Of a DNA stretch of 64,000 nucleotides, positions 1 to 64,000 are shown piece after piece. The position numbers were made by a program, and so were the translations under genes. Source of the DNA: Gammaproteobacteria bacterium (GTDB lineage Bacteria; Pseudomonadota; Gammaproteobacteria; UBA6429; Thiohalophilaceae); assembly GCA_016194635.1 (NCBI GenBank), contig JACQBC010000001.1:186001-250000 (forward strand). Reading direction: 5' to 3'. Position 1 is the stretch's first letter, and every line of letters starts with the position of its first letter. The notes under the pieces were generated by a model. That model was given only the letters and a program-made list of their open reading frames with translations. It was not told where the DNA came from and made no database searches.

Positions 1-1101
1 ATCAGTGATATCCACGCCATGATGGACCTCGTATTTTTCCTTCAAACCACGCAGAATTGCGATGGTATCTTCAACATTAGGTTCGTTCACCAATACTTTT
101 TGGAAACGCCGCTCTAAGGCCGCGTCTTTTTCGATATATTTGCGGTATTCATCCAAGGTGGTCGCACCTACACAATGTAACTCACCGCGTGCCAAGGCCG
201 GTTTCAACATATTCCCGGCATCCATCGCACCTTCAGCCTTGCCCGCGCCCACCATGGTATGAATTTCATCGATGAATAGAATGATCTGGCCTGCTTGTTT
301 GGCCAGATCGTTGATCACCGCCTTCAGGCGCTCTTCGAACTCGCCGCGAAACTTGGCCCCGGCGAGTAAGCTCCCCATGTCGAGCGATAACACCCGTCGG
401 CCTTTTAGACCTTCGGGTACCTCACCGTTAACCACGCGTTGCGCCAAGCCTTCAACAATCGCGGTTTTGCCCACCCCGGGTTCGCCAATCAATACGGGGT
501 TGTTTTTAGTACGGCGTTGTAAAATTTGTATGACCCGACGGATTTCATCGTCACGACCAATCACCGGATCGAGTTTGCCCTGCTCGGCACGCTCGGTGAT
601 ATCGATGGTGTATTTTTCCAGCGCCTGGCGTTGCTCCTCGGCATTGGGATCGTCAACCTTTTGCCCACCACGCACCTGTTCAATCGCCTTTTCCAAGGTC
701 GTGGTCTTGGCGCCGGCCTTACGCAGTAAATTGCCTAGTTCGCTTTTATCGTCAATCGCCGCCAGCACGAATAATTCGCTGGAAATAAACTGGTCTTTAC
801 GTTGCTGCGCGAGTTTATCCGTCACATTGAGCAAGCGCGCCAGCTCATTGGAAATATGCAGGTCACCTTGATTACCACTGACACTGGGTAGACGCTCCAT
901 GGCCTCGGCCAACTGCGAACGCAGCAAATTCACATTCACATTGGATAAGCCCAGCAGATGCCGCACCGACCCGCCCTGCTGATCCAGCATCGCCAGCATC
1001 ACATGCAGGGGCTCTACAAACTGGTGGTCACGGCCAATCGCCAGGCTTTGCGCCTCTTGCAGGGCGGCCTGAAATTTACTGGTTAATTTTTCCATACGCA
1101 T
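1..1101 (-). CDS. clpB: ClpB disaggregase, 5' part (truncated by window edge)
   Basis: The minus strand encodes the first 367 residues of a ClpB/Hsp104 AAA+ chaperone, which with DnaK extracts polypeptides from aggregates in the cytoplasm. The N-domain begins [11 protein letters not shown] and continues with a Clp_N repeat region. The first nucleotide-binding domain carries Walker [10 protein letters not shown] (about residue 205) and Walker [10 protein letters not shown], followed by the pore/sensor region with [11 protein letters not shown]. The frame stays open to base 1, so the middle domain and second AAA domain lie outside. I chose the start at 1101 rather than the internal Met at 1095 because the MR-x-x-x-LT-x-KFQ beginning matches the family. 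A sigma-32-like promoter lies upstream. In Pseudomonas clpB also neighbours yfiH, rluD and comL, as it nearly does here. Confidence 0.96.
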
Positions 1102-1148
1102 GAGTGCGTTTCCTCGTTACTTATTCGTTAAAACAGGTTGCTGGAATT

Positions 1149-1175
1149 TATAGGGGCTATAAGGGTAGATTCAAG
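1149..1175 (-). promoter_or_regulatory. Heat-shock (sigma-32-type) promoter of clpB
   Basis: Read on the minus strand, CTTGAAT (1175-1169) is followed after 12 nt by CCCCTATA (1156-1149). This fits the sigma-32 consensus CTTGAA, 13-14 nt, CCCCAT-T. It ends about 48 nt upstream of the clpB start, so a normal leader is possible. ClpB is a classic RpoH target, which supports the reading; the start site itself is inferred. Confidence 0.7.
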
Positions 1176-1267
1176 CATAGGCTAAGGATAACTTGATCGG
1201 TATCAAGTTAGTGATGTTTAGCTTCAACAATGGGCCGCGGATGGGGAGGTGGCTTGCGGTTGGGTGT

Positions 1268-1296
1268 GACACGCCGTAAATACGTCCGTGTAGGCT
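1268..1296. repeat. Decayed half copy (F) of the conserved-core palindrome
   Basis: After a GAC, 26 nt match the outer half of the conserved core of copy A at 22 positions, including GTAAATACGTCC. The second half of the core, with the strong hairpin, is missing, and clear arms are no longer visible. It lies 54 nt beyond the stop codon of the flavoprotein gene at 1350, the same type of position as the intact copies. The rest of the 1102-1349 gap holds only the clpB promoter and leader. Confidence 0.55.
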
Positions 1297-1349
1297 GGGG
1301 GGCGACAAAATTAATAGTAGCCGCGATCCAATCCACCACCGCAATTACC

Positions 1350-2852
1350 TTACGCTGGTCGTTTGAACGTAGCCACTGAATTCGCCGGCGGTTTTTTTTC
1401 AGGATACAACTCATCCAAGGAAAGACTGGCCCCGGGCCGTTGCACGATGCGGATGTGTTCGCGGCGAAACTCGCGCGCGTTGCTCAAACCACAGGAATGC
1501 GCAATGACATTGATTTCGTGGTTCACCCATTTAGCATAATTCGCCACCCGCTCGGCCTTGTCGGTGACCACCAAACCTTTTTGTAAGCGTGGGTTATGGG
1601 TGGTAATACCGGTCGGGCAGGTGTCCATATGACACTGCAAGGATTGAATACAACCCAACGCAAACATAAATCCCCGCGCCGAGACCGCGAAATCCGCGCC
1701 CATACACAGCGCCCAGGCGACATTGGCCGAAGTGACCAACTTACCGGAGGCAATCACCCGGATACGATCCCGTAGTCCATATTCACTCAACACATCCACC
1801 ACCAACGGCAAGGATTCGCTGATCGACAAACCGACATAATCGGCGAGGATTTGCGGTGCGGCTCCGGTACCGCCTTCACCCCCATCAACGGTAATAAAAT
1901 CCGGAGCTGCGTCCAGACCACGGCGCACAATGGTTTCGCATAATTCGCGCGGAAAACGATCCGATCCAAACACCGATTTAAACCCCACGGGACGCCCGGT
2001 CCAGTCCCGGATCCGCTGCATCACATCTAACAATTGATCGCAGTTGCCAATGTCCTTGTGACGGTTGGGGCTGGACGAGGTTTTACCGGCGGGAATGCCC
2101 CGGATGCGGGCGATTTCTTCAGTGACCTTAATTGCCGGCAGGACACCGCCCCGGCCCGGTTTGGCCCCCTGCGAGAGTTTTATCTCAAAGGCCTTGACGA
2201 TGTCGCCCACGTCTTTGACGCGTTGCTGGGATAAATTACCCTCTAAATCCCGCACCCCGTATTTGGCGGTACCGATTTGAAAAATAATGTCGGCCTTGGC
2301 CTCCAAATGAAGCGGTGACATACCCCCTTCACCGGTGTTCAGCCACACCCCCGATTTTTCCGCGCCACGCACCAAGGCGCGCAGTGCCGGCGCGGAGACG
2401 GCTCCAAAACTCATCCCCGAAATATTAAACACCATCGGGGCGATGAAAGGTTTGTCGCAGGTAGGACCGATCACCAGAGGCGGCATCGGGATCTTTTCTT
2501 CTTCTAACCTTGAAAAGGGCGCGTTCACGAAAATCATCGCGCCGGGCTGGTTGAGGTCGTGAGTAGAACCAAAGCCGAGTAATCCCCCCAGACCTTTCGC
2601 AGTGCGATACACCCAGCCGCGGGTGGCACGATTAAACGGTTGCTCTTCCCGATCGTGGGCAAAAAAGTATTGGCGAAAATATTCCCCCAACCGCTCAAAC
2701 CGGTAACGCATCCGGCCGATCACTGGGTAATTGCGTCGGATCGCATGTCGGGTTTGGGTGACGTCTTGAATATACATGATCGCCACAAAAATCCCGCCCA
2801 GGGCTAATACCACACCTAGAATAATGATGATTCCATTGGCCAATGACGACAT
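1350..2852 (-). CDS. FMN-binding glutamate-synthase-family protein, membrane-anchored
   Basis: 500 residues. An N-terminal transmembrane helix (about residues 6-28) precedes the FMN-binding TIM-barrel synthase domain of the GltB family (about 120-460). Visible features are GGEGGTGAAP near the flavin phosphate site and a cysteine cluster C-x5-C-x4-C-P-T-G around residues 402-416, which in glutamate synthases binds a 3Fe-4S cluster. The glutaminase and GXGXG domains of full GltB are absent, so it cannot be a complete glutamate synthase alone; the amino-group donor and acceptor are unknown. Such single-domain homologues are widespread and usually annotated only as glutamate synthase family. An AAGGAG site precedes the ATG at 2852. 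The 209 bp between it and def show no gene. Confidence 0.85.
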   Translation of the reverse strand: MSSLANGIIIILGVVLALGGIFVAIMYIQDVTQTRHAIRRNYPVIGRMRYRFERLGEYFRQYFFAHDREEQPFNRATRGWVYRTAKGLGGLLGFGSTHDLNQPGAMIFVNAPFSRLEEEKIPMPPLVIGPTCDKPFIAPMVFNISGMSFGAVSAPALRALVRGAEKSGVWLNTGEGGMSPLHLEAKADIIFQIGTAKYGVRDLEGNLSQQRVKDVGDIVKAFEIKLSQGAKPGRGGVLPAIKVTEEIARIRGIPAGKTSSSPNRHKDIGNCDQLLDVMQRIRDWTGRPVGFKSVFGSDRFPRELCETIVRRGLDAAPDFITVDGGEGGTGAAPQILADYVGLSISESLPLVVDVLSEYGLRDRIRVIASGKLVTSANVAWALCMGADFAVSARGFMFALGCIQSLQCHMDTCPTGITTHNPRLQKGLVVTDKAERVANYAKWVNHEINVIAHSCGLSNAREFRREHIRIVQRPGASLSLDELYPEKKPPANSVATFKRPA

Positions 2853-3061
2853 GCGATACTCCTTAGGGGACTGATCGTTATCGAAGAATCATCGGCCGTA
2901 AAAGAAAAAAGCTTAAGCTGACGTCAGACGGGATCCCCCAGGGCAGGACAGGCGAAGAGGTAAAACTAACCGCTAAACGAAATGACCGCCGTGGCGGGAT
3001 CGCAGCGTGCAATACAGGCAAAGATCGGTAGCTAGGTTAGGCTAAACCGATAGGTTCAAAG

Positions 3062-3556
3062 CTATTTTTTGCGCGGGAATAAATCGTGGCGACGGCTCAC
3101 TAAGCGGTCCAAAAACAATAATCCGTCCAAGTGATCACATTCGTGTTGCACCGCGCGCGCCTCATAGCCACGCATGTCATACTGACGCGGTTGACCCAAT
3201 ACATCATGCGCGCGCAGTGTAATCGAGTCGGCGCGGATCACATTGCCGGTGAAATCCGGTACGGACATACAACCCTCCCGCCCCTTTACCATGCCTTCCC
3301 AGGAATCGATCTCGGGATTAATCAAAATCAACCGGCCGTGGTGCTGAATATTGGGTTTACCAGATACGTCTACGATTACGATGCGCTGCAAACGCCCCAC
3401 TTGCGGCGCCGCTATGCCCACTCCACCGGGGGAGGAACGCAGCGTCTGCTCTAAATCAGCGATAAAAGATTGTAACTCAGCATCAAAAACTTCCACCGGG
3501 TTGGAACGTTCTTTAAGCCGTGGATCCGGAAAGGTTAAAACCGGAAGCAATGCCAT
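3062..3556 (-). CDS. def: Peptide deformylase
   Basis: 164 residues, normal for a class I peptide deformylase, which removes the formyl group from the N-terminal Met of new proteins. All three family motifs are present: GVGIAAPQVG (45-54), EGCMS (94-98, metal-ligand Cys96) and HECDH (138-142, two His ligands and catalytic Glu). Its ATG is 2 nt after the stop of the gcvR-like gene, so it is the last gene of the probable operon rluD-pgeF-ZIP-gcvR-def. A second def may exist elsewhere, since many gammaproteobacteria have one beside fmt; this one is not in that context. Confidence 0.95.
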   Translation of the reverse strand: MALLPVLTFPDPRLKERSNPVEVFDAELQSFIADLEQTLRSSPGGVGIAAPQVGRLQRIVIVDVSGKPNIQHHGRLILINPEIDSWEGMVKGREGCMSVPDFTGNVIRADSITLRAHDVLGQPRQYDMRGYEARAVQHECDHLDGLLFLDRLVSRRHDLFPRKK

Positions 3557-3558
3557 GG

Positions 3559-4077
3559 CTACCCCACCAAGGTGTCGATGGGTGTTAGCCGTACCTCAAT
3601 CCCTTGTTGACGAATACTATCCAACGCCGACTCCAGGTTGGGAATACCTTGCTGAGCCTTACCCTCAATATGCATCACATAAATAGGGCTGGTTTCCGTA
3701 CCGGCGACATCGGATTCGAGATCCAAAATATGCAACCCCGCTTCCGCTAAAACCCCCGTGACCTTGGCAACGATGCCGGCCCGATCCGCGCCGTACACGC
3801 TGATACTCACATCCGGTAACATGTGTTGATGTAACTTGGCGTCGATGCTATCGATATGCAGGTGTAATTCCATGGATTCTGCTACAGCGGTTATCAAGTG
3901 AGTTAACGTGGCTTTGCTGCCCGCGAACTTCACCATCAACATGACGGCGAAGTTACCGCCCAGCCGTAGCATCGAGGCTTCACCTAAATTGCAGCCGCCT
4001 TCAAACAGCGCGGCGGTGATCTGGGCAACAATGCGGGGGCGATCCTTACCGATCAGGGTCAGCATGTACCAGTGCAT
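3559..4077 (-). CDS. gcvR: Two-ACT-domain regulator, GcvR-like
   Basis: 172 residues made of two consecutive ACT domains (about 4-75 and 90-165). The first has the GKDRPRIVAQIT pattern and the second GADRAGIVAKVTGVLAE, both typical of the amino-acid-binding ACT fold. In E. coli GcvR binds glycine and restrains GcvA, controlling the glycine cleavage operon. There is no DNA-binding domain here, as expected for GcvR, and no GcvA in the window. It sits between a ZIP metal transporter (15 nt upstream) and def (2 nt downstream), so co-transcription is likely. The fold is certain; the glycine role is inferred from length and architecture. Confidence 0.75.
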   Translation of the reverse strand: MHWYMLTLIGKDRPRIVAQITAALFEGGCNLGEASMLRLGGNFAVMLMVKFAGSKATLTHLITAVAESMELHLHIDSIDAKLHQHMLPDVSISVYGADRAGIVAKVTGVLAEAGLHILDLESDVAGTETSPIYVMHIEGKAQQGIPNLESALDSIRQQGIEVRLTPIDTLVG

Positions 4078-4092
4078 AGCGACCTCTGTGAT

Positions 4093-4872
4093 TCAATGCA
4101 ACGTAGAATGAGTAACATAGATCATCGCCATGCCGCACATAATAAGTATGAGTTGCTGCGCGGTGGCCTTGAGATCCACGCGTTGATGCAACCCTGGGAT
4201 CAGATCCGCCACCGCGATGTAAATAAAACTGGACGCGGCGATGGCTATAACATACGGCACGGCTTGCAACGAATGTTGCAACCAGAAATACGCCGCCACT
4301 GCGCCAAACAAGGTGGTGATACTGGTCAGGATGTTGAACAAAAACGCGCGCCGGCGGGATAACCCACTATGCAGCAACACCGCGAAATCGCCGACTTCTT
4401 GCGGGATCTCGTGCGCCGCCACTGCCAAACTGGTAATCACACCCAAGTGTATATTGGTTAAAAACGCTCCGGCGATTAAAACGCCGTCCACCAGGTTATG
4501 GATCCCATCGCCAATGAGGATCAAGGTGCCGGTGGCCTTGCGCCGGTGTTCGGCGCTGGGAGCATGGGCCTCGCACGCGTGCGCATGGCAGTGCCGCCAC
4601 AACACCATCTTCTCCATCAAGAAAAATCCCAGGATACCCAATAACACCGTCATGCCCAATTGATGGAATTCTAAACGGAACTCACCCTCGACCGCATGCG
4701 GCAATAAACCCAAAAAGGCCGCGCCCAACATCGCACCGATGGCGAAACTCACGGCGTGCGGCATAGCGCGTTCGCGTTGTGCTTCGGGAAACAACAAAAA
4801 AATCGCCGCGGCGAGCACACTGAGTACCCCGCCGAACAAACTGAAGATAATTACCCACCCTAGTAAACTCAT
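4093..4872 (-). CDS. ZIP-family divalent metal transporter
   Basis: 259 residues with about eight hydrophobic segments. The two metal-site signatures of ZIP transporters are present: HNLVDG at 125-130 (TM4) and HEIPQE at 154-159 (TM5). A short His/Cys-rich cytoplasmic loop (HCHAHACEAH, 94-103) lies between TM3 and TM4, where ZIP proteins carry their variable metal-binding loop. The probable role is uptake of zinc or another divalent ion across the inner membrane; the metal cannot be told from sequence. The gene follows pgeF by 34 nt in the same direction. It resembles the GufA/ZupT-like bacterial branch, but I do not assign a symbol. Confidence 0.9.
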   Translation of the reverse strand: MSLLGWVIIFSLFGGVLSVLAAAIFLLFPEAQRERAMPHAVSFAIGAMLGAAFLGLLPHAVEGEFRLEFHQLGMTVLLGILGFFLMEKMVLWRHCHAHACEAHAPSAEHRRKATGTLILIGDGIHNLVDGVLIAGAFLTNIHLGVITSLAVAAHEIPQEVGDFAVLLHSGLSRRRAFLFNILTSITTLFGAVAAYFWLQHSLQAVPYVIAIAASSFIYIAVADLIPGLHQRVDLKATAQQLILIMCGMAMIYVTHSTLH

Positions 4873-4906
4873 GGGCGCTGATGATACTCGATCGTTGTTA
4901 GAACCA

Positions 4907-5656
4907 CTATGCCGCCAACCAAATCAAACTTGCCATGCGCCCGGTAATGGCCTCGCGCCGATACGAATAAAAATAGTGACTATCGCGGTAGGTACAATAT
5001 TTACCGCCATAAACGCTGTTCACCCCCAGTTGTTGTAGTTCCAGGCGCGCCGCCGCGTACAGGTCCATCCACCAATGCTGCGGGGCTTGAGCCACAAATA
5101 CCTTGGCATAAGCGGGATGCCGCTGGATAAAGCCACGCTGGACCTCAACCCCGACCTCAAACGCCGTAGGACCGATGGCCGGACCTAACCATACTAATAG
5201 ATCGGCGGGCGACGCGGGTAATTGTTTTACCGTGGCACTGATAACCCCGGCTAATAATCCACGCCAGCCTGCATGCACCGCCGCTACACAACTGCCCCGG
5301 CGATCGGTGATCAACACGGGTAGACAATCGGCGCTCAATACGGCGCATACCACACCGACCTGGATGGAGATACTGGCATCGGCCCGCGGTGGCGGCTGCC
5401 GTTGTTGCGTCGCGTTGAAGACTTCACAACCGTGTACTTGGTTTAGCCAAAGAGGCTCGGAAGGTAGGGACTGTTGTTTAATCAACCGTTCTCGATTGCG
5501 CGACACGGCCAGCGGATCGTCGTTGACGTGCTGCGCCAGATTAAAACTACCGTACGGCCCGATGCTGACGCCCCCCAGACGCGTGCTACACCCCGCCTGC
5601 ACCACTGCCGGCGCGGGCCAATCGGCTACGATCCAACTAGCGCTGGTGTTTGGCAT
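4907..5656 (-). CDS. pgeF: YfiH/PgeF family peptidoglycan editing factor (polyphenol oxidase fold)
   Basis: 249 residues from the Met at 5656; an in-frame start at 5680 would add eight residues not seen in relatives. The family copper/zinc ligands are evident in NQVHG, SADCLP and AVHAGWRG, the His/Cys/His set shared with YfiH and LACC1. Members were called multicopper oxidases; later work showed purine-nucleoside phosphorylase/deaminase activity and, in E. coli, removal of wrongly incorporated L-Ser from peptidoglycan precursors. The start overlaps the end of rluD by 20 nt, so translation is probably coupled. The rluD-yfiH neighbourhood is conserved in gammaproteobacteria. Confidence 0.93.
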   Translation of the reverse strand: MPNTSASWIVADWPAPAVVQAGCSTRLGGVSIGPYGSFNLAQHVNDDPLAVSRNRERLIKQQSLPSEPLWLNQVHGCEVFNATQQRQPPPRADASISIQVGVVCAVLSADCLPVLITDRRGSCVAAVHAGWRGLLAGVISATVKQLPASPADLLVWLGPAIGPTAFEVGVEVQRGFIQRHPAYAKVFVAQAPQHWWMDLYAAARLELQQLGVNSVYGGKYCTYRDSHYFYSYRREAITGRMASLIWLAA

Positions 5657-6611
5657 GGTGTGTATCGGCGCGTAAAACATCGATCAGCTGTTGCATATCG
5701 CCGGGCATTGGCTGTTGCCACTGCAGCGGTTTTCCGCTATGCGGATGGTGTAATGCCAGGGTTTCCGCGTGTAAGGCTTGGCGTTTAAAGTGTTGCAACG
5801 TGGTGAGCAACACTTCGCTGGCATTGGCAGGAACCCGTTGGCGGCCGGAATAATCCGGATCACCCACCAGCGGGTAGGACAGATGGGCCATGTGCACGCG
5901 AATTTGGTGGGTACGGCCGGTAGCAAGTTTAACCCGGAGTAAGCTGTGTGTACGAAAACGTTCCACCACCCGGTAGTGGCTAAGCGCGGGTTTACCACCG
6001 CCGATCACCGCCATGCGGGTACGGTGCGTCGGGTGACGCCCAATCGGCGCGTCGACACTGCCACCCGCGGTCATGACCCCATGCACCACTGCTAAGTATT
6101 CACGTTGTACGCTTCGGGCTTGTAACTGTTCAACCAAGGATTTTTGTGCCTTGAGGTTGCGTGCTATGACCAATAAACCGCTGGTGTCCTTATCCAAGCG
6201 ATGGACGATACCCGCCCGCGGCACGTGGGCAAGTTCCGGGGCATGGTGTAATAAAGCGTTAAGCAAGGTGCCCGAGCGATTCCCCACCGCCGGATGTACC
6301 ACCAGCCCGGCGGGCTTATTGATGATCAATAAGGTTTGATCTTCATACAGAATATCCAAAGGCAGGGCCTCTGCCTGCCATTGTTCGACGACGGACAGTT
6401 CGGCCAATACCCGAATCTCTTGTCCTTGTGTCACTTTGTCCTTGGACCGTAAAACCTGCCCGTCGACCGTGACCTGACCGGCTTGTATCCATTGTTGCAG
6501 GCGGGAGCGGGAATAGGCATTGAACAGACGGGCAAGTACCTGGTCAAGGCGTTTTCCCGTCAGATCAGCCGGGACCGCAGCGCTGAGGGTTTCCGTTATG
6601 TTGTCTGACAT
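5637..6611 (-). CDS. rluD: 23S rRNA pseudouridine synthase RluD
   Basis: 324 residues from the ATG at 6611 (E. coli RluD has 326). An S4 RNA-binding domain (about 18-80) comes first, then the pseudouridine synthase domain with HRLDKDTSG around residues 138-146. Asp140 is the catalytic nucleophile. RluD modifies helix 69 of 23S rRNA (1911/1915/1917) and helps 50S assembly. The frame extends upstream to 6785, but that region runs across the divergent bamD promoter and start and does not resemble RluD, so I rejected it. It is the first gene of a likely rluD-pgeF-ZIP-gcvR-def operon. Confidence 0.95.
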   Translation of the reverse strand: MSDNITETLSAAVPADLTGKRLDQVLARLFNAYSRSRLQQWIQAGQVTVDGQVLRSKDKVTQGQEIRVLAELSVVEQWQAEALPLDILYEDQTLLIINKPAGLVVHPAVGNRSGTLLNALLHHAPELAHVPRAGIVHRLDKDTSGLLVIARNLKAQKSLVEQLQARSVQREYLAVVHGVMTAGGSVDAPIGRHPTHRTRMAVIGGGKPALSHYRVVERFRTHSLLRVKLATGRTHQIRVHMAHLSYPLVGDPDYSGRQRVPANASEVLLTTLQHFKRQALHAETLALHHPHSGKPLQWQQPMPGDMQQLIDVLRADTHHAKHQR

Positions 6612-6675
6612 ACCATGTATAATCCTAGGTTGAATAGGTATACTACACGCCGTACCGCATGAATTGGAAATTGCA

Positions 6676-7425
6676 ATGAAATTACTTCGCAGCTTCGTCC
6701 CGTTAACCGTGCTACTGCTCGTCGCCTGCTCCGGCGGCGTCACCAATCCCGATGATCCGACCAGCGGTATGGATGCCCCAGCCATCTACATCGAGGCCAA
6801 AAATGCCCTCAAGGATGGCAACTATGAAACCGCGATTAAATTCTACGAACGGCTGGAAGCGCGTTTTCCCTATGGCAACTTCGCCGAACGCGCCCAAATG
6901 GAAATTGCCTACGCCTATTACAAATACAATGAACCTGAATCCGCAATCCTGGCCGCGGATCGTTTTATCAAAATTCACCCCAATCACCCCAATGTGGACT
7001 ATCTGTACTATCTACGCGGCCTAGCGGCCTACGATCTCAGCAAATCTTTTTTAGATGAATTGTTTGATCAAGACCCTTCCGAACGTGACCCGAAATCCGC
7101 GCGCCGCGCGTTTCAATACTTTTCTGAACTGGTTAAGGCCTACCCCAAAAGCCGTTATATCAAAGACGCGGCGGATCGGATGCTGGCGATTCGTAATCGT
7201 CTGGCGATGTATGAAATCCACGTCGCCAATTATTATTTAAAACGTGGCGCCTACCTGGCTGCGGCCAACCGGGGCAAATACGTGGTGGAAAACTACCAAC
7301 ACAGCCCCGCCGTCACCCAAGCCTTGGGTATCATGATCAATGCCTACCAGCACCTAGGAATGACCGATCTGGCCAAGGATACGCAGCGGGTATTGGATCA
7401 AAACAACCAGAACCAAGCTAAATAG
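6676..7425 (+). CDS. bamD: Outer membrane assembly lipoprotein BamD (ComL)
   Basis: 249 residues from ATG 6676. A TTG four codons upstream is also in frame, but the signal peptide begins naturally with MKLLRSF. The lipobox ends at Cys18 (LLVAC), so the mature protein is lipid-anchored in the outer membrane. The remainder is TPR-like helical repeats with the BamD pattern (AIKFYERLEARFPYG, AYAYYKYNEPE, YYLRGLA). BamD is the essential partner of BamA in the beta-barrel assembly machine. It is divergent from rluD across a 64-nt gap containing TATAAT at 6618-6623, a possible -10 on the plus strand without a clear -35. Confidence 0.96.
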   Translation: MKLLRSFVPLTVLLLVACSGGVTNPDDPTSGMDAPAIYIEAKNALKDGNYETAIKFYERLEARFPYGNFAERAQMEIAYAYYKYNEPESAILAADRFIKIHPNHPNVDYLYYLRGLAAYDLSKSFLDELFDQDPSERDPKSARRAFQYFSELVKAYPKSRYIKDAADRMLAIRNRLAMYEIHVANYYLKRGAYLAAANRGKYVVENYQHSPAVTQALGIMINAYQHLGMTDLAKDTQRVLDQNNQNQAK

Positions 7426-7487
7426 CGGTTCGATTGGGAAACACCTTATTAAAAAACCACTATTCAATTCCTGCTATACCTGTGCAT

Positions 7488-8087
7488 ATGCGTACAAGTC
7501 AACAAAAACTCTCGCTCTGGTTAATTATTCTTATTGCTACCGGCGCTGGTATAGCTTGGGCCGGGCCGTTGGAAGAGGGCCATCAGGCCTTTGATGCGCA
7601 GCACTATGAACAGGCGTATAAACTATGGTTGCCTCTAGCGCAACAAGGCAACGCCGAGGCCCAATACAATCTGGCGTTATTATTTAAAAATGGTTTAGGA
7701 ATTCCTAAAGATGAACGCAAAGCCCTGGAATGGTTTCACCAGGCCGCGCACCAAGGTATGACCGACGCGATGTATAACATCGGAGTCATGTATTACGAGG
7801 GTAAGGGCGCGTATCGCAGCGACAAGAGCGCGATCGAATGGTGGCAGCTTGGCGCGGATAATAATCACCCCAATTGCGAATACAACCTCGGGGTCATGTA
7901 TGCCTACGGTATGGGTATTCAAAAAGATCTGAATAAAGCGCTCAAACTATGGCAGGCGGCCGCGCAACAGGGCCATGCCGAGGCCCGGGCAATGCTGGTG
8001 CGCGCTTACGAAGGCAAGATCCCCGGTGTAAAAGCCGACCCGGCCCTCGCCAGCCAATGGCGATCCAAACCGCCAATGACTAACTAG
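7488..8087 (+). CDS. Secreted Sel1-repeat (TPR-like) protein
   Basis: 199 residues from the ATG at 7488; an upstream in-frame TTG at 7434 would place 18 polar residues before the signal sequence. A hydrophobic signal peptide ends near IAWAG. Four to five Sel1-like repeats follow, each with the A-x2-G-x2-x-A-x2-N/M-L/I-G-x-M/L-Y pattern (for example EYNLGVMYAYGMG). Such proteins are periplasmic or surface scaffolds for protein contacts; the partner is unknown. The gene begins 62 nt after bamD and its last 8 nt overlap the end of convergent phoU. Confidence 0.85.
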   Translation: MRTSQQKLSLWLIILIATGAGIAWAGPLEEGHQAFDAQHYEQAYKLWLPLAQQGNAEAQYNLALLFKNGLGIPKDERKALEWFHQAAHQGMTDAMYNIGVMYYEGKGAYRSDKSAIEWWQLGADNNHPNCEYNLGVMYAYGMGIQKDLNKALKLWQAAAQQGHAEARAMLVRAYEGKIPGVKADPALASQWRSKPPMTN

Positions 8088-8826
8088 GTTTTTTCTCGTC
8101 ACGGTGGCTGGCGCGGACTTCCGCCTCTACCTGTTCAAGACTGATATGACGTACATCTTTTCCACCCACCAGGTAGATCACGTATTCGCAAATATTGCGG
8201 GCACGATCGCCGATGCGTTCCAAGGCGCGCGCCGACCACATCACGCCAATCACGCGCGGGATCGAGCGCGGGTCTTCCATCATATAGGTCATCAGTTGAC
8301 GCAGGATTCCCTCGTATTCCTGGTCGATCTTGATATCTTCCTTCGCTGTCTGGGTGGCGGCATACACGTCCATGCGCGCAAACGCATCCAAGGCCGCGTG
8401 TAAGGAGCGTCGGACGTGGTCGCCGAAATAACCAATACCAAGTAACGGCTTGGTATCCTTGGTGGTTTCACCTTCGATGAAACGCAAGGCCATGCGGCCA
8501 ACACGTTCGGCTTCGTCGCCGATACGTTCCAGATCGGTGATGGTTTTGATAATCGCCATCAATAAACGCAGGTCACCCGCCGCCGGCTGGCGCCGCGCCA
8601 AGATATGAATACACTCGTCGTCGATTTCGACTTCCAAGCGATTGATTTTGTAGTCGTTGGTGATCACCACCTCGGCCAGCGCGCCGTCCATGGTGGTTAA
8701 AGCCAGCACTGCATCGGCCAATTGCTGCTCCACCAAGCCGCCCATGTGCAACACCTTATTACGAACGTCTTCCAGCTCTTGGTTATATTTCTGGGAAATA
8801 TGGTGACCAATATCCGCTTTTTTCAT
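8080..8826 (-). CDS. phoU: Phosphate transport regulator PhoU
   Basis: 248 residues from ATG 8826, chosen over an in-frame GTG at 8832 because GAGGAG lies 5 nt before the ATG and directly against the GTG. PhoU is made of two three-helix bundles with E/D-x3-D metal-binding motifs; here ERIGDEAERVGRMA and ERIGDRARNICEY are seen in the two halves. It links PstSCAB to PhoR so that PhoB is dephosphorylated when phosphate is plentiful. It is the last gene of the pst cluster, 62 nt beyond pstB. Confidence 0.97.
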   Translation of the reverse strand: MKKADIGHHISQKYNQELEDVRNKVLHMGGLVEQQLADAVLALTTMDGALAEVVITNDYKINRLEVEIDDECIHILARRQPAAGDLRLLMAIIKTITDLERIGDEAERVGRMALRFIEGETTKDTKPLLGIGYFGDHVRRSLHAALDAFARMDVYAATQTAKEDIKIDQEYEGILRQLMTYMMEDPRSIPRVIGVMWSARALERIGDRARNICEYVIYLVGGKDVRHISLEQVEAEVRASHRDEKKPS

Positions 8827-8888
8827 AGACACTCCTCGCCTGCACGGCTCATGATTACACTATACCGCATCACAGCCGTTGCACAAAT

Positions 8889-9734
8889 TTAACCGTAGCG
8901 TCCTGTGATATAGTCTTCGGTTTGTTTCATCGCCGGATTGGTAAACAGGGTATTGGTGTCGGCGAACTCGATAAGCTTACCCAGGTACATAAAAGCCGTG
9001 TAATCCGACACCCGTGCGGCCTGCTGCATATTATGGGTGACAATAATTAAGGTATAGTTTTCCTTCAGCTCATAGATTAATTCTTCGATTTTCAAGGTTG
9101 AAATCGGATCCAGCGCAGAGGCCGGTTCGTCCAGTAATAATACTTCGGGTTCGATCGCGACCGCACGCGCGATGACCAGGCGTTGCTGCTGGCCCCCGGA
9201 AAGACCCAAGGCGTTTTCATGTAAACGATCTTTGGCCTCGTCCCATAACGCGGCGCTGCGCAAGGCTTTTTCCACCGCCTCGTCCAAGCGACGACGATCA
9301 TTGACCCCTTGGGTCCGAAGTCCGTACGCGACATTTTCATAAATCGATTTCGGGAAGGGGTTAGGCTTTTGGAACACCATGCCCACCCGGCTACGCAGCG
9401 CGGCCACGTTGACCCGCTTATGGTAGATATCCTCGCCGCCGAGTTTAATCATGCCATCAATACGGCAACCGTCCACCAGGTCATTCATACGGTTAAAACA
9501 GCGTAACAAGGTGGATTTGCCGCAGCCGCTGGGGCCGATAAACGCGGTAACCCGGTGGCGTGGGATCACCATGTTGACGTTATACAGGGCCTGGGTCTTA
9601 GCATAAAACAAGTTGAGATTTTCCACTTGCAGAGCAATTTTTTCTTGCTCTAACCGGGTCGCGCCGAAATCACGTTGTAATGAATTGATATCCATCCCAT
9701 GAGTACGGGGTGTGTCGGTGGCAATTGTCGTCAT
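8889..9734 (-). CDS. pstB: Phosphate ABC transporter ATPase PstB
   Basis: 281 residues from ATG 9734 (AAAGG eight nt upstream); a GTG at 9743 is the alternative. It is a complete ABC ATPase: Walker [11 protein letters not shown]-loop FQKPNPFP, signature LSGGQQQRL, Walker [14 protein letters not shown] and the switch His in [10 protein letters not shown]. The [18 protein letters not shown] region is characteristic of PstB. It powers phosphate import through PstC/PstA. It follows pstA by 17 nt. Confidence 0.98.
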
Positions 9735-9751
9735 TGTATTCACCTTTTTGA

Positions 9752-11407
9752 TTAACCTTCGAGGGCGCGGTATTTTTCCCGCAAATGATTACGGATGCGT
9801 ATCGCCGCCAGGTTCAAGAATAAAATTACTACTACCAGTAATAAAGATGTGGCATACACCAAGGGTCGCGCGGCTTCTACATTGGGGCTCTGAAACCCCA
9901 CATCGTAAATATGAAAACCCAAGTGCATGAACTTACGGTCTAAATGCAGAAACGGCGCGGTGGTGTCGAGCGGTAATGAGGGAGCAAGCTTCACCACCCC
10001 CACCAACATGAGCGGCGCCACTTCGCCCGCCGCGCGCGCTACGGCCAAGATCAAGCCGGTCATTATCGCGGGGCTGGCCATGGGGATAACGGTGCGCCAC
10101 AAGGTTTCAAATTTTGTCGCGCCCAGAGCGAGGCTGCCCTCGCGAATGCTGCGTGGGATGCGCGACAAACCTTCTTCAGTAGCTACAATTACGACGGGCA
10201 AGGTTAGAATCGCCAAGGTCAGCGACGACCATAAGATCCCAGGTGTACCGAATACCGGTGCAGGCGCGGCCTCGGGAAACAACCAGCGATCGATGTTACC
10301 ACCCACGATATATACAAAAAAACCCAGGCCGAACACCCCGTACACAATCGACGGCACGCCGGCGAGGTTATTCACTGCGATGCGGATGGTGCGCGTCAGC
10401 GCCCCCTGTTTGGCGTATTCGCGCAAATACACTGCGGCAATCACCCCCAAGGGGGTCACCAATATCGCCATGATCAAGACCATCATGACGGTGCCGAAGA
10501 TCGCCGGGAACACCCCCCCTTCGGTGTTGGCCTCGCGCGGGTCGTCGGAAATAAACTCCCACACGTTGGCGAGGTACATCCCCAATTTATCCAAGACCCC
10601 CAATTCGTTAGGTCGATAGGCCTTAACCACTTTGCTAAACGGTATCGTGAGGCTGCGCCCATCTTGGATCGTCACCGAGAAACTGTCGCGGTTAATCTGC
10701 TCATGGAGTTCACTCAGGCGGGATTCAAACCCGGCGCGCTCCTGCTCCAAACGTCCACGCTGTTCGTCATACGCGTGTTGTTTATCGGCGGTCATGCGCT
10801 GTTCTAATTCATCACGCCGCGACTGGAGGCGTATTTTTTCCAACTTAGCGTTGATTGTCCCCAGCTGTTTTTTCTCGATTTGTTTGATTGCATCGTATAA
10901 ATCAATCGCCCGGCGCATGCGTGGTGCAAATTCCTGCCAGGCTTGTTGTGGACGGGTGGTAACCGTTTGTCCCGCCTGGCTGATGGTCTGCAGATAACCG
11001 TACAGATTACCCCATTCCCGTCGTACCACGACCAACACATCCTTGGGATATTCTTGTTTGAGAATATTCGCCTGCAGGATCACTTGAAAATCAGCGCCGT
11101 AGGCATCACGGTTACCGACTTTAAGTACATGGCGGGTAACCTGTAACATGTCATTAGGGATATCAAACCCGTTGGAACGCAATACCTCGGCCTTAACCTG
11201 TTCGGTTTCCCAGAATTCACCGATAAGTTTCTGCACCTGTCCCTGTTTAGTTTTGTATTCCAGCACCGCTACATCGCCCGGCCAGAAATACCCCAGACCC
11301 CGCACCGCGATTAGGGCCAGCAGTCCGAACACGGCCAGCAGATTAATGCTGACCGCCGAGGCATTGATCCAGATCCAAGGAGCCCCGCTTTTAAACCAGT
11401 TTTTCAT
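9752..11407 (-). CDS. pstA: Phosphate ABC transporter permease PstA, long form
   Basis: 551 residues, nearly twice E. coli PstA (296). The C-terminal half (about 300-545) is the normal six-helix permease with the EAA-type loop ([17 protein letters not shown]). The N-terminal half has one membrane helix (about 15-37) and a large periplasmic region with a coiled-coil stretch (about 165-245, rich in K/E/R/Q). This extension matches the DUF3333-type PstA known from marine gammaproteobacteria and always paired with a long PstC, as here. The extension's function is not established. It begins 12 nt after pstC. Confidence 0.93.
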
Positions 11408-11419
11408 CTATGTCTTTGG

Positions 11420-13738
11420 TCATAAGCTACTGTATTTTTTACGCAGGTGTTGGCGGATGATCTCTGCCAGTGTGTTGACAATAAAGGTAAACATAAACAA
11501 TACCATCGCGGCGAGAAATAACACGCGATAATGCGAGCTGGCCACTTCGGCCTCGGGCATCTCCACCGCGATATTGGCCGACAGGGTCCGCATGCCGTGG
11601 AACGCGCTCAGATCCATCACCGGTGTATTGCCGGTGGCCATCAATACGATCATGGTCTCCCCCACCGCGCGCCCCAAGCCTATCATCACCGCGGAAAATA
11701 TCCCCGGGCTGGCGGTGAGCAACACCACCCGCACCAGGGTCTGCCACGGGGTCGCGCCTAGGGCGAGTGAACCGTGGATCAAATGTTTAGGCACGGCAAA
11801 CAGCGCATCCTCGGCAATCGAAAAAATAATCGGGACCACCGCCACGCCCATGGCGATCCCCACCACCAAGGCATTGCGTTGATCATAGTCAATGGTCCAG
11901 CCTTGCAACCAACCCCCTTTATTGGGATTGCCTAACCATTCCACCAAATTACCGTGGAATAACCCCTGTTCCAGATAAGGACCCAGCATAAAAACCGCCC
12001 ATCCGATCATGACCACCGTCGGGATCAGGATGGCGGCTTCCCAACCCTCGGGCACTCTAAAACGCAGGCCTGCGGGCAAGCGGTGCCACAAATAAGATGT
12101 CATGACGATCCCAATGGGCAAGGCAATAAACAACAGTAAAATGGCCAACAGATTTTTTTCCATCATCGGTGCGAGCCATAAACCGGCTAGAAAACCCAGG
12201 ATCACCGTGGGTAAAGCGGCCATGATCTCGATACTGGGCTTGACACTACGGCGCATCCGGGGCGACATGAATTGCGCGGTGAATATCGCCGCCATGATCG
12301 ATAACGGCACGGCGATCAAGATCGCATAAAACGCCGCCTTGAGCGTGCCAAACGATAAGGGCGTCAGGCTGAACTTTGGCTCGAAGTCATCGCTGGCGGA
12401 AGAGGATTGCCATTGGTATTTTGGTTCAGGATAACTTTCATACCAGACCTTATTCCACAAGGCCGACCAGGAAATCTCCGGGTGGGGGTTGTGGATTAAC
12501 CAAAAATCCAGAGTACCGCGGTCATCCAGCACCGCCAGGGCGTTTGCGCGTGGCGACAAACCTATTCTCCGTAGCGGTAGGGCCGATACATTGCGCTGTA
12601 ATAAGGTGCGTTGTGCGGTGGTGTGATAGATCCCTAACCCGCCGCCTTCGTCGATCGCCACGAACCCCTTGCGGTTGAGTTCCGGTACGATTTGCACAAT
12701 GGCTTTGTGCAGCGGCTCAAAGTCGCGAAATTTTACCCACTGTTCATTATTGTTTTCATCGCGCAGGATCGACCACTGGCTCAAGTTGCCATCCGAGGCG
12801 CCGACCAAAATCGAGATCCCGCCGGTCAACGAGGCCAGCGCCGTGAGGTTGGCGCCCGCGCGGGTCACGGCCAAGTGTTGCAACAACTTGGGCTGGGCCT
12901 TGTTGCGAATGTCATAAAAACTCAAGTTACCGCCGCGGCTGGCTATATATAATTGTTGTTGATCCTTGTTGATTAATAAATGGGTAACCTCCGCCGAGGG
13001 ATAGGGCAGGGTTACGGTATTACGTTCATAGCTGACGTCTTCGCTGAGAAAGGATTTTTGTTTGGTAATACTCACTAACAGCAAACGTTCATCTTCGGTC
13101 GCGGCAACCACGGTGATGCCGTCATCACCTTCTTGCATGGCCAGCCGCCGCAAGGTCTCGCCTTGCGGATCGATTACAATGGGTTTAGCACCGTAAGGAT
13201 ATTCCACCCGCGGGGTAATAGTACGGGTATTGTCGACGTAAGTGGATTCATATTCATGGCGCACCAGTAACACTTCACCGCTATCCAAGCCCAGTGCGAA
13301 GGTGGCCTGTTTTGCATTGGCATTGGCAAACGAGACGATATGTGCGTGATTGGGCAGTTTAAGCCAAACCTGCTGAATGACCTGTCCGCTGCGGGTGTTA
13401 AAAAACGTCAGCTCCCCATTGTCGCTGACCCGCAGGGCCACTTCATTTTGTTCTTCAACGGCCAAGTGTAAGGTATGGGCCTGTTCCGCGCCCGGAACCC
13501 GGTAATGCCCCCGCACCTCAATGCTAGCGGGGGTAAAGATCGGCAACACCTCTATCAACAAGAATAAAAATATGCCGGTGATGGCGATAATAATACTTAC
13601 GCCTCCCACCGCCACGGCGTAACGAATTAACCGGTCCAGCGCCATGCGGAAGCGAAAATACCACGTGACATTGTCGATAAGCATGCTAGCGCGGCGACGC
13701 GATGTCGGTGTGGAGGTATCCGCAGGCACAGTCGTCAT
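11420..13738 (-). CDS. pstC: Phosphate ABC transporter permease PstC, long form
   Basis: 772 residues against 319 in E. coli. Residues about 38-62 form a first membrane helix. About 66-450 form a periplasmic insertion with repeated beta-strand units and patterns like GGNLSFYDIR and DRGTLDFW, suggesting a beta-propeller. About 465-770 is the permease with an EAA loop ([16 protein letters not shown]). Long PstC is known in Vibrio, Shewanella and Pseudomonas relatives. ATG 13738 is the longest start; Met at 13684 begins just before the first helix and is a real alternative (see the PHO promoter entry). A PHO box lies directly upstream. Confidence 0.92.
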   Translation of the reverse strand: MTTVPADTSTPTSRRRASMLIDNVTWYFRFRMALDRLIRYAVAVGGVSIIIAITGIFLFLLIEVLPIFTPASIEVRGHYRVPGAEQAHTLHLAVEEQNEVALRVSDNGELTFFNTRSGQVIQQVWLKLPNHAHIVSFANANAKQATFALGLDSGEVLLVRHEYESTYVDNTRTITPRVEYPYGAKPIVIDPQGETLRRLAMQEGDDGITVVAATEDERLLLVSITKQKSFLSEDVSYERNTVTLPYPSAEVTHLLINKDQQQLYIASRGGNLSFYDIRNKAQPKLLQHLAVTRAGANLTALASLTGGISILVGASDGNLSQWSILRDENNNEQWVKFRDFEPLHKAIVQIVPELNRKGFVAIDEGGGLGIYHTTAQRTLLQRNVSALPLRRIGLSPRANALAVLDDRGTLDFWLIHNPHPEISWSALWNKVWYESYPEPKYQWQSSSASDDFEPKFSLTPLSFGTLKAAFYAILIAVPLSIMAAIFTAQFMSPRMRRSVKPSIEIMAALPTVILGFLAGLWLAPMMEKNLLAILLLFIALPIGIVMTSYLWHRLPAGLRFRVPEGWEAAILIPTVVMIGWAVFMLGPYLEQGLFHGNLVEWLGNPNKGGWLQGWTIDYDQRNALVVGIAMGVAVVPIIFSIAEDALFAVPKHLIHGSLALGATPWQTLVRVVLLTASPGIFSAVMIGLGRAVGETMIVLMATGNTPVMDLSAFHGMRTLSANIAVEMPEAEVASSHYRVLFLAAMVLFMFTFIVNTLAEIIRQHLRKKYSSL

Positions 13739-13744
13739 GCGGGC

Positions 13745-13778
13745 ATAATACGCAGGCTATATGACAGATTTGTTACAG
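13745..13778 (-). promoter_or_regulatory. PHO box and -10 in front of pstC
   Basis: On the minus strand 13778-13761 reads CTGTAAC-AAAT-CTGTCAT, two PhoB half-sites with the correct 11-nt period. Exactly 10 nt later comes TATTAT (13750-13745), matching as I recall it the distance from PHO box to -10 in E. coli pstS. Only six nt separate TATTAT from the ATG at 13738. Transcription would therefore start at or next to that ATG, giving a leaderless message or use of the downstream Met at 13684. pstC thus has its own PhoB-driven promoter inside the pst cluster. Confidence 0.75.
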
Positions 13779-13814
13779 CCCCAGCCCTACCCCCTGTCAT
13801 AATATCCCCATACT

Positions 13815-13840
13815 AAAAAGCCTCGCAGCGGGCGAGGCTT
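13815..13840 (-). terminator. Rho-independent terminator after pstS
   Basis: Minus strand: AAGCCTCGC, a five-nt loop, then GCGAGGCTT followed by further T residues. It lies about 37 nt beyond the pstS stop codon and before the pstC PHO box. This fits high-level pstS expression separated from the permease genes. Confidence 0.85.
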
Positions 13841-13876
13841 AAGATTTAGTTTGGAGATATCGTCAAGCGGCGGTTT

Positions 13877-14845
13877 TTATTTGAGCAATACCATGTGCTT
13901 AGCCGCGACACTGGCGGGCAGGGGGACATAACCGTCCTTGATCACCACCCCCTGGCCGGTTTGCGATAACACCATCTTGAGGAATTCCCGCTCTAACGGA
14001 GGCAGGGATTTATTCGGTGACTTGTTCACATAGATGTAAAGGAAACGCGACAGGGGATAGTGTCCGCTGATCGCGTTCTCCGAGGTGGCTTCGATAAACT
14101 TGCCTTCCTTATTGGCCAGGGGGACGGCCTTTACCCCCGAAGTCTTATAACCGATGCCTGAATAGCCGATGCCATTGAGCGAGGCGGTGACGGATTGAAC
14201 CACCGAAGCGGATCCGGGCTGCTCGTTGACATTATTTTTGTAATCCCCTTTGCACAGGGCATGTTCCTTGAAATACCCGTAGGTGCCAGAGACGGAGTTA
14301 CGGCCGTACAATTGAATATCACGCATAGCCCATTCACTTTTTAGGCCAAGATCACCCCATTTGGTAATTTCCTTGGCTTCACCGCATTTACGGGTTGAAG
14401 AGAAAATGGCATCGACCTGTTCCATTTTCAGACCGGTAATAGGGTTGTCTTTATTGACATAGACCGCGAGGGCGTCAATCGCAACCGGAATCTCGGTAGG
14501 TTTGTAGCCATATTTCTTTTCAAAGGCTTGGAGTTCATTGTCCTTCATCTTGCGGCTCATCGGGCCGATGTTCGAGGTGCCCTCGGTTAAGGCCGGCGGC
14601 GCGGTAGACGAACCGGCCGCTTGAATCCCAATATTGACGTTAGGGTAGGCGCGCTTGAATTCCTCGGCCCAAAGCGTCATCAGGTTGGCCAGGGTATCGG
14701 AACCGACACTGTTAAGATTGCCTGAAACTCCACTGACTTTTTTGTACACGGGTAACTTAGGATCTATGCTATCGGCCAATACCTGGACCGATGCGGTCAA
14801 GGCGGTGGCGATACCGATGGTTTTTAGAAATAGGTTGGAACGCAT
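13877..14845 (-). CDS. pstS: Periplasmic phosphate-binding protein PstS
   Basis: 322 residues with a signal peptide ending near VQVLADS. Phosphate-site motifs are visible: [16 protein letters not shown], and [15 protein letters not shown], in which Ser/Arg/Thr residues bind the phosphate ion. PstS captures phosphate in the periplasm and delivers it to PstC/PstA. AGAGGA lies before the ATG. The gene follows phoR and is followed by its own terminator, so it forms a separate, probably strongly induced unit. Confidence 0.96.
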
Positions 14846-14924
14846 GTTATTCCTCTCTTTAAAATGTTTACAATTTATGACAACGCAGTGTGCGTTCGAT
14901 GTATTACATCTCGATGAAGGTTAT

Positions 14925-14942
14925 ATGACAAATTGATGACAA
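14925..14942 (-). promoter_or_regulatory. PHO box upstream of pstS
   Basis: On the minus strand 14942-14925 reads TTGTCAT-CAAT-TTGTCAT, two PhoB half-sites in 7+4+7 spacing, 80 nt before the pstS start and directly after the phoR stop codon. A weaker third TTGTCAT occurs at 14883-14877. No good -10 is found at the standard 10-nt distance; TGTAAT a little further on is the nearest candidate. Confidence 0.7.
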
Positions 14943-14946
14943 GCCG

Positions 14947-16272
14947 TTAGTGTGAGGGTAGTGCGTGCCGCGCCGCGCTACTAATGGTAATAATGGAACT
15001 GGGAAAATCACAGATGAAGGTACTGCCCCTGCCTACTTCGGAATCCACCCGCAGACTGGCTTCGTGACGGCTTAAGGCATGTTTAACAATCGCCAAGCCC
15101 AGTCCGGAACCACCGGTTTCACGCGAGCGCGCCACGTCGACACGGTAAAACCGTTCCGTCAACCGGGGTAAATGGTGGGGAGGTATACCGATACCGTTGT
15201 CGATCACCGCGAAATGCGCCCCTTGGTCATCTTGATACCAGTGCAGTTCGATGCGTCCGCCCGCGGGGGTATAGTTAACCGCATTGGTTACTAAGTTACT
15301 AAAGGCACTGTCGATTTCCTTGGCATCGCCGTAAATAAATAACTCAGCGTCGACCTCCAGGCTGATTTGATGGTGACGATCACCGCTGAGAACATGGGCT
15401 TCTTCCAGTAACGTAGACAACATCTGCGGTACCGCCACCACCTCACGCTTGATGGGTTTCTGTTCGTTTTCTAAACGCGACAATAACATGAGATCTTCCA
15501 CCAAACGGTACATCCGGCGTGCCTGTTGTTGCATCAATTCGACCGGCCGCTGTAAAGCCGTCCCCTTGATCGGTTCCTCGCCGGCCAGTATCTCTAAATA
15601 ACCGCTCATCACGGTCAAAGGAGTACGCAGTTCATGGGAAATATTCGCCACAAAATCACGCCGGATCTGTTCTACCCGTTGCAACAAGGTCACATCGCGC
15701 GCCATCAATAGAAACTGATCGCGTCCATACGAGGTGATGCGTACCGATAAAGTGATGTTGGGATTTTGTGGCGAGGGAAAATTATACGTCTCGGTGCGAT
15801 CACTGCGTTGAAAAAAATCGTGAAAGCCGGGGTTGCGTACCAGATTCGTTAGACGTTGACCAACATCGGTGGGATATTTTAATTCAAACATCTGTCCCGC
15901 CATGTCATTCCACCACTCGATTTCACCGTGGGCGCGCATCACAATCACCCCATCGGGCATGGCGGTGGTGACTTCCCGGAACCGCCCTAATAACTGCACG
16001 ATACGCTTCTGACGTTTTTGGTGGCTTTTTTGTACCCGGTACAATTCGGTAAAAATCCCTTCCCAGATCCCCATCGACGCCGGCGGTATATAAGAACGGC
16101 TTTTGCGTAACCACCACTCCAGCCGGTTTAAATTATACAAATACCACGCGAGGTAGCCCCCCAGCATAATAACCAAGGCCGCCGCGACGTGATCGATGAA
16201 GGAGCCGATCAGAATCGCCACCCCCAACAGGCCCAGGATGCGCCAAAATTCCTCGATCCAATTATTAATCAA
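14947..16272 (-). CDS. phoR: Phosphate-regulon sensor kinase PhoR
   Basis: 441 residues. Two short membrane helices (about 12-48) without a sizeable periplasmic domain lead into a PAS region (about 100-190). The HisKA domain follows with FVANISHELRTPLT (phospho-acceptor His213), then the ATPase domain with N, DNGIGI and GGSGLGLAIVKH boxes. This layout is PhoR: it senses phosphate indirectly through PstSCAB/PhoU and phosphorylates PhoB. It starts 6 nt after the phoB stop, so the two are co-transcribed. Confidence 0.95.
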   Translation of the reverse strand: MINNWIEEFWRILGLLGVAILIGSFIDHVAAALVIMLGGYLAWYLYNLNRLEWWLRKSRSYIPPASMGIWEGIFTELYRVQKSHQKRQKRIVQLLGRFREVTTAMPDGVIVMRAHGEIEWWNDMAGQMFELKYPTDVGQRLTNLVRNPGFHDFFQRSDRTETYNFPSPQNPNITLSVRITSYGRDQFLLMARDVTLLQRVEQIRRDFVANISHELRTPLTVMSGYLEILAGEEPIKGTALQRPVELMQQQARRMYRLVEDLMLLSRLENEQKPIKREVVAVPQMLSTLLEEAHVLSGDRHHQISLEVDAELFIYGDAKEIDSAFSNLVTNAVNYTPAGGRIELHWYQDDQGAHFAVIDNGIGIPPHHLPRLTERFYRVDVARSRETGGSGLGLAIVKHALSRHEASLRVDSEVGRGSTFICDFPSSIITISSAARHALPSH

Positions 16273-16278
16273 TGCCGA

Positions 16279-16977
16279 TTACACCTGTTGCGAGAAACGG
16301 TAACCTGAACCGCGCACCGTTTGTACATAGCGGTCACATCCATATTCCTCCAACACCTTACGTAAGCGCCGGATATGCACGTCAACGGTGCGCTCTTCGA
16401 TATAGATTGTATTGCCCCACACCTGATCCAACAATTGACCACGGCTAAAAACCCGATCCGCATGCGACATAAAAAAATGCAACAGGCGAAACTCGGTGGG
16501 GCCTAATTCCAGTAATTTATCCTTGATCGTAACACGGTGGCCCACCGTATCCAGGTTGAGCTCACCGGCCTGTAAAGTGGCCCGGGTGTCGTTTCCACCG
16601 CTGCGGCGTAAAACCGCCTTGATACGTGCAATCAATTCTTGGGTCGAAAAAGGTTTGGTTATGTAATCATCAGCCCCCACTTCCAGGCCGCGCAGTTTAT
16701 GTTCTTCTTCCCCGCGTGCGGTCAGCATAATAATGGGTAAATCGCGGGTACGGGCGGTTTGACGGATCTTTTGCGCCAAATCCACCCCGCTGATCCCCGG
16801 TAGCATCCAATCCAGTAAAATCAAATCCGGGGGGGTTTGGTTGATCATATCCTGGGCCGAACGGGCATCCGCCGCTTCTTGCACCGCAAACCCAGCGCGG
16901 CTGAGTGAATAGCGTAGCATCTCGCGGATCGACGCTTCATCTTCAACGACTAGGATAAGGGAGGTATCTTTCGACAT
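16279..16977 (-). CDS. phoB: Phosphate-regulon response regulator PhoB
   Basis: 232 residues from ATG 16977; a GTG four codons upstream is in frame but less likely. The receiver domain has the acidic pair in VVEDEASIREML, phospho-acceptor Asp56 (LILLDWMLPG) and Lys in TKPFS. A winged-helix OmpR/PhoB domain ends with HIRRLRKVLE and TVRGSGYRF. Together with phoR and the pst genes this is PhoB, activator of the phosphate-starvation regulon. No strong Shine-Dalgarno is visible before the ATG. Confidence 0.96.
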   Translation of the reverse strand: MSKDTSLILVVEDEASIREMLRYSLSRAGFAVQEAADARSAQDMINQTPPDLILLDWMLPGISGVDLAQKIRQTARTRDLPIIMLTARGEEEHKLRGLEVGADDYITKPFSTQELIARIKAVLRRSGGNDTRATLQAGELNLDTVGHRVTIKDKLLELGPTEFRLLHFFMSHADRVFSRGQLLDQVWGNTIYIEERTVDVHIRRLRKVLEEYGCDRYVQTVRGSGYRFSQQV

Positions 16978-17011
16978 AGTTGGTAGCACGGCGGCGGGTT
17001 TCCATCAGCAA

Positions 17012-17029
17012 ATGACGGGAAAATTACAG
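17012..17029 (-). promoter_or_regulatory. Possible PHO box upstream of phoB
   Basis: On the minus strand 17029-17012 reads CTGTAAT-TTTC-CCGTCAT, with the half-sites in correct 11-nt register, 35 nt before the phoB start. This would give autoregulation of phoBR as in E. coli. No convincing -10 follows at the usual distance, so I keep the confidence moderate. The rest of the 16978-17190 gap shows no gene. Confidence 0.5.
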
Positions 17030-17190
17030 CAGGCGTATATTACCGTGGCATGACAGCGTTGAATATAGGCTCATTAAGCCCTCTTACAAGTGTGGATTGT
17101 CATTTTAGTCATCCTTTTATATAGTCACCCGGTCCAGCCCTGTGCGGGATACACTTGTTTACCCCTAAATTAAAGGACAGAGTACCCCCT

Positions 17191-17850
17191 ATGTATAAAT
17201 ACCTCGTTGTTATTGCTTGTCTTGCCGCTTCTGGTCAGGTTCTGGCTAAATCCAAGTATATCAGTGACGAATTGATCGTTACGATCCGCACCGGCCAAGG
17301 AAACCATACCCCCATCATTAAAACCATCAAGAGCGGTGACCGGATTGAGATCCTCGAAGAAACCGAGACCGGCTATTCTCGGATCAAAACCAGCGACGGC
17401 ACCGAAGGCTGGATCCGTACCCAATTCATCAGCGATGAACCCGTGGCGGCGCAAAAACTCGCGAAACTGCAAGAAAAATTCAACCAATTAGACGACAGTA
17501 ATCAGGCATTAAAAAAAGAAAACAAGGAACTCAAGACGGACAAAACCAAGGCGGAAGAAACCCTGGCAAAATTACAAACCGAATTGGCGAGTAGTCAAAA
17601 AGAATTAACCCACCTGGGGAAGGTGGCGGCTAATCCACTTATCCTTGACAAAGAAAATAAAGATATGCATGAAAAACTCACCAGTATGAGTACTGAATTG
17701 GAAATGCTCCGTAATGAACATCAAGTAGTAAAAGATCGCTCCCGTCAAAACTGGTTCATGGCCGGAGCGGGGGTGATTATCCTGGGCATGTTGATCGGGT
17801 TGATTATCCCCAAGTTTCGTTTCAAACGTAAAGACCGTTGGGAGTTTTAA
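17191..17850 (+). CDS. SH3-domain protein with C-terminal membrane anchor (TIGR04211 type)
   Basis: 219 residues from the ATG at 17191 (AAAGGACAG upstream); a longer frame from 17155 lacks a signal sequence at its start. Order: signal peptide ending VLAKS, bacterial SH3 domain (about 22-85, with VTIRTGQGNHTPIIKTI and EGWIRTQFI), a long charged coiled coil (about 90-185), one transmembrane helix (about 192-212), and a basic tail. This is the SH3-and-anchor architecture common in gammaproteobacteria (YgiM-like). It is anchored in the inner membrane with the SH3 domain in the periplasm, presumably contacting cell wall. Its exact role is unknown. Confidence 0.85.
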   Translation: MYKYLVVIACLAASGQVLAKSKYISDELIVTIRTGQGNHTPIIKTIKSGDRIEILEETETGYSRIKTSDGTEGWIRTQFISDEPVAAQKLAKLQEKFNQLDDSNQALKKENKELKTDKTKAEETLAKLQTELASSQKELTHLGKVAANPLILDKENKDMHEKLTSMSTELEMLRNEHQVVKDRSRQNWFMAGAGVIILGMLIGLIIPKFRFKRKDRWEF

Positions 17851-17880
17851 ATCGGTCACAGCGGGCTTACCCGTTCACCC

Positions 17881-19044
17881 ATGATGCGTCGTACCCCGCC
17901 TTTGATGGATGCCCTGCGGACCTTGATCGGCCTGCCGTCGGTCAGCAGTGTCAATCCTGCGTTTGATCACACTAACCGGGCAGTGATTGACACCCTGGCC
18001 AACTGGCTAGGGGATCTGGGATTTGCGGTGGAGGTCATACCGCTCCCTAGCCAGCCGCACAAGGCCAATTTAATTGCCAGCTTGGGAACCGGTAACGGTG
18101 GTTTGGTCTTGGCAGGACACACCGATACCGTCCCCTACGATACCGAACGTTGGCGCAGTGATCCTTTTGTGCTAACCGAGCGCGATGACCGTTTGTATGG
18201 CCTGGGCAGTGCCGATATGAAGAGCTTCTTCGCCTTGGCTATCGAAGCCGCGCGCGATTACCGCGCCTGCGACCTTCAAGAGCCTTTGATCCTGGTGGCC
18301 ACCGCCGATGAAGAAAGTTCAATGGATGGCGCGACCGCCTTGGTGGAACTGGGTCGACCCCGGGCGCGTTATGCGATTGTCGGTGAACCGACCCATTTAC
18401 AGCCGATCCGCGCCCACAAAGGCATCATGATGGAATCGATCCGGGTGATGGGACGTTCTGGTCACTCCAGCGACCCCAGCTTGGGAAATAACGCCCTGGA
18501 GGGCATGCACCAGGTCATCGCCGAGGTATTACGTTTTCGTAACGAGCTGCAACAGCGCTTCCGCGACAACAGTTTTAAGGTTCCCTACCCGACCTTGAAT
18601 CTGGGCCACATCCACGGCGGCGATAATCCCAACCGTATCTGCGCGCAATGTGAATTACACTTCGATCTGCGCCTGATGCCGACCATGGACCCGCAAGCCA
18701 TCCGCGCAGAATTACAACAACGCCTGCAACCGCGCATGGATCAACTAGGCCTTGGTTTAGAGTATCAACCCCTGATTCAAGGCACCCCCCCGATGCATAC
18801 CCCCGCCAACGCCGAGTTAGTCCGCGTAGCGGAAAAACTCACCGGTCATACAGCACAGTCCGTGGCCTTTTGTACCGAAGCCCCTTATTACAATCAATTG
18901 GGCATGCAAACTATTATTCTCGGGCCCGGGCACATCGATCAGGCCCATCAACCGGATGAATACCTTGCGTTGGATCAGATCACACCCACCTTGCAACTGT
19001 TACGTCAGTTTATTGAGCATTGCTGCGTCAATATTCGCCCGTAA
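17881..19044 (+). CDS. argE: Acetylornithine deacetylase ArgE
   Basis: 387 residues, family length. M20 metallopeptidase features: AGHTDTVP (His80 zinc ligand), GSADMKS (bridging Asp112), TADEESS (catalytic Glu144, ligand Glu145) and the C-terminal GPGHIDQAHQPDEY. ArgE releases ornithine from N-acetylornithine. Its use implies the linear arginine pathway, which needs a dedicated N-acetylglutamate synthase; argA lies 1 kb downstream. DapE and other M20 enzymes share the fold, but the argA pairing favours ArgE. Two in-frame Met codons open the gene (17881 or 17884). Nothing recognisable lies in the 237 bp after the stop. Confidence 0.9.
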   Translation: MMRRTPPLMDALRTLIGLPSVSSVNPAFDHTNRAVIDTLANWLGDLGFAVEVIPLPSQPHKANLIASLGTGNGGLVLAGHTDTVPYDTERWRSDPFVLTERDDRLYGLGSADMKSFFALAIEAARDYRACDLQEPLILVATADEESSMDGATALVELGRPRARYAIVGEPTHLQPIRAHKGIMMESIRVMGRSGHSSDPSLGNNALEGMHQVIAEVLRFRNELQQRFRDNSFKVPYPTLNLGHIHGGDNPNRICAQCELHFDLRLMPTMDPQAIRAELQQRLQPRMDQLGLGLEYQPLIQGTPPMHTPANAELVRVAEKLTGHTAQSVAFCTEAPYYNQLGMQTIILGPGHIDQAHQPDEYLALDQITPTLQLLRQFIEHCCVNIRP

Positions 19045-19281
19045 AACCCTTCACCTGTTTGCCTCAATATCAGTCCGGCTCGCGCGTTGGCCTGCCTTCT
19101 GTCGGGCCTTGGTTTGTACACAAAGGGGAGATCCAAAGCCTCATCAACCGGATCAATTAAATTACCCACTCCAATGGTAACCAAGCCCCTAACATCAAGC
19201 TACATATATTTAACCCGACCTTCGATCGGTTTGTTGAAGTCGAGGAATTGGTTCTTGATGGCAGCATGCATAGTGATCTCC

Positions 19282-19785
19282 TCACTTAGGTTTGCGAGTG
19301 CTATGGGATTGAACAGGTTTTTTTTCGAAATGCCCTCCCTCAAATAGTCCTCGCGATCCGCAATAAAGCTCACGGCAAATATAACCTATATCTTTTAATA
19401 CTAAAGTCTCATCTTTAAACCACAGTTCAAGTTTACAGGGCTTGTCTGGTTTAATCCCTTCTGCATTATACGTCAGATGGCCGTCCGACCAGCTCATGTC
19501 TTGGTCCAGTGTACAGGTATGACCCTGAGCAAGTACTCTTCGTATTTTTACATGCGCGTCCGCTTTCTTGCTCGGCTTAACGATGACATAGTCCGTAGAA
19601 GTAGTATTCGAACAATACTCCGCTTTTGGATCACGCGGTGGACACTTGCCAGCCCCGTTGTATTTCCCGAAGATCGTCGCAGGCGGAGGATCGGCATAAA
19701 GCAAGGGGGATAACATCAACCCCGTTACCGCCGTTATTAATAGCAACCCAGACGTACAGGTGTTAATGATGCGCACCACAAACAT
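19282..19785 (-). CDS. Secreted cysteine-containing protein of unknown function
   Basis: 167 residues, not recognised. A signal peptide (hydrophobic about 12-30) ends near LLYADPPP. The mature part of about 137 residues has six Cys, which suggests three disulfides in the periplasm or outside the cell. The pattern GKYNGAGKCPPRDPKAEYC near the mature N-terminus is regular and looks like a domain start. The C-terminal tail is basic (KKPVQSHSTRKPK). The gene is on the minus strand between argE and argA, so it interrupts the arginine genes. It is a real gene by codon structure and signal sequence, but no function can be assigned. Confidence 0.65.
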   Translation of the reverse strand: MFVVRIINTCTSGLLLITAVTGLMLSPLLYADPPPATIFGKYNGAGKCPPRDPKAEYCSNTTSTDYVIVKPSKKADAHVKIRRVLAQGHTCTLDQDMSWSDGHLTYNAEGIKPDKPCKLELWFKDETLVLKDIGYICRELYCGSRGLFEGGHFEKKPVQSHSTRKPK

Positions 19786-20031
19786 GGTCCTTCTCCACTA
19801 AAATGTTATCCATTAACCTCAACTCAAAAAACAAAACCCGCATCCCCAAAAAACATCAACAGGAGAGACTTCAATATGTACTACACGGTAACAAAACGGT
19901 ACAAGTGAACTCCCCTCACGGCTGCCTTATCATTATAAATTGACCGATGAGAAAAAACCTTGGATTTAAACTCCCTATCAAGTATTCTTCGCGGCAAACC
20001 CCACGCGTATAGGGTAATCAAACCGCCTGAG
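19786..20031. other. Gap before argA with two very small ORFs
   Basis: This 246-nt stretch holds two tiny plus-strand frames. At 19876-19908 a 10-codon frame (MYYTVTKRYK) follows an AGGAGA site by nine nt. At 19947-20012 a 21-codon frame (MRKNLGFKLPIKY and eight more) ends 19 nt before argA and contains four Arg and three Lys codons. Either could be a leader peptide or chance. TATAAA at 19935-19940 may be a -10. No ArgR box was found. Confidence 0.25.
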
Positions 20032-21357
20032 ATGAAAAACTCCAACTCCCCAAGCAGCGATTTCGTCCATTGGTTTCGCCACTCCTCGGCCTATATCCGC
20101 GCCTTCCGAGGTAAAACCTTTGTGGTCGTGTTCGGCGGTGAAATGCTTGCGGATGCGCAGTTTCCCGCCTTGGTGCAGGATATTGCCTTGTTAAATACCT
20201 TGGGGATCCGCTTGCTATTAGTCCATGGCGCGCGGCCACAAATTGAAAAACGCCTACAAGAAAAAGGCACGGAATTACGCTACGTCAATGGCATACGTAT
20301 TACCCAGAGTGATGCCCTGGAGGCTGTGATCGAAGCCGCGGGCAGCGTGCGGGTTGAAATCGAGGCGCTGTTGTCGATGGGCCTGAGCAATACCCCGGAC
20401 GGCAAGGCTGAGATCCGCGTTATCTCCGGCAACTTTGTGACCGCCCAACCTGTGGGGGTACGTGATGGGGTTGACTACCAACACACCGGCGAGGTACGGC
20501 GAATCGATCGCAGCGCGATTCAGCGTTACTTGGACGATGGCAGCATCGTATTGTTATCCCCCATAGGTTATTCCCCCAGCGGTGAAATTTATAACCTAAC
20601 CGCCGAAGACCTGGCCAGCACCACCGCGGTACAGATCAAGGCCGACAAATTGATTATGTTGATCGACGAAGATGGCATTACAACAGATAAGAATAAAATC
20701 TTACGCGAGTTAACCCAAAGCCAGGCGCAGGAATTGATCCAAGCAGCAAATAAGCTCAAGCCTGCGCTGCGAATCACCTTGCAACACGCCATCAAGGCCT
20801 GTAGCCTCGGGGTACCGCGCGTGCATTTATTAAATCGTCATACCGACGGTGCCTTATTGCTGGAACTGTTCACCCGTGATGGGATTGGCACCTTGATCGC
20901 GGCACAACGTTTTGAAGCTACACGCCCAGCGACGATCGAAGACATCGGCGGTATTTTGCAATTGCTCGAACCCTTGGAGCGCGAAGGAATACTGGTGCAT
21001 CGCTCGCGGGAGTTATTGGAAACCGAGATCCATCATTTCACCGTGGTTGAACGCGATGGCTTAATCGTCGCCTGTGCCGCGTTATATCCCTATCCACAGG
21101 ATAACGCCGCGGAACTGGCCTGCCTGGCGGTACACCCGGAGTATCGCGATGCCGGCCGCGGCCATGAACTATTTGATCATATTGCACGCCAAGCCCAATC
21201 ACAGCAGCTGCACACATTGTTTGTGCTCACGACACGCACCAGTGATTGGTTTCGCGAACGTGGCTTCAAACCCGCCGAGATCACCGACCTGCCGATGAAA
21301 AAACAAAGTTTATATAATTACTCGCGCCAGTCCAAAGTATTCGTGAAGGAATTGTAA
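20032..21357 (+). CDS. argA: N-acetylglutamate synthase ArgA
   Basis: 441 residues from ATG 20032 (E. coli ArgA 443). A TTG-initiated frame from 19960 would add 24 residues not expected in the family. The amino-acid-kinase-like domain (about 1-290, with VVVFGGEMLAD and LLLVHGARPQI) binds the arginine feedback signal. The GNAT acetyltransferase domain (about 300-440, with ACLAVHPEYRDAGRGHELFDHI) transfers acetyl from acetyl-CoA to glutamate, the first step of arginine synthesis. It fits with argE upstream. The stop is 5 nt before dam. Confidence 0.95.
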   Translation: MKNSNSPSSDFVHWFRHSSAYIRAFRGKTFVVVFGGEMLADAQFPALVQDIALLNTLGIRLLLVHGARPQIEKRLQEKGTELRYVNGIRITQSDALEAVIEAAGSVRVEIEALLSMGLSNTPDGKAEIRVISGNFVTAQPVGVRDGVDYQHTGEVRRIDRSAIQRYLDDGSIVLLSPIGYSPSGEIYNLTAEDLASTTAVQIKADKLIMLIDEDGITTDKNKILRELTQSQAQELIQAANKLKPALRITLQHAIKACSLGVPRVHLLNRHTDGALLLELFTRDGIGTLIAAQRFEATRPATIEDIGGILQLLEPLEREGILVHRSRELLETEIHHFTVVERDGLIVACAALYPYPQDNAAELACLAVHPEYRDAGRGHELFDHIARQAQSQQLHTLFVLTTRTSDWFRERGFKPAEITDLPMKKQSLYNYSRQSKVFVKEL

Positions 21358-21362
21358 TCCGT

Positions 21363-22181
21363 ATGGGGGCGGCAACAACGCGACCACCGCTTAAATGGGC
21401 CGGTGGGAAATATCGTCTGTTGAATAGAATCCGTCAGCATTTACCCACCGGCAACCGTTTGGTTGAACCCTTTGTGGGTTCCGGGGCGTTGTTTTTAAAC
21501 ACCGACTATACACATTATTTGCTGGCCGATAACAATCTCGATTTAATTAACCTCTATCAGCAGATCCAGCAACAGGGAACGGTTTTTATCAACCGCTGCA
21601 AACGCTTGTTCACGATTAAAAACAATACAGCGGAATATTATTACCGTCGACGCGATGAATTTAACCGCTGCAATGATCCCCCGCGCAAGGCACTATTGTT
21701 TTTATATTTAAACCGGCACGGATATAACGGTTTGTGCCGTTATAACTCCCAGGGAGGATTTAACGTCCCCTTTGGGCGTTACCGTCAACCTTATTTCCCC
21801 GCCACCGAGTTGCAGCATTTTTATACCAAGGCCCAGCGGGCCGAATTCGTACACGCGGATTTTGAGTGGGTGATGCGCCACACCCAACGCGGTGATATTG
21901 TGTATTGTGACCCGCCCTACGCGCCGCTGTCGCGCACCGCGAATTTTACCAGCTATAGCAGTGATAAATTTGGCGTGTCCGAACAACAACGCTTGGCGGA
22001 TTTAGCCCACGACTCGCAACAACGCGGCATCCCTGTGTTAGTCTCCAACCATGACACCGAATTTACCCGCCACGCCTACCAATACGCCACCCAAGTGGAA
22101 CAATTCAGCGTCCGGCGTTCGATCAGTTGTAATATCAATAACCGCGAACGCGCCGATGAATTACTGGCGTTATACCTCTAA
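21363..22181 (+). CDS. dam: Dam-family DNA adenine methyltransferase (GATC)
   Basis: 272 residues. Motifs of the D12/Dam family: KWAGGK (11-16), the AdoMet-binding FVGSGA (37-42), and catalytic DPPY (183-186). The protein methylates adenine N6, most likely in GATC. In E. coli Dam serves mismatch repair, SeqA and replication timing. No cognate restriction enzyme is adjacent, which favours a solitary regulatory methylase. The ATG lies 5 nt after argA, so the two are probably co-transcribed. The copy A palindrome follows 65 nt after its stop. Confidence 0.93.
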   Translation: MGAATTRPPLKWAGGKYRLLNRIRQHLPTGNRLVEPFVGSGALFLNTDYTHYLLADNNLDLINLYQQIQQQGTVFINRCKRLFTIKNNTAEYYYRRRDEFNRCNDPPRKALLFLYLNRHGYNGLCRYNSQGGFNVPFGRYRQPYFPATELQHFYTKAQRAEFVHADFEWVMRHTQRGDIVYCDPPYAPLSRTANFTSYSSDKFGVSEQQRLADLAHDSQQRGIPVLVSNHDTEFTRHAYQYATQVEQFSVRRSISCNINNRERADELLALYL

Positions 22182-22245
22182 GCCACTATCCAATGCACGA
22201 CTCTTTCTCCATTAAAAATCATGCTCCCGCTGCAATGGTGGTAAT

Positions 22246-22363
22246 GCTGGTGGTTGACGGGTTCTCGGGGTGGGCGACTCGCTGTAAATACGTCCCTGTA
22301 CGCTCGACGGCCGCATCCCTGCGGCCGACGGTCGCCCACCCCGAGAACCCGCCAACCACCAGC
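22246..22363. repeat. Conserved-core palindrome, copy A
   Basis: Left arm 22246-22278 and right arm 22331-22363 (33 nt each) are inverted complements with one mismatch. They enclose a 52-nt core, 22279-22330. Inside the core CGGCCGCA/TGCGGCCG forms an 8-bp hairpin; copies B, D and E have GGCGGC/GCCGCC there, a compensatory change. The GGGA-loop strand is the minus strand, opposite to both flanking genes. The element is 65 nt after the dam stop. The rest of the 388-nt gap (22364-22569) shows no gene. Confidence 0.9.
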
Positions 22364-22569
22364 AGCACTCGCAGCCATATAATGATGGTGATTTTCTAAA
22401 TAAGCGCTAAAAGATCCTCTCCATTTTGAAACGGTCATTTAGATAACATGAATAATATGCGCTGCCGATCACGCTTTCGCCGATTTCTCCCCCGCGACGG
22501 TAAAGTTTTTGGGTATTAAACCGAAAAAAAGTACATGTATTTGTCTAGCCCACTAGGAACAACCCCACC

Positions 22570-22989
22570 ATGCCACTGATTGAATCAACACCGCCCATGG
22601 ATGACGAAGAATATTTTGATATCACCAAAAGCATCTTGGTATTACAACGGGATGAACACTTGGGGGCACTGCTGCGTTATCTACTCGAACGTGAAGGTTA
22701 TGCCGTACAGCTGATTAAAGACATGGAGAACGCCTTGCTATACATTGAAAACGCCCCACCCACGGATTTGATCCTGGTGGGCGAAGAGTGGCTGGTAGAA
22801 AAGAATTACCCGCTATTGCCGATTTTACGCAACTATCCGGGTTGGCTGGCGGTACCGGTGGTGAGTTTGATGCAACACTTTAGCCCTGACCAAATCGACC
22901 GCGAATTACACGCCGGGGTGACGGACTATTTGCAACAACCGTTTGAGCCTAGCGTATTATTGGATCGCATCCAACAGTATACGAATTAG
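22570..22989 (+). CDS. Degenerate receiver-domain protein (pseudo-receiver)
   Basis: 139 residues, a single CheY-like receiver fold (ILVLQRDEHLGALLRYLLE ... LILVGEEW ... PVVSLMQ ... YLQQPFEPSVLLDRI). The acidic pair is Gln26-Arg27, the phospho-acceptor position is Gly71 and the usual Lys is Gln123, while Ser99 is kept. It therefore cannot be phosphorylated in the normal way and probably works by protein contact. There is no output domain. It is convergent with a PilB/GspE-type ATPase whose stop is 5 nt away, which hints at, but does not prove, a link to type IV pili or secretion. Confidence 0.8.
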   Translation: MPLIESTPPMDDEEYFDITKSILVLQRDEHLGALLRYLLEREGYAVQLIKDMENALLYIENAPPTDLILVGEEWLVEKNYPLLPILRNYPGWLAVPVVSLMQHFSPDQIDRELHAGVTDYLQQPFEPSVLLDRIQQYTN

Positions 22990-22994
22990 TTACA

Positions 22995-24779
22995 TTAGAT
23001 CTCGTTGTCCGGCGGAACCACTTTGAGGACCTCTTCGATGGTGGTCATTCCCATGGCCACTTTGCGGGCCCCGGAGATACGTAATTTACTCATGCCGAGT
23101 TTCACGGCCGCGCGGCGGATCGCATCGGCGTCGCTTTCGGGCGTAATTGTTGTGCGCAGGGTTTGTTCCAAGATCATAATTTCGTATAAACCCACTCTGC
23201 CATAAAATCCAGTGTGACGGCATTCGTCGCAACCCACCGGTTTAAAGAACTTGCCCTTGCCGGACATCTTCCACGGTTTGGTGAGCGATTCCCATAAACG
23301 GGGATCAATTTCGGTGGGCACCTTACAACGCGGGCAAAGGGTGCGCGCCAGGCGTTGTGCCATCACTCCAATCAGGGTGGCATTGATCAAATACGCCGGC
23401 ACGCCGATTTCGCGCAAGCGCGGAATCGCCGCCGCGGCATCGTTGGTGTGCAGGGTGGATAATACTAAATGACCTGTCAGCGCGGCTTGAATCGCCATTT
23501 CGGCGGTTTCTTTATCGCGGATTTCACCCACCATGATAATGTCCGGGTCTTGACGCAGCAAGGTGCGAATACCGGTGGCAAAGCTGACGCCGATATTATG
23601 TTGCACCTGCATTTGATTAAATTCCGGCACTACCATTTCAATTGGGTCTTCCACCGTGCAGACATTTACATCCGGCGTCGCCAATTGCTTCAAGGTGGAG
23701 TACAAGGTGGTGGTCTTGCCCGAGCCGGTTGGACCGGTGACTAATACGATGCCGTGGGGTTGGTTGATCATCTTATTCCAGTCGGCAATATCGCGCTCGC
23801 CAAACCCCAGTGCGGTGAAATCCTTTACCAATACATCGGGATTAAAAATACGCATCACCAATTTTTCGCCAAATGCGGTCGGCATGGTTGATAGGCGCAA
23901 TTCGATTTCTTCGCCTTCGGGGGTTTTGCTTTTAATCCGGCCGTCCTGCGGACGGCGTTTTTCTACCACGTCCATGCGGCCCAGTACCTTCACGCGCGAG
24001 ATCACCACGTTCATGACCGGTGTAGGCATTTCATACACCATGTGCATTACCCCGTCGATACGAAAGCGAATGTTGCTCATATCGCGGCGCGGCTCTAAAT
24101 GAATGTCGCTGGCGCGTTGATCAAAGGCGTATTGCAATAACCAATCGACAATATGCACCACGGACTGGTCATTGGTATCCAGGCGACCGGTTTTACCCAA
24201 TTCAACCAATTGTTCAAAATTGGTAACCCCGGGAATATCTTTATCGTTGTCGCTGGTGGCGCGGCGGATCGAATGACTGACACTGTAGAATTCATTCAAA
24301 TACCGCGAAATATCCAACGGGTTGGCGATGACCCGTTCGATTTGTAAACCGCTGACGTGGGTGATTTCATTCTCCCAGCTACGCACGTGCGGTTCCGCCA
24401 TGGCAATCACGACCTTGCCATCCTTGACCAGCACCGGCAGTATCTTGAAACGATTCGCATAGGCCGCTGACGTCACGGCAGTGACGGCCGTCACATCCAC
24501 TTTAAGGGGATCAATCCGGAAATAGGATAAATTCACTTGCTTGGCCAACCATTGCGTCAGGGCTTCCAGATCCAGTACCTTATGCGGGGCTTGTTGATCC
24601 TTCCATTCTTGTTGCGAAATAATCACCAACGGATGTATATCCAACCGACCGGTACGCGCCGGGATTAAAAACATATCGGCGTTGTCCTTGCTAATACGTT
24701 TGTCCGCGACCAACCCATCAATTAATTCACGCACCGTGAGTTTGCGATCTAATACTGTGATGCTATTAAATTGTTGCAT
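22995..24779 (-). CDS. PilB/GspE-family secretion ATPase
   Basis: 594 residues. An N-terminal MshEN/T2SSE_N-type region (about 1-170) is followed by the ATPase core with GPTGSGKTTT (Walker A), the Asp box in TVEDPIEM, Walker B DIIMVGEIRD, and the His box TGHLVLSTLHTNDA. A zinc tetracysteine (LCPRCK ... CDECRHTG) sits in the C-terminal third, as in GspE and PilB. The enzyme powers assembly of a type IV pilus or type II pseudopilus. No pilC, pilD or gsp genes are adjacent. It starts 3 nt after ptsP in the same direction, an unusual neighbour. I cannot choose between PilB, GspE and MshE from this alone. Confidence 0.9.
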   Translation of the reverse strand: MQQFNSITVLDRKLTVRELIDGLVADKRISKDNADMFLIPARTGRLDIHPLVIISQQEWKDQQAPHKVLDLEALTQWLAKQVNLSYFRIDPLKVDVTAVTAVTSAAYANRFKILPVLVKDGKVVIAMAEPHVRSWENEITHVSGLQIERVIANPLDISRYLNEFYSVSHSIRRATSDNDKDIPGVTNFEQLVELGKTGRLDTNDQSVVHIVDWLLQYAFDQRASDIHLEPRRDMSNIRFRIDGVMHMVYEMPTPVMNVVISRVKVLGRMDVVEKRRPQDGRIKSKTPEGEEIELRLSTMPTAFGEKLVMRIFNPDVLVKDFTALGFGERDIADWNKMINQPHGIVLVTGPTGSGKTTTLYSTLKQLATPDVNVCTVEDPIEMVVPEFNQMQVQHNIGVSFATGIRTLLRQDPDIIMVGEIRDKETAEMAIQAALTGHLVLSTLHTNDAAAAIPRLREIGVPAYLINATLIGVMAQRLARTLCPRCKVPTEIDPRLWESLTKPWKMSGKGKFFKPVGCDECRHTGFYGRVGLYEIMILEQTLRTTITPESDADAIRRAAVKLGMSKLRISGARKVAMGMTTIEEVLKVVPPDNEI

Positions 24780-24782
24780 CGA

Positions 24783-27056
24783 TTATCGCCCCGCGCGTAC
24801 CAATCCGCCCAGACCCATGGATTCCATCTGGCCGTTCATATAGTCTCGTACCGTTTGTGCATCTTCCATTTGTAATACAGCCTCAACGTAGCCGCGCGCA
24901 CGCTCCATCGTCAAATTCCGGATCACCCACTTGACCCGGTTTAAACTGGCGGTGCTCATGCTCAAACTGTCGATCCCCATCCCCACCAGCAAGGCCGCCG
25001 CGACCGGATCCGCCGCCATTTCACCACAGACACTCACCGGTTTGTTGGCCGCATGGCCGCTGCGAATCGTGTGGTTCACCGCAAGTAACACCGCTGGGTG
25101 CAAACTATCATACAATTCCGCCACGCGGGCGTTGTTGCGATCCACCGCGAGTAAATATTGGGTCAGATCGTTGGTGCCGATCGAAAGAAAATCCACCCGT
25201 CGGGCCAGATTTTCCGCCAGATACACCGCCGAAGGCACTTCGATCATCACGCCGATTTTAGGCAGGTTGAGCATGTTGCCTTCTTCGTTAAGCTCTTGAT
25301 GGGCGCGACGGATCAAGGTCAAGGAGTCATCGAGCTCGGAGACACGGCTGATCATCGGTAGCAAGATATATAAATTATCCACTCCGGCGGAGGCGCGTAA
25401 CATAGCACGCACTTGGACAATAAAGATTTCCGGATGATCCAAGGTAATACGGATCCCGCGCCAGCCCAAGAAGGGATTGTCCTCCTTGATCGGAAAATAC
25501 GGCAGGGCTTTATCACCGCCAATGTCCAAGGTGCGTAATACCACCGGTTTGGGTGCAAAGGCATGCAACACTTGCCGATACACCCGCATCTGTTCTTCTT
25601 CACCCGGAAAACGCTGCCGGATCATAAACGGAAACTCGGTGCGGTATAACCCGATACCATCAGCACCCGTGCTCAGCGACGGGTTGATATCCGCCAATAA
25701 TCCTGTATTCGCATACAGCGGGACGGTATTACCGTCTTGGGTTTGCGAGGGCACGTCGGCCAAGCGCAATAAATCCTCGGCCAGGGCCGCTTCTTCTTTT
25801 GCCAGCCGTTCAAACTCGGTGATTACCCGCAGCGGTGGCGAAATATAGACATTGCCGTTATATCCATCGGCGATAATCACCGAACCGTCGATACGATGCA
25901 CCGGGAGATCTTCCGCGCCCATCACCGCCGGCACACCCAGAGCGCGCGCTAGGATAGCCACGTGCGAGGTACGCGAACCGCGCGCCGCCACAATGCCGCG
26001 TAAACGTTCGGTGGGGACATCGCCCAGCATGGGCGCAGTAATTTCTTCTCCGACCAACACGGTATGCTCTGGAAACTCGCGTTTATAGGTCTCATCGCGC
26101 AATAAATAATGCAAAATACGCCGCGCCAATTCGCGCAGGTCTTCGGCGCGTTCACGCAAATATGCGTCATCCATCTCTAAGAATACTTTGACTTGTTCTT
26201 CGATGGTGGCACGTAACGCTCCCGCCGCCCAATTGCCTTCCATGATCCGTGTGGCGGTAGCGCCACGCAGCGAGTGGCTGTCGAGCATCAGTAAATAGGC
26301 GTCGAACAAGCGCCGCTCCTCGCTGGGTAATACCTCACGCAAGCGATTGGATAACATCGTCAAGTCTTGTTTTACCGAGGATAACGCATGGTGAAACGCG
26401 TCGATCTCGGCTTGAATATTACCCACCTTACGATCCGGGATAGCGTCCAGATCGGTTGAGGGATAAATATGCACCGCCGTGCCAATCGCCACGCCTGGCG
26501 CGCCGGGTAATCCTTTTAAGGGACGCGCGTCTTGTTGTTTTGGATCATGCTGCTTCAACAAAATATCGGTTTCACCACTGGTCTTAGCGTGTGCCATCGC
26601 CCCGGCCAATTGCGCCGCCATGGTGATAAGAAAATTTTCGTGTTCTTCATCAAAACGCTCTACCCGTGTCTGTCTTACCACCAACACACCCAATACCTTA
26701 CGATGATGAATAATCGGTACGCCTAAAAAGGCATGGAATTGCTCCATACCAATTTTGTCGCTGTGATGGTAGTGGGGATGTATTTGTGCATCGGCGAGGT
26801 TGAGGGGTTCGGCGCGTGCCGCCACCAAACTGATCAATCCGGTATTAAACGCCAGCCGTACTTTACCGACTGACTCGGGCTTTAGGCCCTGGGTGGCCAT
26901 TAAAACGTGTTGTTGTTGCTTTTCATCGGTCAGATAAATAGAACAGACGTCCACCCCCATGGCTTCACGAATACGCTGCACAATGATCGATAATGCTTGA
27001 TCTAAATCGCGCGCCGAGTTGACATCCTGGATGATACTACGAAGGGTATTGAGCAT
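24783..27056 (-). CDS. ptsP: PtsP, enzyme I of the nitrogen phosphotransferase system
   Basis: 757 residues. An N-terminal GAF domain (about 1-150) precedes the PTS enzyme I part: swivel domain with the phospho-His motif GSRTSHVAILARA (about 355), and the PEP-binding barrel with LRTLDIGGDK and SIGTNDLTQYLLA, and GEMAADP near the end. PtsP takes phosphate from PEP and passes it to NPr and EIIA-Ntr, signalling nitrogen status. The rppH-ptsP order is conserved in gammaproteobacteria. It begins 17 nt after rppH. Confidence 0.97.
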   Translation of the reverse strand: MLNTLRSIIQDVNSARDLDQALSIIVQRIREAMGVDVCSIYLTDEKQQQHVLMATQGLKPESVGKVRLAFNTGLISLVAARAEPLNLADAQIHPHYHHSDKIGMEQFHAFLGVPIIHHRKVLGVLVVRQTRVERFDEEHENFLITMAAQLAGAMAHAKTSGETDILLKQHDPKQQDARPLKGLPGAPGVAIGTAVHIYPSTDLDAIPDRKVGNIQAEIDAFHHALSSVKQDLTMLSNRLREVLPSEERRLFDAYLLMLDSHSLRGATATRIMEGNWAAGALRATIEEQVKVFLEMDDAYLRERAEDLRELARRILHYLLRDETYKREFPEHTVLVGEEITAPMLGDVPTERLRGIVAARGSRTSHVAILARALGVPAVMGAEDLPVHRIDGSVIIADGYNGNVYISPPLRVITEFERLAKEEAALAEDLLRLADVPSQTQDGNTVPLYANTGLLADINPSLSTGADGIGLYRTEFPFMIRQRFPGEEEQMRVYRQVLHAFAPKPVVLRTLDIGGDKALPYFPIKEDNPFLGWRGIRITLDHPEIFIVQVRAMLRASAGVDNLYILLPMISRVSELDDSLTLIRRAHQELNEEGNMLNLPKIGVMIEVPSAVYLAENLARRVDFLSIGTNDLTQYLLAVDRNNARVAELYDSLHPAVLLAVNHTIRSGHAANKPVSVCGEMAADPVAAALLVGMGIDSLSMSTASLNRVKWVIRNLTMERARGYVEAVLQMEDAQTVRDYMNGQMESMGLGGLVRAGR

Positions 27057-27073
27057 GACGCCTTGGGATAATT

Positions 27074-27547
27074 CTAACCCTGGATGAGTGGTATCAATTC
27101 CTGCAAGGCGCGATGATACACCGTACGTTTAAAGGCAACCACTTGGTTAACGGTTTCGGTGTATTGGATCCACCGCCAGCAATCAAACTCGGGTTTATCA
27201 CTGGCGGTAAGACAGACGTGTTGTTCGCTCCCCACCAGGCGTAATAGAAACCAGATCTGTTTCTGGCCAATGAACAGATTGGTACGCCGTTGCTGTAAAA
27301 ACCGGCGCGGTATGCGGTAACGTAGCCAGCGGGTGGTGCGTCCGACCACCTCAACATGTTCGGGGCCTAAACCAATTTCTTCCCACAGCTCACGGTACAA
27401 GGCTTGTTCAGGGGTTTCATTGTGGCGGATTCCCCCCTGTGGAAATTGCCAAGCTTCTTCACCGCTACGCCGTGCCCAAAACACCTCCCCTGCGGGATTA
27501 CACAGGATGATACCGACATTGGGTCTATAACCTTGACGATCAATCAC
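27074..27547 (-). CDS. rppH: RNA pyrophosphohydrolase RppH
   Basis: 157 residues if started at the GTG at 27547, giving VIDRQGYRPNVGIIL, which aligns with the MID-x-x-GYRPNVG start of RppH. An earlier GTG at 27589 would add 14 unrelated residues. The Nudix box GGIRHNETPEQALYRELWEE is intact, and GQKQIWFLLRL is the RppH-specific stretch. The enzyme converts 5'-triphosphate mRNA ends to monophosphate and so opens RNase E decay. It is first in the rppH-ptsP unit. Confidence 0.94.
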   Translation of the reverse strand: MIDRQGYRPNVGIILCNPAGEVFWARRSGEEAWQFPQGGIRHNETPEQALYRELWEEIGLGPEHVEVVGRTTRWLRYRIPRRFLQQRRTNLFIGQKQIWFLLRLVGSEQHVCLTASDKPEFDCWRWIQYTETVNQVVAFKRTVYHRALQELIPLIQG

Positions 27548-27652
27548 TTGAGCACCGGAGCTGATAATATTTCTAACCCATTCTTCCACACCCCCAGCGG
27601 GGTGTAAATCCCTGTTAAGATTGCGCCCGTTTAGCCACGGGAGTAATGCTTC

Positions 27653-28312
27653 TTGAGTTTAGCCATGTTTGATTTAGATAACACCCTATTGGCGGGAGAT
27701 AGTGACTATTTATGGGGGCAGTTCCTGGCCCGCCAGGGCATTGTCGATGCCGCTTGGTATGAGGAGGAGAACCGCCGCTATTACCGGGCCTACGAGGCCG
27801 GTAGCTTAGATATCCACGCGTTTCTGGCCTTCAGCCTCAAACCGCTAACAAGACTGGCCCCCGATCAGCTTGTAACCCTCCACGCCCGCTACATGGTTGA
27901 ATGTATTCAGCCCTTGATCCGGCCCGCCGCCTTGGCCTTGGTGGAGAAACACCGCCGCCTCGAACAACAGTTAATGATCATCACCGCCACCAACCGGTTT
28001 ATCACGGCCCCCATCGCCCAGGCCTTCGGCATTGACGTGTTGCTGGCCACCGATCTTGAAATAATCGATGGCCGTTATACCGGCCGGATCAGTGGGATAC
28101 CGTGTTTTAAAGAGGGTAAGGTTATCCGCTTGCAACAATGGTTAACGCAACACCACCAGAGCCTGGAGCAAAGCTGGTTTTACAGCGACTCGCACAATGA
28201 TCTGCCGTTGTTACACCAAGTGACCCATCCGATCGCGGTTGACCCCGATCCGACACTGCGTCAACACGCGATTCAACAGCATTGGCCGATCCTGGCCTTG
28301 CACCATGGTTGA
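27653..28312 (+). CDS. HAD-IB family phosphatase (SerB-like)
   Basis: 219 residues from a TTG at 27653, supported by GGGAG nine nt upstream and by the family start M-x-L-A-x-FDLDNTLLAGDSD. HAD motifs: FDLDNT (nucleophile Asp7, Asp9), ITATN (motif II), and YSDSHNDLPLL (motif IV). HAD-IB members act on phosphoserine, histidinol phosphate or phospholipid phosphates; the substrate cannot be read from sequence. Its end overlaps the btuC start by 8 nt, so the two are probably translated together, though a direct B12 role is not implied. Confidence 0.85.
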   Translation: MSLAMFDLDNTLLAGDSDYLWGQFLARQGIVDAAWYEEENRRYYRAYEAGSLDIHAFLAFSLKPLTRLAPDQLVTLHARYMVECIQPLIRPAALALVEKHRRLEQQLMIITATNRFITAPIAQAFGIDVLLATDLEIIDGRYTGRISGIPCFKEGKVIRLQQWLTQHHQSLEQSWFYSDSHNDLPLLHQVTHPIAVDPDPTLRQHAIQQHWPILALHHG

Positions 28313-29309
28313 CGCCCTCACACCGCCACGACGGCGTCCGGCTCGTACCCTGCTCGTGTTAATCGTGATCGCCCTGCTGTGCCTTGGCACCGGTCTTAGC
28401 CTCGGCACTTACCCTATCGGGCTGTCCGACTATATGGCATATCTGCACGGCGACAATATTCGCCCCGCGTCGCGCATTCTCCAAGAATTACGCCTACCGC
28501 GTGTGCTAAGTGGTTTTACAACCGGCGGTCTGCTCGCCCTGGCCGGGGTCTTGATGCAGGTATTACTGCGCAATCCCCTGGCCGAACCCTATGTCCTAGG
28601 CATCTCCGGGGGCGCCAGTGTTCTGGTGTTAGTGTTAATGCTGCTGGGTGTAAGCGCCGTGTATTTACCGCTGGGCGCGATGAGCGGGGCGGTTGTTTCA
28701 ATAGTACTGGTCACACTGCTGGCACGCGGCGCCGGGAGTTGGACACCGACCCGCTTATTGCTTACCGGCGTCATCCTCGCCTCGGGGTGGGGCGCCATCA
28801 TTACTTTAATTTTAAGCATTGCGCCCGAACACCATCTGCGCGGTATGTTGTACTGGCTCATGGGGGATCTGCAATACAGCACCGGCTCTTGGACTGTTGG
28901 GCTCATTCTGGCGGGTGTATTGTTGTGGTGTGGTTGGCACGCACGCGGCTTAAATTTGCTCGCGCTCGGATCGCTCCAGGCCGCGACCCTGGGCGTGGCC
29001 GTGGATCGTTTGCAATGGCAACTCATCGGCATGGCCTCCCTGCTCACCGCCCTGGCCGTGATGCAAGCCGGCAACATCGGATTCATCGGCTTGATTATTC
29101 CACATAGTCTGCGACTGCTGGGCTTACAGGACCACCGTTACCTGTTGCCCGCCGCCGTGATCAGCGGTGGGGGGTTCTTAGTGCTGGCGGACGCCGTCGC
29201 CCGCAGCTTGTTCACCACCGTATCCCTGCCGGTGGGGGTGATTACCGCCTTGGTCGGTGTGCCGATCTTCTTAGTCTTGTTACAGCGAAACTCGGCGCAT
29301 ACCGCATGA
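28305..29309 (+). CDS. btuC: Vitamin B12 ABC transporter permease BtuC
   Basis: 334 residues from ATG 28305, which overlaps the HAD stop codon; an in-frame frame from 28239 would lie inside the HAD gene. About ten hydrophobic helices of the FecCD/BtuC family, with typical LRLPRVLSGFTTGGLLALAG, NPLAEPYVLGISGGA and GNIGFIGLIIPH. FecCD permeases also carry siderophores; the B12 assignment rests on neighbouring btuD, the cobalamin riboswitch with btuB, the adenosyltransferase and btuF. Its stop overlaps the btuD ATG (ATGA). Confidence 0.88.
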   Translation: MVDALTPPRRRPARTLLVLIVIALLCLGTGLSLGTYPIGLSDYMAYLHGDNIRPASRILQELRLPRVLSGFTTGGLLALAGVLMQVLLRNPLAEPYVLGISGGASVLVLVLMLLGVSAVYLPLGAMSGAVVSIVLVTLLARGAGSWTPTRLLLTGVILASGWGAIITLILSIAPEHHLRGMLYWLMGDLQYSTGSWTVGLILAGVLLWCGWHARGLNLLALGSLQAATLGVAVDRLQWQLIGMASLLTALAVMQAGNIGFIGLIIPHSLRLLGLQDHRYLLPAAVISGGGFLVLADAVARSLFTTVSLPVGVITALVGVPIFLVLLQRNSAHTA

Positions 29310-30088
29310 GCGCGCCGCTGTTAACACTGCACGCCGTTGAATTACGGGTTGCCACGAAAGTGTTGTGTAGCAACCTCGATTTGCAACTTCACGGTGGAGA
29401 ATGTTGGGCGATTTTGGGGAGTAACGGCGCGGGGAAAACCACCTTATTACATAGTCTGGCCGGTGTACGGCTGGCAGATAGTGGCCAGATTGACTTTAAA
29501 CAACAACCGCTGCACCGCTGGTCGCGCAAAACACTCAGCCAAGATTTGGCATTATTACCGCAAACCATGGATTTTCCCTTAGGTGGCCGCGTCATGGATT
29601 ACGTGCTGCTCGGCCGCTACCCCCATTTGGCCGCGTTTACCTGGGAAACCGAAACTGATATTCACATCGCCCAACAAGCCCTCGCCTGGGTTGATTTGTT
29701 GCAGAGCGCGGAACGCGTGGTCAACAGCCTCTCGGGCGGTGAGCGGCAACGCTTGGCGATTGCGCTGATCCTGGCGCAACAAACCCGGATTTTATTATTG
29801 GATGAGCCGGTGAATCACCTGGATATCCGTCACCAGCACCAGATCCTGCACCACCTGCGCGCTAGTGCACGGCAGCAAAATAAATTAGTGGTGATGGCTT
29901 TACACGATGTAAATCTGGCGTACCGTTATTGCGATCATGCGGTATTGATGTTTCAGGACGGGACCACCCTGCAGGGAGAAATCCAATCCTTGTTAAACGC
30001 GGCTAACTTGTCACGCTTGTACGGTTATCCGGTGGAACTGTTGGATACCACCGCGGGGGGAGTGATCGTGCCGCGCTGCAGTCCCTGA
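29306..30088 (+). CDS. btuD: Vitamin B12 ABC transporter ATPase BtuD
   Basis: 260 residues. Walker A GSNGAGKTT, Q-loop LLPQTMDF, signature LSGGERQRL, Walker B ILLLDEPVNHLD and the switch His in VMALHDVNLAYRY are all present. It is the ATPase partner of the BtuC permease in the inner membrane, and starts within the btuC stop codon. The last 64 nt overlap the 3' end of the convergent ParA-like gene, an unusually long antisense overlap. Confidence 0.9.
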   Translation: MSAPLLTLHAVELRVATKVLCSNLDLQLHGGECWAILGSNGAGKTTLLHSLAGVRLADSGQIDFKQQPLHRWSRKTLSQDLALLPQTMDFPLGGRVMDYVLLGRYPHLAAFTWETETDIHIAQQALAWVDLLQSAERVVNSLSGGERQRLAIALILAQQTRILLLDEPVNHLDIRHQHQILHHLRASARQQNKLVVMALHDVNLAYRYCDHAVLMFQDGTTLQGEIQSLLNAANLSRLYGYPVELLDTTAGGVIVPRCSP

Positions 30089-30786
30089 CGCGATTTTAAT
30101 TTCACCCCGGCCATGTCGGTCAACCATGCAATGATAGGCTGCCAATCATTCACGTCTTGTTGCACCCGTTCATCCCACATCTCGTAGACCCCTACCCCCC
30201 GATCCGCAGCGCGTACATAAATTTGGGTATCGCGCAGACTGCCTAAGAACGGTAGTTTGAGAGTGGTTAGGAATTTTTCCAAGGATTGATACACCAAGGT
30301 ATTTTTTTTCACCCGGTTGGCGATCACACCGACTTGCACACCGAAACTGCGTACTTTACCGATCAATAATAATTCTTCGATGAAGCGGGTTACCGCATGA
30401 ATATCGATCGGACTGGGTAATACCGGGATTATCACCACATCCACCTGGCGGGCGAATTCTTGTAATTGTGGTCCCATGACACCGGCGGGGGCATCAATCA
30501 CAATCCGGCTGGTGCCAGGAGGGACGCGGCGTTGCCAGGTTTGGGTGACACCGGTGCGTGCGCGTTCATAGGCGATCACACCGTGGATGGAATTCTTTTC
30601 TTGCGGACGCTGGCTGAGCCACTTGCTGCTGGAGCCTTGCGGGTCGTAATCGATCAAGGCGGTGGTAAACCCCTGGCTGCTGAAATAGCTCGCGAGATTG
30701 GTCGCTATGGTCGTCTTGCCACAGCCACCTTTGGAATTGAGGACTAAAATCCGCTGGAGGTCTGATGGGGTAAGGCCGATGCTCAT
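30025..30786 (-). CDS. Orphan ParA/MinD-like ATPase
   Basis: 253 residues with a deviant Walker A (KGGCGKTTIATNLA, about 19-32), the switch region DYDPQGSSSKW and a later IDAPAGVMG. This is the ParA/Soj branch that positions chromosomes, plasmids or protein clusters by ATP-driven surface binding. No parB or parS is visible and gene context is foreign, so the cargo is unknown; such orphan ParAs often place chemotaxis arrays, carboxysomes or pili. The last 20 residues lie in the overlap with btuD and look unlike normal ParA C-termini, suggesting that the stop was lost and the frame extended. Confidence 0.85.
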   Translation of the reverse strand: MSIGLTPSDLQRILVLNSKGGCGKTTIATNLASYFSSQGFTTALIDYDPQGSSSKWLSQRPQEKNSIHGVIAYERARTGVTQTWQRRVPPGTSRIVIDAPAGVMGPQLQEFARQVDVVIIPVLPSPIDIHAVTRFIEELLLIGKVRSFGVQVGVIANRVKKNTLVYQSLEKFLTTLKLPFLGSLRDTQIYVRAADRGVGVYEMWDERVQQDVNDWQPIIAWLTDMAGVKLKSRQGLQRGTITPPAVVSNSSTG

Positions 30787-30964
30787 ATAGAACCTGTATA
30801 AATATTAAGCTTATTTAACCACGAATCCCTGCGCTATGCACTCCCTAAGATCGTGATTTCGACCTAGGTTAACAATAGACTATAATCGGCTGATCTAATA
30901 GCATTTTCAGCAGTGCTCCCTATTTTGAGAACTGGCTGGCGGATTGCCGCGCCAAAATTCCGTC

Positions 30965-30994
30965 TTGACAGTGGGTGCATCAACCCCCTACAGT
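30965..30994 (+). promoter_or_regulatory. Sigma-70-type promoter of the btuB riboswitch transcript
   Basis: TTGACA (30965-30970) is followed after 18 nt by TACAGT (30989-30994). It sits just before the first conserved part of the cobalamin riboswitch, so the transcript would begin near 31001. The 30787-30964 stretch before it holds nothing else recognisable. Confidence 0.65.
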
Positions 30995-31009
30995 CCCGAC
31001 GTTAACCGC

Positions 31010-31210
31010 TTAGGTGTCCCCGGGGTGCAAACCCAGGGGATGAAACGGGAAGCCGGTGCAAACTGATCACTTGATCTAGACCATTCCGGCGCTGCCCCCG
31101 CAACGGTGAGCAAGTTAGTGATTCCACAGCCACTACCCAAACCTTAGGTGGGAAGGCGAATCACACGGATGCCACATCCTACTTGCAAGCCCGGAGACCG
31201 GCCTGACGGA
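31010..31210 (+). ncRNA. Cobalamin riboswitch upstream of btuB
   Basis: The leader has the conserved cobalamin-aptamer series in order: GGTG near the 5' side, GATGAAACGGGAAGCCGGTG (31038-31057), GCTGCCCCCGCAACGGTGAG (B12 box, about 31092-31111), and the closing CCCGGAGACCGGCCTG (31190-31205). These are the P3-P6 and B12-box landmarks of the AdoCbl-type aptamer. Between the aptamer and the btuB start there are about 130 nt that may carry the expression platform; no clear terminator hairpin was identified. Binding of adenosylcobalamin normally lowers expression of btuB. It probably also controls the tonB-like and adenosyltransferase genes downstream. Confidence 0.95.
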
Positions 31211-31340
31211 ACACAACGATGTGTCGCGGCGGGCGGAACATACGGGTGCAAGCTTTTTCCCCTGCTTCCTCCTGTTACCCCTCGCTAGTGACACCCTAAT
31301 AACAACGCGCGCGGGTGTGCGCAATTTCGGAGAAGTGTTC

Positions 31341-33185
31341 ATGTCGTATCGTGTTGTCCGGCTAGGTGTCGGTGCGTTTATTTTATTACCTTCAATTTCC
31401 ACCTTAAACCTATTTGCCGCCGAGACCGTTGAACCGGTGGTGGTGACGGCGACACGGACTGCCCAGACAGCAGATCAGGCTCTGGCCTCTGTAACAGTTA
31501 TTAATCGAGAAGATATCGAACGTACCCAGGCGAAAACCCTAAGCGACATTTTGCGTAATCTTGCGGGAATAGATGTTGCTAATTCGGGAGGCATTGGAAA
31601 AGCAGAAAGTATTTTCATACGCGGTACAAACTCCGATCATGTCCTAGTCCTAGTAGATGGTGTACGCGCAGGTTCTGCAACACTCGGCACTTTTGCCTGG
31701 CAAAATTTCAGCCCCGATCAAATTGAAAAAATTGAAGTGGTACGCGGTCCACGCGCCGCTCTCTATGGCTCGGATGCTATCGGTGGAGTTATCCAGATAT
31801 TTACGCGGAAAAATTCCGGTAACGAATTCTCTGTTTCCAAAGGCACGCATAACACTGCGGAAGAAAAAATCAGCCTCGGTGGCGGCAAAGATAACTATTA
31901 CAGCCTGCAGGCGGGTAAATTAACCACGGACGGAATATCCATCAGCAATAAGTTAAAAGGAAAATACGGGTACACAAATACTAACGCAACCCTACGTGGT
32001 GGTGTAACAATAACTAAAACCGCTCGACTCGATGGAGGTTTTACCCAAAGTTACGGGAAAAATCGACTTGACGTCGACACCGGCGACCTAGATTTTCGCA
32101 ATCAGGTAGCCAATCTTAAATTTAGCGATCAGATTGATGATTTTTGGAATCCTACTTTGCAAACTAGTGATGTACTTGATCGTAGCGTGTCCTATAGTCC
32201 GTATACCCCTGGGACAATTACTACACGACGTAGGAGCATCAACCTGCAGAACGATGTACATTGGCAACAAGGAGTAACTACAGCAGGTATTGAACAAGTT
32301 AAGGACCATGCCACGAAAGACAACAGTGGCGAAATCGATCGCACTTTACGTAACAACGCGTTTTACATCCAACATCAACATCATTGGGATATTTACGATA
32401 TATTAGTCGGTCAACGGCATGATGATAATAATAACTATGGAAAACATAATACCTGGAATGCCGCTGTCGGTATGGAAACCGGGGCGACACGCTATTTTAT
32501 TTCAGCCGGAACGGCGTTTAAAGCCCCTACGGTAAATGCTTTGTATTGGCCGTATAGCAGTAGTGTCTACATCGGGAATACTTATATAGAGCAAGGCAAC
32601 CCGAATCTGGCACCAGAACGGAGCCACAGCTATGAACTCGGAATGCGACATAAACTTAGCGATAAGACTCGATTCGAAGCCAATTTATATTATACACGAT
32701 TAAGTGATCTAATCGTATGGGTATCAACACCTACCGGCCCTAATCAGTATACGTATCAACCACAAAACATTAACAACGCATCGATTCGTGGATTAGAAAT
32801 GACCTGGACCTCAGCAATCAGTAACTGGGAATTAGCTGGGAATTTCACTGCAACTCACGCGACTGACGATTCGACAGGGCGACAACTCGATCGTCGGCCT
32901 AAAGAACAACTGAAATTACAGGCTACCTACCAACAGGATACATGGCGTTGGCACAATGAAGCAATCTATGCATCGCAACGTTTGGACAATCAAGGTGCTA
33001 GCCGCCTTGAGCCGTATACATTATTTAACACAACGGCAATGTATCAACTCAGTAAGCAGTCATCATTAAATGCTAGAGTAGAAAATGTTTTTAACGCGCA
33101 ATACGTCTTGGCCACATCGTTTAGTGGTGATTACGTTACTTATGGAAGAACCCTCTACATAAGCCTAAGCCACTCACTACCTTAA
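31341..33185 (+). CDS. btuB: TonB-dependent cobalamin receptor BtuB
   Basis: 614 residues from ATG 31341 with GGAGA upstream; the same length as E. coli BtuB. A longer frame from 31221 lies inside the riboswitch region and was rejected. The signal peptide ends near LFAAE. The TonB box is PVVVTATR. A plug domain follows (about 45-150, with IFIRGTNSDHVLVLVDGVRAG) and then a 22-strand barrel ending GRTLYISLSHSLP. It brings vitamin B12 through the outer membrane. Base composition is lower in G+C than the btuCD genes (line 31921 has 22 G/C of 60; line 29041 has 34 of 60). Confidence 0.93.
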   Translation: MSYRVVRLGVGAFILLPSISTLNLFAAETVEPVVVTATRTAQTADQALASVTVINREDIERTQAKTLSDILRNLAGIDVANSGGIGKAESIFIRGTNSDHVLVLVDGVRAGSATLGTFAWQNFSPDQIEKIEVVRGPRAALYGSDAIGGVIQIFTRKNSGNEFSVSKGTHNTAEEKISLGGGKDNYYSLQAGKLTTDGISISNKLKGKYGYTNTNATLRGGVTITKTARLDGGFTQSYGKNRLDVDTGDLDFRNQVANLKFSDQIDDFWNPTLQTSDVLDRSVSYSPYTPGTITTRRRSINLQNDVHWQQGVTTAGIEQVKDHATKDNSGEIDRTLRNNAFYIQHQHHWDIYDILVGQRHDDNNNYGKHNTWNAAVGMETGATRYFISAGTAFKAPTVNALYWPYSSSVYIGNTYIEQGNPNLAPERSHSYELGMRHKLSDKTRFEANLYYTRLSDLIVWVSTPTGPNQYTYQPQNINNASIRGLEMTWTSAISNWELAGNFTATHATDDSTGRQLDRRPKEQLKLQATYQQDTWRWHNEAIYASQRLDNQGASRLEPYTLFNTTAMYQLSKQSSLNARVENVFNAQYVLATSFSGDYVTYGRTLYISLSHSLP

Positions 33186-33208
33186 ATAAATTGTTAGCTA
33201 AATCAATA

Positions 33209-33859
33209 ATGAACCGCGAAAAACAATCACCACGATATGCGAACCCACTGGTATACGCGGTGCTTGTTTCGATATTGTTGCATGTATTGATAGTGACCTG
33301 CTACAAAATGACATGGATGGGAAAGCCGACGGTTTCGCCAACCGTATTTGAAATAAATCTTACCTCACAGGCATATATCATGACTGTACCCTTGACGTCT
33401 CAACCCAAACAAAAGAGCAACGATCCGAAAACAGCCATTCTAGTGAAGAGCGTTCCATCTAAGTCATTCACCGATTCAAAAACTAGCTCTATAATTAATT
33501 CTACCAAGACTTTGCAACAACCCGAGTCCGCAGAAATGGTAATTCGTTCCGATATGTTGCCAGAAAACCATGCCCAGATCCGCTATGCCGTATCTAAGGC
33601 ACTGGCGGCGCGCTTTTATTATCCTTATGCGGCTCGTCGTAATGGCTGGGAAGGCAAAGTACTATTAGGCTTTGCTGTTGAATCAAATGGAAAAATTACC
33701 GACGCACATGTCGCGCAGGGCTCTGGATACTCGATATTGGATGAATCTGCATTATCCGCACTACAGCAAGTGCAACAGTTACCCACTTCCGCTGGAATGG
33801 TTAATAGCACACGCCTGCAACTCAATTTACCAGTAATTTATCGACTTCACGGAGGTTAA
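33209..33859 (+). CDS. TonB-like energy transducer
   Basis: 216 residues from ATG 33209; a TTG at 33191 is an alternative. Near the N-terminus one membrane helix (about 16-36, PLVYAVLVSILLHVLIV, with the typical His) precedes a periplasmic spacer rich in Lys/Ser/Thr rather than the Pro-rich spacer of classical TonB. The C-terminal TonB domain (about 135-215) shows AARRNGWEGKVLLGFAV and ITDAHVAQGSGYSILDESAL. It probably serves BtuB alone, since it lies 23 nt after btuB under the same riboswitch. No exbB/exbD is adjacent. Its AT-rich composition matches btuB. Confidence 0.85.
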   Translation: MNREKQSPRYANPLVYAVLVSILLHVLIVTCYKMTWMGKPTVSPTVFEINLTSQAYIMTVPLTSQPKQKSNDPKTAILVKSVPSKSFTDSKTSSIINSTKTLQQPESAEMVIRSDMLPENHAQIRYAVSKALAARFYYPYAARRNGWEGKVLLGFAVESNGKITDAHVAQGSGYSILDESALSALQQVQQLPTSAGMVNSTRLQLNLPVIYRLHGG

Positions 33860-33860
33860 C

Positions 33861-34418
33861 ATGGGCCACCGTTTATCTAAAATTTACACCCGCACCGGTG
33901 ATGACGGCACGACCGGTTTGGGCGATGGCACGCGGGTGCGCAAGGATGCAATACAGGTTGAAGCCTATGGAACGGTTGATGAACTCAATAGTCACCTGGG
34001 TGTGGTGCTGGCGCAGCCCCTGCGTGAAGACGTGCGCCGGTGTTTAGTAGAAATACAACATGATCTGTTTGATCTGGGGGGCGAGCTATGCCTGCCCGAT
34101 CATCACCCTATTAATCAATCGTATATCGAGCGTTTAGAGCGGCATATCGATCGGTTCAACACGGAACTTCCGCCGTTAAAAGAATTTATTCTCCCGGCGG
34201 GGAGCCTCGCCACTGCCCATTGCCACGTTGCCCGCGCCGTGTGTCGACGCGCGGAGCGTCGACTGATCACCCTGCAGCAGCAAATCACCCTCAGCAGTTT
34301 TGTGCTGGTCTACCTCAACCGCCTATCCGATCTATTATTTGTGATTGCCCGTATCTGCGCGCGCCACGATCAAGGGCAGGAAGTCATGTGGCAACCGGGA
34401 TTGAACAAACCCGGCTGA
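33861..34418 (+). CDS. PduO-type ATP:cob(I)alamin adenosyltransferase
   Basis: 185 residues, typical for the PduO family. The ATP site KIYTRTGDDGTTGLGDG lies at the N-terminus, and FILPAGSLATAHCHVARA and VCRRAERRL form the conserved helices of the trimer. The enzyme converts cob(I)alamin to adenosylcobalamin, the ligand of the upstream riboswitch, so its product closes the regulatory loop. GGAGG lies 4-8 nt before the ATG and overlaps the end of the tonB-like gene, indicating one operon btuB-tonB-adenosyltransferase. Composition returns to the higher G+C of the surroundings. Confidence 0.92.
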   Translation: MGHRLSKIYTRTGDDGTTGLGDGTRVRKDAIQVEAYGTVDELNSHLGVVLAQPLREDVRRCLVEIQHDLFDLGGELCLPDHHPINQSYIERLERHIDRFNTELPPLKEFILPAGSLATAHCHVARAVCRRAERRLITLQQQITLSSFVLVYLNRLSDLLFVIARICARHDQGQEVMWQPGLNKPG

Positions 34419-34426
34419 TCCCGCAC

Positions 34427-34585
34427 CTATCCCCGGCTGATCATTTGCACAGTGGCCAGGAATAACAGAAAAATCACTATCGCGATCATATCCTGCACCA
34501 CATTTGCGATCTTATCCTTTCTGCGCTGTTGTACGGTTTCATCGGGATAACTCCGCGATTTCATCTTTGAACACGGCTTAGTCAT
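34427..34585 (-). CDS. Small single-helix membrane protein (52 aa)
   Basis: 52 residues from an ATG at 34585 preceded by TGAGGT seven nt upstream; a longer frame from 34642 lacks such a site. The first 30 residues are polar and basic (KMKSRSYPDETVQQRRKDK), and the rest is one hydrophobic helix (MIAIVIFLLFLATVQMI) ending SRG. It is likely an inner-membrane protein with the N-terminus in the cytoplasm. It ends 8 nt from the convergent adenosyltransferase gene. I do not recognise it. The stretch from here to pdsR (34586-34831) contains a 7-bp hairpin GTAATAC/GTATTAC but no gene. Confidence 0.5.
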   Translation of the reverse strand: MTKPCSKMKSRSYPDETVQQRRKDKIANVVQDMIAIVIFLLFLATVQMISRG

Positions 34586-34831
34586 GTTTACCTCAATTAC
34601 GGCAGGCCTAGTTGATTTGGTCCAGCGTGCCGTCCTTGGCAAGACGGCTTCCTTGCGCGCGCCGGGTAATACTGCATGCCGTGGGGCGTATTACACGGTG
34701 TGGCGAGGGCATGGACGGGGAAGATTCGGGCGTGCCGCTCGCCGATTCTGATCAATTCTGGCCCAGGGGTTTAGCCGACAGTGGTGGCCTGCTATGCTAA
34801 ACGGCAATACAAACTCGCAGCGGGAGAAATT

Positions 34832-35524
34832 ATGGGTAAACTCATTGCCATTGTTGAAGACGAACCAACGATTCGACAGAATTACGCCGATGTACTCAAG
34901 AAACACGGCTATCAAGTCGATCAATACGCCACACGCAAAGATGCTTGGGATGCCTTCACCAAACGCCTGCCGGACCTGGCGTTATTGGACATTGGCTTAA
35001 AAGAAGACATCGACGGCGGGTTTGAGCTGTGCCGTTCACTACGCGGTAAATCTGCGACGCTGCCGATTATTTTTCTCACCGCGCGCGACAGTGATCTGGA
35101 TACTATTTCCGGCCTGCGTTTGGGTGCCGATGATTATCTGACGAAAGACATTAGCCTACCCAATTTATGCGCCCGCATCAGCGCCTTGTTTCGGCGTTTG
35201 GAAGCCCTGCGCCAACCCGCTCAACAAGAGGAGATCATCGAGCGCGGCCATCTGACCCTGGATATGAACCGCTTCTGCGTGCGTTGGAAAAACCAACCCG
35301 TGGACCTGACCTTAACCGAATTCTGGATGATCCATTCGCTAGCGTTGCGGCCCGGTCATGTAAAAAATCGCGACCAGCTTATGGGCGATGCTAAAATCGT
35401 TGTCGATGACGCCACGGTCACCTCCCACATTAAACGCATGCGCAATAAATTTCTGGCCCTGGACTCAGGTTTTGATCGTATCGACACGGTGTATGGAATG
35501 GGTTATCGCTGGATCGATCATTAA
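34832..35524 (+). CDS. pdsR: Response regulator of the dedicated-sortase type (PdsR-like)
   Basis: 230 residues from ATG 34832 (GGGAGA upstream). The receiver has the acidic pair in VEDEPTIRQNY, phospho-acceptor Asp53 (LALLDIGLKEDI) and Lys in YLTKDISL; the LLDIGL-x-ED-x-DGGFELCR stretch differs from ordinary OmpR-type proteins. The winged-helix part ends IKRMRNKFLALD and TVYGMGYRWIDH. From memory this agrees with the family TIGR03787 that pairs with a ~700-residue kinase in proteobacteria with a class of sortase. The gene directly precedes such a kinase (8 nt gap) and an OmpA-type protein, the usual set. No sortase is in the window. Confidence 0.65.
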   Translation: MGKLIAIVEDEPTIRQNYADVLKKHGYQVDQYATRKDAWDAFTKRLPDLALLDIGLKEDIDGGFELCRSLRGKSATLPIIFLTARDSDLDTISGLRLGADDYLTKDISLPNLCARISALFRRLEALRQPAQQEEIIERGHLTLDMNRFCVRWKNQPVDLTLTEFWMIHSLALRPGHVKNRDQLMGDAKIVVDDATVTSHIKRMRNKFLALDSGFDRIDTVYGMGYRWIDH

Positions 35525-35532
35525 ACTACCCC

Positions 35533-37722
35533 ATGCGACGTTTTAGTTTACCCTCACCGCGGTTGAGCATACGCGCCAAATTATTATTGGTGTCCACATC
35601 TTTATTGATTATTCCTTGGGTTGGCACCCACTACGTCCAAGAGATGGAGGATTATCTACGCCAGCAACAAGAAGAAATCTTATTAACACGCACTCAAACC
35701 GTGGCCTCAGTATTACAAGACCGGCCGGATGTATTTAAAATCCAAACCTCTTCGCCCCTGCCCACCCGCGATGTGCAACATTTGTTTGTGCGGCCGTTAC
35801 ATAACCCAATACAGCTTGATGGTTACTTAGATGACTGGTCAAGTTATTCCCAACGGATGCAACATTACGACCAACGCCATGCACTGTTCGGCAACGAAAA
35901 ATCCGCTGTGGCGTTTGATCTGCACGTCGGAAGTTATCAGAAATACCTGTATGTAGCCATGAAGGTTTATGACAGGCACATAGTGTATCGTCGCCCGGAA
36001 AGCGAACGGCTGGATCAATCCGACCGGATTATTATCTCGGTGGAGAACCCGGACGGTGAATTCATGAGTTACTTGATGACGCCAATCTCACCCGGCTGGA
36101 TTAATGCTCAGCAGCAGATCAAAACCTCGGTTGACGAAGATGAATCCATACACTACGAACCTGAAATTCGTATCAAGGGGGAGTGGCGGGAATTCAACGG
36201 CGGTTATGTCGTCGAATTTCGCATTCCGATAGAACTGATCGGCGCGAAAATGAGCCTGGCCGTGGCCGATGTAAACGATCCACAACAACGCGGTATCGAT
36301 TCGATCGTTGCCACGGCGGGTATCGCCGATGCCGCGGCGCTGGCGACGATTATTTTCCCTTCGCCCGAGGTTGAAGCGCTGTTAAACAATTTACAACGGC
36401 CACTGACGCGCACCTGGGTGATCGACCGGCATAACCGCGTCATCGCTCAAACCGGGGCGCTGACCAATAACGATTCGGAGGAATACGATCAAACTCCAAA
36501 CCACCAGACCAAACCGGAGCGTTCCATCGTTTCGAGAATTGTTTCTTGGTTTTATACGCTGGTCTTAAAACAACCCACCAATGAATTCCACGATGAGTTG
36601 CTCAATGCCTCGCGTCTGGATAGCGAGGAATTTCGCTTGGCCTTACAAGGTAAGCCAACCACCCGTTGGCGGAAAACCCCCAACCAAGAAATAAGTATTT
36701 TGACCGCCGCGCATCCGGTCTATAACAATGGCCAGGTCATCGGCGCCGTGGCCATCGAACAAACCAGCAACAGCATTCTGCTATTACAAAACCGGGCGTT
36801 GGAAATACTATTTAATATCAGCGCGTTGGCCTTTTTGGTGGGTGTGAGCATTTTACTGCTATTCGCCACCCGCTTATCGTTCCGCGTACGGCGTTTACGC
36901 GACGCCGCCGAACAAGCCATCACCAGCGACGGCCGCGTGGTAGGCGATATAGCCACAACACACGCCCAGGATGAAGTCGGCGACCTCTCGCGCAGCATCG
37001 CCGATATGCTCGCCCGGCTGGCGCAGTACAATCGTTATCTGGAAACCATGGCAAGCAAACTCTCGCACGAATTACGTACCCCCATCACCGTGGTACGCTC
37101 ATCACTCGACAATCTCGAAATCGAAACTCTCGATGATTCGACCCGCACCTACGTAGAACGTGCTCGCGAAGGCGCTAATCGTCTAAACGATATCTTAACC
37201 CGTATGAGCGAAGCCACGCGTCTGGAACAAACCTTACAAAGCGAACAACCGCACTCGTTTGATCTTGTCGCAGTCGTAAAAAGCTGTATCGACGGCTATC
37301 GGCTGGCCCATCCGCACATTAGCTTTAGCTTCGATGTTACCGGACAAGATACACGGCACTTTAGCGTTGTTGGCGCCCCCGAACTCATCGCGCAAATGCT
37401 CGATAAATTGGTCAACAATGCGATAGACTTTCATAGCCCGGGAACCCCCATCACGACCCAAGTTACGCATCAAGACAACAACCTTGTATTGCGAATTATG
37501 AATAATGGACCGACATTGCCCGCCGCCATGAAAACAAGTGTGTTTGATTCGATGGTCTCCGTCCGTGGTCCGCGTGACGAACATCCCCATCTGGGTTTGG
37601 GACTGTATATCGTGCGTTTAATCGTCGAGTTTCACCGTGGCAAAGTTCAAGCCGATGACCTGACCGATGACAGCGGCGTTGTTTTTACCATCACCCTGCC
37701 CCCACACCCCAGCCAGAATTAA
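35533..37722 (+). CDS. pdsS: Large sensor histidine kinase (PdsS-like)
   Basis: 729 residues. TM1 about 16-34; a long periplasmic sensor of about 390 residues containing a CBM9-like region (LDGYLDDWSSYSQ about residue 97, then DLHVGSYQKYLYVAMKVYD) followed by a dCache-like part (about 290-420); TM2 about 427-447; HAMP; HisKA with KLSHELRTPITVV (His512); ATPase with N box and LGLGLYIVRL. Size and sensor type fit TIGR03785, the kinase of the proteobacterial dedicated sortase system. The carbohydrate-module-like sensor suggests detection of a sugar or envelope ligand; this is inference. It is translated right after the response regulator. Confidence 0.7.
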   Translation: MRRFSLPSPRLSIRAKLLLVSTSLLIIPWVGTHYVQEMEDYLRQQQEEILLTRTQTVASVLQDRPDVFKIQTSSPLPTRDVQHLFVRPLHNPIQLDGYLDDWSSYSQRMQHYDQRHALFGNEKSAVAFDLHVGSYQKYLYVAMKVYDRHIVYRRPESERLDQSDRIIISVENPDGEFMSYLMTPISPGWINAQQQIKTSVDEDESIHYEPEIRIKGEWREFNGGYVVEFRIPIELIGAKMSLAVADVNDPQQRGIDSIVATAGIADAAALATIIFPSPEVEALLNNLQRPLTRTWVIDRHNRVIAQTGALTNNDSEEYDQTPNHQTKPERSIVSRIVSWFYTLVLKQPTNEFHDELLNASRLDSEEFRLALQGKPTTRWRKTPNQEISILTAAHPVYNNGQVIGAVAIEQTSNSILLLQNRALEILFNISALAFLVGVSILLLFATRLSFRVRRLRDAAEQAITSDGRVVGDIATTHAQDEVGDLSRSIADMLARLAQYNRYLETMASKLSHELRTPITVVRSSLDNLEIETLDDSTRTYVERAREGANRLNDILTRMSEATRLEQTLQSEQPHSFDLVAVVKSCIDGYRLAHPHISFSFDVTGQDTRHFSVVGAPELIAQMLDKLVNNAIDFHSPGTPITTQVTHQDNNLVLRIMNNGPTLPAAMKTSVFDSMVSVRGPRDEHPHLGLGLYIVRLIVEFHRGKVQADDLTDDSGVVFTITLPPHPSQN

Positions 37723-37803
37723 TCACAATCCGCTCTCGGCCCCGCCGCATTACAGCGCGGGTGTGTCATGTTCACTTGGTTTAATTACTTCAACACCAAG
37801 GCT

Positions 37804-37819
37804 TGGACAATATTGTCCA
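37804..37819. promoter_or_regulatory. Perfect 16-bp palindrome before pdsO
   Basis: TGGACAATATTGTCCA is a perfect palindrome ending 21 nt upstream of the OmpA-type gene's ATG. It could be the operator of a dimeric regulator, possibly the upstream response regulator, or a small RNA hairpin in the leader. No second copy was noticed in the window. Confidence 0.4.
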
Positions 37820-37840
37820 CTAACACGAAAGGAGATTGCC

Positions 37841-38440
37841 ATGAAATTGAAACTAATACCGCAAGCCGTTGCATTAACTCTTTGTGGTTCACTCGCACTG
37901 GGTTGCGCCAACCAGGATAATGTCGACGCGAAAAAACCATCGGGGGTTTCTCTGACGGTAACCGATACCACTATCCCCTCCACATTTATGAGCGTCGCCA
38001 CCGAACCGCCGCCGGCAACCGTGATTGCAGCCGTTGCCCCTGCTCCGCCAGCACCCGTCGATAAGAAATCATCCGCCAGTAACGAACCTGACTTACCGAA
38101 ACAGACAACATTTTATTTTAAATTTGACAAGGCGGATATCTCGCCACAAGACATCGCCCACGTTCAAGCCCATGCCAATTATTTATTAACCCACGCAGAT
38201 TTAAAAATCGCTATTAACGGCCATACCGATTTTTACGGTCCTGAGACCTACAATGAGCAGCTGAGTAAAAAACGCGCCGAGTCTGTAGCCAAAATATTCA
38301 TCGCGGCCGGAGTACCGCAATCACGCTTAACCCTGCATGCCTTGGCCGATCATCAACCCCAAGAATGTAAAAATGACACCCGCCATAACCGGCGCGTCGA
38401 ACTGCATTACCAAGAATCAACCTTGGCCAGCAAAGATTGA
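37841..38440 (+). CDS. pdsO: OmpA-family lipoprotein (PdsO-like)
   Basis: 199 residues from ATG 37841, with AAAGGAG ten nt upstream; a longer frame from 37667 runs inside the kinase gene and was rejected. The signal sequence ends LALGC (Cys22), a possible lipobox. A Pro/Ala-rich linker (about 45-80) leads to the OmpA peptidoglycan-binding domain (about 90-195) with TFYFKFDKADI, INGHTDFYGPETYNEQLSKKRAESV and NRRVELHY. Its place right behind the PdsR/PdsS-like pair matches the OmpA protein described for that system (TIGR03789, from memory). It would tether the outer membrane to peptidoglycan. An ordinary OmpA lipoprotein is the alternative. Confidence 0.65.
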   Translation: MKLKLIPQAVALTLCGSLALGCANQDNVDAKKPSGVSLTVTDTTIPSTFMSVATEPPPATVIAAVAPAPPAPVDKKSSASNEPDLPKQTTFYFKFDKADISPQDIAHVQAHANYLLTHADLKIAINGHTDFYGPETYNEQLSKKRAESVAKIFIAAGVPQSRLTLHALADHQPQECKNDTRHNRRVELHYQESTLASKD

Positions 38441-38454
38441 ACCTGGGGGATTTT

Positions 38455-38526
38455 GGGACCGGTCACCACCCACCTCGCGCGCGCTCCTCCTCCTGTGCAC
38501 CTCGCGACGGTGACTGGTCCCACCTT
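38455..38526 (+). terminator. Long hairpin with T-run after pdsO
   Basis: GGGACCGGTCACC (38455-38467) pairs with GGTGACTGGTCCC (38509-38521) with one mismatch, and ACCTTTTT follows. The 41-nt loop is C-rich. It may end the pdsO transcript. It is separate from the copy B palindrome, which begins 23 nt later, so two large hairpins stand in a row here. Confidence 0.5.
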
Positions 38527-38548
38527 TTTACAGTGTTGAGAAAATAAA

Positions 38549-38678
38549 GTGATGTTGGTTGTTGCCTGGTTCACCGGTACAGGTGACCGTCGGCGGCAGG
38601 GATGCCGCCGTCGAGCGTACAGGGATGTATTTACAGCGAGTCACCTGTACCGGTGAACCAGGCAACAACCAACATCAC
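38549..38678. repeat. Conserved-core palindrome, copy B
   Basis: Two 39-nt arms, 38549-38587 and 38640-38678, are perfect inverted complements with no mismatch. The 52-nt core 38588-38639 contains the octamer CAGGGATG twice: in GGCAGGGATGCC and in TACAGGGATGTA. Both form hairpins with a GGGA loop. The GGGA strand is the plus strand, sense to pdsO (stop 109 nt upstream) and antisense to convergent btuF (stop 48 nt away). Confidence 0.95.
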
Positions 38679-38725
38679 CCCCAATGCTTCTCGGTATTGA
38701 TTTTTAATTATAAACCACCAACCTG

Positions 38726-39613
38726 CTATCTATTTTCTTGACTACGTAGTTTCTCTACCGCCTGACACAGTTGTTCCGCACCTTCCACGATACGCAGACT
38801 GGGGCGGGTGATTAAATCAGGATCAATGTTGATGAATTGATTATCTTTAAGACCTAACCAATGTTGCCAGTAACGCTGCGCCGCGAGGTCGATCGTTTTT
38901 GACGCGGTTATCACCAATTGTGGTTGACGGGATATAACGGTTTCGATATTCACACGCGGAACCATCAGCAAACTATCGGAAAAAATATTTTCCACCCCAC
39001 ATAGCTGGAGTACTTCATTAATCACATGCGGTTGCCCGATGCTCATGAGTGGATTATGCCAAACCTCGTAAAATCCACGTAACGGGCGCTGCTCAGAAAA
39101 ACGCGATTTCAGTGCCTGTACACGCCGGGTGAATTGTGCTTGCAGCACGGCCGCGGTATCGTTGTGTCCGCTAAGCCGCCCAAGCAATTGCAAGGTGGTG
39201 GCAATATCGATTAAGCGTCGTGGTTCCACATAAACGACGGGTATGTAACGCGCGAGTCGATCCAAGCCAATGCTGGCATACCCGCTATCCCACACGATGA
39301 TTACATCGGGCCGTAGGGCGCTGATGATTTCCAGATCAAGCCCGCTGACGCTACCCACGCGCTGTTTTGTGGCCACCGCGGGAGGGTAATCGCTGGCCGT
39401 ATCCACCGCCACGACCTGATCACCCGCACCCAGCGCGAAGATTAATTCCGTCACCGAGGGACCTAACACCACGATCCGTTGCGCGGGGTGCGACAGCTGA
39501 ATGGTTTGTTGATGCGCGTCTACTACGGTGATCGGCGCGGCAAGCACGGGCGTTACGAGAAAAACCAACCCCAATCGCCATCCGACACCAATTGACAGGG
39601 CGATGATATTCAC
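38726..39613 (-). CDS. btuF: Periplasmic vitamin B12-binding protein BtuF
   Basis: 295 residues. Signal peptide ends near TPVLAAP. The class III periplasmic-binding fold shows RIVVLGPSVTELIFALGAGDQVVAVD, then GSVSGLDLEIISALRPDVIIVWD and ENIFSD, all usual in BtuF and FecB-like proteins. It would pass cobalamin from BtuB to BtuCD. It is 9 kb from btuCD and on the other strand. A siderophore-binding protein is possible, but the B12 genes nearby make BtuF the better call. Its start is 19 nt after ampE. Confidence 0.85.
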   Translation of the reverse strand: MNIIALSIGVGWRLGLVFLVTPVLAAPITVVDAHQQTIQLSHPAQRIVVLGPSVTELIFALGAGDQVVAVDTASDYPPAVATKQRVGSVSGLDLEIISALRPDVIIVWDSGYASIGLDRLARYIPVVYVEPRRLIDIATTLQLLGRLSGHNDTAAVLQAQFTRRVQALKSRFSEQRPLRGFYEVWHNPLMSIGQPHVINEVLQLCGVENIFSDSLLMVPRVNIETVISRQPQLVITASKTIDLAAQRYWQHWLGLKDNQFINIDPDLITRPSLRIVEGAEQLCQAVEKLRSQENR

Positions 39614-39632
39614 AAATGACCCGCGCGAGTGA

Positions 39633-40514
39633 TTAACCGGTGATCAGCCCCACGATGATCATAACGGCTAGTAATACCAATAAGATTAATACCGTGCGTT
39701 TTACCAGGGCCAAAACGTTCGCCAGGCTTTGTAAGGCGGAGAAATCTTCATCTTCGTCGTGGATGTCACCCACTGCACCTAGCCCGCTACGGATCAGAAA
39801 TTTTTCATTGTCTATGGACCATAGATCCGAGACCCGCTGCCAGTTGGCGATGGTGTCGACAAAACTTCCGGCGAAGGCATACCCCAAGGCGCAGATCCGC
39901 GCTGGCAGCCATGACACGATCCGGTACAGATCCTTCGATGCCGCGGTAAATCCTCCAGTCATATGACCGAAACGCATTTCAAGCTCACAACTGAGTCGAA
40001 ATAACAGCGCCCCCACCGGCCCGATCAATACAAACCAAAACAACGGTCCGATAATATTATCGTTCACCCGCAGCAGTAAAATTTCCTTTAAGCGCGGGGC
40101 GTAGTCCTCCACCGGTTCGGTCACAATCCGCCCTAAGAGTTGTTCAACCTGGGCCTGTGCCGCGCGTACATCACCGCGCTCCATGGCATTGATGTATTCA
40201 TCCACCATGCGAATTGGATCGCGTGGCCCCATGCAGTACACCAAGAGTAAGGTGCTAAAACCTAACTCAAAGATAACCCACAGTTTGTTCACGTAGTATT
40301 GATAATCCAGACCGAATTGCAGCGCGCTGATCACGATCACCGGTGGCAGAATCACCAGCAGCACGCCCAGCGGGCCTTCCCGCGAGGTTAATGACTGCAT
40401 CAGCCGTAACATGGCATCGGTATAACGGCTAAACCAGCTAAACTGCCGCCATTGCTGCAAGCGTAAGACGTACAGCTCCATGGCAACACCGATCAATATA
40501 GCGAGAAATTTCAT
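39633..40514 (-). CDS. ampE: AmpE-like inner membrane protein
   Basis: 293 residues with at least four membrane helices (about 3-20, 55-75, 80-98, 155-175, 268-290). The MKFLAILIGVAMELY beginning, YWxxx-rich N-terminal region and a central stretch MGPRDPIRMVDEYINAMERGD are features of the CobD/CbiB-like AmpE family. It follows ampD in the same direction by 40 nt, the same pair as E. coli ampDE. AmpE is linked to beta-lactamase induction signalling through an uncertain mechanism. The relation to CobD (cobalamin synthesis) is only distant. Confidence 0.85.
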   Translation of the reverse strand: MKFLAILIGVAMELYVLRLQQWRQFSWFSRYTDAMLRLMQSLTSREGPLGVLLVILPPVIVISALQFGLDYQYYVNKLWVIFELGFSTLLLVYCMGPRDPIRMVDEYINAMERGDVRAAQAQVEQLLGRIVTEPVEDYAPRLKEILLLRVNDNIIGPLFWFVLIGPVGALLFRLSCELEMRFGHMTGGFTAASKDLYRIVSWLPARICALGYAFAGSFVDTIANWQRVSDLWSIDNEKFLIRSGLGAVGDIHDEDEDFSALQSLANVLALVKRTVLILLVLLAVMIIVGLITG

Positions 40515-40554
40515 GGACGCTCGTCCCTCATAGCCGTGGGTTTAGAAAAGGCAG

Positions 40555-41121
40555 TTATTCCGCCGGACGCTTAAGTATATCAAGCAAACGCGGCCAATCG
40601 AAGCTTGGCCCGGGGTCGGTTTTTCGTCCGGGGGAGATATTACTATGCCCCGTGATGCGATCCGAGCTTAAACCGGGATAGGCGTGCAACAAGGCTTGGA
40701 TCAGCTCGGCCAAGTGTCTGTATTGCGCATCGCTATACGGGGTCGTGTCCGTGCCTTCTAATTCGATGCCGATCGAAAAATCATTGCACCCTTGCCTGCC
40801 TTGATAATTGGATTTACCCGCATGCCAGGCGCGTTTATCAAACGGCACATATTGAATCAACTCGCCGTCACGGCGAATTAAAATATGCGAAGACACCCTC
40901 AAAGCCGCAATTTCCGCAAAATACGGGTGGGTTGCGGCTGCGAGTCGATTGGTGAAGAGTTGGGTGATATACGGTCCACCATATTCTCCCGGTGGCAGGC
41001 TGATACCGTGAATCACAATAAGATCGACCACACTGTGCACCGGCCGCAGATCACAATTCGGTGACGGTTTGAATACCACGTTGGTGACTAAATGACTTGA
41101 AGTATCAACCGTGAATGCCAT
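40555..41121 (-). CDS. ampD: N-acetylmuramyl-L-alanine amidase AmpD
   Basis: 188 residues from ATG 41121; a GTG at 41139 is an alternative. Amidase_2 fold with the zinc set: His in IVIHGISLPPGEYGG, His in ITGHSNISPGRK and Asp in KTDPGP, plus the catalytic region FSIGIELEGTDTTPY. AmpD cleaves 1,6-anhydro-muropeptides in the cytoplasm for cell-wall recycling and so prevents AmpR activation. No signal peptide is seen, as expected. It is divergent from nadC, as in many gammaproteobacteria. Confidence 0.94.
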   Translation of the reverse strand: MAFTVDTSSHLVTNVVFKPSPNCDLRPVHSVVDLIVIHGISLPPGEYGGPYITQLFTNRLAAATHPYFAEIAALRVSSHILIRRDGELIQYVPFDKRAWHAGKSNYQGRQGCNDFSIGIELEGTDTTPYSDAQYRHLAELIQALLHAYPGLSSDRITGHSNISPGRKTDPGPSFDWPRLLDILKRPAE

Positions 41122-41220
41122 GCCGCTCTGCTGTTGCACCGTAAAACGAGATGACTACCTTACTACAAACCCGGGCCTACGAACATGTCACCGTACCTGA
41201 CTTGATGCCGACCGGGTTCG

Positions 41221-42090
41221 ATGTCACGATACACAGGCATGGCGTGTCAACCACCCAACCCTACGATAATCGCCCAAATGGTGAGTCAAGCCCTGAGTGA
41301 AGATTTGGGGCCAGGTGATCTCACCGCGGCGTTACTACCCGCCGATCAAATCGTCAGCGCTCAAGTAATTACCCGCGAGTCCGGAATCTTGTGCGGCCGG
41401 GACTGGTTTGACGAGGTATTTGCCGCACTGGATCCCCAAATCAGCGTTCGATGGCATAACAATGACGGTGAACTGCTCCCCGCCAACCATCCCCTCTGTG
41501 AGCTACAAGGTCCAGCCCGCACCTTATTAAGCGGTGAACGGGTGGCGTTAAATTTCCTGCAAACCCTGTCCGGCACGGCCAGTATGACGCGCCGCTACGT
41601 CGACGCCTTGGCCGGTACCTCGGCACGTTTATTGGACACTCGCAAAACCATTCCCCTGTGGCGCTTAGCGCAGAAATACGCCGTGTGCTGCGGGGGAGGA
41701 CATAATCATCGCCTCGGTCTGTATGACATGATCCTGATAAAAGAAAACCACATCGCCGCCGCAGGTTCCATTGCCAGCGCGCTGCAACAAGCACAACAGC
41801 GTTCGCCCGGGGTGGCGGTTGAAATTGAAGTGGAAAGCGTCGAACAATTACACACCGCACTGCGCGCGGGTGCGCGGCGTATCTTGCTCGACAATATGGA
41901 CCACGCCACGCTGCGCCGTTGTGTGCAGATCAATGCCGGCCAAGCCCAGTTGGAAGCCTCGGGAAATGTGCGCTTAGAAACGATCCGTGAGATTGCCCTC
42001 ACCGGAGTTGATTTTATTTCGGTGGGTAGCCTCACCAAACATCTCCACGCCTTGGATTTGTCGTTGCGCATACAAAAAATTCATGGCTGA
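41221..42090 (+). CDS. nadC: Nicotinate-nucleotide pyrophosphorylase NadC
   Basis: 289 residues from ATG 41221; ATG 41239 would give 283, equally plausible. Motifs: LSEDLGPGDLT, RTLLSGERVALNFLQTLSG, LDTRKTIPLWR, GGGHNHRLGLYDMILIKENH, and ILLDNMD. The enzyme makes nicotinate mononucleotide from quinolinate and PRPP in de novo NAD synthesis. It is divergent from ampD with an 80-nt spacer. Confidence 0.96.
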   Translation: MSRYTGMACQPPNPTIIAQMVSQALSEDLGPGDLTAALLPADQIVSAQVITRESGILCGRDWFDEVFAALDPQISVRWHNNDGELLPANHPLCELQGPARTLLSGERVALNFLQTLSGTASMTRRYVDALAGTSARLLDTRKTIPLWRLAQKYAVCCGGGHNHRLGLYDMILIKENHIAAAGSIASALQQAQQRSPGVAVEIEVESVEQLHTALRAGARRILLDNMDHATLRRCVQINAGQAQLEASGNVRLETIREIALTGVDFISVGSLTKHLHALDLSLRIQKIHG

Positions 42091-42143
42091 AATAGTTGAC
42101 GGACTCCCTCTATTTCACATAACGTAGCCGGGCACCTAGTTTT

Positions 42144-42166
42144 TATAATATAAGTAACCACTTATA
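42144..42166 (+). promoter_or_regulatory. TATAAT -10 overlapping a palindrome, iscR operator candidate
   Basis: TATAAT (42144-42149) runs straight into the palindrome TATAAGT-AACC-ACTTATA (42149-42166), 21 nt before the iscR-like ATG. A dimer bound there would block the promoter, suggesting autoregulation. The sequence does not match the type 1 IscR consensus well, and no good -35 is seen. Confidence 0.45.
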
Positions 42167-42187
42167 TTCAAACAGAGGTCGCCACAA

Positions 42188-42619
42188 ATGCGCTTATCCA
42201 CCAAAGGCCGTTACGCCGTCACCGCAATGATGGAATTGGCCCTCCGCTCGCTCGACAAACCCGTCACCCTTGACGATATCGCCTCCACCCAGGGGATCTC
42301 CAGCGCGTACTTGGAACAACTATTCCGTTTATTGAGTAAACACCAGTTGGTAAAAGGGATACGCGGACCCAACGGAGGTTATCGGTTGGCACGCAGCGCG
42401 AACGACATCAGCATCGCGCAGATCATTGTGGCGGTGGATGAAAAAATCGATAGCACGCGGTGCGAGGGCAAGGCCAATTGCCAGGGCGGTGAACGTTGCC
42501 TGACCCACGAGTTATGGGAAGAACTGAGCGATCGGTTGTTTACCTTTTTGGACAGTGTTAGCCTGGGTTATTACATCAACCGCCCCGACACGCGCAGCTT
42601 GATCGCGCGTTCATCATAA
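42188..42619 (+). CDS. iscR: Rrf2-family iron-sulfur regulator, IscR-like
   Basis: 143 residues. Winged helix-turn-helix (about 1-70, MRLSTKGRYAVTAMMELAL, GPNGGYRLAR) and the [2Fe-2S] ligands Cys92, Cys98 and Cys104, the same positions as E. coli IscR. GAGGT precedes the ATG. In most gammaproteobacteria iscSUA follow; here the next feature is palindrome copy C and a convergent gene, so the isc operon must be elsewhere or replaced by suf. It is probably autoregulated through the palindrome at 42149. Confidence 0.88.
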   Translation: MRLSTKGRYAVTAMMELALRSLDKPVTLDDIASTQGISSAYLEQLFRLLSKHQLVKGIRGPNGGYRLARSANDISIAQIIVAVDEKIDSTRCEGKANCQGGERCLTHELWEELSDRLFTFLDSVSLGYYINRPDTRSLIARSS

Positions 42620-42634
42620 TTCGATACCTACTAA

Positions 42635-42756
42635 TGAGTCACATGGAAAGGATACCCTCCCACCAAGACCGTCAGCCGCAGGGATGCTGCCGTCGAGTCT
42701 ACAGGGAGGTATTGACGGCGTGTCTTGGTGGGAGGGTATCCTGTCCATGTGACTCA
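42635..42756. repeat. Conserved-core palindrome, copy C
   Basis: Arms 42635-42669 and 42722-42756 (35 nt) are inverted complements with one mismatch. The 52-nt core 42670-42721 is the most diverged of the five, and its first hairpin has two mismatches. The GGGA strand is the plus strand. The element nearly fills the gap between two convergent genes, 16 nt from the iscR stop and 17 nt from the stop at 42773. Confidence 0.88.
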
Positions 42757-42772
42757 GTAATATATTCCGAAG

Positions 42773-44506
42773 TTACATCCCCGGCACGCTTAACTCAAAA
42801 ATCACAAACTCTTGTTTGGTCAATAACACGTTACCTAAACGCGCGGGAAGGGTTGGAGCTTTATCGCGTAACAACCGCAACGGCGTACCCAACACAAAAT
42901 CGTATTCGTATCGGGTAACAACGCACCAGCGGTCATCCACATTTTTAAACAACATCACACCCAGCGTCTTGCCGACCAACTTGCCTGATTCGGGGGTTAC
43001 TAACGCCGCCTCGGCTTGACCTGACAAACGCACGATGGCCACCTCGATAAGCTGATCGCTGGGCCGATGAATACGGGATACATAACCCAGCAGTGGCCGC
43101 TGTTGATCCTTACCGGAACTAAAGGCGGTAATCTGCCCAACACAGATCGGCGCGCTGTAATCCGATTCACGCGTGATAACCAAGACCCCCCCGGTGCTGA
43201 AATTGGCAATTTCCCACGGGGTTTGTCCCGAACAAACCGCGTCGTTCGCCCCTAAGGCCGGGCTGGCCAGAGTGTGGATAAATTCCCGTGAATTCACCCG
43301 CTGTTTCATCTCCGCCGAGCCTAGATTGGCGAATAACCGGAAGGCGTCTTTGAAGCTGAAATATAAGCGTAAATTTTCACTGCCAAAGGCGGCATGACGC
43401 TTTTGACGCCGCTCACGCGGCCGTAAACCAAACAACATCGCTTCAAGCAACGGCAAGCGTTCCATCGCGTCGATGCCAGCCAAGGCACGGTTCAAACGGC
43501 TAACATCGACATTACCGATAAATTTCATCTTGGCCAACTCTTCGTAGTCTTGAACCAAGCGGTTATAAAGCTGCGAATACTCGATGAGAATACGCGGGGC
43601 CACCATCCGAACATCGCGGCGAAACTGCGCCGGGGCGGCGTGATCAATACCGGTAATCAACATCCCGGCTTGTAATTCCAAGGAATTATCCACGTGCAGC
43701 AGTATCGCATTATCGACCAGATCCAGATAACCGTCCGGCACATGAAATAGACGCGTCGACCAACTGGACGCATCCACAATCCCAAACAGCTGTAGCGATA
43801 AATATAAGTGACGTGGTGATACTTTAAACCCTTCTTTATCGGTACGGTTCAGCCAGGTTCCCACCTGGCCAAGCAGGGTGATCTTTTCATCCACATCGTT
43901 TTGCGCCAATAAGGCGAAAAAGACTCGATTGATATCCCGCCAGTTATGCGCTGACAATTTCTGATGACGCAAGGCGCGCAAACGTTGCACCACACGTGCC
44001 AGCTCTAAGATACGTACCGCCAGTTCCAGCAAACGTGGCCGTTGTTTGCGGTACAACGCAGGTTTGGCCGAATACAATTCTACAAACAGGTGTTTACAGC
44101 TCAAAATAGCTTGTTCGGCTATTTCGATACTGGCCATTACAATCTGTTTACGATCCTTGCCTTCGGGCAAGCTGCTGGGCTGGGTTTGATACTGTTGATA
44201 AAAACGCGCAATCACCGGGTAAAGTTGCGCAACAATCGCCATACTCAGTTGCAAGCGTTTGTCGGCTTTAAGATTGTAGCGATTGAACAGCGCCAAGAGT
44301 TGTCCCGCGTCTTGTAGCTGTTTACTCGGGTATTGCTTCAGCGTTTCAAGCTTAGCCAGGTAGTCTTCCTTGCTGGCTAACTCTTTGCCAGGTGACTTAA
44401 ACGCCGTGGGTAGATTGGCAAATTGTCCCAATAGCTCTTGCGTGGCTGATTTTCGAATAAAATCAGCGGTAGCGAGTTGTTGATTGCTCTCTGCGGTGGA
44501 TGACAT
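42773..44506 (-). CDS. 577-residue protein of unknown function, possible C-terminal PilZ-like domain
   Basis: Not recognised as a named family. Residues about 1-340 are predicted largely helical and rich in Leu/Ala/Gln/Arg, with no signal peptide or membrane helix. Residues about 395-570 look beta-rich, with TPWEIANFSTGGVLV, which resembles the W-x-I-x-N-x-S-x-x-G pattern of some PilZ-type c-di-GMP-binding domains, but the RxxxR motif is not convincing. FGLRPRERRQKRHAAFG (about 360-376) is strongly basic. It probably acts in the cytoplasm. It is followed by palindrome copy C and lies 136 nt from tRNA-Thr. Confidence 0.6.
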   Translation of the reverse strand: MSSTAESNQQLATADFIRKSATQELLGQFANLPTAFKSPGKELASKEDYLAKLETLKQYPSKQLQDAGQLLALFNRYNLKADKRLQLSMAIVAQLYPVIARFYQQYQTQPSSLPEGKDRKQIVMASIEIAEQAILSCKHLFVELYSAKPALYRKQRPRLLELAVRILELARVVQRLRALRHQKLSAHNWRDINRVFFALLAQNDVDEKITLLGQVGTWLNRTDKEGFKVSPRHLYLSLQLFGIVDASSWSTRLFHVPDGYLDLVDNAILLHVDNSLELQAGMLITGIDHAAPAQFRRDVRMVAPRILIEYSQLYNRLVQDYEELAKMKFIGNVDVSRLNRALAGIDAMERLPLLEAMLFGLRPRERRQKRHAAFGSENLRLYFSFKDAFRLFANLGSAEMKQRVNSREFIHTLASPALGANDAVCSGQTPWEIANFSTGGVLVITRESDYSAPICVGQITAFSSGKDQQRPLLGYVSRIHRPSDQLIEVAIVRLSGQAEAALVTPESGKLVGKTLGVMLFKNVDDRWCVVTRYEYDFVLGTPLRLLRDKAPTLPARLGNVLLTKQEFVIFELSVPGM

Positions 44507-44642
44507 CCTGCATCTACTCTACATCGACTCATAGTGACTTAAGGTGATTCTAACGCACAAATCGCCACAAAAAGATGGGGTGTTACACTATTTAGCGTGA
44601 AAAATTCACCTTAACTTTAAGTCAACCCTAAGGGAAATAACA

Positions 44643-44718
<76 letters not shown>

Positions 44719-44783
44719 AAGTGGGAGAGAAGAGCGCGCTAGTATACTGAAAAACCCGGCCGGTCACGAGCGACAAGGATGGT

Positions 44784-45215
44784 TTAATCGCTGCTCTGAC
44801 GGATTCGAATGATGACATCCACCCCATCGGCGGTGGTGCCAACGGGTAACGCGGGGATCTTCTCCACCACTACCTGAGCCGGATCGATATCGGTCAGTGT
44901 CCCCGTATCGACATTAAAAAAGTGATGATGGGGGGCGACATTAGAGTCGTAAAAAACTTTGTTGGGATCGATGATCACTTCCCGTAATAAACCCCGACTC
45001 GCGAACAAGCCCAGGGTGTTATAGACCGTGGCCTTGGACACCGCACCGCCATGGCTATTAACAATAGTCAGTACCTGTTCAGCGGAGAGGTGTTGCGGAC
45101 GCGCCAAGAGGATCTGGGCGATTTGCAAACGCTGATAGGTCGGATTGATGCCAACGGCCTTAAGCAGCTCGATCACATCAATATTGCCGTGGGATGACGG
45201 GGATATAGTATGCAT
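44784..45215 (-). CDS. Fur-family regulator without the C-terminal Cys pairs (Irr/PerR-like)
   Basis: 143 residues from ATG 45215; starts at 45221 and 45236 are possible. Winged-helix Fur fold: NPTYQRLQIAQILL, HLSAEQVLTIV, SKATVYNTLGLF. The metal region PHHHFFNVDTGTLTDID keeps the His cluster but has no CxxC motifs, so it lacks the structural zinc site of Fur/Zur. This is closer to Irr or other Cys-free Fur proteins. The ligand may be iron, haem or peroxide-sensing metal. It sits between tRNA-Thr and thiO without clear targets nearby. Confidence 0.85.
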   Translation of the reverse strand: MHTISPSSHGNIDVIELLKAVGINPTYQRLQIAQILLARPQHLSAEQVLTIVNSHGGAVSKATVYNTLGLFASRGLLREVIIDPNKVFYDSNVAPHHHFFNVDTGTLTDIDPAQVVVEKIPALPVGTTADGVDVIIRIRQSSD

Positions 45216-45262
45216 AATCATATCAGTATAGATCATAGGTTTAGACGGAGTCTAGAAATAAC

Positions 45263-46363
45263 TTACAGTATCGCTACGGGATTCCCGCCGTCCAACTGAT
45301 AAGGGGTAGGATCTAGACCCGGGGGACGCTCTAATAGGAGATCAGTCAGTAGCTGTGCCGAAGCCGGAGCAAGCACAATGCCGTTGCGAAAATGCCCGGT
45401 GTTAATATACAGGTGCTCCCAGGCGGGGACCTTTCCTATATACGGTATCCCTCCTCGGGGGTTACCTGGTCGCAACCCTGCCCAGTGTTGTTCCAGGGTA
45501 AATTTCTGCAGACCCGGAAACAGCTTCTGGGCAAATGCCGATAGGCTTTCGCGGGCTTCGAGGGTAGGCTGTTTATCAAAACCTTGGTCTTCCAAGGTAC
45601 TGCCCACCAACAACCGACCGTCACGGCGGGGAATCACATACCGCCCATGAGACAGTACGATGGGTTTAATCTCACCCGGCTGACCCCGCAGCAGCAACAT
45701 TTGCCCCTTCATGGGTTTGACTGGTAAAGAGGCAATGCCCTCTAAAAACCTCCCCGACCATGCACCACTACACACAATCACCCGCTCCGCCGGAATATCA
45801 CCACGGACGGTACTCACACCCCATACGGTTTGGTGTGAGGACAGCAACCCTATTACGGGTTGATGGGTGATAAATTCCACCCCGGCCCGCGCACAGGTAA
45901 TTTTCAGCGCCTTGACCAAACGTGGATTACGAATCTGCGCCAGCCGCGGCCACCATAAGGCCGACGTATCACTCCCGGCGAACCCGGGAAGTAATCGGTG
46001 TAAGGACGGGGAATCGAGCGGCTCACAAACCTGCCCCCACTGCGCGGCCCAATCACAGGCCAGGGACGCGTCCGTCACACCGAGCATCACCATACCCTGG
46101 GTGGTTAACTCCGGGTCCACTCCCCCTTCGTCGATTAACTCGCGTACCAAGTGCGGATAATAGCGTTGGCTGCACTGCGCTAACTGCGTGACGGCCCGTG
46201 GGTAGCGCCAGGGGTATAACGGTGACAAAATTCCACCGCCCGCCCACGACGCCTCCTGACCAATATCTCCCTGATCGATCACCGTGACCTGCCACCCCGC
46301 CTTGCACAAAAACCGAGCCTGCAGTAATCCGATCAAACCACCACCTACAATCACACAACGCAT
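45263..46363 (-). CDS. thiO: Glycine oxidase ThiO-like FAD amino-acid oxidase
   Basis: 366 residues from ATG 46363; a TTG four codons earlier is in frame. N-terminal dinucleotide site VIVGGGLIG, ASWAGGGILSP of the DAO family, and C-terminal GLRPGNPRGGIPYIG and NTGHFRNGIVLAPA. ThiO oxidises glycine to iminoglycine for the thiazole part of thiamin. The PAO1 counterpart (PA4548) also precedes fimT, so location supports orthology. No other thi genes or TPP riboswitch are seen here. Confidence 0.88.
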   Translation of the reverse strand: MRCVIVGGGLIGLLQARFLCKAGWQVTVIDQGDIGQEASWAGGGILSPLYPWRYPRAVTQLAQCSQRYYPHLVRELIDEGGVDPELTTQGMVMLGVTDASLACDWAAQWGQVCEPLDSPSLHRLLPGFAGSDTSALWWPRLAQIRNPRLVKALKITCARAGVEFITHQPVIGLLSSHQTVWGVSTVRGDIPAERVIVCSGAWSGRFLEGIASLPVKPMKGQMLLLRGQPGEIKPIVLSHGRYVIPRRDGRLLVGSTLEDQGFDKQPTLEARESLSAFAQKLFPGLQKFTLEQHWAGLRPGNPRGGIPYIGKVPAWEHLYINTGHFRNGIVLAPASAQLLTDLLLERPPGLDPTPYQLDGGNPVAIL

Positions 46364-46521
46364 GCGCCCGACCAACCCTAGTTATGTTAATAAAATGAGA
46401 CGTGATTATCCTACGATTGCGAACCAATTCACATCTTGAGAAATTGCCATCCTCAAGTTCCGTGATCAAAATACCACTTATCCGGCCGAATCCGCGGCTC
46501 ATCGAATAGCAGGTGAACCCC

Positions 46522-47109
46522 ATGATAAATTCTTCTATAAAACTAGCTATGAGAAAAACAACCTCCAGCGGTTTCACCCTTGTCGAACTCATGGTCACCT
46601 TAGCGGTGTTTGCGATTTTAGTGGCGATTGCAGCGCCGAATGTGACTACGACTATTTCGGCGAATCGGGTGACAGACCAAGTGAACAATTTACTCGGCGT
46701 TTTGAACTATGCCCGGAATGAAGCGATCACGCGTAACTTTCCAGTTCAAGTTGTTCCCGGCGATAGCACTGTAACAAGTACAACATTAACTCTTGGAACT
46801 CAATGGATATCAGGCATGAAAGTTGTTGCTCAGGATCCTACCAATAATAACTACATCTTACTCAAAGATACCCCGCCGATGCAAAGCGGCTTCCAAGCTA
46901 CCGCGACTACCCTCATAAACAACGCTACCGTGGTTGTTACTTCTGTACAGTTCGGTGGAAATGGTACCACTACCAACAATAACTACATCGGATTCGTCAT
47001 TTGCGATAAGAACATTACAATTGGTACATCCGAACATCCTGGCGATATTATCAATGTAGGACGAGCCGGTAATATCGGCGCACGGAATTTAAACAAAGTG
47101 GGTTGCTAG
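46522..47109 (+). CDS. fimT: Type IV minor pilin, FimT/GspH family
   Basis: 195 residues from ATG 46522 (AGGTG upstream); a GTG at 46513 is an alternative. The prepilin peptidase site is SSG-FTLVELMVTLAV, followed by the hydrophobic helix. GspH/FimT-type globular part with VLNYARNEAITRN. FimT/FimU proteins help start pilus assembly and, in some species, bind DNA for uptake. It opens the cluster fimT-pilV-pilW-pilX-pilY1-pilE. No separate fimU is present. The cluster is AT-richer than the housekeeping genes (line 46801: 22 G/C of 60). Confidence 0.85.
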   Translation: MINSSIKLAMRKTTSSGFTLVELMVTLAVFAILVAIAAPNVTTTISANRVTDQVNNLLGVLNYARNEAITRNFPVQVVPGDSTVTSTTLTLGTQWISGMKVVAQDPTNNNYILLKDTPPMQSGFQATATTLINNATVVVTSVQFGGNGTTTNNNYIGFVICDKNITIGTSEHPGDIINVGRAGNIGARNLNKVGC

Positions 47110-47135
47110 TGATTGTACCTAATGAGACTCGTTAG

Positions 47136-47651
47136 ATGATTATTCACTGCAACAATCACTCCCAGGGCTTTACCCTCTTAGAAGTCATGATTGCCTTAGT
47201 GATTTTTTCCATTGGTTTAATCGGATTAGCAGGGTTGCAATCATTATCATTGCAGAATAACCAAGTCGCTTATGCGCGCACCATGGCCACTATACTTGCC
47301 TATGACATGGCGGATCGCATTCATAACAATAGGATAGGTGCCGCCAGTGGTAGTTATGCAGTAACAACGATGCCAGCGAGCGCAACTTCCTGTATCACTT
47401 CCAGCTGCACCCCCGCTGTTCTTGCTACCTATGACTTATATCAATGGGATCAAACCGTGAGACATACGCAAAACAATCCAGCAGCACAAAACGAACTGTT
47501 CAATGCTTTGGGATATATAACTCGGAATGGATCCGTATACTCCATATACATCGCCTGGGATGAAGCGCGCAACGGAACAGCTACTAGTAGTGGTATTTGT
47601 GCAGCACCCCCTGCCGGGGTGAGTTGTGTTCGCCTCGACGTGGTACCTTAG
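47136..47651 (+). CDS. pilV: Type IV minor pilin PilV
   Basis: 171 residues. The cleavage site SQG-FTLLEVMIALVIFSIGLIGLAGLQ is the PilV/GspI type. LAYDMADRIHNNR follows, as in PilV proteins. It belongs to the PilVWX-PilY1 complex that primes the pilus tip. It is followed after 2 nt by pilW. Confidence 0.88.
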   Translation: MIIHCNNHSQGFTLLEVMIALVIFSIGLIGLAGLQSLSLQNNQVAYARTMATILAYDMADRIHNNRIGAASGSYAVTTMPASATSCITSSCTPAVLATYDLYQWDQTVRHTQNNPAAQNELFNALGYITRNGSVYSIYIAWDEARNGTATSSGICAAPPAGVSCVRLDVVP

Positions 47652-47653
47652 CC

Positions 47654-48841
47654 ATGAAACAACCGCCATCATATACATATACGCTCGGTGTCAGTTTGGT
47701 TGAGCTCATGGTGGCTGTCGCCGTGAGCGCTATCTTGTTAGTAGGTGTCGGTATTATCTACGGCAACTCCAAACATACCTATACCGTCGACGAAGAATTC
47801 GCCCATTTACAAGAAAGCGCCCGTATCGCAATGAAGTTCTTGGTCGAGGATATTCGCATGGCCGGATACATGGGATGCGCCTTGAATGACGGAGATGTTA
47901 CCAAGTTTCAATGTTACTTAAATCCAAATAAGAGTTTTGCCTGCGACAACGCGGCCAGAATTATACCGATTCAGGGATTCGAGGCGACCAACGCAGCCAT
48001 TAATATTAATACCAGTCCAGGTGGAAGTTATACTATTTTAACAACCGTAGGCAATGTGTTAGCCACCAGTACAACCCGGGGCGATTGGGCCACCCTACCG
48101 GGTACCGGACTACCTGCCGCATTTCCTATCACCAGCTACCCGCCGGTGCTTGGATCCGATATTGTCATCGTTCGGCATGCTGATACGCAGAGTGTGCGCG
48201 TCGATATAGGATCAAACACAGCTCAATTACAGGTTGTTAACATCGGTAATATAACCCCCAACGATATCGCCATTGCCAGCAGTTGTAATTTATCTCGGGT
48301 ATTTCAAGTGACAAGCACCACAAATACGCCTGCGATCGTACACGCAGGGGGGGGGAGCACCCCTGGAAATATTAATACCCCTTGGATTGCCACAGACTTC
48401 AATCCTGGAGATGACGTAATGCGATTCGTTAGTCGCGCTTACTTTATTGCTATCAGTGGTACTACCAACGAACCAGGCTTGTTTCGCCTGGACGGCAATC
48501 CTAACAGTTCCGCTGAAGAATTAGTCGATGGTGTAGAGAATATGCAAATCCTCTATGGGGTGGATACCGACACGCCAAATGACGGTATCGCCAATCGGTA
48601 TATGGCGGCAAATTCCGTGGATTTTGATAATCCGGCCCAACCGGTTGTCAGTGTGCGCATTAGCCTATTAATGCGCAGCCAACGCGATATCCCCGGTTAT
48701 CCTGCCGTTCAAAAATCCTATACCCTGTTAGATTCAGTAGCCGGCACAACGATAAAAACTAGCTCCACTAAGCCCGATCGACGCCTACGTAAAATCTTTA
48801 CCACTACCATCAAACTTCGCAACAAAGGGTTAGGAACCTAG
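47654..48841 (+). CDS. pilW: Type IV minor pilin PilW
   Basis: 395 residues from ATG 47654; a frame from 47597 lies in pilV. The prepilin site is LG-VSLVELMVAVAVSA, with Val rather than Phe after the cleaved Gly. FLVEDIRMAGYMGC is diagnostic of PilW, and the C-terminal part has VDGVENMQILYGVDTD. A minor pilin of the tip complex with PilV, PilX and PilY1. The stop lies 2 nt before pilX. Confidence 0.88.
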   Translation: MKQPPSYTYTLGVSLVELMVAVAVSAILLVGVGIIYGNSKHTYTVDEEFAHLQESARIAMKFLVEDIRMAGYMGCALNDGDVTKFQCYLNPNKSFACDNAARIIPIQGFEATNAAININTSPGGSYTILTTVGNVLATSTTRGDWATLPGTGLPAAFPITSYPPVLGSDIVIVRHADTQSVRVDIGSNTAQLQVVNIGNITPNDIAIASSCNLSRVFQVTSTTNTPAIVHAGGGSTPGNINTPWIATDFNPGDDVMRFVSRAYFIAISGTTNEPGLFRLDGNPNSSAEELVDGVENMQILYGVDTDTPNDGIANRYMAANSVDFDNPAQPVVSVRISLLMRSQRDIPGYPAVQKSYTLLDSVAGTTIKTSSTKPDRRLRKIFTTTIKLRNKGLGT

Positions 48842-48843
48842 TT

Positions 48844-49422
48844 ATGCAAGCTACAAGATTCTTCTTGCAACAACAACGCGGTGCCGCCTTAATCATGGCG
48901 CTGTCTATTCTGCTGGTATTAACGATTCTGGGCATCTCCGCCATGTCCACCACCGCCTTGCAAGAACGCATGGCCGGTAACGCGCGTGATTATGAAGTGG
49001 CGTTTGCGGCGGCGGAAACGGGATTAAATGCAGCGGAAACATACCTTGCCAACATGCCCAACACATCGGAATTTTCCCCTGCAGGGGGTTCAAATGGTGG
49101 TGGCAAATTTTCAGCCAGTACAACAACCTCAGAATGGATGACCTCAAGTAACTGGACTGACACCGCCGTGGGTACTAGGTGCTACCAATTACCTACAGGT
49201 ACATTTGCCATGTCGGTGGCACAACAACCTCGCTATATTATTCAACAACTCAATGCGACTGTCACTGCAGGCGCAGCAACACAAGCATCGTTAGAACCAA
49301 TCAGTTACACGAACAATCCACCACTTATTGGCGGCGGCGCACAGGTATACCAAGTCACAGCACGTGGCTACGGTCTAAGCGCTACGTCGCGGGTGATGTT
49401 ACAGAGTTACTACGCCAAATAA
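48844..49422 (+). CDS. pilX: Type IV minor pilin PilX
   Basis: 192 residues. QQRGAALIMALSILLVLTIL is the PilX/GspK-type N-terminus with cleavage before AALIM, and MSTTALQERMAGNARD with FAAAETGLNAAE is the conserved PilX signature. Ser/Thr-rich body without special features. It precedes pilY1 by 46 nt. Confidence 0.9.
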   Translation: MQATRFFLQQQRGAALIMALSILLVLTILGISAMSTTALQERMAGNARDYEVAFAAAETGLNAAETYLANMPNTSEFSPAGGSNGGGKFSASTTTSEWMTSSNWTDTAVGTRCYQLPTGTFAMSVAQQPRYIIQQLNATVTAGAATQASLEPISYTNNPPLIGGGAQVYQVTARGYGLSATSRVMLQSYYAK

Positions 49423-49468
49423 CCGTTATGATTAATTTGAGACGCTAACACGATCTCGGAGAAGTACG

Positions 49469-52400
49469 ATGAAAACGCAAAAACTCCTCAACCATTATGC
49501 TGCTGCCAGTATGTTGTTATGCCTAGGTGTTAGCAACATACAAATAGTCAGCGCCGCAACGGCAAATCTCTCCGACACTCCACTATTTCTCACTACCCAC
49601 GCCGAATCCAATATGTTCTTTATTTACGATGATTCTGGCAGTATGGCTTCTGAAATGCTTACACCACAAGACAATGGGGATCTGGGCGGTGTTTATTGCC
49701 ACGAAAATACTTCTCCAGATCCAGCGACCGTCGCATTCAACACCAAGTGCGCGGGAGGAAGCGGTACAAGCTTAATGTACATTTATGCCAAAGACACAAA
49801 ATCCTTCCCCGCAGGCCAAGGTATTGTGGGAAAAAACAGCGCTGGCAAAGACGTTCCCATCAATAATGGCGACGGCGCGCCCGTGGCAGCATGGTACCTA
49901 CGCTCCCATGACTACAACGCTCAATACTACAATCCCAACACCGTCTATAAACCCTGGCCGCCTTCATCCAATGCCACGACTACCACTTTCTATCCAAACA
50001 GTTCGCCTACGGCAGCCCCTGTTTCACCCCTTTCAACAACCGTTGTGGATTTAACACGAACGGATTGGTCAGGATTGACTGGTATACAAGCAGCTCACTA
50101 CTATACGTGGAAAGACACAAACGGCGATGGCCTTCCTACCAGCGGTGAAGGCACACTTGTTCAAATATCAACCCCAACCGAATTACAAAACTTCGCCAAC
50201 TGGTTTACCTATTACCGCACGCGTTCGCTTGCCGCACGCGGTTCTGTCGGTTCTGTTATCAGCGATATTGGCAATAATGTGCAAATGCGTGTTGGTTTTA
50301 TGGCAATTAATGATGGTAGTAATAATACCAAAATGACCTCTATTTCGACGCCTAATAATACTGACCCCAGTTCACCAGGGGTTAAAAACAGACGGTCGGT
50401 TTTAAATTCCTTGTATAAACTTTCCGCTGCTAACGGTACCCCTTTACTTGATTCTCTGCAAAAAGCAGGAAATTATTTCGCCTGTGATGGCAACGCAACT
50501 CCTTTTACCACCTCTGATTGCGCACTTGATCCGGCAGTGAAAGCATGTCAGCAAAACTTTATCGTTATGATCACCGATGGAGAATATAATGGTAGTTATA
50601 CCGCAGCCCCCGGCCGTGATATTGCGGATAATCTCATATCAACATCTCCTCGCGCTGGCGATACCGCCTTTGACGGTGATCCCTATGCTTCAAACGCTTC
50701 GAATACACTAGCCGATTTGGCCATGTATTATTATGAACATGACCTAGATGGTAATAATATGAATAACCAAGTACCCACAGTTTGCGGTGTTGATGAAAAC
50801 GCAGGTCAGCACGCAGTCTTTTATGCCCTGAGCTTTGGTATTTCAACGGATATTATACAACCGCCCTTCCATCCCCAGCTTAATATCGCTCCAAATAACT
50901 GCACTGTTACCACAATTCCCGATCCCTATAACTACATCAACCCCAAAACAGGGTTGACTGCAAGTATTAGCGGCTGGAAAACTTCCGGGTGGCCATGGAA
51001 AGACGCCACGACGGACCCTCATTACAGGATAAACGATCTTGTCCATGCCACGTTTAATGGACGTGGCAAGTATTATCCCGCGACATCTCCTGAACTTTTG
51101 GTAGCGGGTCTAAAAGATACCGTCAGTAATATTAATAGCCGCCGTGGTGCCGCGGCGGCTGTAGGTCTAAACAGTACCAGCAATACCACAGGCACACAGG
51201 TATATTTCGCACGATTTTATTCCGGTAATTGGTTTGGTGAGCTATCAGCGGATACACTCGACCCGCTAACAGGGGCACTTATCGCACATGCATGGGATGC
51301 CCACGGTACCACTGCGGGATTATTAAATACGTTATCGAACGATCAAGTTCGTGATCCAGACAATGATAGTATCTTGGTGGCGCCTGCTCCAGCGCCCACC
51401 GGTTACCAATCCGCCAACAGCACTTCCATTACACGCGCTGTTGTCACTTTTAATCCAGGAGCGATTGCCGCCCCCTATGGCATTGGATTTCACTGGACAA
51501 AACTAGCCTCTGCTCAAAAAGATGATTTACGTACCAATAGTAGCGGTACCCTTGACCCCGATGCCATCGCTCAAATGCGTTTGAACTACATCCGCGGTGA
51601 TCATCGTTGTGAAACGGGATACACTACTGACCTCACTCGAGATCGTTGTCCTGATGCGGCGAAGATTTTCCGTACGCGTAAGGACAACACAAGTAATTTC
51701 ACTCGCTTGGGTGATTTTATTAACTCCTCTCCAATCTATGTTGGAACCCCGGTAGGCGGATATCCCAACACTGCCCCCTTCCCCACAGGAGGAGATACCT
51801 ACCAAAATTTCAAAGACGGGGTTTCGAACGCAGCTTTTAGTAGTGTTAGTAACAATGCAAAAACCCGTACGCCCATGCTCTATCTGGGCGGTAACGACGG
51901 GATGTTGCATGGATTTAACACGACGTCGGGACAAGAGGTTTTCGCCTATATCCCAAATACCTTGTTCGCCGCGGCAACCCCGGTAAATGGCGCGGATGGA
52001 TTACATAAACTCACCGAGGCCGGCCAACATCGCTCCTATGTCGATCTGACCCCGACAATCGCTGATGCGTATACTGAAACCCCCAGCGACCCAACCAAGA
52101 AATGGCGTAGCATTTTAGTGGGTGGTCTACGCCATGGGGGTAAGGGTATTTACGCGTTAGATATCACCGATCCAGATTATTTAATTAGCGCTACCGGCTC
52201 TATTCGTGAGGACCACACCGCAGAAAAAGTGATGTGGGAATTTAACGATGCCACCAGCCCCGGCAACATGGGTTATAGCTATAGCCAACCGGTGATCGCT
52301 CCCTTACGCATCGGTTCAGGCAATACCGTTAACGATATTGCCTGGTTTGCAATTTTTGGCAATGGTTATAATAGTACCAACGGGAACGCCATTTTGTACT

Positions 52401-53434
52401 TGGTGAAACTGTCCGGCCCTTCTGGAACAGGCAGTGTCTATACCATCGACACCGGTGTAGGAAACCCTGCAAGTACAAGCGGCGTAACCCCTAATGGACT
52501 TTCTTCCCCCGCCGTTATTGATGTGGATGGAGATGGTATCTACGATAGGGTATATGCTGGGGATCTCTACGGTAATATGTGGGTGTTTAATCTTGCCGGG
52601 TTACCCTCCAGTTGGACAAATACCGCCGCTAGTACGTTATTTACCGCTAAGAATGGAAGTGGAGAGGTTCAACCTATCACGGTAAAACCTGTTGTGATGC
52701 GCAATACGGCAACCGCATCAGGAACGGCACCGAACTTACTTGTTTTATTCGGAACAGGCCAATATATGGCCGAAGGTGATCAAACCAGTACCTCCACCCA
52801 GAGTTTCTATGGGGTATGGGATAATGGAACCCGCAACCTAACACGCACTGATCTTCAATCGCAATTGATAACTACTGTCAATGCCTCTTTCAATGTAACT
52901 ACAACCACAACCACAACTAAAACAATCCGTATATTAAATAATGGGTCAGTGGATTATACTACCAAACACGGCTGGTCCATGGACTTTGACCCCCGTGAAC
53001 GTATAGTCTCTAAAGCAACCTTGTTAGGCAATACATTGATTTTCCCTACCATAGTGCCATCGGATGCGGGTTGCGGTGGTGGCGGCACAAGCTGGTTGAT
53101 GGCCGTCAATCCCCTAAACGGCAATACCCCGGGAATATCCGTCTTTGATGTGAATGGCGATCATAGCATTGGTAATCCCGACGACTACTTAGCACCTGGC
53201 GGTTCCTCTCCCCAGATTATTGCGGGTTTGCAAAACCCCAACATGACACCTGACTACGCCTACGCCGCTCCGAGTAATACCGCGAGCGGTAATAATCCAA
53301 AACCATGTGCGAAAGGATCCTATATTCAAGCTATAGGCACTGCTACGAATGCCACCACTACGGCACAAAGCATGTGTGTGGAAGGCGGTTCCGGTAAACC
53401 CGGCCGTTACTCCTGGCATCAGGTAGGTTTCTAA
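49469..53434 (+). CDS. pilY1: Pilus tip adhesin PilY1
   Basis: 1321 residues. Signal peptide ends near VSAAT. A degenerate vWA-like N-terminal half opens with FFIYDDSGSMASE (MIDAS-type D-x-S-x-S, 55-59) and has ITDGEYNG. The C-terminal beta-propeller of PilY1 (about 720-1200) has YLGGNDGMLHGFN and the calcium-binding loop DVDGDGIYDR (about 1018-1027). In Pseudomonas PilY1 serves pilus extension, adhesion and surface sensing. GGAGAAG precedes the ATG. The stop is directly followed by the last pilin gene. Confidence 0.93.
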   Translation: MKTQKLLNHYAAASMLLCLGVSNIQIVSAATANLSDTPLFLTTHAESNMFFIYDDSGSMASEMLTPQDNGDLGGVYCHENTSPDPATVAFNTKCAGGSGTSLMYIYAKDTKSFPAGQGIVGKNSAGKDVPINNGDGAPVAAWYLRSHDYNAQYYNPNTVYKPWPPSSNATTTTFYPNSSPTAAPVSPLSTTVVDLTRTDWSGLTGIQAAHYYTWKDTNGDGLPTSGEGTLVQISTPTELQNFANWFTYYRTRSLAARGSVGSVISDIGNNVQMRVGFMAINDGSNNTKMTSISTPNNTDPSSPGVKNRRSVLNSLYKLSAANGTPLLDSLQKAGNYFACDGNATPFTTSDCALDPAVKACQQNFIVMITDGEYNGSYTAAPGRDIADNLISTSPRAGDTAFDGDPYASNASNTLADLAMYYYEHDLDGNNMNNQVPTVCGVDENAGQHAVFYALSFGISTDIIQPPFHPQLNIAPNNCTVTTIPDPYNYINPKTGLTASISGWKTSGWPWKDATTDPHYRINDLVHATFNGRGKYYPATSPELLVAGLKDTVSNINSRRGAAAAVGLNSTSNTTGTQVYFARFYSGNWFGELSADTLDPLTGALIAHAWDAHGTTAGLLNTLSNDQVRDPDNDSILVAPAPAPTGYQSANSTSITRAVVTFNPGAIAAPYGIGFHWTKLASAQKDDLRTNSSGTLDPDAIAQMRLNYIRGDHRCETGYTTDLTRDRCPDAAKIFRTRKDNTSNFTRLGDFINSSPIYVGTPVGGYPNTAPFPTGGDTYQNFKDGVSNAAFSSVSNNAKTRTPMLYLGGNDGMLHGFNTTSGQEVFAYIPNTLFAAATPVNGADGLHKLTEAGQHRSYVDLTPTIADAYTETPSDPTKKWRSILVGGLRHGGKGIYALDITDPDYLISATGSIREDHTAEKVMWEFNDATSPGNMGYSYSQPVIAPLRIGSGNTVNDIAWFAIFGNGYNSTNGNAILYLVKLSGPSGTGSVYTIDTGVGNPASTSGVTPNGLSSPAVIDVDGDGIYDRVYAGDLYGNMWVFNLAGLPSSWTNTAASTLFTAKNGSGEVQPITVKPVVMRNTATASGTAPNLLVLFGTGQYMAEGDQTSTSTQSFYGVWDNGTRNLTRTDLQSQLITTVNASFNVTTTTTTTKTIRILNNGSVDYTTKHGWSMDFDPRERIVSKATLLGNTLIFPTIVPSDAGCGGGGTSWLMAVNPLNGNTPGISVFDVNGDHSIGNPDDYLAPGGSSPQIIAGLQNPNMTPDYAYAAPSNTASGNNPKPCAKGSYIQAIGTATNATTTAQSMCVEGGSGKPGRYSWHQVGF

Positions 53435-53435
53435 T

Positions 53436-53876
53436 ATGCTCAGTATAGGTAAAACCATCCGCGGCTTAACCTTGATCGAATTGATGGTGACCGTTGCCAT
53501 CATTACGATACTGGCCGGTATTGCCTGGCCACCGTATAACGGTTATATCTCAAGAGGTCACCGAGCCGATGCAATAATGTTAATAACAAAAGTACAAGGC
53601 TATCTTGAAAGCTGCTATAGCCAACAACGAAATTATAATACTTGCAATAGTAGTATTCCATCCAACATCACAACCCCTGTGCCACCAAATGATCACTTTA
53701 CTGTTGCCGTTGCTACATCCGCAACCAATCCCGACAACTTTATTATCACTGCCACCGGTAATACTGCGCAGCAAGCTAGTGACGATAGTTGTATAACCTT
53801 CACGCTTAATCAGGCTGGGGTAAAAGGTTACACCAAGGCAAGTAGTGCCACCTCTACAAATTGCTGGCCTAACTAA
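53436..53876 (+). CDS. pilE: Type IV minor pilin PilE-like
   Basis: 146 residues. Prepilin site IRG-LTLIELMVTVAIITIL has Leu after the cleaved Gly. PPYNGYISRGHRADA and a C-terminal disulfide-type region (DDSCITFTLNQAG ... TNCWPN) fit PilE of the PAO1 fimU-pilE cluster. It starts one nt after the pilY1 stop, and no pilY2 is present between them. The stop is 2 nt from the convergent ispH gene. Confidence 0.88.
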   Translation: MLSIGKTIRGLTLIELMVTVAIITILAGIAWPPYNGYISRGHRADAIMLITKVQGYLESCYSQQRNYNTCNSSIPSNITTPVPPNDHFTVAVATSATNPDNFIITATGNTAQQASDDSCITFTLNQAGVKGYTKASSATSTNCWPN

Positions 53877-53878
53877 AA

Positions 53879-54811
53879 TCACTGCAACACCTTCGGCAAC
53901 GAAAACGTTACATTCTCTTGCCGCACGCTAAGCTCACTCACCTGTTGTACTCCCCAAATTTTTAACTTGGCGAGCACCTCTTGCACCAAGATATCCGGCG
54001 CGGAGGCTCCGGCGGTGACACCAATATTATATTTATCCTCTAGCCACTCACGCTTAATCTGCGCGGCATTATCGATCAAGTAGGCCGTCGCCCCCAGACG
54101 CTCAGCGAGTTCTTTTAGGCGATTGGAGTTGGAACTGTTGTGCGAACCCACTACTAATACGACGTCGCATTGCGGGGCGATGTGTTTGACGGCGTCTTGA
54201 CGGTTTTGGGTGGCGTAACAAATGTCGTCTTTCTTCGGTCCGTGGATCGCGGGGAAACGCCGCCGCAAGGCGTCGATCACCGCGGCGGTGTCGTCCATCG
54301 ACAAGGTGGTCTGGGTGACATAACACAGGGTGTCGGGGTTGCGGATCTGGAGTTTTTGCACATCCGCCACCGACTCGATCAGATACATCGCACCGCCCTG
54401 CTCGGCGTTGAACTGCCCCAGGGTGCCTTCTACTTCGGGATGTCCCGCATGGCCTATGAGAATGCACTCGCGGCCCTCGCGGCTGTAACGCATGACTTCC
54501 ATATGGACTTTAGTCACCAAAGGACAGGTGGCATCAAACACTTTCAACCGCCGTTGTTTGGCTTCGTCTTGCACCGACTTGCTCACCCCGTGGGCACTGA
54601 AAATCACAATCGCTCCGTCTGGTACTTCAGATAATTCTTCTACGAAGACCGCGCCCTTGGCGCGCAAGCCATCAACCACGAATGTATTGTGCACGACTTC
54701 ATGCCGCACATAGATCGGCGCACCAAAGTTTTCAATCGCGTGCTCGACGATGGCGATGGCACGATCGACCCCGGCACAAAAACCACGTGGATTGGCTAAA
54801 AATAATTGCAT
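53879..54811 (-). CDS. ispH: 4-hydroxy-3-methylbut-2-enyl diphosphate reductase IspH (LytB)
   Basis: 310 residues from ATG 54811 (E. coli 316). The frame continues to 54880 but that runs through palindrome copy D and was rejected. The 4Fe-4S ligands are visible: Cys12 (NPRGFCAGV), Cys in [12 protein letters not shown] and Cys in [12 protein letters not shown], with [11 protein letters not shown] and GSHNSSNS of the active site. It makes IPP and DMAPP at the end of the MEP pathway. It is last in ileS-lspA-fkpB-ispH, but is cut off from fkpB by a 40-bp-stem palindrome that ends 23 nt before its start codon. Confidence 0.97.
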
Positions 54812-54834
54812 ATAAATCGCGCCTTTAATTGGAG

Positions 54835-54964
54835 GCCGGTTGATAGTGGTGGTAGGTTGTCCGGGTGATGTGACTCGCACAAATACATCCCTCTAGCTCG
54901 ACGGCGGCATCCCTGCCGCCAACGGTCACATCACCCGGACAACCTACCACCACTATCAACCGGC
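54835..54964. repeat. Conserved-core palindrome, copy D
   Basis: Arms 54835-54874 and 54925-54964 are perfect 40-nt inverted complements. The core 54875-54924 has 50 nt and keeps GGCGGCA/TGCCGCC around a GGGA loop on the minus strand, sense to the operon. It stands between fkpB (stop 27 nt away) and ispH (start 24 nt away). In the operon transcript the hairpin would sit immediately before the ispH ribosome-binding region. Confidence 0.95.
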
Positions 54965-54990
54965 AGTGTCATATTTCATCGAATGATCTA

Positions 54991-55458
54991 CTACCCACCA
55001 ATAGGTGTATCCGCCATTTCGATAGCAAGAATCTCCACCGAAAAAATCACGGGTAAGCCCGCTAACGGATGATTAAAATCCACTTTCACCTCATCTCCTT
55101 CCACCGCCAGGATGGTGCCGGGCACCTCTACCCCATTGGGCGTAGAAAAATTCACAATAATCCCATAGTCCAGTGGGATATCCGCGGGAAATTCCTGGCG
55201 CGGGAGTGTATGGATATTGGTTTCATCGGGAAAGCCAAAGGCATCGTGCGGTGAAATCTCCAGGGTTTGCTTGTCACCGGTTTTAAGTCCATACAACGCC
55301 AGTTCCAAACCTTGGATCAAACTACCGTCGCCCATGGTAAACGTCATCGGCGCGCCGGGCTCGCTCGCATCGGCGACGGTGCCGTCTTTGAGCGTGAGTG
55401 AAAAATTCATGGTAACCACGCTCGCGGGTCCAATCGTGATGGCTTCAATGTTTGACAT
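54991..55458 (-). CDS. fkpB: FKBP-type peptidyl-prolyl isomerase SlpA/FkpB
   Basis: 155 residues. FKBP domain with the inserted IF (chaperone) flap of the SlyD/SlpA type: NFSLTLKDGTVADAS, GDGSLIQGLELALYGLKTGDKQ, and VDFNHPLAGLPVIFSVEI at the end. It lacks the His-rich tail of SlyD, so it is SlpA/FkpB. ATG overlaps the lspA stop by 1 nt (TAATG), giving translational coupling. The lspA-fkpB-ispH order is as in E. coli. Confidence 0.94.
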   Translation of the reverse strand: MSNIEAITIGPASVVTMNFSLTLKDGTVADASEPGAPMTFTMGDGSLIQGLELALYGLKTGDKQTLEISPHDAFGFPDETNIHTLPRQEFPADIPLDYGIIVNFSTPNGVEVPGTILAVEGDEVKVDFNHPLAGLPVIFSVEILAIEMADTPIGG

Positions 55459-55988
55459 TAACTTGCGGCTTTGTTTAATTTCGGTTGCACAATCAGGCTA
55501 TCGTACAAATACAGTATAGCGCCCACGGTAATCGCTGAATCCGCGATATTAAACGAGGGGAAAATACACATCGGACCGCGTGCGTCCACACCCGGACTAA
55601 ATCCAAGAATACAGGTTGTACCCCGGTAATACCATTGTATAAAATCAATGACGTAGCCGTGCCAGAGCCGATCAATCAGATTACCCACCGCGCCGCCCAA
55701 AATTAACGCTACCCCCCAGGCTGTGATACGCTCTGGCCGCGACAACCGCCGTAGCATCATGACCAACACCACACTCACCGCCGCGGCGATAACACTAAAA
55801 AACCAACGCTGCCAACCACCGGCATCCTCTAAGAAACTAAACGCCGCACCGGGATTGTGCATTAAAATAAAATTAAAAAACGGCAGCACTTCCACCGGCC
55901 GGTGCATGCTCAATAATATTGAGGCCAGGTATTTGGTCAGTTGATCCAGCACAATTACAACACTTGTTAGCAAATACCAATTCTTCAT
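55458..55988 (-). CDS. lspA: Lipoprotein signal peptidase LspA with inserted loop
   Basis: 176 residues, four membrane helices. LspA boxes: VIVLDQLTKYL, HNPGAAFSFLEDAGGWQRWFF, GGAVGNLIDRLWHGYVIDFI and FNIADSAITVGA; the two catalytic Asp lie in VIDFI and NIADS. Between them relatives have about six residues after the WY/FY; here RGTTCILGFSPGVDARGP plus MCIF adds about 16, including two Cys. The loop faces the periplasm next to the active site and might form a disulfide flap. LspA removes signal peptides from prolipoproteins. Confidence 0.95.
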   Translation of the reverse strand: MKNWYLLTSVVIVLDQLTKYLASILLSMHRPVEVLPFFNFILMHNPGAAFSFLEDAGGWQRWFFSVIAAAVSVVLVMMLRRLSRPERITAWGVALILGGAVGNLIDRLWHGYVIDFIQWYYRGTTCILGFSPGVDARGPMCIFPSFNIADSAITVGAILYLYDSLIVQPKLNKAAS

Positions 55989-56071
55989 CGTTCATCCAAT
56001 AAATTCATTGTCGGAATTCCTATTACGTAGACAATATAGCATGTGTTTTGTATCACCTATATACCAGCGCG

Positions 56072-56183
56072 ACATTCGCGGCTGTTGCATTTCTCCTGTG
56101 ACCGTCGGCGGCAGGAATGCCGCCACCGAGCTACAGGGATGTATTTATGCGTGTCACAGGAAAAATGCAACAGCCGCGAATGT
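56072..56183. repeat. Conserved-core palindrome, copy E
   Basis: Arms 56072-56102 and 56153-56183 (31 nt) are inverted complements with one mismatch. The core 56103-56152 has 50 nt. Its first hairpin has loop GGAA instead of GGGA, still of GNRA form, with intact stem GGCGGCA-like/TGCCGCC; the second is TACA-GGGA-TGTA. The GNRA strand is the plus strand, antisense to the operon. It lies 25 nt past the ileS stop and 84 nt before lspA; no other element occupies the gap. Confidence 0.93.
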
Positions 56184-56207
56184 TGCACTACTCCATCCTA
56201 TGGCTAG

Positions 56208-59039
56208 TTAGGCGAACCGTCTGGGTTCTCCCGGCCCGGTGATATTCACCACGCACCGGCCACATAATTCAGGATGATCCGCATGGCTTCCCACGTCGGC
56301 GCGGTGGTGCCAACACCGCACGCACTTCAAGTGGGTGGAAGGAGATACCGACACCCAAATTTCATCCTTGGTCGTCAAAGTAAAATGCGCTACGGCGGTC
56401 GGCGGCTGTTGTACGAGTTGCACCTCCACCGCGGAAGTATTCAGCACAAACCGCAATTCTTCTCCCAGCCGCGCCAAGATATCATAGATCTCACGCCCCG
56501 CATGGATAACCACATCCGCATCCAGATTAGATCCGATGGCGCCGTTCACCCGCAAGCTTTCGGTGACTTTATTCACGGCGTCGCGGACTTCCATTACCGC
56601 TTGCCAATAGGCCGCATCCATGGGGTCATTGGGCTTGGCCAGATCAGGAAAGTGATACCATTCTTGCAAAAACACCGAGGCATCGTGTTGTCCCGGCAAG
56701 AAGGCCCAGATCTCCTCGGCGGTAAAACTTAAGATCGGCGCAAACCAGCGCACCATGGCCTCGGCGATATGGTAGAGCGCGGTTTGTGCGGAGTGTCGTC
56801 CGAGGCTGTCTTGCTGCATGGTGTATTGGCGATCCTTGATGATCCCCAAATACACCGCGCCCAGGTCGACCGCGCAGAAATTATGAATCTGCTGATAGAT
56901 TAGATGAAATTCATAGTCATTATAGGCGCGTTGAATCTCCGTTTGAATCGCGGCCGCGCGCGCGACAATCCAACGATCCAAGCTCAACATAGCGGTAGGT
57001 GCTACCAGGTGCTGGCGCGGATCAAATCCGGTGAGATTGGCCAATAGAAAGCGCGTGGTGTTGCGGATCCGCCGGTAGGCGTCGGCGATACGTTTTAATA
57101 TTTCCTCCGACATACTCATTTCGCCCCGATAATCGGTCGAGGCCACCCACAAACGCAGCACATCGGCGCCGTAGGTCTTCATCACATCCTGCGGTTCGAT
57201 CCCATTACCCTTAGACTTGGACATCTTCTCGCCCTTGGCGTCCACCGTGAAGCCGTGGGTCAATACCTGGCGGTAAGGAGCAATGCCGTGGATCGCCACC
57301 GAGGTCAGTAATGAGGAGTGAAACCAGCCGCGGTGTTGATCCGAGCCTTCTAGGTATAAATCCGCCAGCGGCGCACGCGTATACTGTTCGCGCTGTTGCA
57401 ACACGGCAAAGTGGCTAACTCCGGAATCAAACCACACATCCAAGGTATCGGTGACCTTGCTGTAATGCGTGGCGTCATTTCCCAGCAACTCGCTTGGTTC
57501 AATATCGAACCAAGCATCGATACCCTTTTGCTCGACACGTTGCGCCACGGCCTCGATCAATTCGGCACTGCGCGGGTGTAGGGTATGTTTTTCGTTGTGC
57601 ACAAACAAAGCAATCGGCACCCCCCAGGTACGTTGCCGGGAGATACACCAATCGGGCCGGGTTTCGATCAGGCCGTGAATACGCGCCTCGCCCCAGGTGG
57701 GGATCCATTGGGTTTTCTTGATCTGCGCCAAGGCGTTCACGCGCAGTTGTTTTTGCTCCATACTGATAAACCACTGCGGCGTGGCGCGGAAAATAATCGG
57801 CGTCTTGTGCCGCCAGCAATGCGGGTAGCTGTGGCGCAACGAGGTTTCATGCACTAACGCTCCCTTGGCCTTCAATACTTCAATCACCGCGGGATTCGCG
57901 GCAAAGACGTGTTGCCCGGCGAAGTGTTCGGTACCGGATAAAAACTTGCCATCGGGTCCGACCGGATTCTCGACTTTTAGATGGTAACGCTGCCCCACTA
58001 CATAATCTTCCTGACCATGACCAGGCGCCGTGTGCACTGCACCGGTGCCGGCATCCAAAGTGACGTGTTCACCCAGAATAATCGGTACTTCACGCGCCAA
58101 AAACGGATGAGCGAGTTTAATACCTCCCAGTGCGGCGCCTTTACACGACCCCAGCACTTGATATTCCGCCAGGCCGTAGCGTTGCATCGCGGGCTTGACC
58201 AGGGACTCGGCCATCAACCAACGTTCGTGTTGGTATTGCAGCAAGGCATAATCGATCGTGGGATTTAAGGCCACGGCTTGATTGGCGGGTAAGGTCCAGG
58301 GGGTGGTGGTCCAAATCACCACCGAGATTTTTCCACTGCCGAGCGTTTTTCCCGAAGCATGACACGCAGCCAACAAGGCCGCGTCATCTAATACTTCAAA
58401 ACGCACATCGATGGCCGGGGAGATACGCTCTTCGTATTCCACCTCGGCTTCCGCCAAGGCGGATCCGCAATCCGCGCACCAATGCACCGGCTTGGACCCT
58501 TTGTGCAAATGCCCGTTGGCGATCACCTTGCCCAGAGCGCGAAGGGTATCCGCCTCGAATTTGAAGTCCATGGTTAAATACGGTTTATTCCAATCACCCA
58601 ATATCCCTAGGCGCTTAAAATCCTTGCGTTGGGCCTCGACTTGTTTAGCAGCGTAGTCACGGCATGCCTTGCGAAATTGCGCGGCGGTGACTTTGCCCCC
58701 GGCCTTACCGACTTTCTTTTCAACTTGCAATTCAATCGGCAAACCATGGCAATCCCAACCTGGGACATAGGGTGCGTCAAATCCACTGAGTCCTTGTGAT
58801 TTCACAATAATGTCCTTGAGAATTTTATTAACCGCGTGTCCGAGATGGATTTCACCGTTGGCATAGGGCGGGCCATCGTGTAACACAAACAGCGGTTTAC
58901 CCTGCTTGGCCTGGCGCAGTTTGGCGTATACCTGCATCGCCTCCCAGCGCTTTAGCTGTTCGGGTTCACGCTGGGTAAGATTGGCCTTCATCGGAAAGGC
59001 AGTCTCGGGAAGATTTAAGGTCGATTTATAATCGGTCAC
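56208..59039 (-). CDS. ileS: Isoleucyl-tRNA synthetase
   Basis: 943 residues (E. coli 938). Class I signatures: HIGH box as [11 protein letters not shown] near residue 60, and KMSKS in [11 protein letters not shown]. The editing domain (about 200-400) has [13 protein letters not shown]-terminal zinc-binding segment has [12 protein letters not shown] and CGRCV, as in bacterial type IleS. It charges tRNA-Ile in the cytoplasm. It is translated one nt after ribF and followed by lspA, with copy E between. Confidence 0.98.
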
Positions 59040-59040
59040 A

Positions 59041-60006
59041 TCAATTCAACTTTTGTTCAAGGTGGCTAATAACGTTTTGGCGTTGTAAAAAATAGGCTTT
59101 AGTACAGCGTACATCCGCGGCGATTTGTGCCGTTAAGGCGTCAAGCGTACTAAAATGAATTTCATCGCGTAACTTGTGCAAGAAACTCACCTGCAAATGC
59201 GCACCGTAAATGTCGCGATCGAAATCCAACAAATACACCTCCAGCAAGATCTGTTTGCCATTGACCGTAGGCCGGGTACCCAAACTCGCCGCGCCGGGTA
59301 ACGGTTGACCGCCCAACCCCGACACCTCCACGACAAAAATTCCCTGCAGCGGTGTCTGGTAGCGTCGTACCTGTATGTTGGCGGTGGGGAAACCCAATTG
59401 TCGGCCCAGCTTCGCGCCGTGCACCACCCGCCCGCTCATGCTGTAGTGGCGGCCCAACAAACGTTGCGCCAGGGTTAAATCCCCTTGTTGCAAGGCTTGA
59501 CGCACCCGGGTGCTACTGACACGCGCACCCTCCAGCATAAAGGAGTGTATATCCACCACCTCAAAACCAGCGCGCCGCCCGGCCTGCTGTAACAGGTTAA
59601 AATCACCTTCGCGTCCACGGCCAAAACGAAAATCATCCCCTATCACCAAGTAACGTACCCCCAAGCCATCGATCAATACCCGTTGGATAAAATCCTGCGC
59701 CGACATCTGCGCCAGGCGGCGATTAAACGCCAAACATACTATCCGATCCACATTAAATCGACGCAGCCACTCGAATTTTTCGCGCAACCGGGTCAAACGG
59801 GCTGGGGCCTGTTGCGGCGCAAAATATTCCAGCGGTTGTGGCTCAAACGTAATCACCGTTACGGGTAATTGCAGCCGCGCCGCTTGCTCCCAGAGCTGGC
59901 GTAACACGGCCTGGTGTCCGCGATGCACGCCATCGAAATTCCCAATGGTCGCCACGCAGCCGCGCTGCTGCGGGTGTACATTGTGTAGTCCACGGATCAA
60001 TTGCAT
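59041..60006 (-). CDS. ribF: Bifunctional riboflavin kinase/FAD synthetase RibF
   Basis: 321 residues. FMN adenylyltransferase domain (about 1-185) with [12 protein letters not shown] and [13 protein letters not shown]; riboflavin kinase domain (about 190-310) with [12 protein letters not shown] and LEVYLLDFD. It makes FMN and FAD from riboflavin. It is 17 nt after murJ and is followed by ileS, the standard gammaproteobacterial order. Confidence 0.97.
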
Positions 60007-60023
60007 AGCGGAATTCTACACGT

Positions 60024-61598
60024 TTAGTCCTCGTGCCGGGCACCCTCTGAACGGGCTAATAGTAGTTGCCGGGGTCGAATCCCCACGGCCATGATGCCCA
60101 CCAGGTAGACACCCAACCCAATACCCACCCACAACAGGGTTTTCCAGGCGCGGGTGAGAGTATGGGCGGTTATCCATGTCTGCAATTCCCCGCTACCCAG
60201 CCACAACACCAGACCCATCACGCCACTGGCTAGGATAATTCGGACCAGGAATAGCCTCCCTCCGGGAGCGGGTCGGTAAATACCGTCACGATACAAGCGA
60301 TGCCACAACAATCCAGCGTTGATGAAAGCGGATAACGATACCGCTATGGCCAGCCCCACATGTCCGAAGGGATAAAATAAGGCGAGGCTGGCCAGGATAT
60401 TGGCGACCACGGCGACTACCCCAATGCGCATCGGGGTGTTGGTATCTTGGCGGGCATAAAACGCCGGCGCCAATACTTTCACGACCATGAAGCCCGGCAG
60501 ACCCACCGCAAAAGCCACCAGTGCCGACGTAGTCATACGCACATCGTGCTCGCTAAACTGACCGTGCAAAAACAACGTAGCCAATAACGGCCCGGCGAGG
60601 ATAATCAAGGCAACCGTCGCCGGTAGACCGATGATACCTACCCAACGTAGCCCCCAATCCAAGAGATGAGAAAAATCCTCCTTGGAGTTGTTTGCATGGC
60701 GCTTGGACAGGCTGGGGAGAATCACCGTGGCCAACGCTATGCCGAATACGCCTAAGGGGAATTCCATGAGACGATCGGCATAATAGAGCCACGAAACACT
60801 GCCGGTGATCAAATACGACGCCAATAAAGTATTCACCAGTAAATTAACTTGCGAAATCGACGAACCAAAGATCGCCGGTAACATCAGGCGGTACACACGC
60901 CGCACACCTTCATGGGTGGTGCGGATACCAAGCTGCGGGCGTGACAATACCTTGAGTTTGCGCAAAAACGGAATTTGAAACAGTAATTGCACCGCGCCCG
61001 CGAAAAATACCCCCCAGGCCAGCGCCAGCACCGGCGGCTGCAGGTGGGGGGCTAAGAACAGCGCCGCGCTGATCAAACACAGGTTAAGCAACACGGTGGT
61101 GAATTCCGCCACCCCAAAGCGTTGATAGGTATTTAATATTCCCGCCGACATCGCCACCAGGGAGATAAAAAAGATATAGGGAAACACGATACGTAACATC
61201 GTCACGGTGAGATCGAATTTAACCGGATCGGTGTTAAACCCATGGGCCATGCCCCAAACGATCAGCGGTGCGGACACGACCCCGACCACGGTCACCAATA
61301 GCAAGATACTACCCATGCTGCCCAGCATATGACTGACAAAGGTTCGTACCTCGGACTCGGTCGCGCGGGTTTTATACTCGGCGAATACCGGCACAAACGC
61401 CTGCGAGAAGGCGCCCTCGCCGAAGATGCGGCGCAGAAAATTGGGAATGCGGAAGGCAACATAAAAAGCATCCGCGGCGATACCGCTGCCCGCGCCGATC
61501 AGGCTGGCGAATACGATGTCGCGTGCCAACCCGGCGATGCGTGACAATAGCGTCATGGCCCCGGTGATAACGGTGAATTTAAGTAATTTACGGCTCAT
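60024..61598 (-). CDS. murJ: Lipid II flippase MurJ (MviN)
   Basis: 524 residues with about 14 membrane helices. Conserved starts: TLLSRIAGLARDIVFASLIGAG and ADAFYVAFRIPNFLRRIFGEGAFSQAFVP, which is the hallmark of MurJ. It moves lipid II across the inner membrane for peptidoglycan synthesis. AGGAG precedes the ATG. It is divergent from rpsT across a 190-nt gap that carries promoters but no gene. Confidence 0.97.
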   Translation of the reverse strand: MSRKLLKFTVITGAMTLLSRIAGLARDIVFASLIGAGSGIAADAFYVAFRIPNFLRRIFGEGAFSQAFVPVFAEYKTRATESEVRTFVSHMLGSMGSILLLVTVVGVVSAPLIVWGMAHGFNTDPVKFDLTVTMLRIVFPYIFFISLVAMSAGILNTYQRFGVAEFTTVLLNLCLISAALFLAPHLQPPVLALAWGVFFAGAVQLLFQIPFLRKLKVLSRPQLGIRTTHEGVRRVYRLMLPAIFGSSISQVNLLVNTLLASYLITGSVSWLYYADRLMEFPLGVFGIALATVILPSLSKRHANNSKEDFSHLLDWGLRWVGIIGLPATVALIILAGPLLATLFLHGQFSEHDVRMTTSALVAFAVGLPGFMVVKVLAPAFYARQDTNTPMRIGVVAVVANILASLALFYPFGHVGLAIAVSLSAFINAGLLWHRLYRDGIYRPAPGGRLFLVRIILASGVMGLVLWLGSGELQTWITAHTLTRAWKTLLWVGIGLGVYLVGIMAVGIRPRQLLLARSEGARHED

Positions 61599-61788
61599 GA
61601 CCGGCTCCTCACCGGGGGACTCTATGTATTATAAGCAACTGATTTTACAGGAACTTTTTGATTTATGCTATAAAGCCGGTGGAGACAAGCACGGTCTCTG
61701 CCTCCCCACCTCGGTACATTGACAAAAATCCGTGAAATCCGCATAGTACGCGGCTGTTTCACTACTCACCGCCAACCAGGAGACTACT

Positions 61789-62052
61789 TTGGCAAACACC
61801 GCTCAGGCCCGCAAACGCGCTCGTCAAGCCGATGCGCACCGCGACCACAACAATACCCTGCGTACCCGTTTTAAATCTGCCGTCAAAGACGCCAGAGTTG
61901 CGTTAACCAAGGGTGATAAAACCACGGCGCAAACCACCTATCAGAAAACCGTGTCGATGATCGATAAAACCGTGGCCAAAGGATTGATCCACAAGAACAA
62001 GGCAGCGCGGCAAAAATCGCGTTTAAACACCCGCCTGCGCGCCCTAGCGTAA
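61789..62052 (+). CDS. rpsT: 30S ribosomal protein S20
   Basis: 87 residues from a TTG at 61789 with AGGAGA six nt upstream; E. coli rpsT also starts with UUG, which is used for autogenous control. MANTAQARKRARQ, NNTLRTRFKSAVKDA and HKNKAARQKSRLNTRL are typical S20. It binds 16S rRNA early in 30S assembly. It is divergent from murJ and ends before a strong bidirectional terminator. Confidence 0.98.
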   Translation: MANTAQARKRARQADAHRDHNNTLRTRFKSAVKDARVALTKGDKTTAQTTYQKTVSMIDKTVAKGLIHKNKAARQKSRLNTRLRALA

Positions 62053-62066
62053 CGATTCCCACCTGT

Positions 62067-62112
62067 ATCCGTCCTAAAAAAGCCGGTTTGAACCGGCTTT
62101 TTTAGGACGGAT
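62067..62112. terminator. Bidirectional terminator between rpsT and proB
   Basis: A perfect 22-bp inverted repeat (62067-62088 and 62091-62112) with a 2-nt TG spacer. GCCGGTT/AACCGGC forms the central stem, flanked by A6 and T6, so both strands end a hairpin in a U-run. It serves rpsT on the plus strand and proB on the minus strand. Confidence 0.93.
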
Positions 62113-62186
62113 TGAAAAACCAATTAAAATTCACGCTGGCGCTGCGTTTCATAATATCTACAACCACATCTTTTTGGAATGTCTTT

Positions 62187-63308
62187 TTAAATTAACACCA
62201 AGTTATCGCGATGGATCAATTCGGGCTCATCCAAATAACCTAGGATGGATTCAATACGATCACTGGGTTGGCCTTTAATTTTATTAATTTCCGCGGCGGA
62301 GTAGTTCACCAAGCCACGGGCGATCTCGCCACCGGCCTCATCAACGCAGGCCACCACTTCACCGCGCATAAAATCTCCCGACACCGTTTTAACACCCACC
62401 GCCAACAAACTCTTGCCCTGTTGTTTTAGTACTTTGGCCGCGCCCGCGTCGATGGTTAATTGACCGCGTAATTGCAAATGGCCCGCCAGCCATTGTTTGC
62501 GGGCCACTACCGGCACCTGGGTGGCCACCAGATAACTACCGATCATTTCCACGGCGCGCAGCTTTAATAACACATTCTCCATCCGTCCGTGGGCAATCGC
62601 GGTAGAAGCGCCGGAACGCGCCGCCAAACGTGCGGCGCGTAACTTGGTATACATACCGCCACGCCCCAAGGTCCCGGCTTTACTGGAGACCATGCTATCC
62701 AGCGAGGTATCCTCGGCCTGCATCTCACTCACCAACTTAGCATCGCGATGTTCACGCGGATTCTTATCATACAAACCTTGTTGATCAGTCAGGATAATCA
62801 AATGATCCGCTTCCAGCAGGTTGGTCACCAGGGCACCGAGCGTGTCGTTATCGCCGAATTTAATTTCCTCGAATACCACCGTATCATTTTCATTGATGAT
62901 CGGCACCACACCCAAGTCCAACAGGGTGCGCAGCGTACTGCGTGCGTTGAGATAACGTTTGCGATTGGCTAAATCGTCGTGGGTTAATAATACCTGCGCG
63001 GTCTTCAAACCGTATTTTTGAAATTCGGTCTCATATGCCTGCACCAAGCCCATTTGTCCGATGGCGGCGGCGGCCTGTAATTCGTGCAACGCGTGCGGGC
63101 GTTGTTTCCAGCCCAAACGCGCCATGCCCTCGGCGACCGCACCGGAGGATACTAATACGATCTCCATGCCTTGTTGACGCAACTGTGCAATCTGCTGCAC
63201 CCAAGCCGCGATACCGGCACGGTTGAGACCCTGACCATCAGAGGTCAACAAGGCGCTGCCGATTTTAATGATCCAACGGGTGGCTGTCTGGAGTGTCTGC
63301 CGGGTCAT
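62187..63308 (-). CDS. proB: Glutamate 5-kinase ProB
   Basis: 373 residues from ATG 63308; the frame continues to 63425 inside obgE and was rejected. Amino-acid kinase domain (about 1-260) with [25 protein letters not shown], and [24 protein letters not shown]-terminal PUA domain (about 275-365). It phosphorylates glutamate for proline synthesis. The start overlaps the obgE end by 44 nt; obgE-proB is the order in PAO1 as well. Confidence 0.97.
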
Positions 63309-64000
63309 GGGTGGTCTGTTTTTGTTGTTCGACAAAATGCATGATATCAAAACACAATTGCGCCGTACCTTGTTTTTTAAGCGCCGCGATGCGATACACC
63401 GGCCCATTCCACTGTAGACGTGCAATCACATCAGCGCAACGCGCCTCGCTTTCCGCCGCCGGGATAAGATCCAATTTATTCAAAACCAACCAACGCGCGT
63501 AACCGGTTAACACTGCGTCGTATTTTGCCAATTCATTTTCAATAATACGCACAGCATCCACCGGATCGGAATCATCAAACGGCGCCATATCAACCAAATG
63601 CAACAACAAGCGGGTACGCGACACGTGGCGCAGAAACTGCAAGCCCAAACCGGCGCCTTCGGCGGCCCCGGCGATGATCCCAGGAATGTCCGCTACTACA
63701 AAGCTGTGAGTACTGTCGATGCGCACCACACCTAAATTCGGATACAGTGTGGTAAAAGGATAATCCGCGACCTTGGGTTTGGCCGAGGAAATCGACCGGA
63801 TCAAGGTCGACTTGCCGGCGTTAGGCAAACCCAACAAACCCACGTCGGCTAATACTTTCATTTCCAAACGCAAGTGGCGTGCCTCGCCGGGTTTGCCAAG
63901 GGTAAATTTTCGCGGTGCGCGGTTAGTACTGGTTTTGAAGTGGGTGTTGCCCAAACCGTGGTAGCCGCCTTTGGCCACCAGTAATTGTTGTTCATGGGTG
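63265..64000 (-). CDS. obgE: Obg-family GTPase, 3' part (truncated by window edge)
   Basis: The C-terminal 244 residues; the frame stays open past the window end with [17 protein letters not shown]. The end of the Obg glycine-rich fold ([20 protein letters not shown]) is followed by the G domain: G1 [10 protein letters not shown]2 [10 protein letters not shown]3 [13 protein letters not shown]4 NKLD. The C-terminal OCT region is short and acidic. ObgE is a ribosome-associated GTPase in 50S assembly. A GTG at 63978 is internal, not the start. Confidence 0.96.

What the first reader, a model, noticed from the sequence alone, without database searches (positions are those of the whole stretch)
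22246..56183. Family of palindromes with a conserved core and arms private to each copy
Seen directly: five elements (22246-22363, 38549-38678, 42635-42756, 54835-54964, 56072-56183) share a 50-52 nt core. Their 31-40 nt arms are 97-100% inverted-complementary within a copy but show no alignment between copies, apart from GAC/GTC next to the core. In REP/REPIN/BIME-type elements the arms are conserved and the spacer varies; here it is the reverse. Possible origins (inference): insertion of the core together with an inverted copy of the flank, for example self-primed hairpin synthesis, or arm-to-arm gene conversion that keeps each stem perfect while sequences drift. No transposase in the window explains it.
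Basis: partly seen in the sequence, partly recalled or inferred. Interest (0 to 1): 0.88.

Follow-up and report, generated by a model that had tools for sequence, protein, structure and literature searches.

The report
Hairpin repeats with self-matching private stems
A bacterial genome carries about 150 copies of a short hairpin-forming repeat whose central part is conserved, while its two long arms differ from copy to copy yet match each other, which points to one arm being copied from the other; the conserved loops look like the binding site of a global RNA-binding regulator, CsrA.

Summary
The five palindromes are real. They belong to a family with at least 149 copies in this 3.7 Mb gammaproteobacterial genome, and a core pattern occurs in 46 of 369 sampled genomes of the class, own included. 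'Arms private to each copy' holds only in part. The 42.6 kb copy has arms shared by a class of 58 copies. The 22.2 and 38.5 kb copies carry drifted forms of one arm consensus. Only the 54.8 and 56.1 kb copies have arms unrelated to it.

In three relatives' families arm changes are made on both sides in step: two-sided against one-sided 20:5, 99:16 and 32:7 (gap-aware); own P class 232:32 (ungapped). Some copies share an indel in both arms, and the core is found flipped between its outer ends. This is the recorded signature of arm-to-arm template switching. One own class does not show it (43:197), so selection or a copy-time mechanism remains possible.

The core folds into two hairpins with A-N-GGA-N loops. 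A search that left the loop free found that motif in 136 of 150 listed matches. It matches the CsrA/RsmA consensus; binding is untested. Novelty: new variant of a known kind.

The parts
22245..22364 (-). Copy 1, drifted P-type arms (34 nt, 33 paired); core 22276-22333 on the - strand
38549..38678 (+). Copy 2, P-type arms (39 of 39 paired); core 38585-38642
38591..38610 (+). Hairpin A of copy 2: 7-bp stem, loop AGGGAT at 38598-38603; stem covaries between copies
38618..38629 (+). Hairpin B of copy 2: TAC/GTA stem, loop AGGGAT at 38621-38626, inside the CsrA-type consensus
42629..42762 (+). Copy 3, S-type (arms of a class of 58 own copies), TA at both ends; left arm is a mosaic of the two ancestral ends; core 42667-42724
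54835..54964 (-). Copy 4, arms unrelated to the arm consensus (40 of 40 paired); 56-nt core 54872-54927; between fkpB-like and ispH-like genes
56066..56189 (+). Copy 5, arms unrelated to the arm consensus (37 nt, 92%); 56-nt core 56100-56155; inside the ileS-lspA gap (219 nt here, 12 nt in the same-genus genome)
1268..1328 (-). Sixth, broken copy: mainly the 3' half of the core, no long arms

Best explanation
These are small non-coding, MITE-like interspersed repeats. Each carries a conserved core that folds into two short hairpins, held at the tip of a long stem made by the two arms. SHOWN: the core loops are A-N-GGA-N, and in most families the arms change in step within a copy while differing between copies. 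INFERRED, mechanism of the arms: during replication the long hairpin lets the polymerase use one arm as template for the other (quasipalindrome template switching). A mutation in one arm is then either erased or copied into the other, so the stem stays nearly perfect while its sequence drifts; now and then the same process flips the core between its outer ends. Over many copies and generations the arms lose all resemblance and look private. INFERRED, role of the core: read as RNA, it presents CsrA/RsmA-type binding hairpins, so the conserved part is kept because the transcript binds that regulator, or because the element needs those hairpins to move.
For: Gap-aware counts of changes present in both arms against one arm: G012 20:5 (14 distinct shared changes, 16 copies), G007 99:16 (23 copies), G017 32:7 (7 copies); re-dealing right arms among copies gives means of 2.6, 17.0, 6.6 and maxima of 12, 43, 28 in 1000 trials. 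Own P class, ungapped, 232:32 in 29 of 61 copies, re-dealt mean 40.5, maximum 73. Shared indels: two in G012 (L160, L202), none one-sided; in G007 both arms are 27 nt in L178 and L183 and 26 nt in 20 others, with one arm unmeasured in L213. Block replacement in the S class (my reading): 29 of 58 keep the two different ancestral inner ends, 14 have the left inner block replaced by the right type with the left outer sequence kept, 5 are right-type throughout, 7 have the outer ends reversed, 3 cannot be placed; none has the left type on both sides. Flips also in G012 (both orders among 16 copies; L171 against L172) and G007 (L216). One-sided mismatches in the four concerted families are 20 G.U, 13 A.C and 23 other on the core strand. 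Within-copy pairing does not fall with core divergence (rho -0.04). Arm homogenization plus spacer inversion is the stated product of template switching (PMC8604942, passages), proposed to maintain hairpin stems (PMC8794818, passages). Loops: with the loop left free, 136 of 150 listed rows, in 35 genomes, are A-N-GGA-N. E. coli CsrA consensus RUACARGGAUGU (PMC6692469, passages). csrA is present in this genome.
Against: The S class, in the same genome and with arms of similar length, is mainly one-sided: 43:197 over 58 copies, with 48 one-sided and no shared indels; 34:99 ungapped in 34 of 58. A purely passive process acting on every palindrome is therefore not enough. Over all non-S copies (51 of 57), gap-aware counts are 306:149, weaker than the ungapped P count, partly because gaps are placed ambiguously in diverged arms. 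Whether homogenization happens in place or only when a new copy is made is not resolved. Shared subfamily changes count once per copy. Copies were found by core similarity, so core conservation is overstated. For CsrA: between tandem genes the core lies in sense 26 times and antisense 32 times, so no orientation preference. csrA occurs in 36 of 40 genomes, with or without the repeat, and was not found in G021 (95% complete, 7 copies) or G032 (75% complete, 2 pattern matches). The repeats gave no Rfam match at gathering score and no CsrB/Rsm family in an E-value search of 8 loci. No transcript or binding data exist here.
Confidence: 0.55

Rival explanations
1. Selection alone keeps the stem: a paired stem is needed (as RNA or as extruded DNA), mutations in one arm are followed by compensating ones in the other, and no templated copying is involved.
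For: Arms pair almost perfectly whatever the core divergence. Hairpin A of the core also covaries: 42 two-sided cells against 21.1 in shuffles, 0 of 500 as high. The S class, not kept paired, could be the class without selection.
Against: Two-sided changes outnumber one-sided intermediates 4 to 6 fold in G012, G007 and G017 and 7 fold in P ungapped. Mismatches are not mainly G.U. Shared indels and block replacements would need improbable double events.
Confidence: 0.2
2. Copy-time synthesis: arms are perfect at birth because the element moves through a single-stranded intermediate in which one arm is copied onto the other, or because the inserted core copies the target flank.
For: 28 own copies have arms with almost no mutual similarity (4 of 378 pairs reach the 99.9% null score). 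The S class would be spread by an ordinary transposase and so keep imperfect arms. In L155 the arm encodes a basic tail of a carbon-nitrogen hydrolase-family protein, as could be expected of old host sequence.
Against: Arms are homologous between copies in G012, G007 and G017. Similarity to the arm consensus is a continuum tied to core identity. Within-copy pairing does not decay with core divergence. The tails of the relatives printed are short and unlike each other there, so that site decides nothing.
Confidence: 0.2
3. An ordinary REP/BIME-like repeat or a bidirectional terminator with no special biology.
For: Intergenic placement, 43 of 111 between convergent ORFs; strong stems.
Against: No Y1 transposase found; arms not conserved in most classes; no T-run directly follows the window stems (by reading); copies sit inside the ileS-lspA-fkpB-ispH series.
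Confidence: 0.05

Closest known systems
Quasipalindrome template-switch mutation (arm homogenization and spacer inversion)
   Same: Arms made identical, spacer (here the core) inverted, multi-base blocks replaced
   Different: The passages I read treat yeast coding inverted repeats, RNA genes and, by mention, short inverted repeats in proteobacteria (PMC8604942, PMC8794818); here it would act on an interspersed repeat family with 58-nt structured spacers
[quoted passage not shown]
   Same: Short, no gene, many copies, repeated ends in some shells (e.g. CTAAATA..GTTCCGAATACCAG in G012; TA at both ends of S copies)
   Different: The conserved part is the middle; similar cores sit in different shells; no parent transposase identified
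REP/REPIN/BIME elements with RAYT transposase
   Same: Intergenic, palindromic, many copies, sometimes in pairs
   Different: REP stems are conserved (recalled) and no Y1 transposase was found in this genome
CsrB/RsmZ-type sRNAs that sequester CsrA
   Same: Short hairpins with A-N-GGA loops, including the E. coli SELEX consensus
   Different: Two hairpins per short core on one long stem, dispersed in about 150 places; expression and binding unknown; no Rfam match

Membership tests
MITE | Many dispersed copies without a coding gene | tested here: met
   149 places in the own genome, 61 in G012, 58 in G007; 26 own copies lie within an unverified ORF of 100 aa or more; these ORFs were not compared with each other
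MITE | Terminal inverted repeats | tested here: inconclusive
   Clear in G012 (both ends CTAAATA..GTTCCGAATACCAG); imperfect in S; not delimited for P and X
MITE | Target-site duplication | tested here: inconclusive
   TA at both ends of S copies, no empty site seen; at the ends of the P/X palindromes 39 of 56 share no base
MITE | Ends shared with an autonomous transposon | not tested
   An S-arm pattern gave 104 places; of the 100 listed, 97 lie within 120 nt of a core and one (C13:40860) beside a core; C19:15266 and C19:202991 were not fetched
REP/REPIN | RAYT (Y1 transposase) in the genome | tested here: not met
   PF01797: 0 matches, controls ring in 5 of 14 genomes
REP/REPIN | Conserved stem, variable spacer | tested here: not met
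   P arms 0.68 and X arms 0.53 identical between copies, cores 0.885 and 0.834; cores were the search key, so their value is biased upward. S arms are conserved (0.86)
Template-switch (quasipalindrome) mutation | Arm homogenization in blocks and two-sided change | tested here: met
   not met in the S class as a whole (43:197)
Template-switch (quasipalindrome) mutation | Spacer inversion | tested here: met
   Core reversed relative to outer ends in S (7 of 58), G012 and G007
CsrA-binding RNA | GGA in a hairpin loop within the consensus | tested here: met
   consensus from PMC6692469
CsrA-binding RNA | Transcribed and bound by CsrA | not testable with these tools
   No expression or binding data
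CsrB/RsmX/Y/Z sRNA family | Match to the Rfam family | tested here: not met
   No such family (window, gathering) or (8 loci, E up to 5)

The most novel reading that the evidence does not exclude
The core is a mobile CsrA/RsmA decoy: a dispersed repeat that has spread through many Gammaproteobacteria, in some genomes in tens to hundreds of copies, by carrying ready-made binding hairpins for the cell's global RNA regulator on a stem whose sequence is free but whose pairing renews itself by template switching. The repeats together would set the free level of CsrA.
Probability: 0.25. Interest if true: 0.88.

Novelty: new variant of a known kind. Interest (0 to 1): 0.68.

Why it matters
It offers a natural, many-copy test of how long hairpins stay nearly perfect, with several families and one that fails. 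It also suggests that a regulator-binding RNA motif can be spread as an interspersed repeat across a bacterial class; the largest count seen was 402 pattern matches in one 5.1 Mb genome, G286.

Tried and rejected
Y1/RAYT origin: rejected. Rfam family: none at gathering score at the repeats; the weak hits (best Ysr224, 47 bits against 70 needed) I read as effects of the long stems. Empty sites: the same-genus genome G001 is too far for intergenic alignment (69% identity for the protein, 78% for IleS); it only shows a 12-nt ileS-lspA gap (lspA taken by ORF size) where the window has 219 nt, and the extra length exceeds the 124-nt palindrome, so the true insert is not delimited. Target-site duplication at P/X palindrome ends: no sign. 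Host origin of an arm through the gene in L155: undecided. Pfam gives carbon-nitrogen hydrolase; the name Lnt is recalled. The script stopped with an error after printing 16 of 30 loci, and several of those rows show an unrelated frame. csrA as a predictor: not discriminating. Orientation relative to genes: no bias. Plasmids gave one partial Halomonas match, phages none; viral contigs gave 4 stretches, not read. Literature: eight searches (listings with abstract starts) and passages of four papers (PMC9788540, PMC6692469, PMC8794818, PMC8604942) showed no description of this family; most subscription papers are not in that library. The shell divergence and side counts are not used, because L162 was assigned to the wrong side; its S tally misplaced C35:8796, and I recounted by reading. 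A first regular-expression loop timed out.

Rows dropped before counts: one search used 16 of 17 (G012), 23 of 23 (G007), 7 of 7 (G017), 34 of 58 (S) and 29 of 61 (P) copies; the rest were less than 75% paired or too far from the arm consensus. That ungapped count turned single shared indels into several changed cells (six for L202), so I repeated it with gaps, which left out 6 of 57 non-S copies with more than 11 differences. The core alignment A1 used 63 of the 67 cores recovered. Of 149 model matches, 136 were read and 13 not fetched. One search scored only 150 candidates, so 149 is a lower bound. Searches list about ten places per genome at most and are cut; own and G007 rows are not among the 150 rows. 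From the relatives I fetched mainly high-scoring matches.

Full report
What is there. The five palindromes exist as described. A script that measured the arms beside each core gave 39 of 39 paired bases for the 38.5 kb copy, 33 of 34 for the 22.2 kb copy, 34 of 35 for the 42.6 kb copy and 30 of 31 for the 56.1 kb copy; the 54.8 kb copy has 40 of 40. The core is one homologous sequence. A 19-base pattern matched 106 times in the genome and its reversed control not once. A covariance model of 58 positions built from 63 cores found 149 places, a lower bound because only 150 candidates were scored. I read 136 of them.

Arm classes. In the own genome three groups can be told apart. S copies (58) share their arms and mostly have TA at both ends. 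P copies have arms close to one consensus, TTGGTGGTTGCCGGGTTCACCGGTGCGGGT next to the core. X copies have arms that resemble neither that consensus nor one another: with the cut used, 28 copies gave 4 of 378 pairs at or above the 99.9% score of shuffled arms. P and X are ends of a continuum: identity to the consensus runs from 27/30 down to 11/30 and rises with core identity (Spearman 0.46, p 0.0003, 57 copies), while pairing within a copy is unrelated to either (rho -0.07 and -0.04).

Other genomes. Of 40 genomes searched, own included, 13 carried the pattern; the same-genus genome has 3 model matches, G007 58, G012 61, G017 28, G023 28, G021 7. In the copies fetched from G012, G007 and G017 the arms have consensus sequences of their own, and single copies depart from them on both sides in the same way. 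Across the class 46 of 369 genomes, own included, had an exact pattern match, the highest count being 402 in one genome.

Arms change in step. A gap-aware count of departures from each family's arm consensus, shared by both arms against one arm only, gave G012 20:5 (16 copies), G007 99:16 (23), G017 32:7 (7) and S 43:197 (58). Dealing right arms anew among copies gave means of 2.6, 17.0, 6.6 and 18.4 shared changes, maxima 12, 43, 28 and 29 in 1000 trials. For the own non-S copies together (51 of 57) it gave 306:149 (re-dealt mean 26.4, maximum 57); an ungapped count on the 29 of 61 copies nearest the P consensus gave 232:32 (re-dealt mean 40.5, maximum 73). Changes inherited by a subfamily are counted once per copy, which inflates the shared numbers; distinct shared changes are 14 in G012, 42 in G007 and 27 in G017. 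Between-copy identity of the inner 24 arm bases is 0.89 (G012), 0.73 (G007), 0.55 (G017), 0.68 (P) and 0.53 (X), against 0.49 for shuffled sequence, while within-copy identity is 0.99, 0.98, 0.90, 0.98 and 0.97 and core identity 0.98, 0.96, 0.96, 0.89 and 0.83; for S the three values are 0.86, 0.90 and 0.92. The arms thus drift faster than the core but in step; because copies were found by their cores, and in the relatives mainly the best-scoring ones were fetched, the conservation of the core is overstated.

Copying rather than step-by-step compensation. Four observations speak for copying. Indels are shared: two in G012 (L160, L202) and none one-sided, and in G007 both arms have 27 bases in L178 and L183 where 20 other copies have 26 in both. 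In S the two ancestral ends differ over a block; by my reading, 29 of 58 copies keep both types, 14 have the left inner block replaced by the right type while the left outer sequence remains (as in the window copy at 42.6 kb), 5 are right-type throughout, 7 have the ends reversed, 3 cannot be placed, and none has the left type on both sides; many of these may stem from one event that was then amplified. The core is found reversed between its outer ends in 7 of 58 S copies and in G012 and G007. One-sided mismatches in the four concerted families are 20 G.U, 13 A.C and 23 others on the core strand, not the clear G.U excess expected of an RNA stem kept by selection. Arm homogenization and spacer inversion are named together as products of template switching in PMC8604942 (abstract and passages), and PMC8794818 (passages) proposes template switching to explain perfect stems and tabulates loop inversions and stem insertions. 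The S result is the main difficulty: the same cell does not keep those arms equal. Possible reasons, untested: S is a burst from an imperfect master copy spread by another enzyme, or only P and X are under selection or still active.

The core. It pairs as a short closing stem (GACCG with CG.GTC), hairpin A (7 bp, loop AGGGAT) and hairpin B (TAC/GTA, loop A-N-GGA-N). Hairpin A covaries: 42 two-sided cells against 21.1 in shuffles (0 of 500 as high), but the number of pairs with such a change (4 against 3.0) and of pair types (13 against 12.5) is not above shuffles, and two of its seven pairs are often unpaired in S copies. In hairpin B the GGA is invariant in 63 of 63 aligned cores while the bases before and after it vary, but those cores were fetched with a pattern that contained it. 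To test this without assuming the loop, I searched 369 genomes for TAC, six free bases, GTATTNACRGCG: of 150 listed rows 136, in 35 genomes, read A-N-GGA-N; the two N positions show all four bases, and vary within a genome in 10 and 12 genomes. Of the 14 exceptions two (AGGGGC, GTGGAT) look like mutated forms and the rest could be background; the reversed control matched in 3 genomes. The E. coli CsrA SELEX consensus is RUACARGGAUGU, and A and GGA occurred in every selected C. jejuni ligand (PMC6692469, passages). Some own copies have longer cores with more hairpins of this kind, such as CACAAGGATGTG and GGCAGGATGCC. I take this as good evidence that the loops are recognised by something, and as a reasoned guess that it is CsrA. 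Against it stand the lack of orientation preference (26 sense, 32 antisense), the presence of csrA in relatives without the repeat (36 of 40 genomes have it), and G021 and G032, which have copies but no csrA found, both incomplete assemblies.

Where copies lie. Of 111 copies with an ORF called on both sides, 58 lie between tandem, 43 between convergent and 10 between divergent ORFs (not verified genes). Two window copies interrupt the ileS-lspA-fkpB-ispH series (Pfam identities): the ileS-lspA gap is 219 nt here and 12 nt in the same-genus genome.

Verdict. A real, widespread repeat family with a structured core. The private arms are best read as stems that drift but are kept equal by copying one arm onto the other, a process that one class in the same genome does not show. 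Membership in MITEs is likely but not proven, REP/REPIN is excluded by tested features, and CsrA binding is a testable proposal.

Noticed in passing
own genome, e.g. L003 583-961, L012 865-1362, L016 864-1296, L032, L151, L076, L120, L138: Of 13 neighbouring pairs within 1 kb, ten have the left core on the - strand and the right core on the + strand; this includes all eight pairs of two non-S copies closer than 400 nt (gaps 183-370 nt), in tandem, convergent and divergent gene settings.
   Followed up: partly
L001, L002, L007, L009, L017, L049, L052, L053, L070 near the core: Longer cores with extra hairpins inserted in hairpin A (loops AAGGAT, AGGAT), and other modules sharing only the 3' half of the core. 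G012 long cores carry a different insert.
   Followed up: partly
G012 L171-L174: A second element type with ends like CTAAATAGCCGTGCGAAAAAGGTGTCC carries the same kind of core, so similar cores sit in different shells.
   Followed up: no
window 30995-31220: Cobalamin riboswitch just before the ORF 31221-33185.
   Followed up: no
window 62067-62112: Perfect 22-nt inverted repeat with a 2-nt loop, not related to the core.
   Followed up: no
L155 955-1854: A carbon-nitrogen hydrolase-family reading frame runs through one arm and stops at the first bases of the core.
   Followed up: partly
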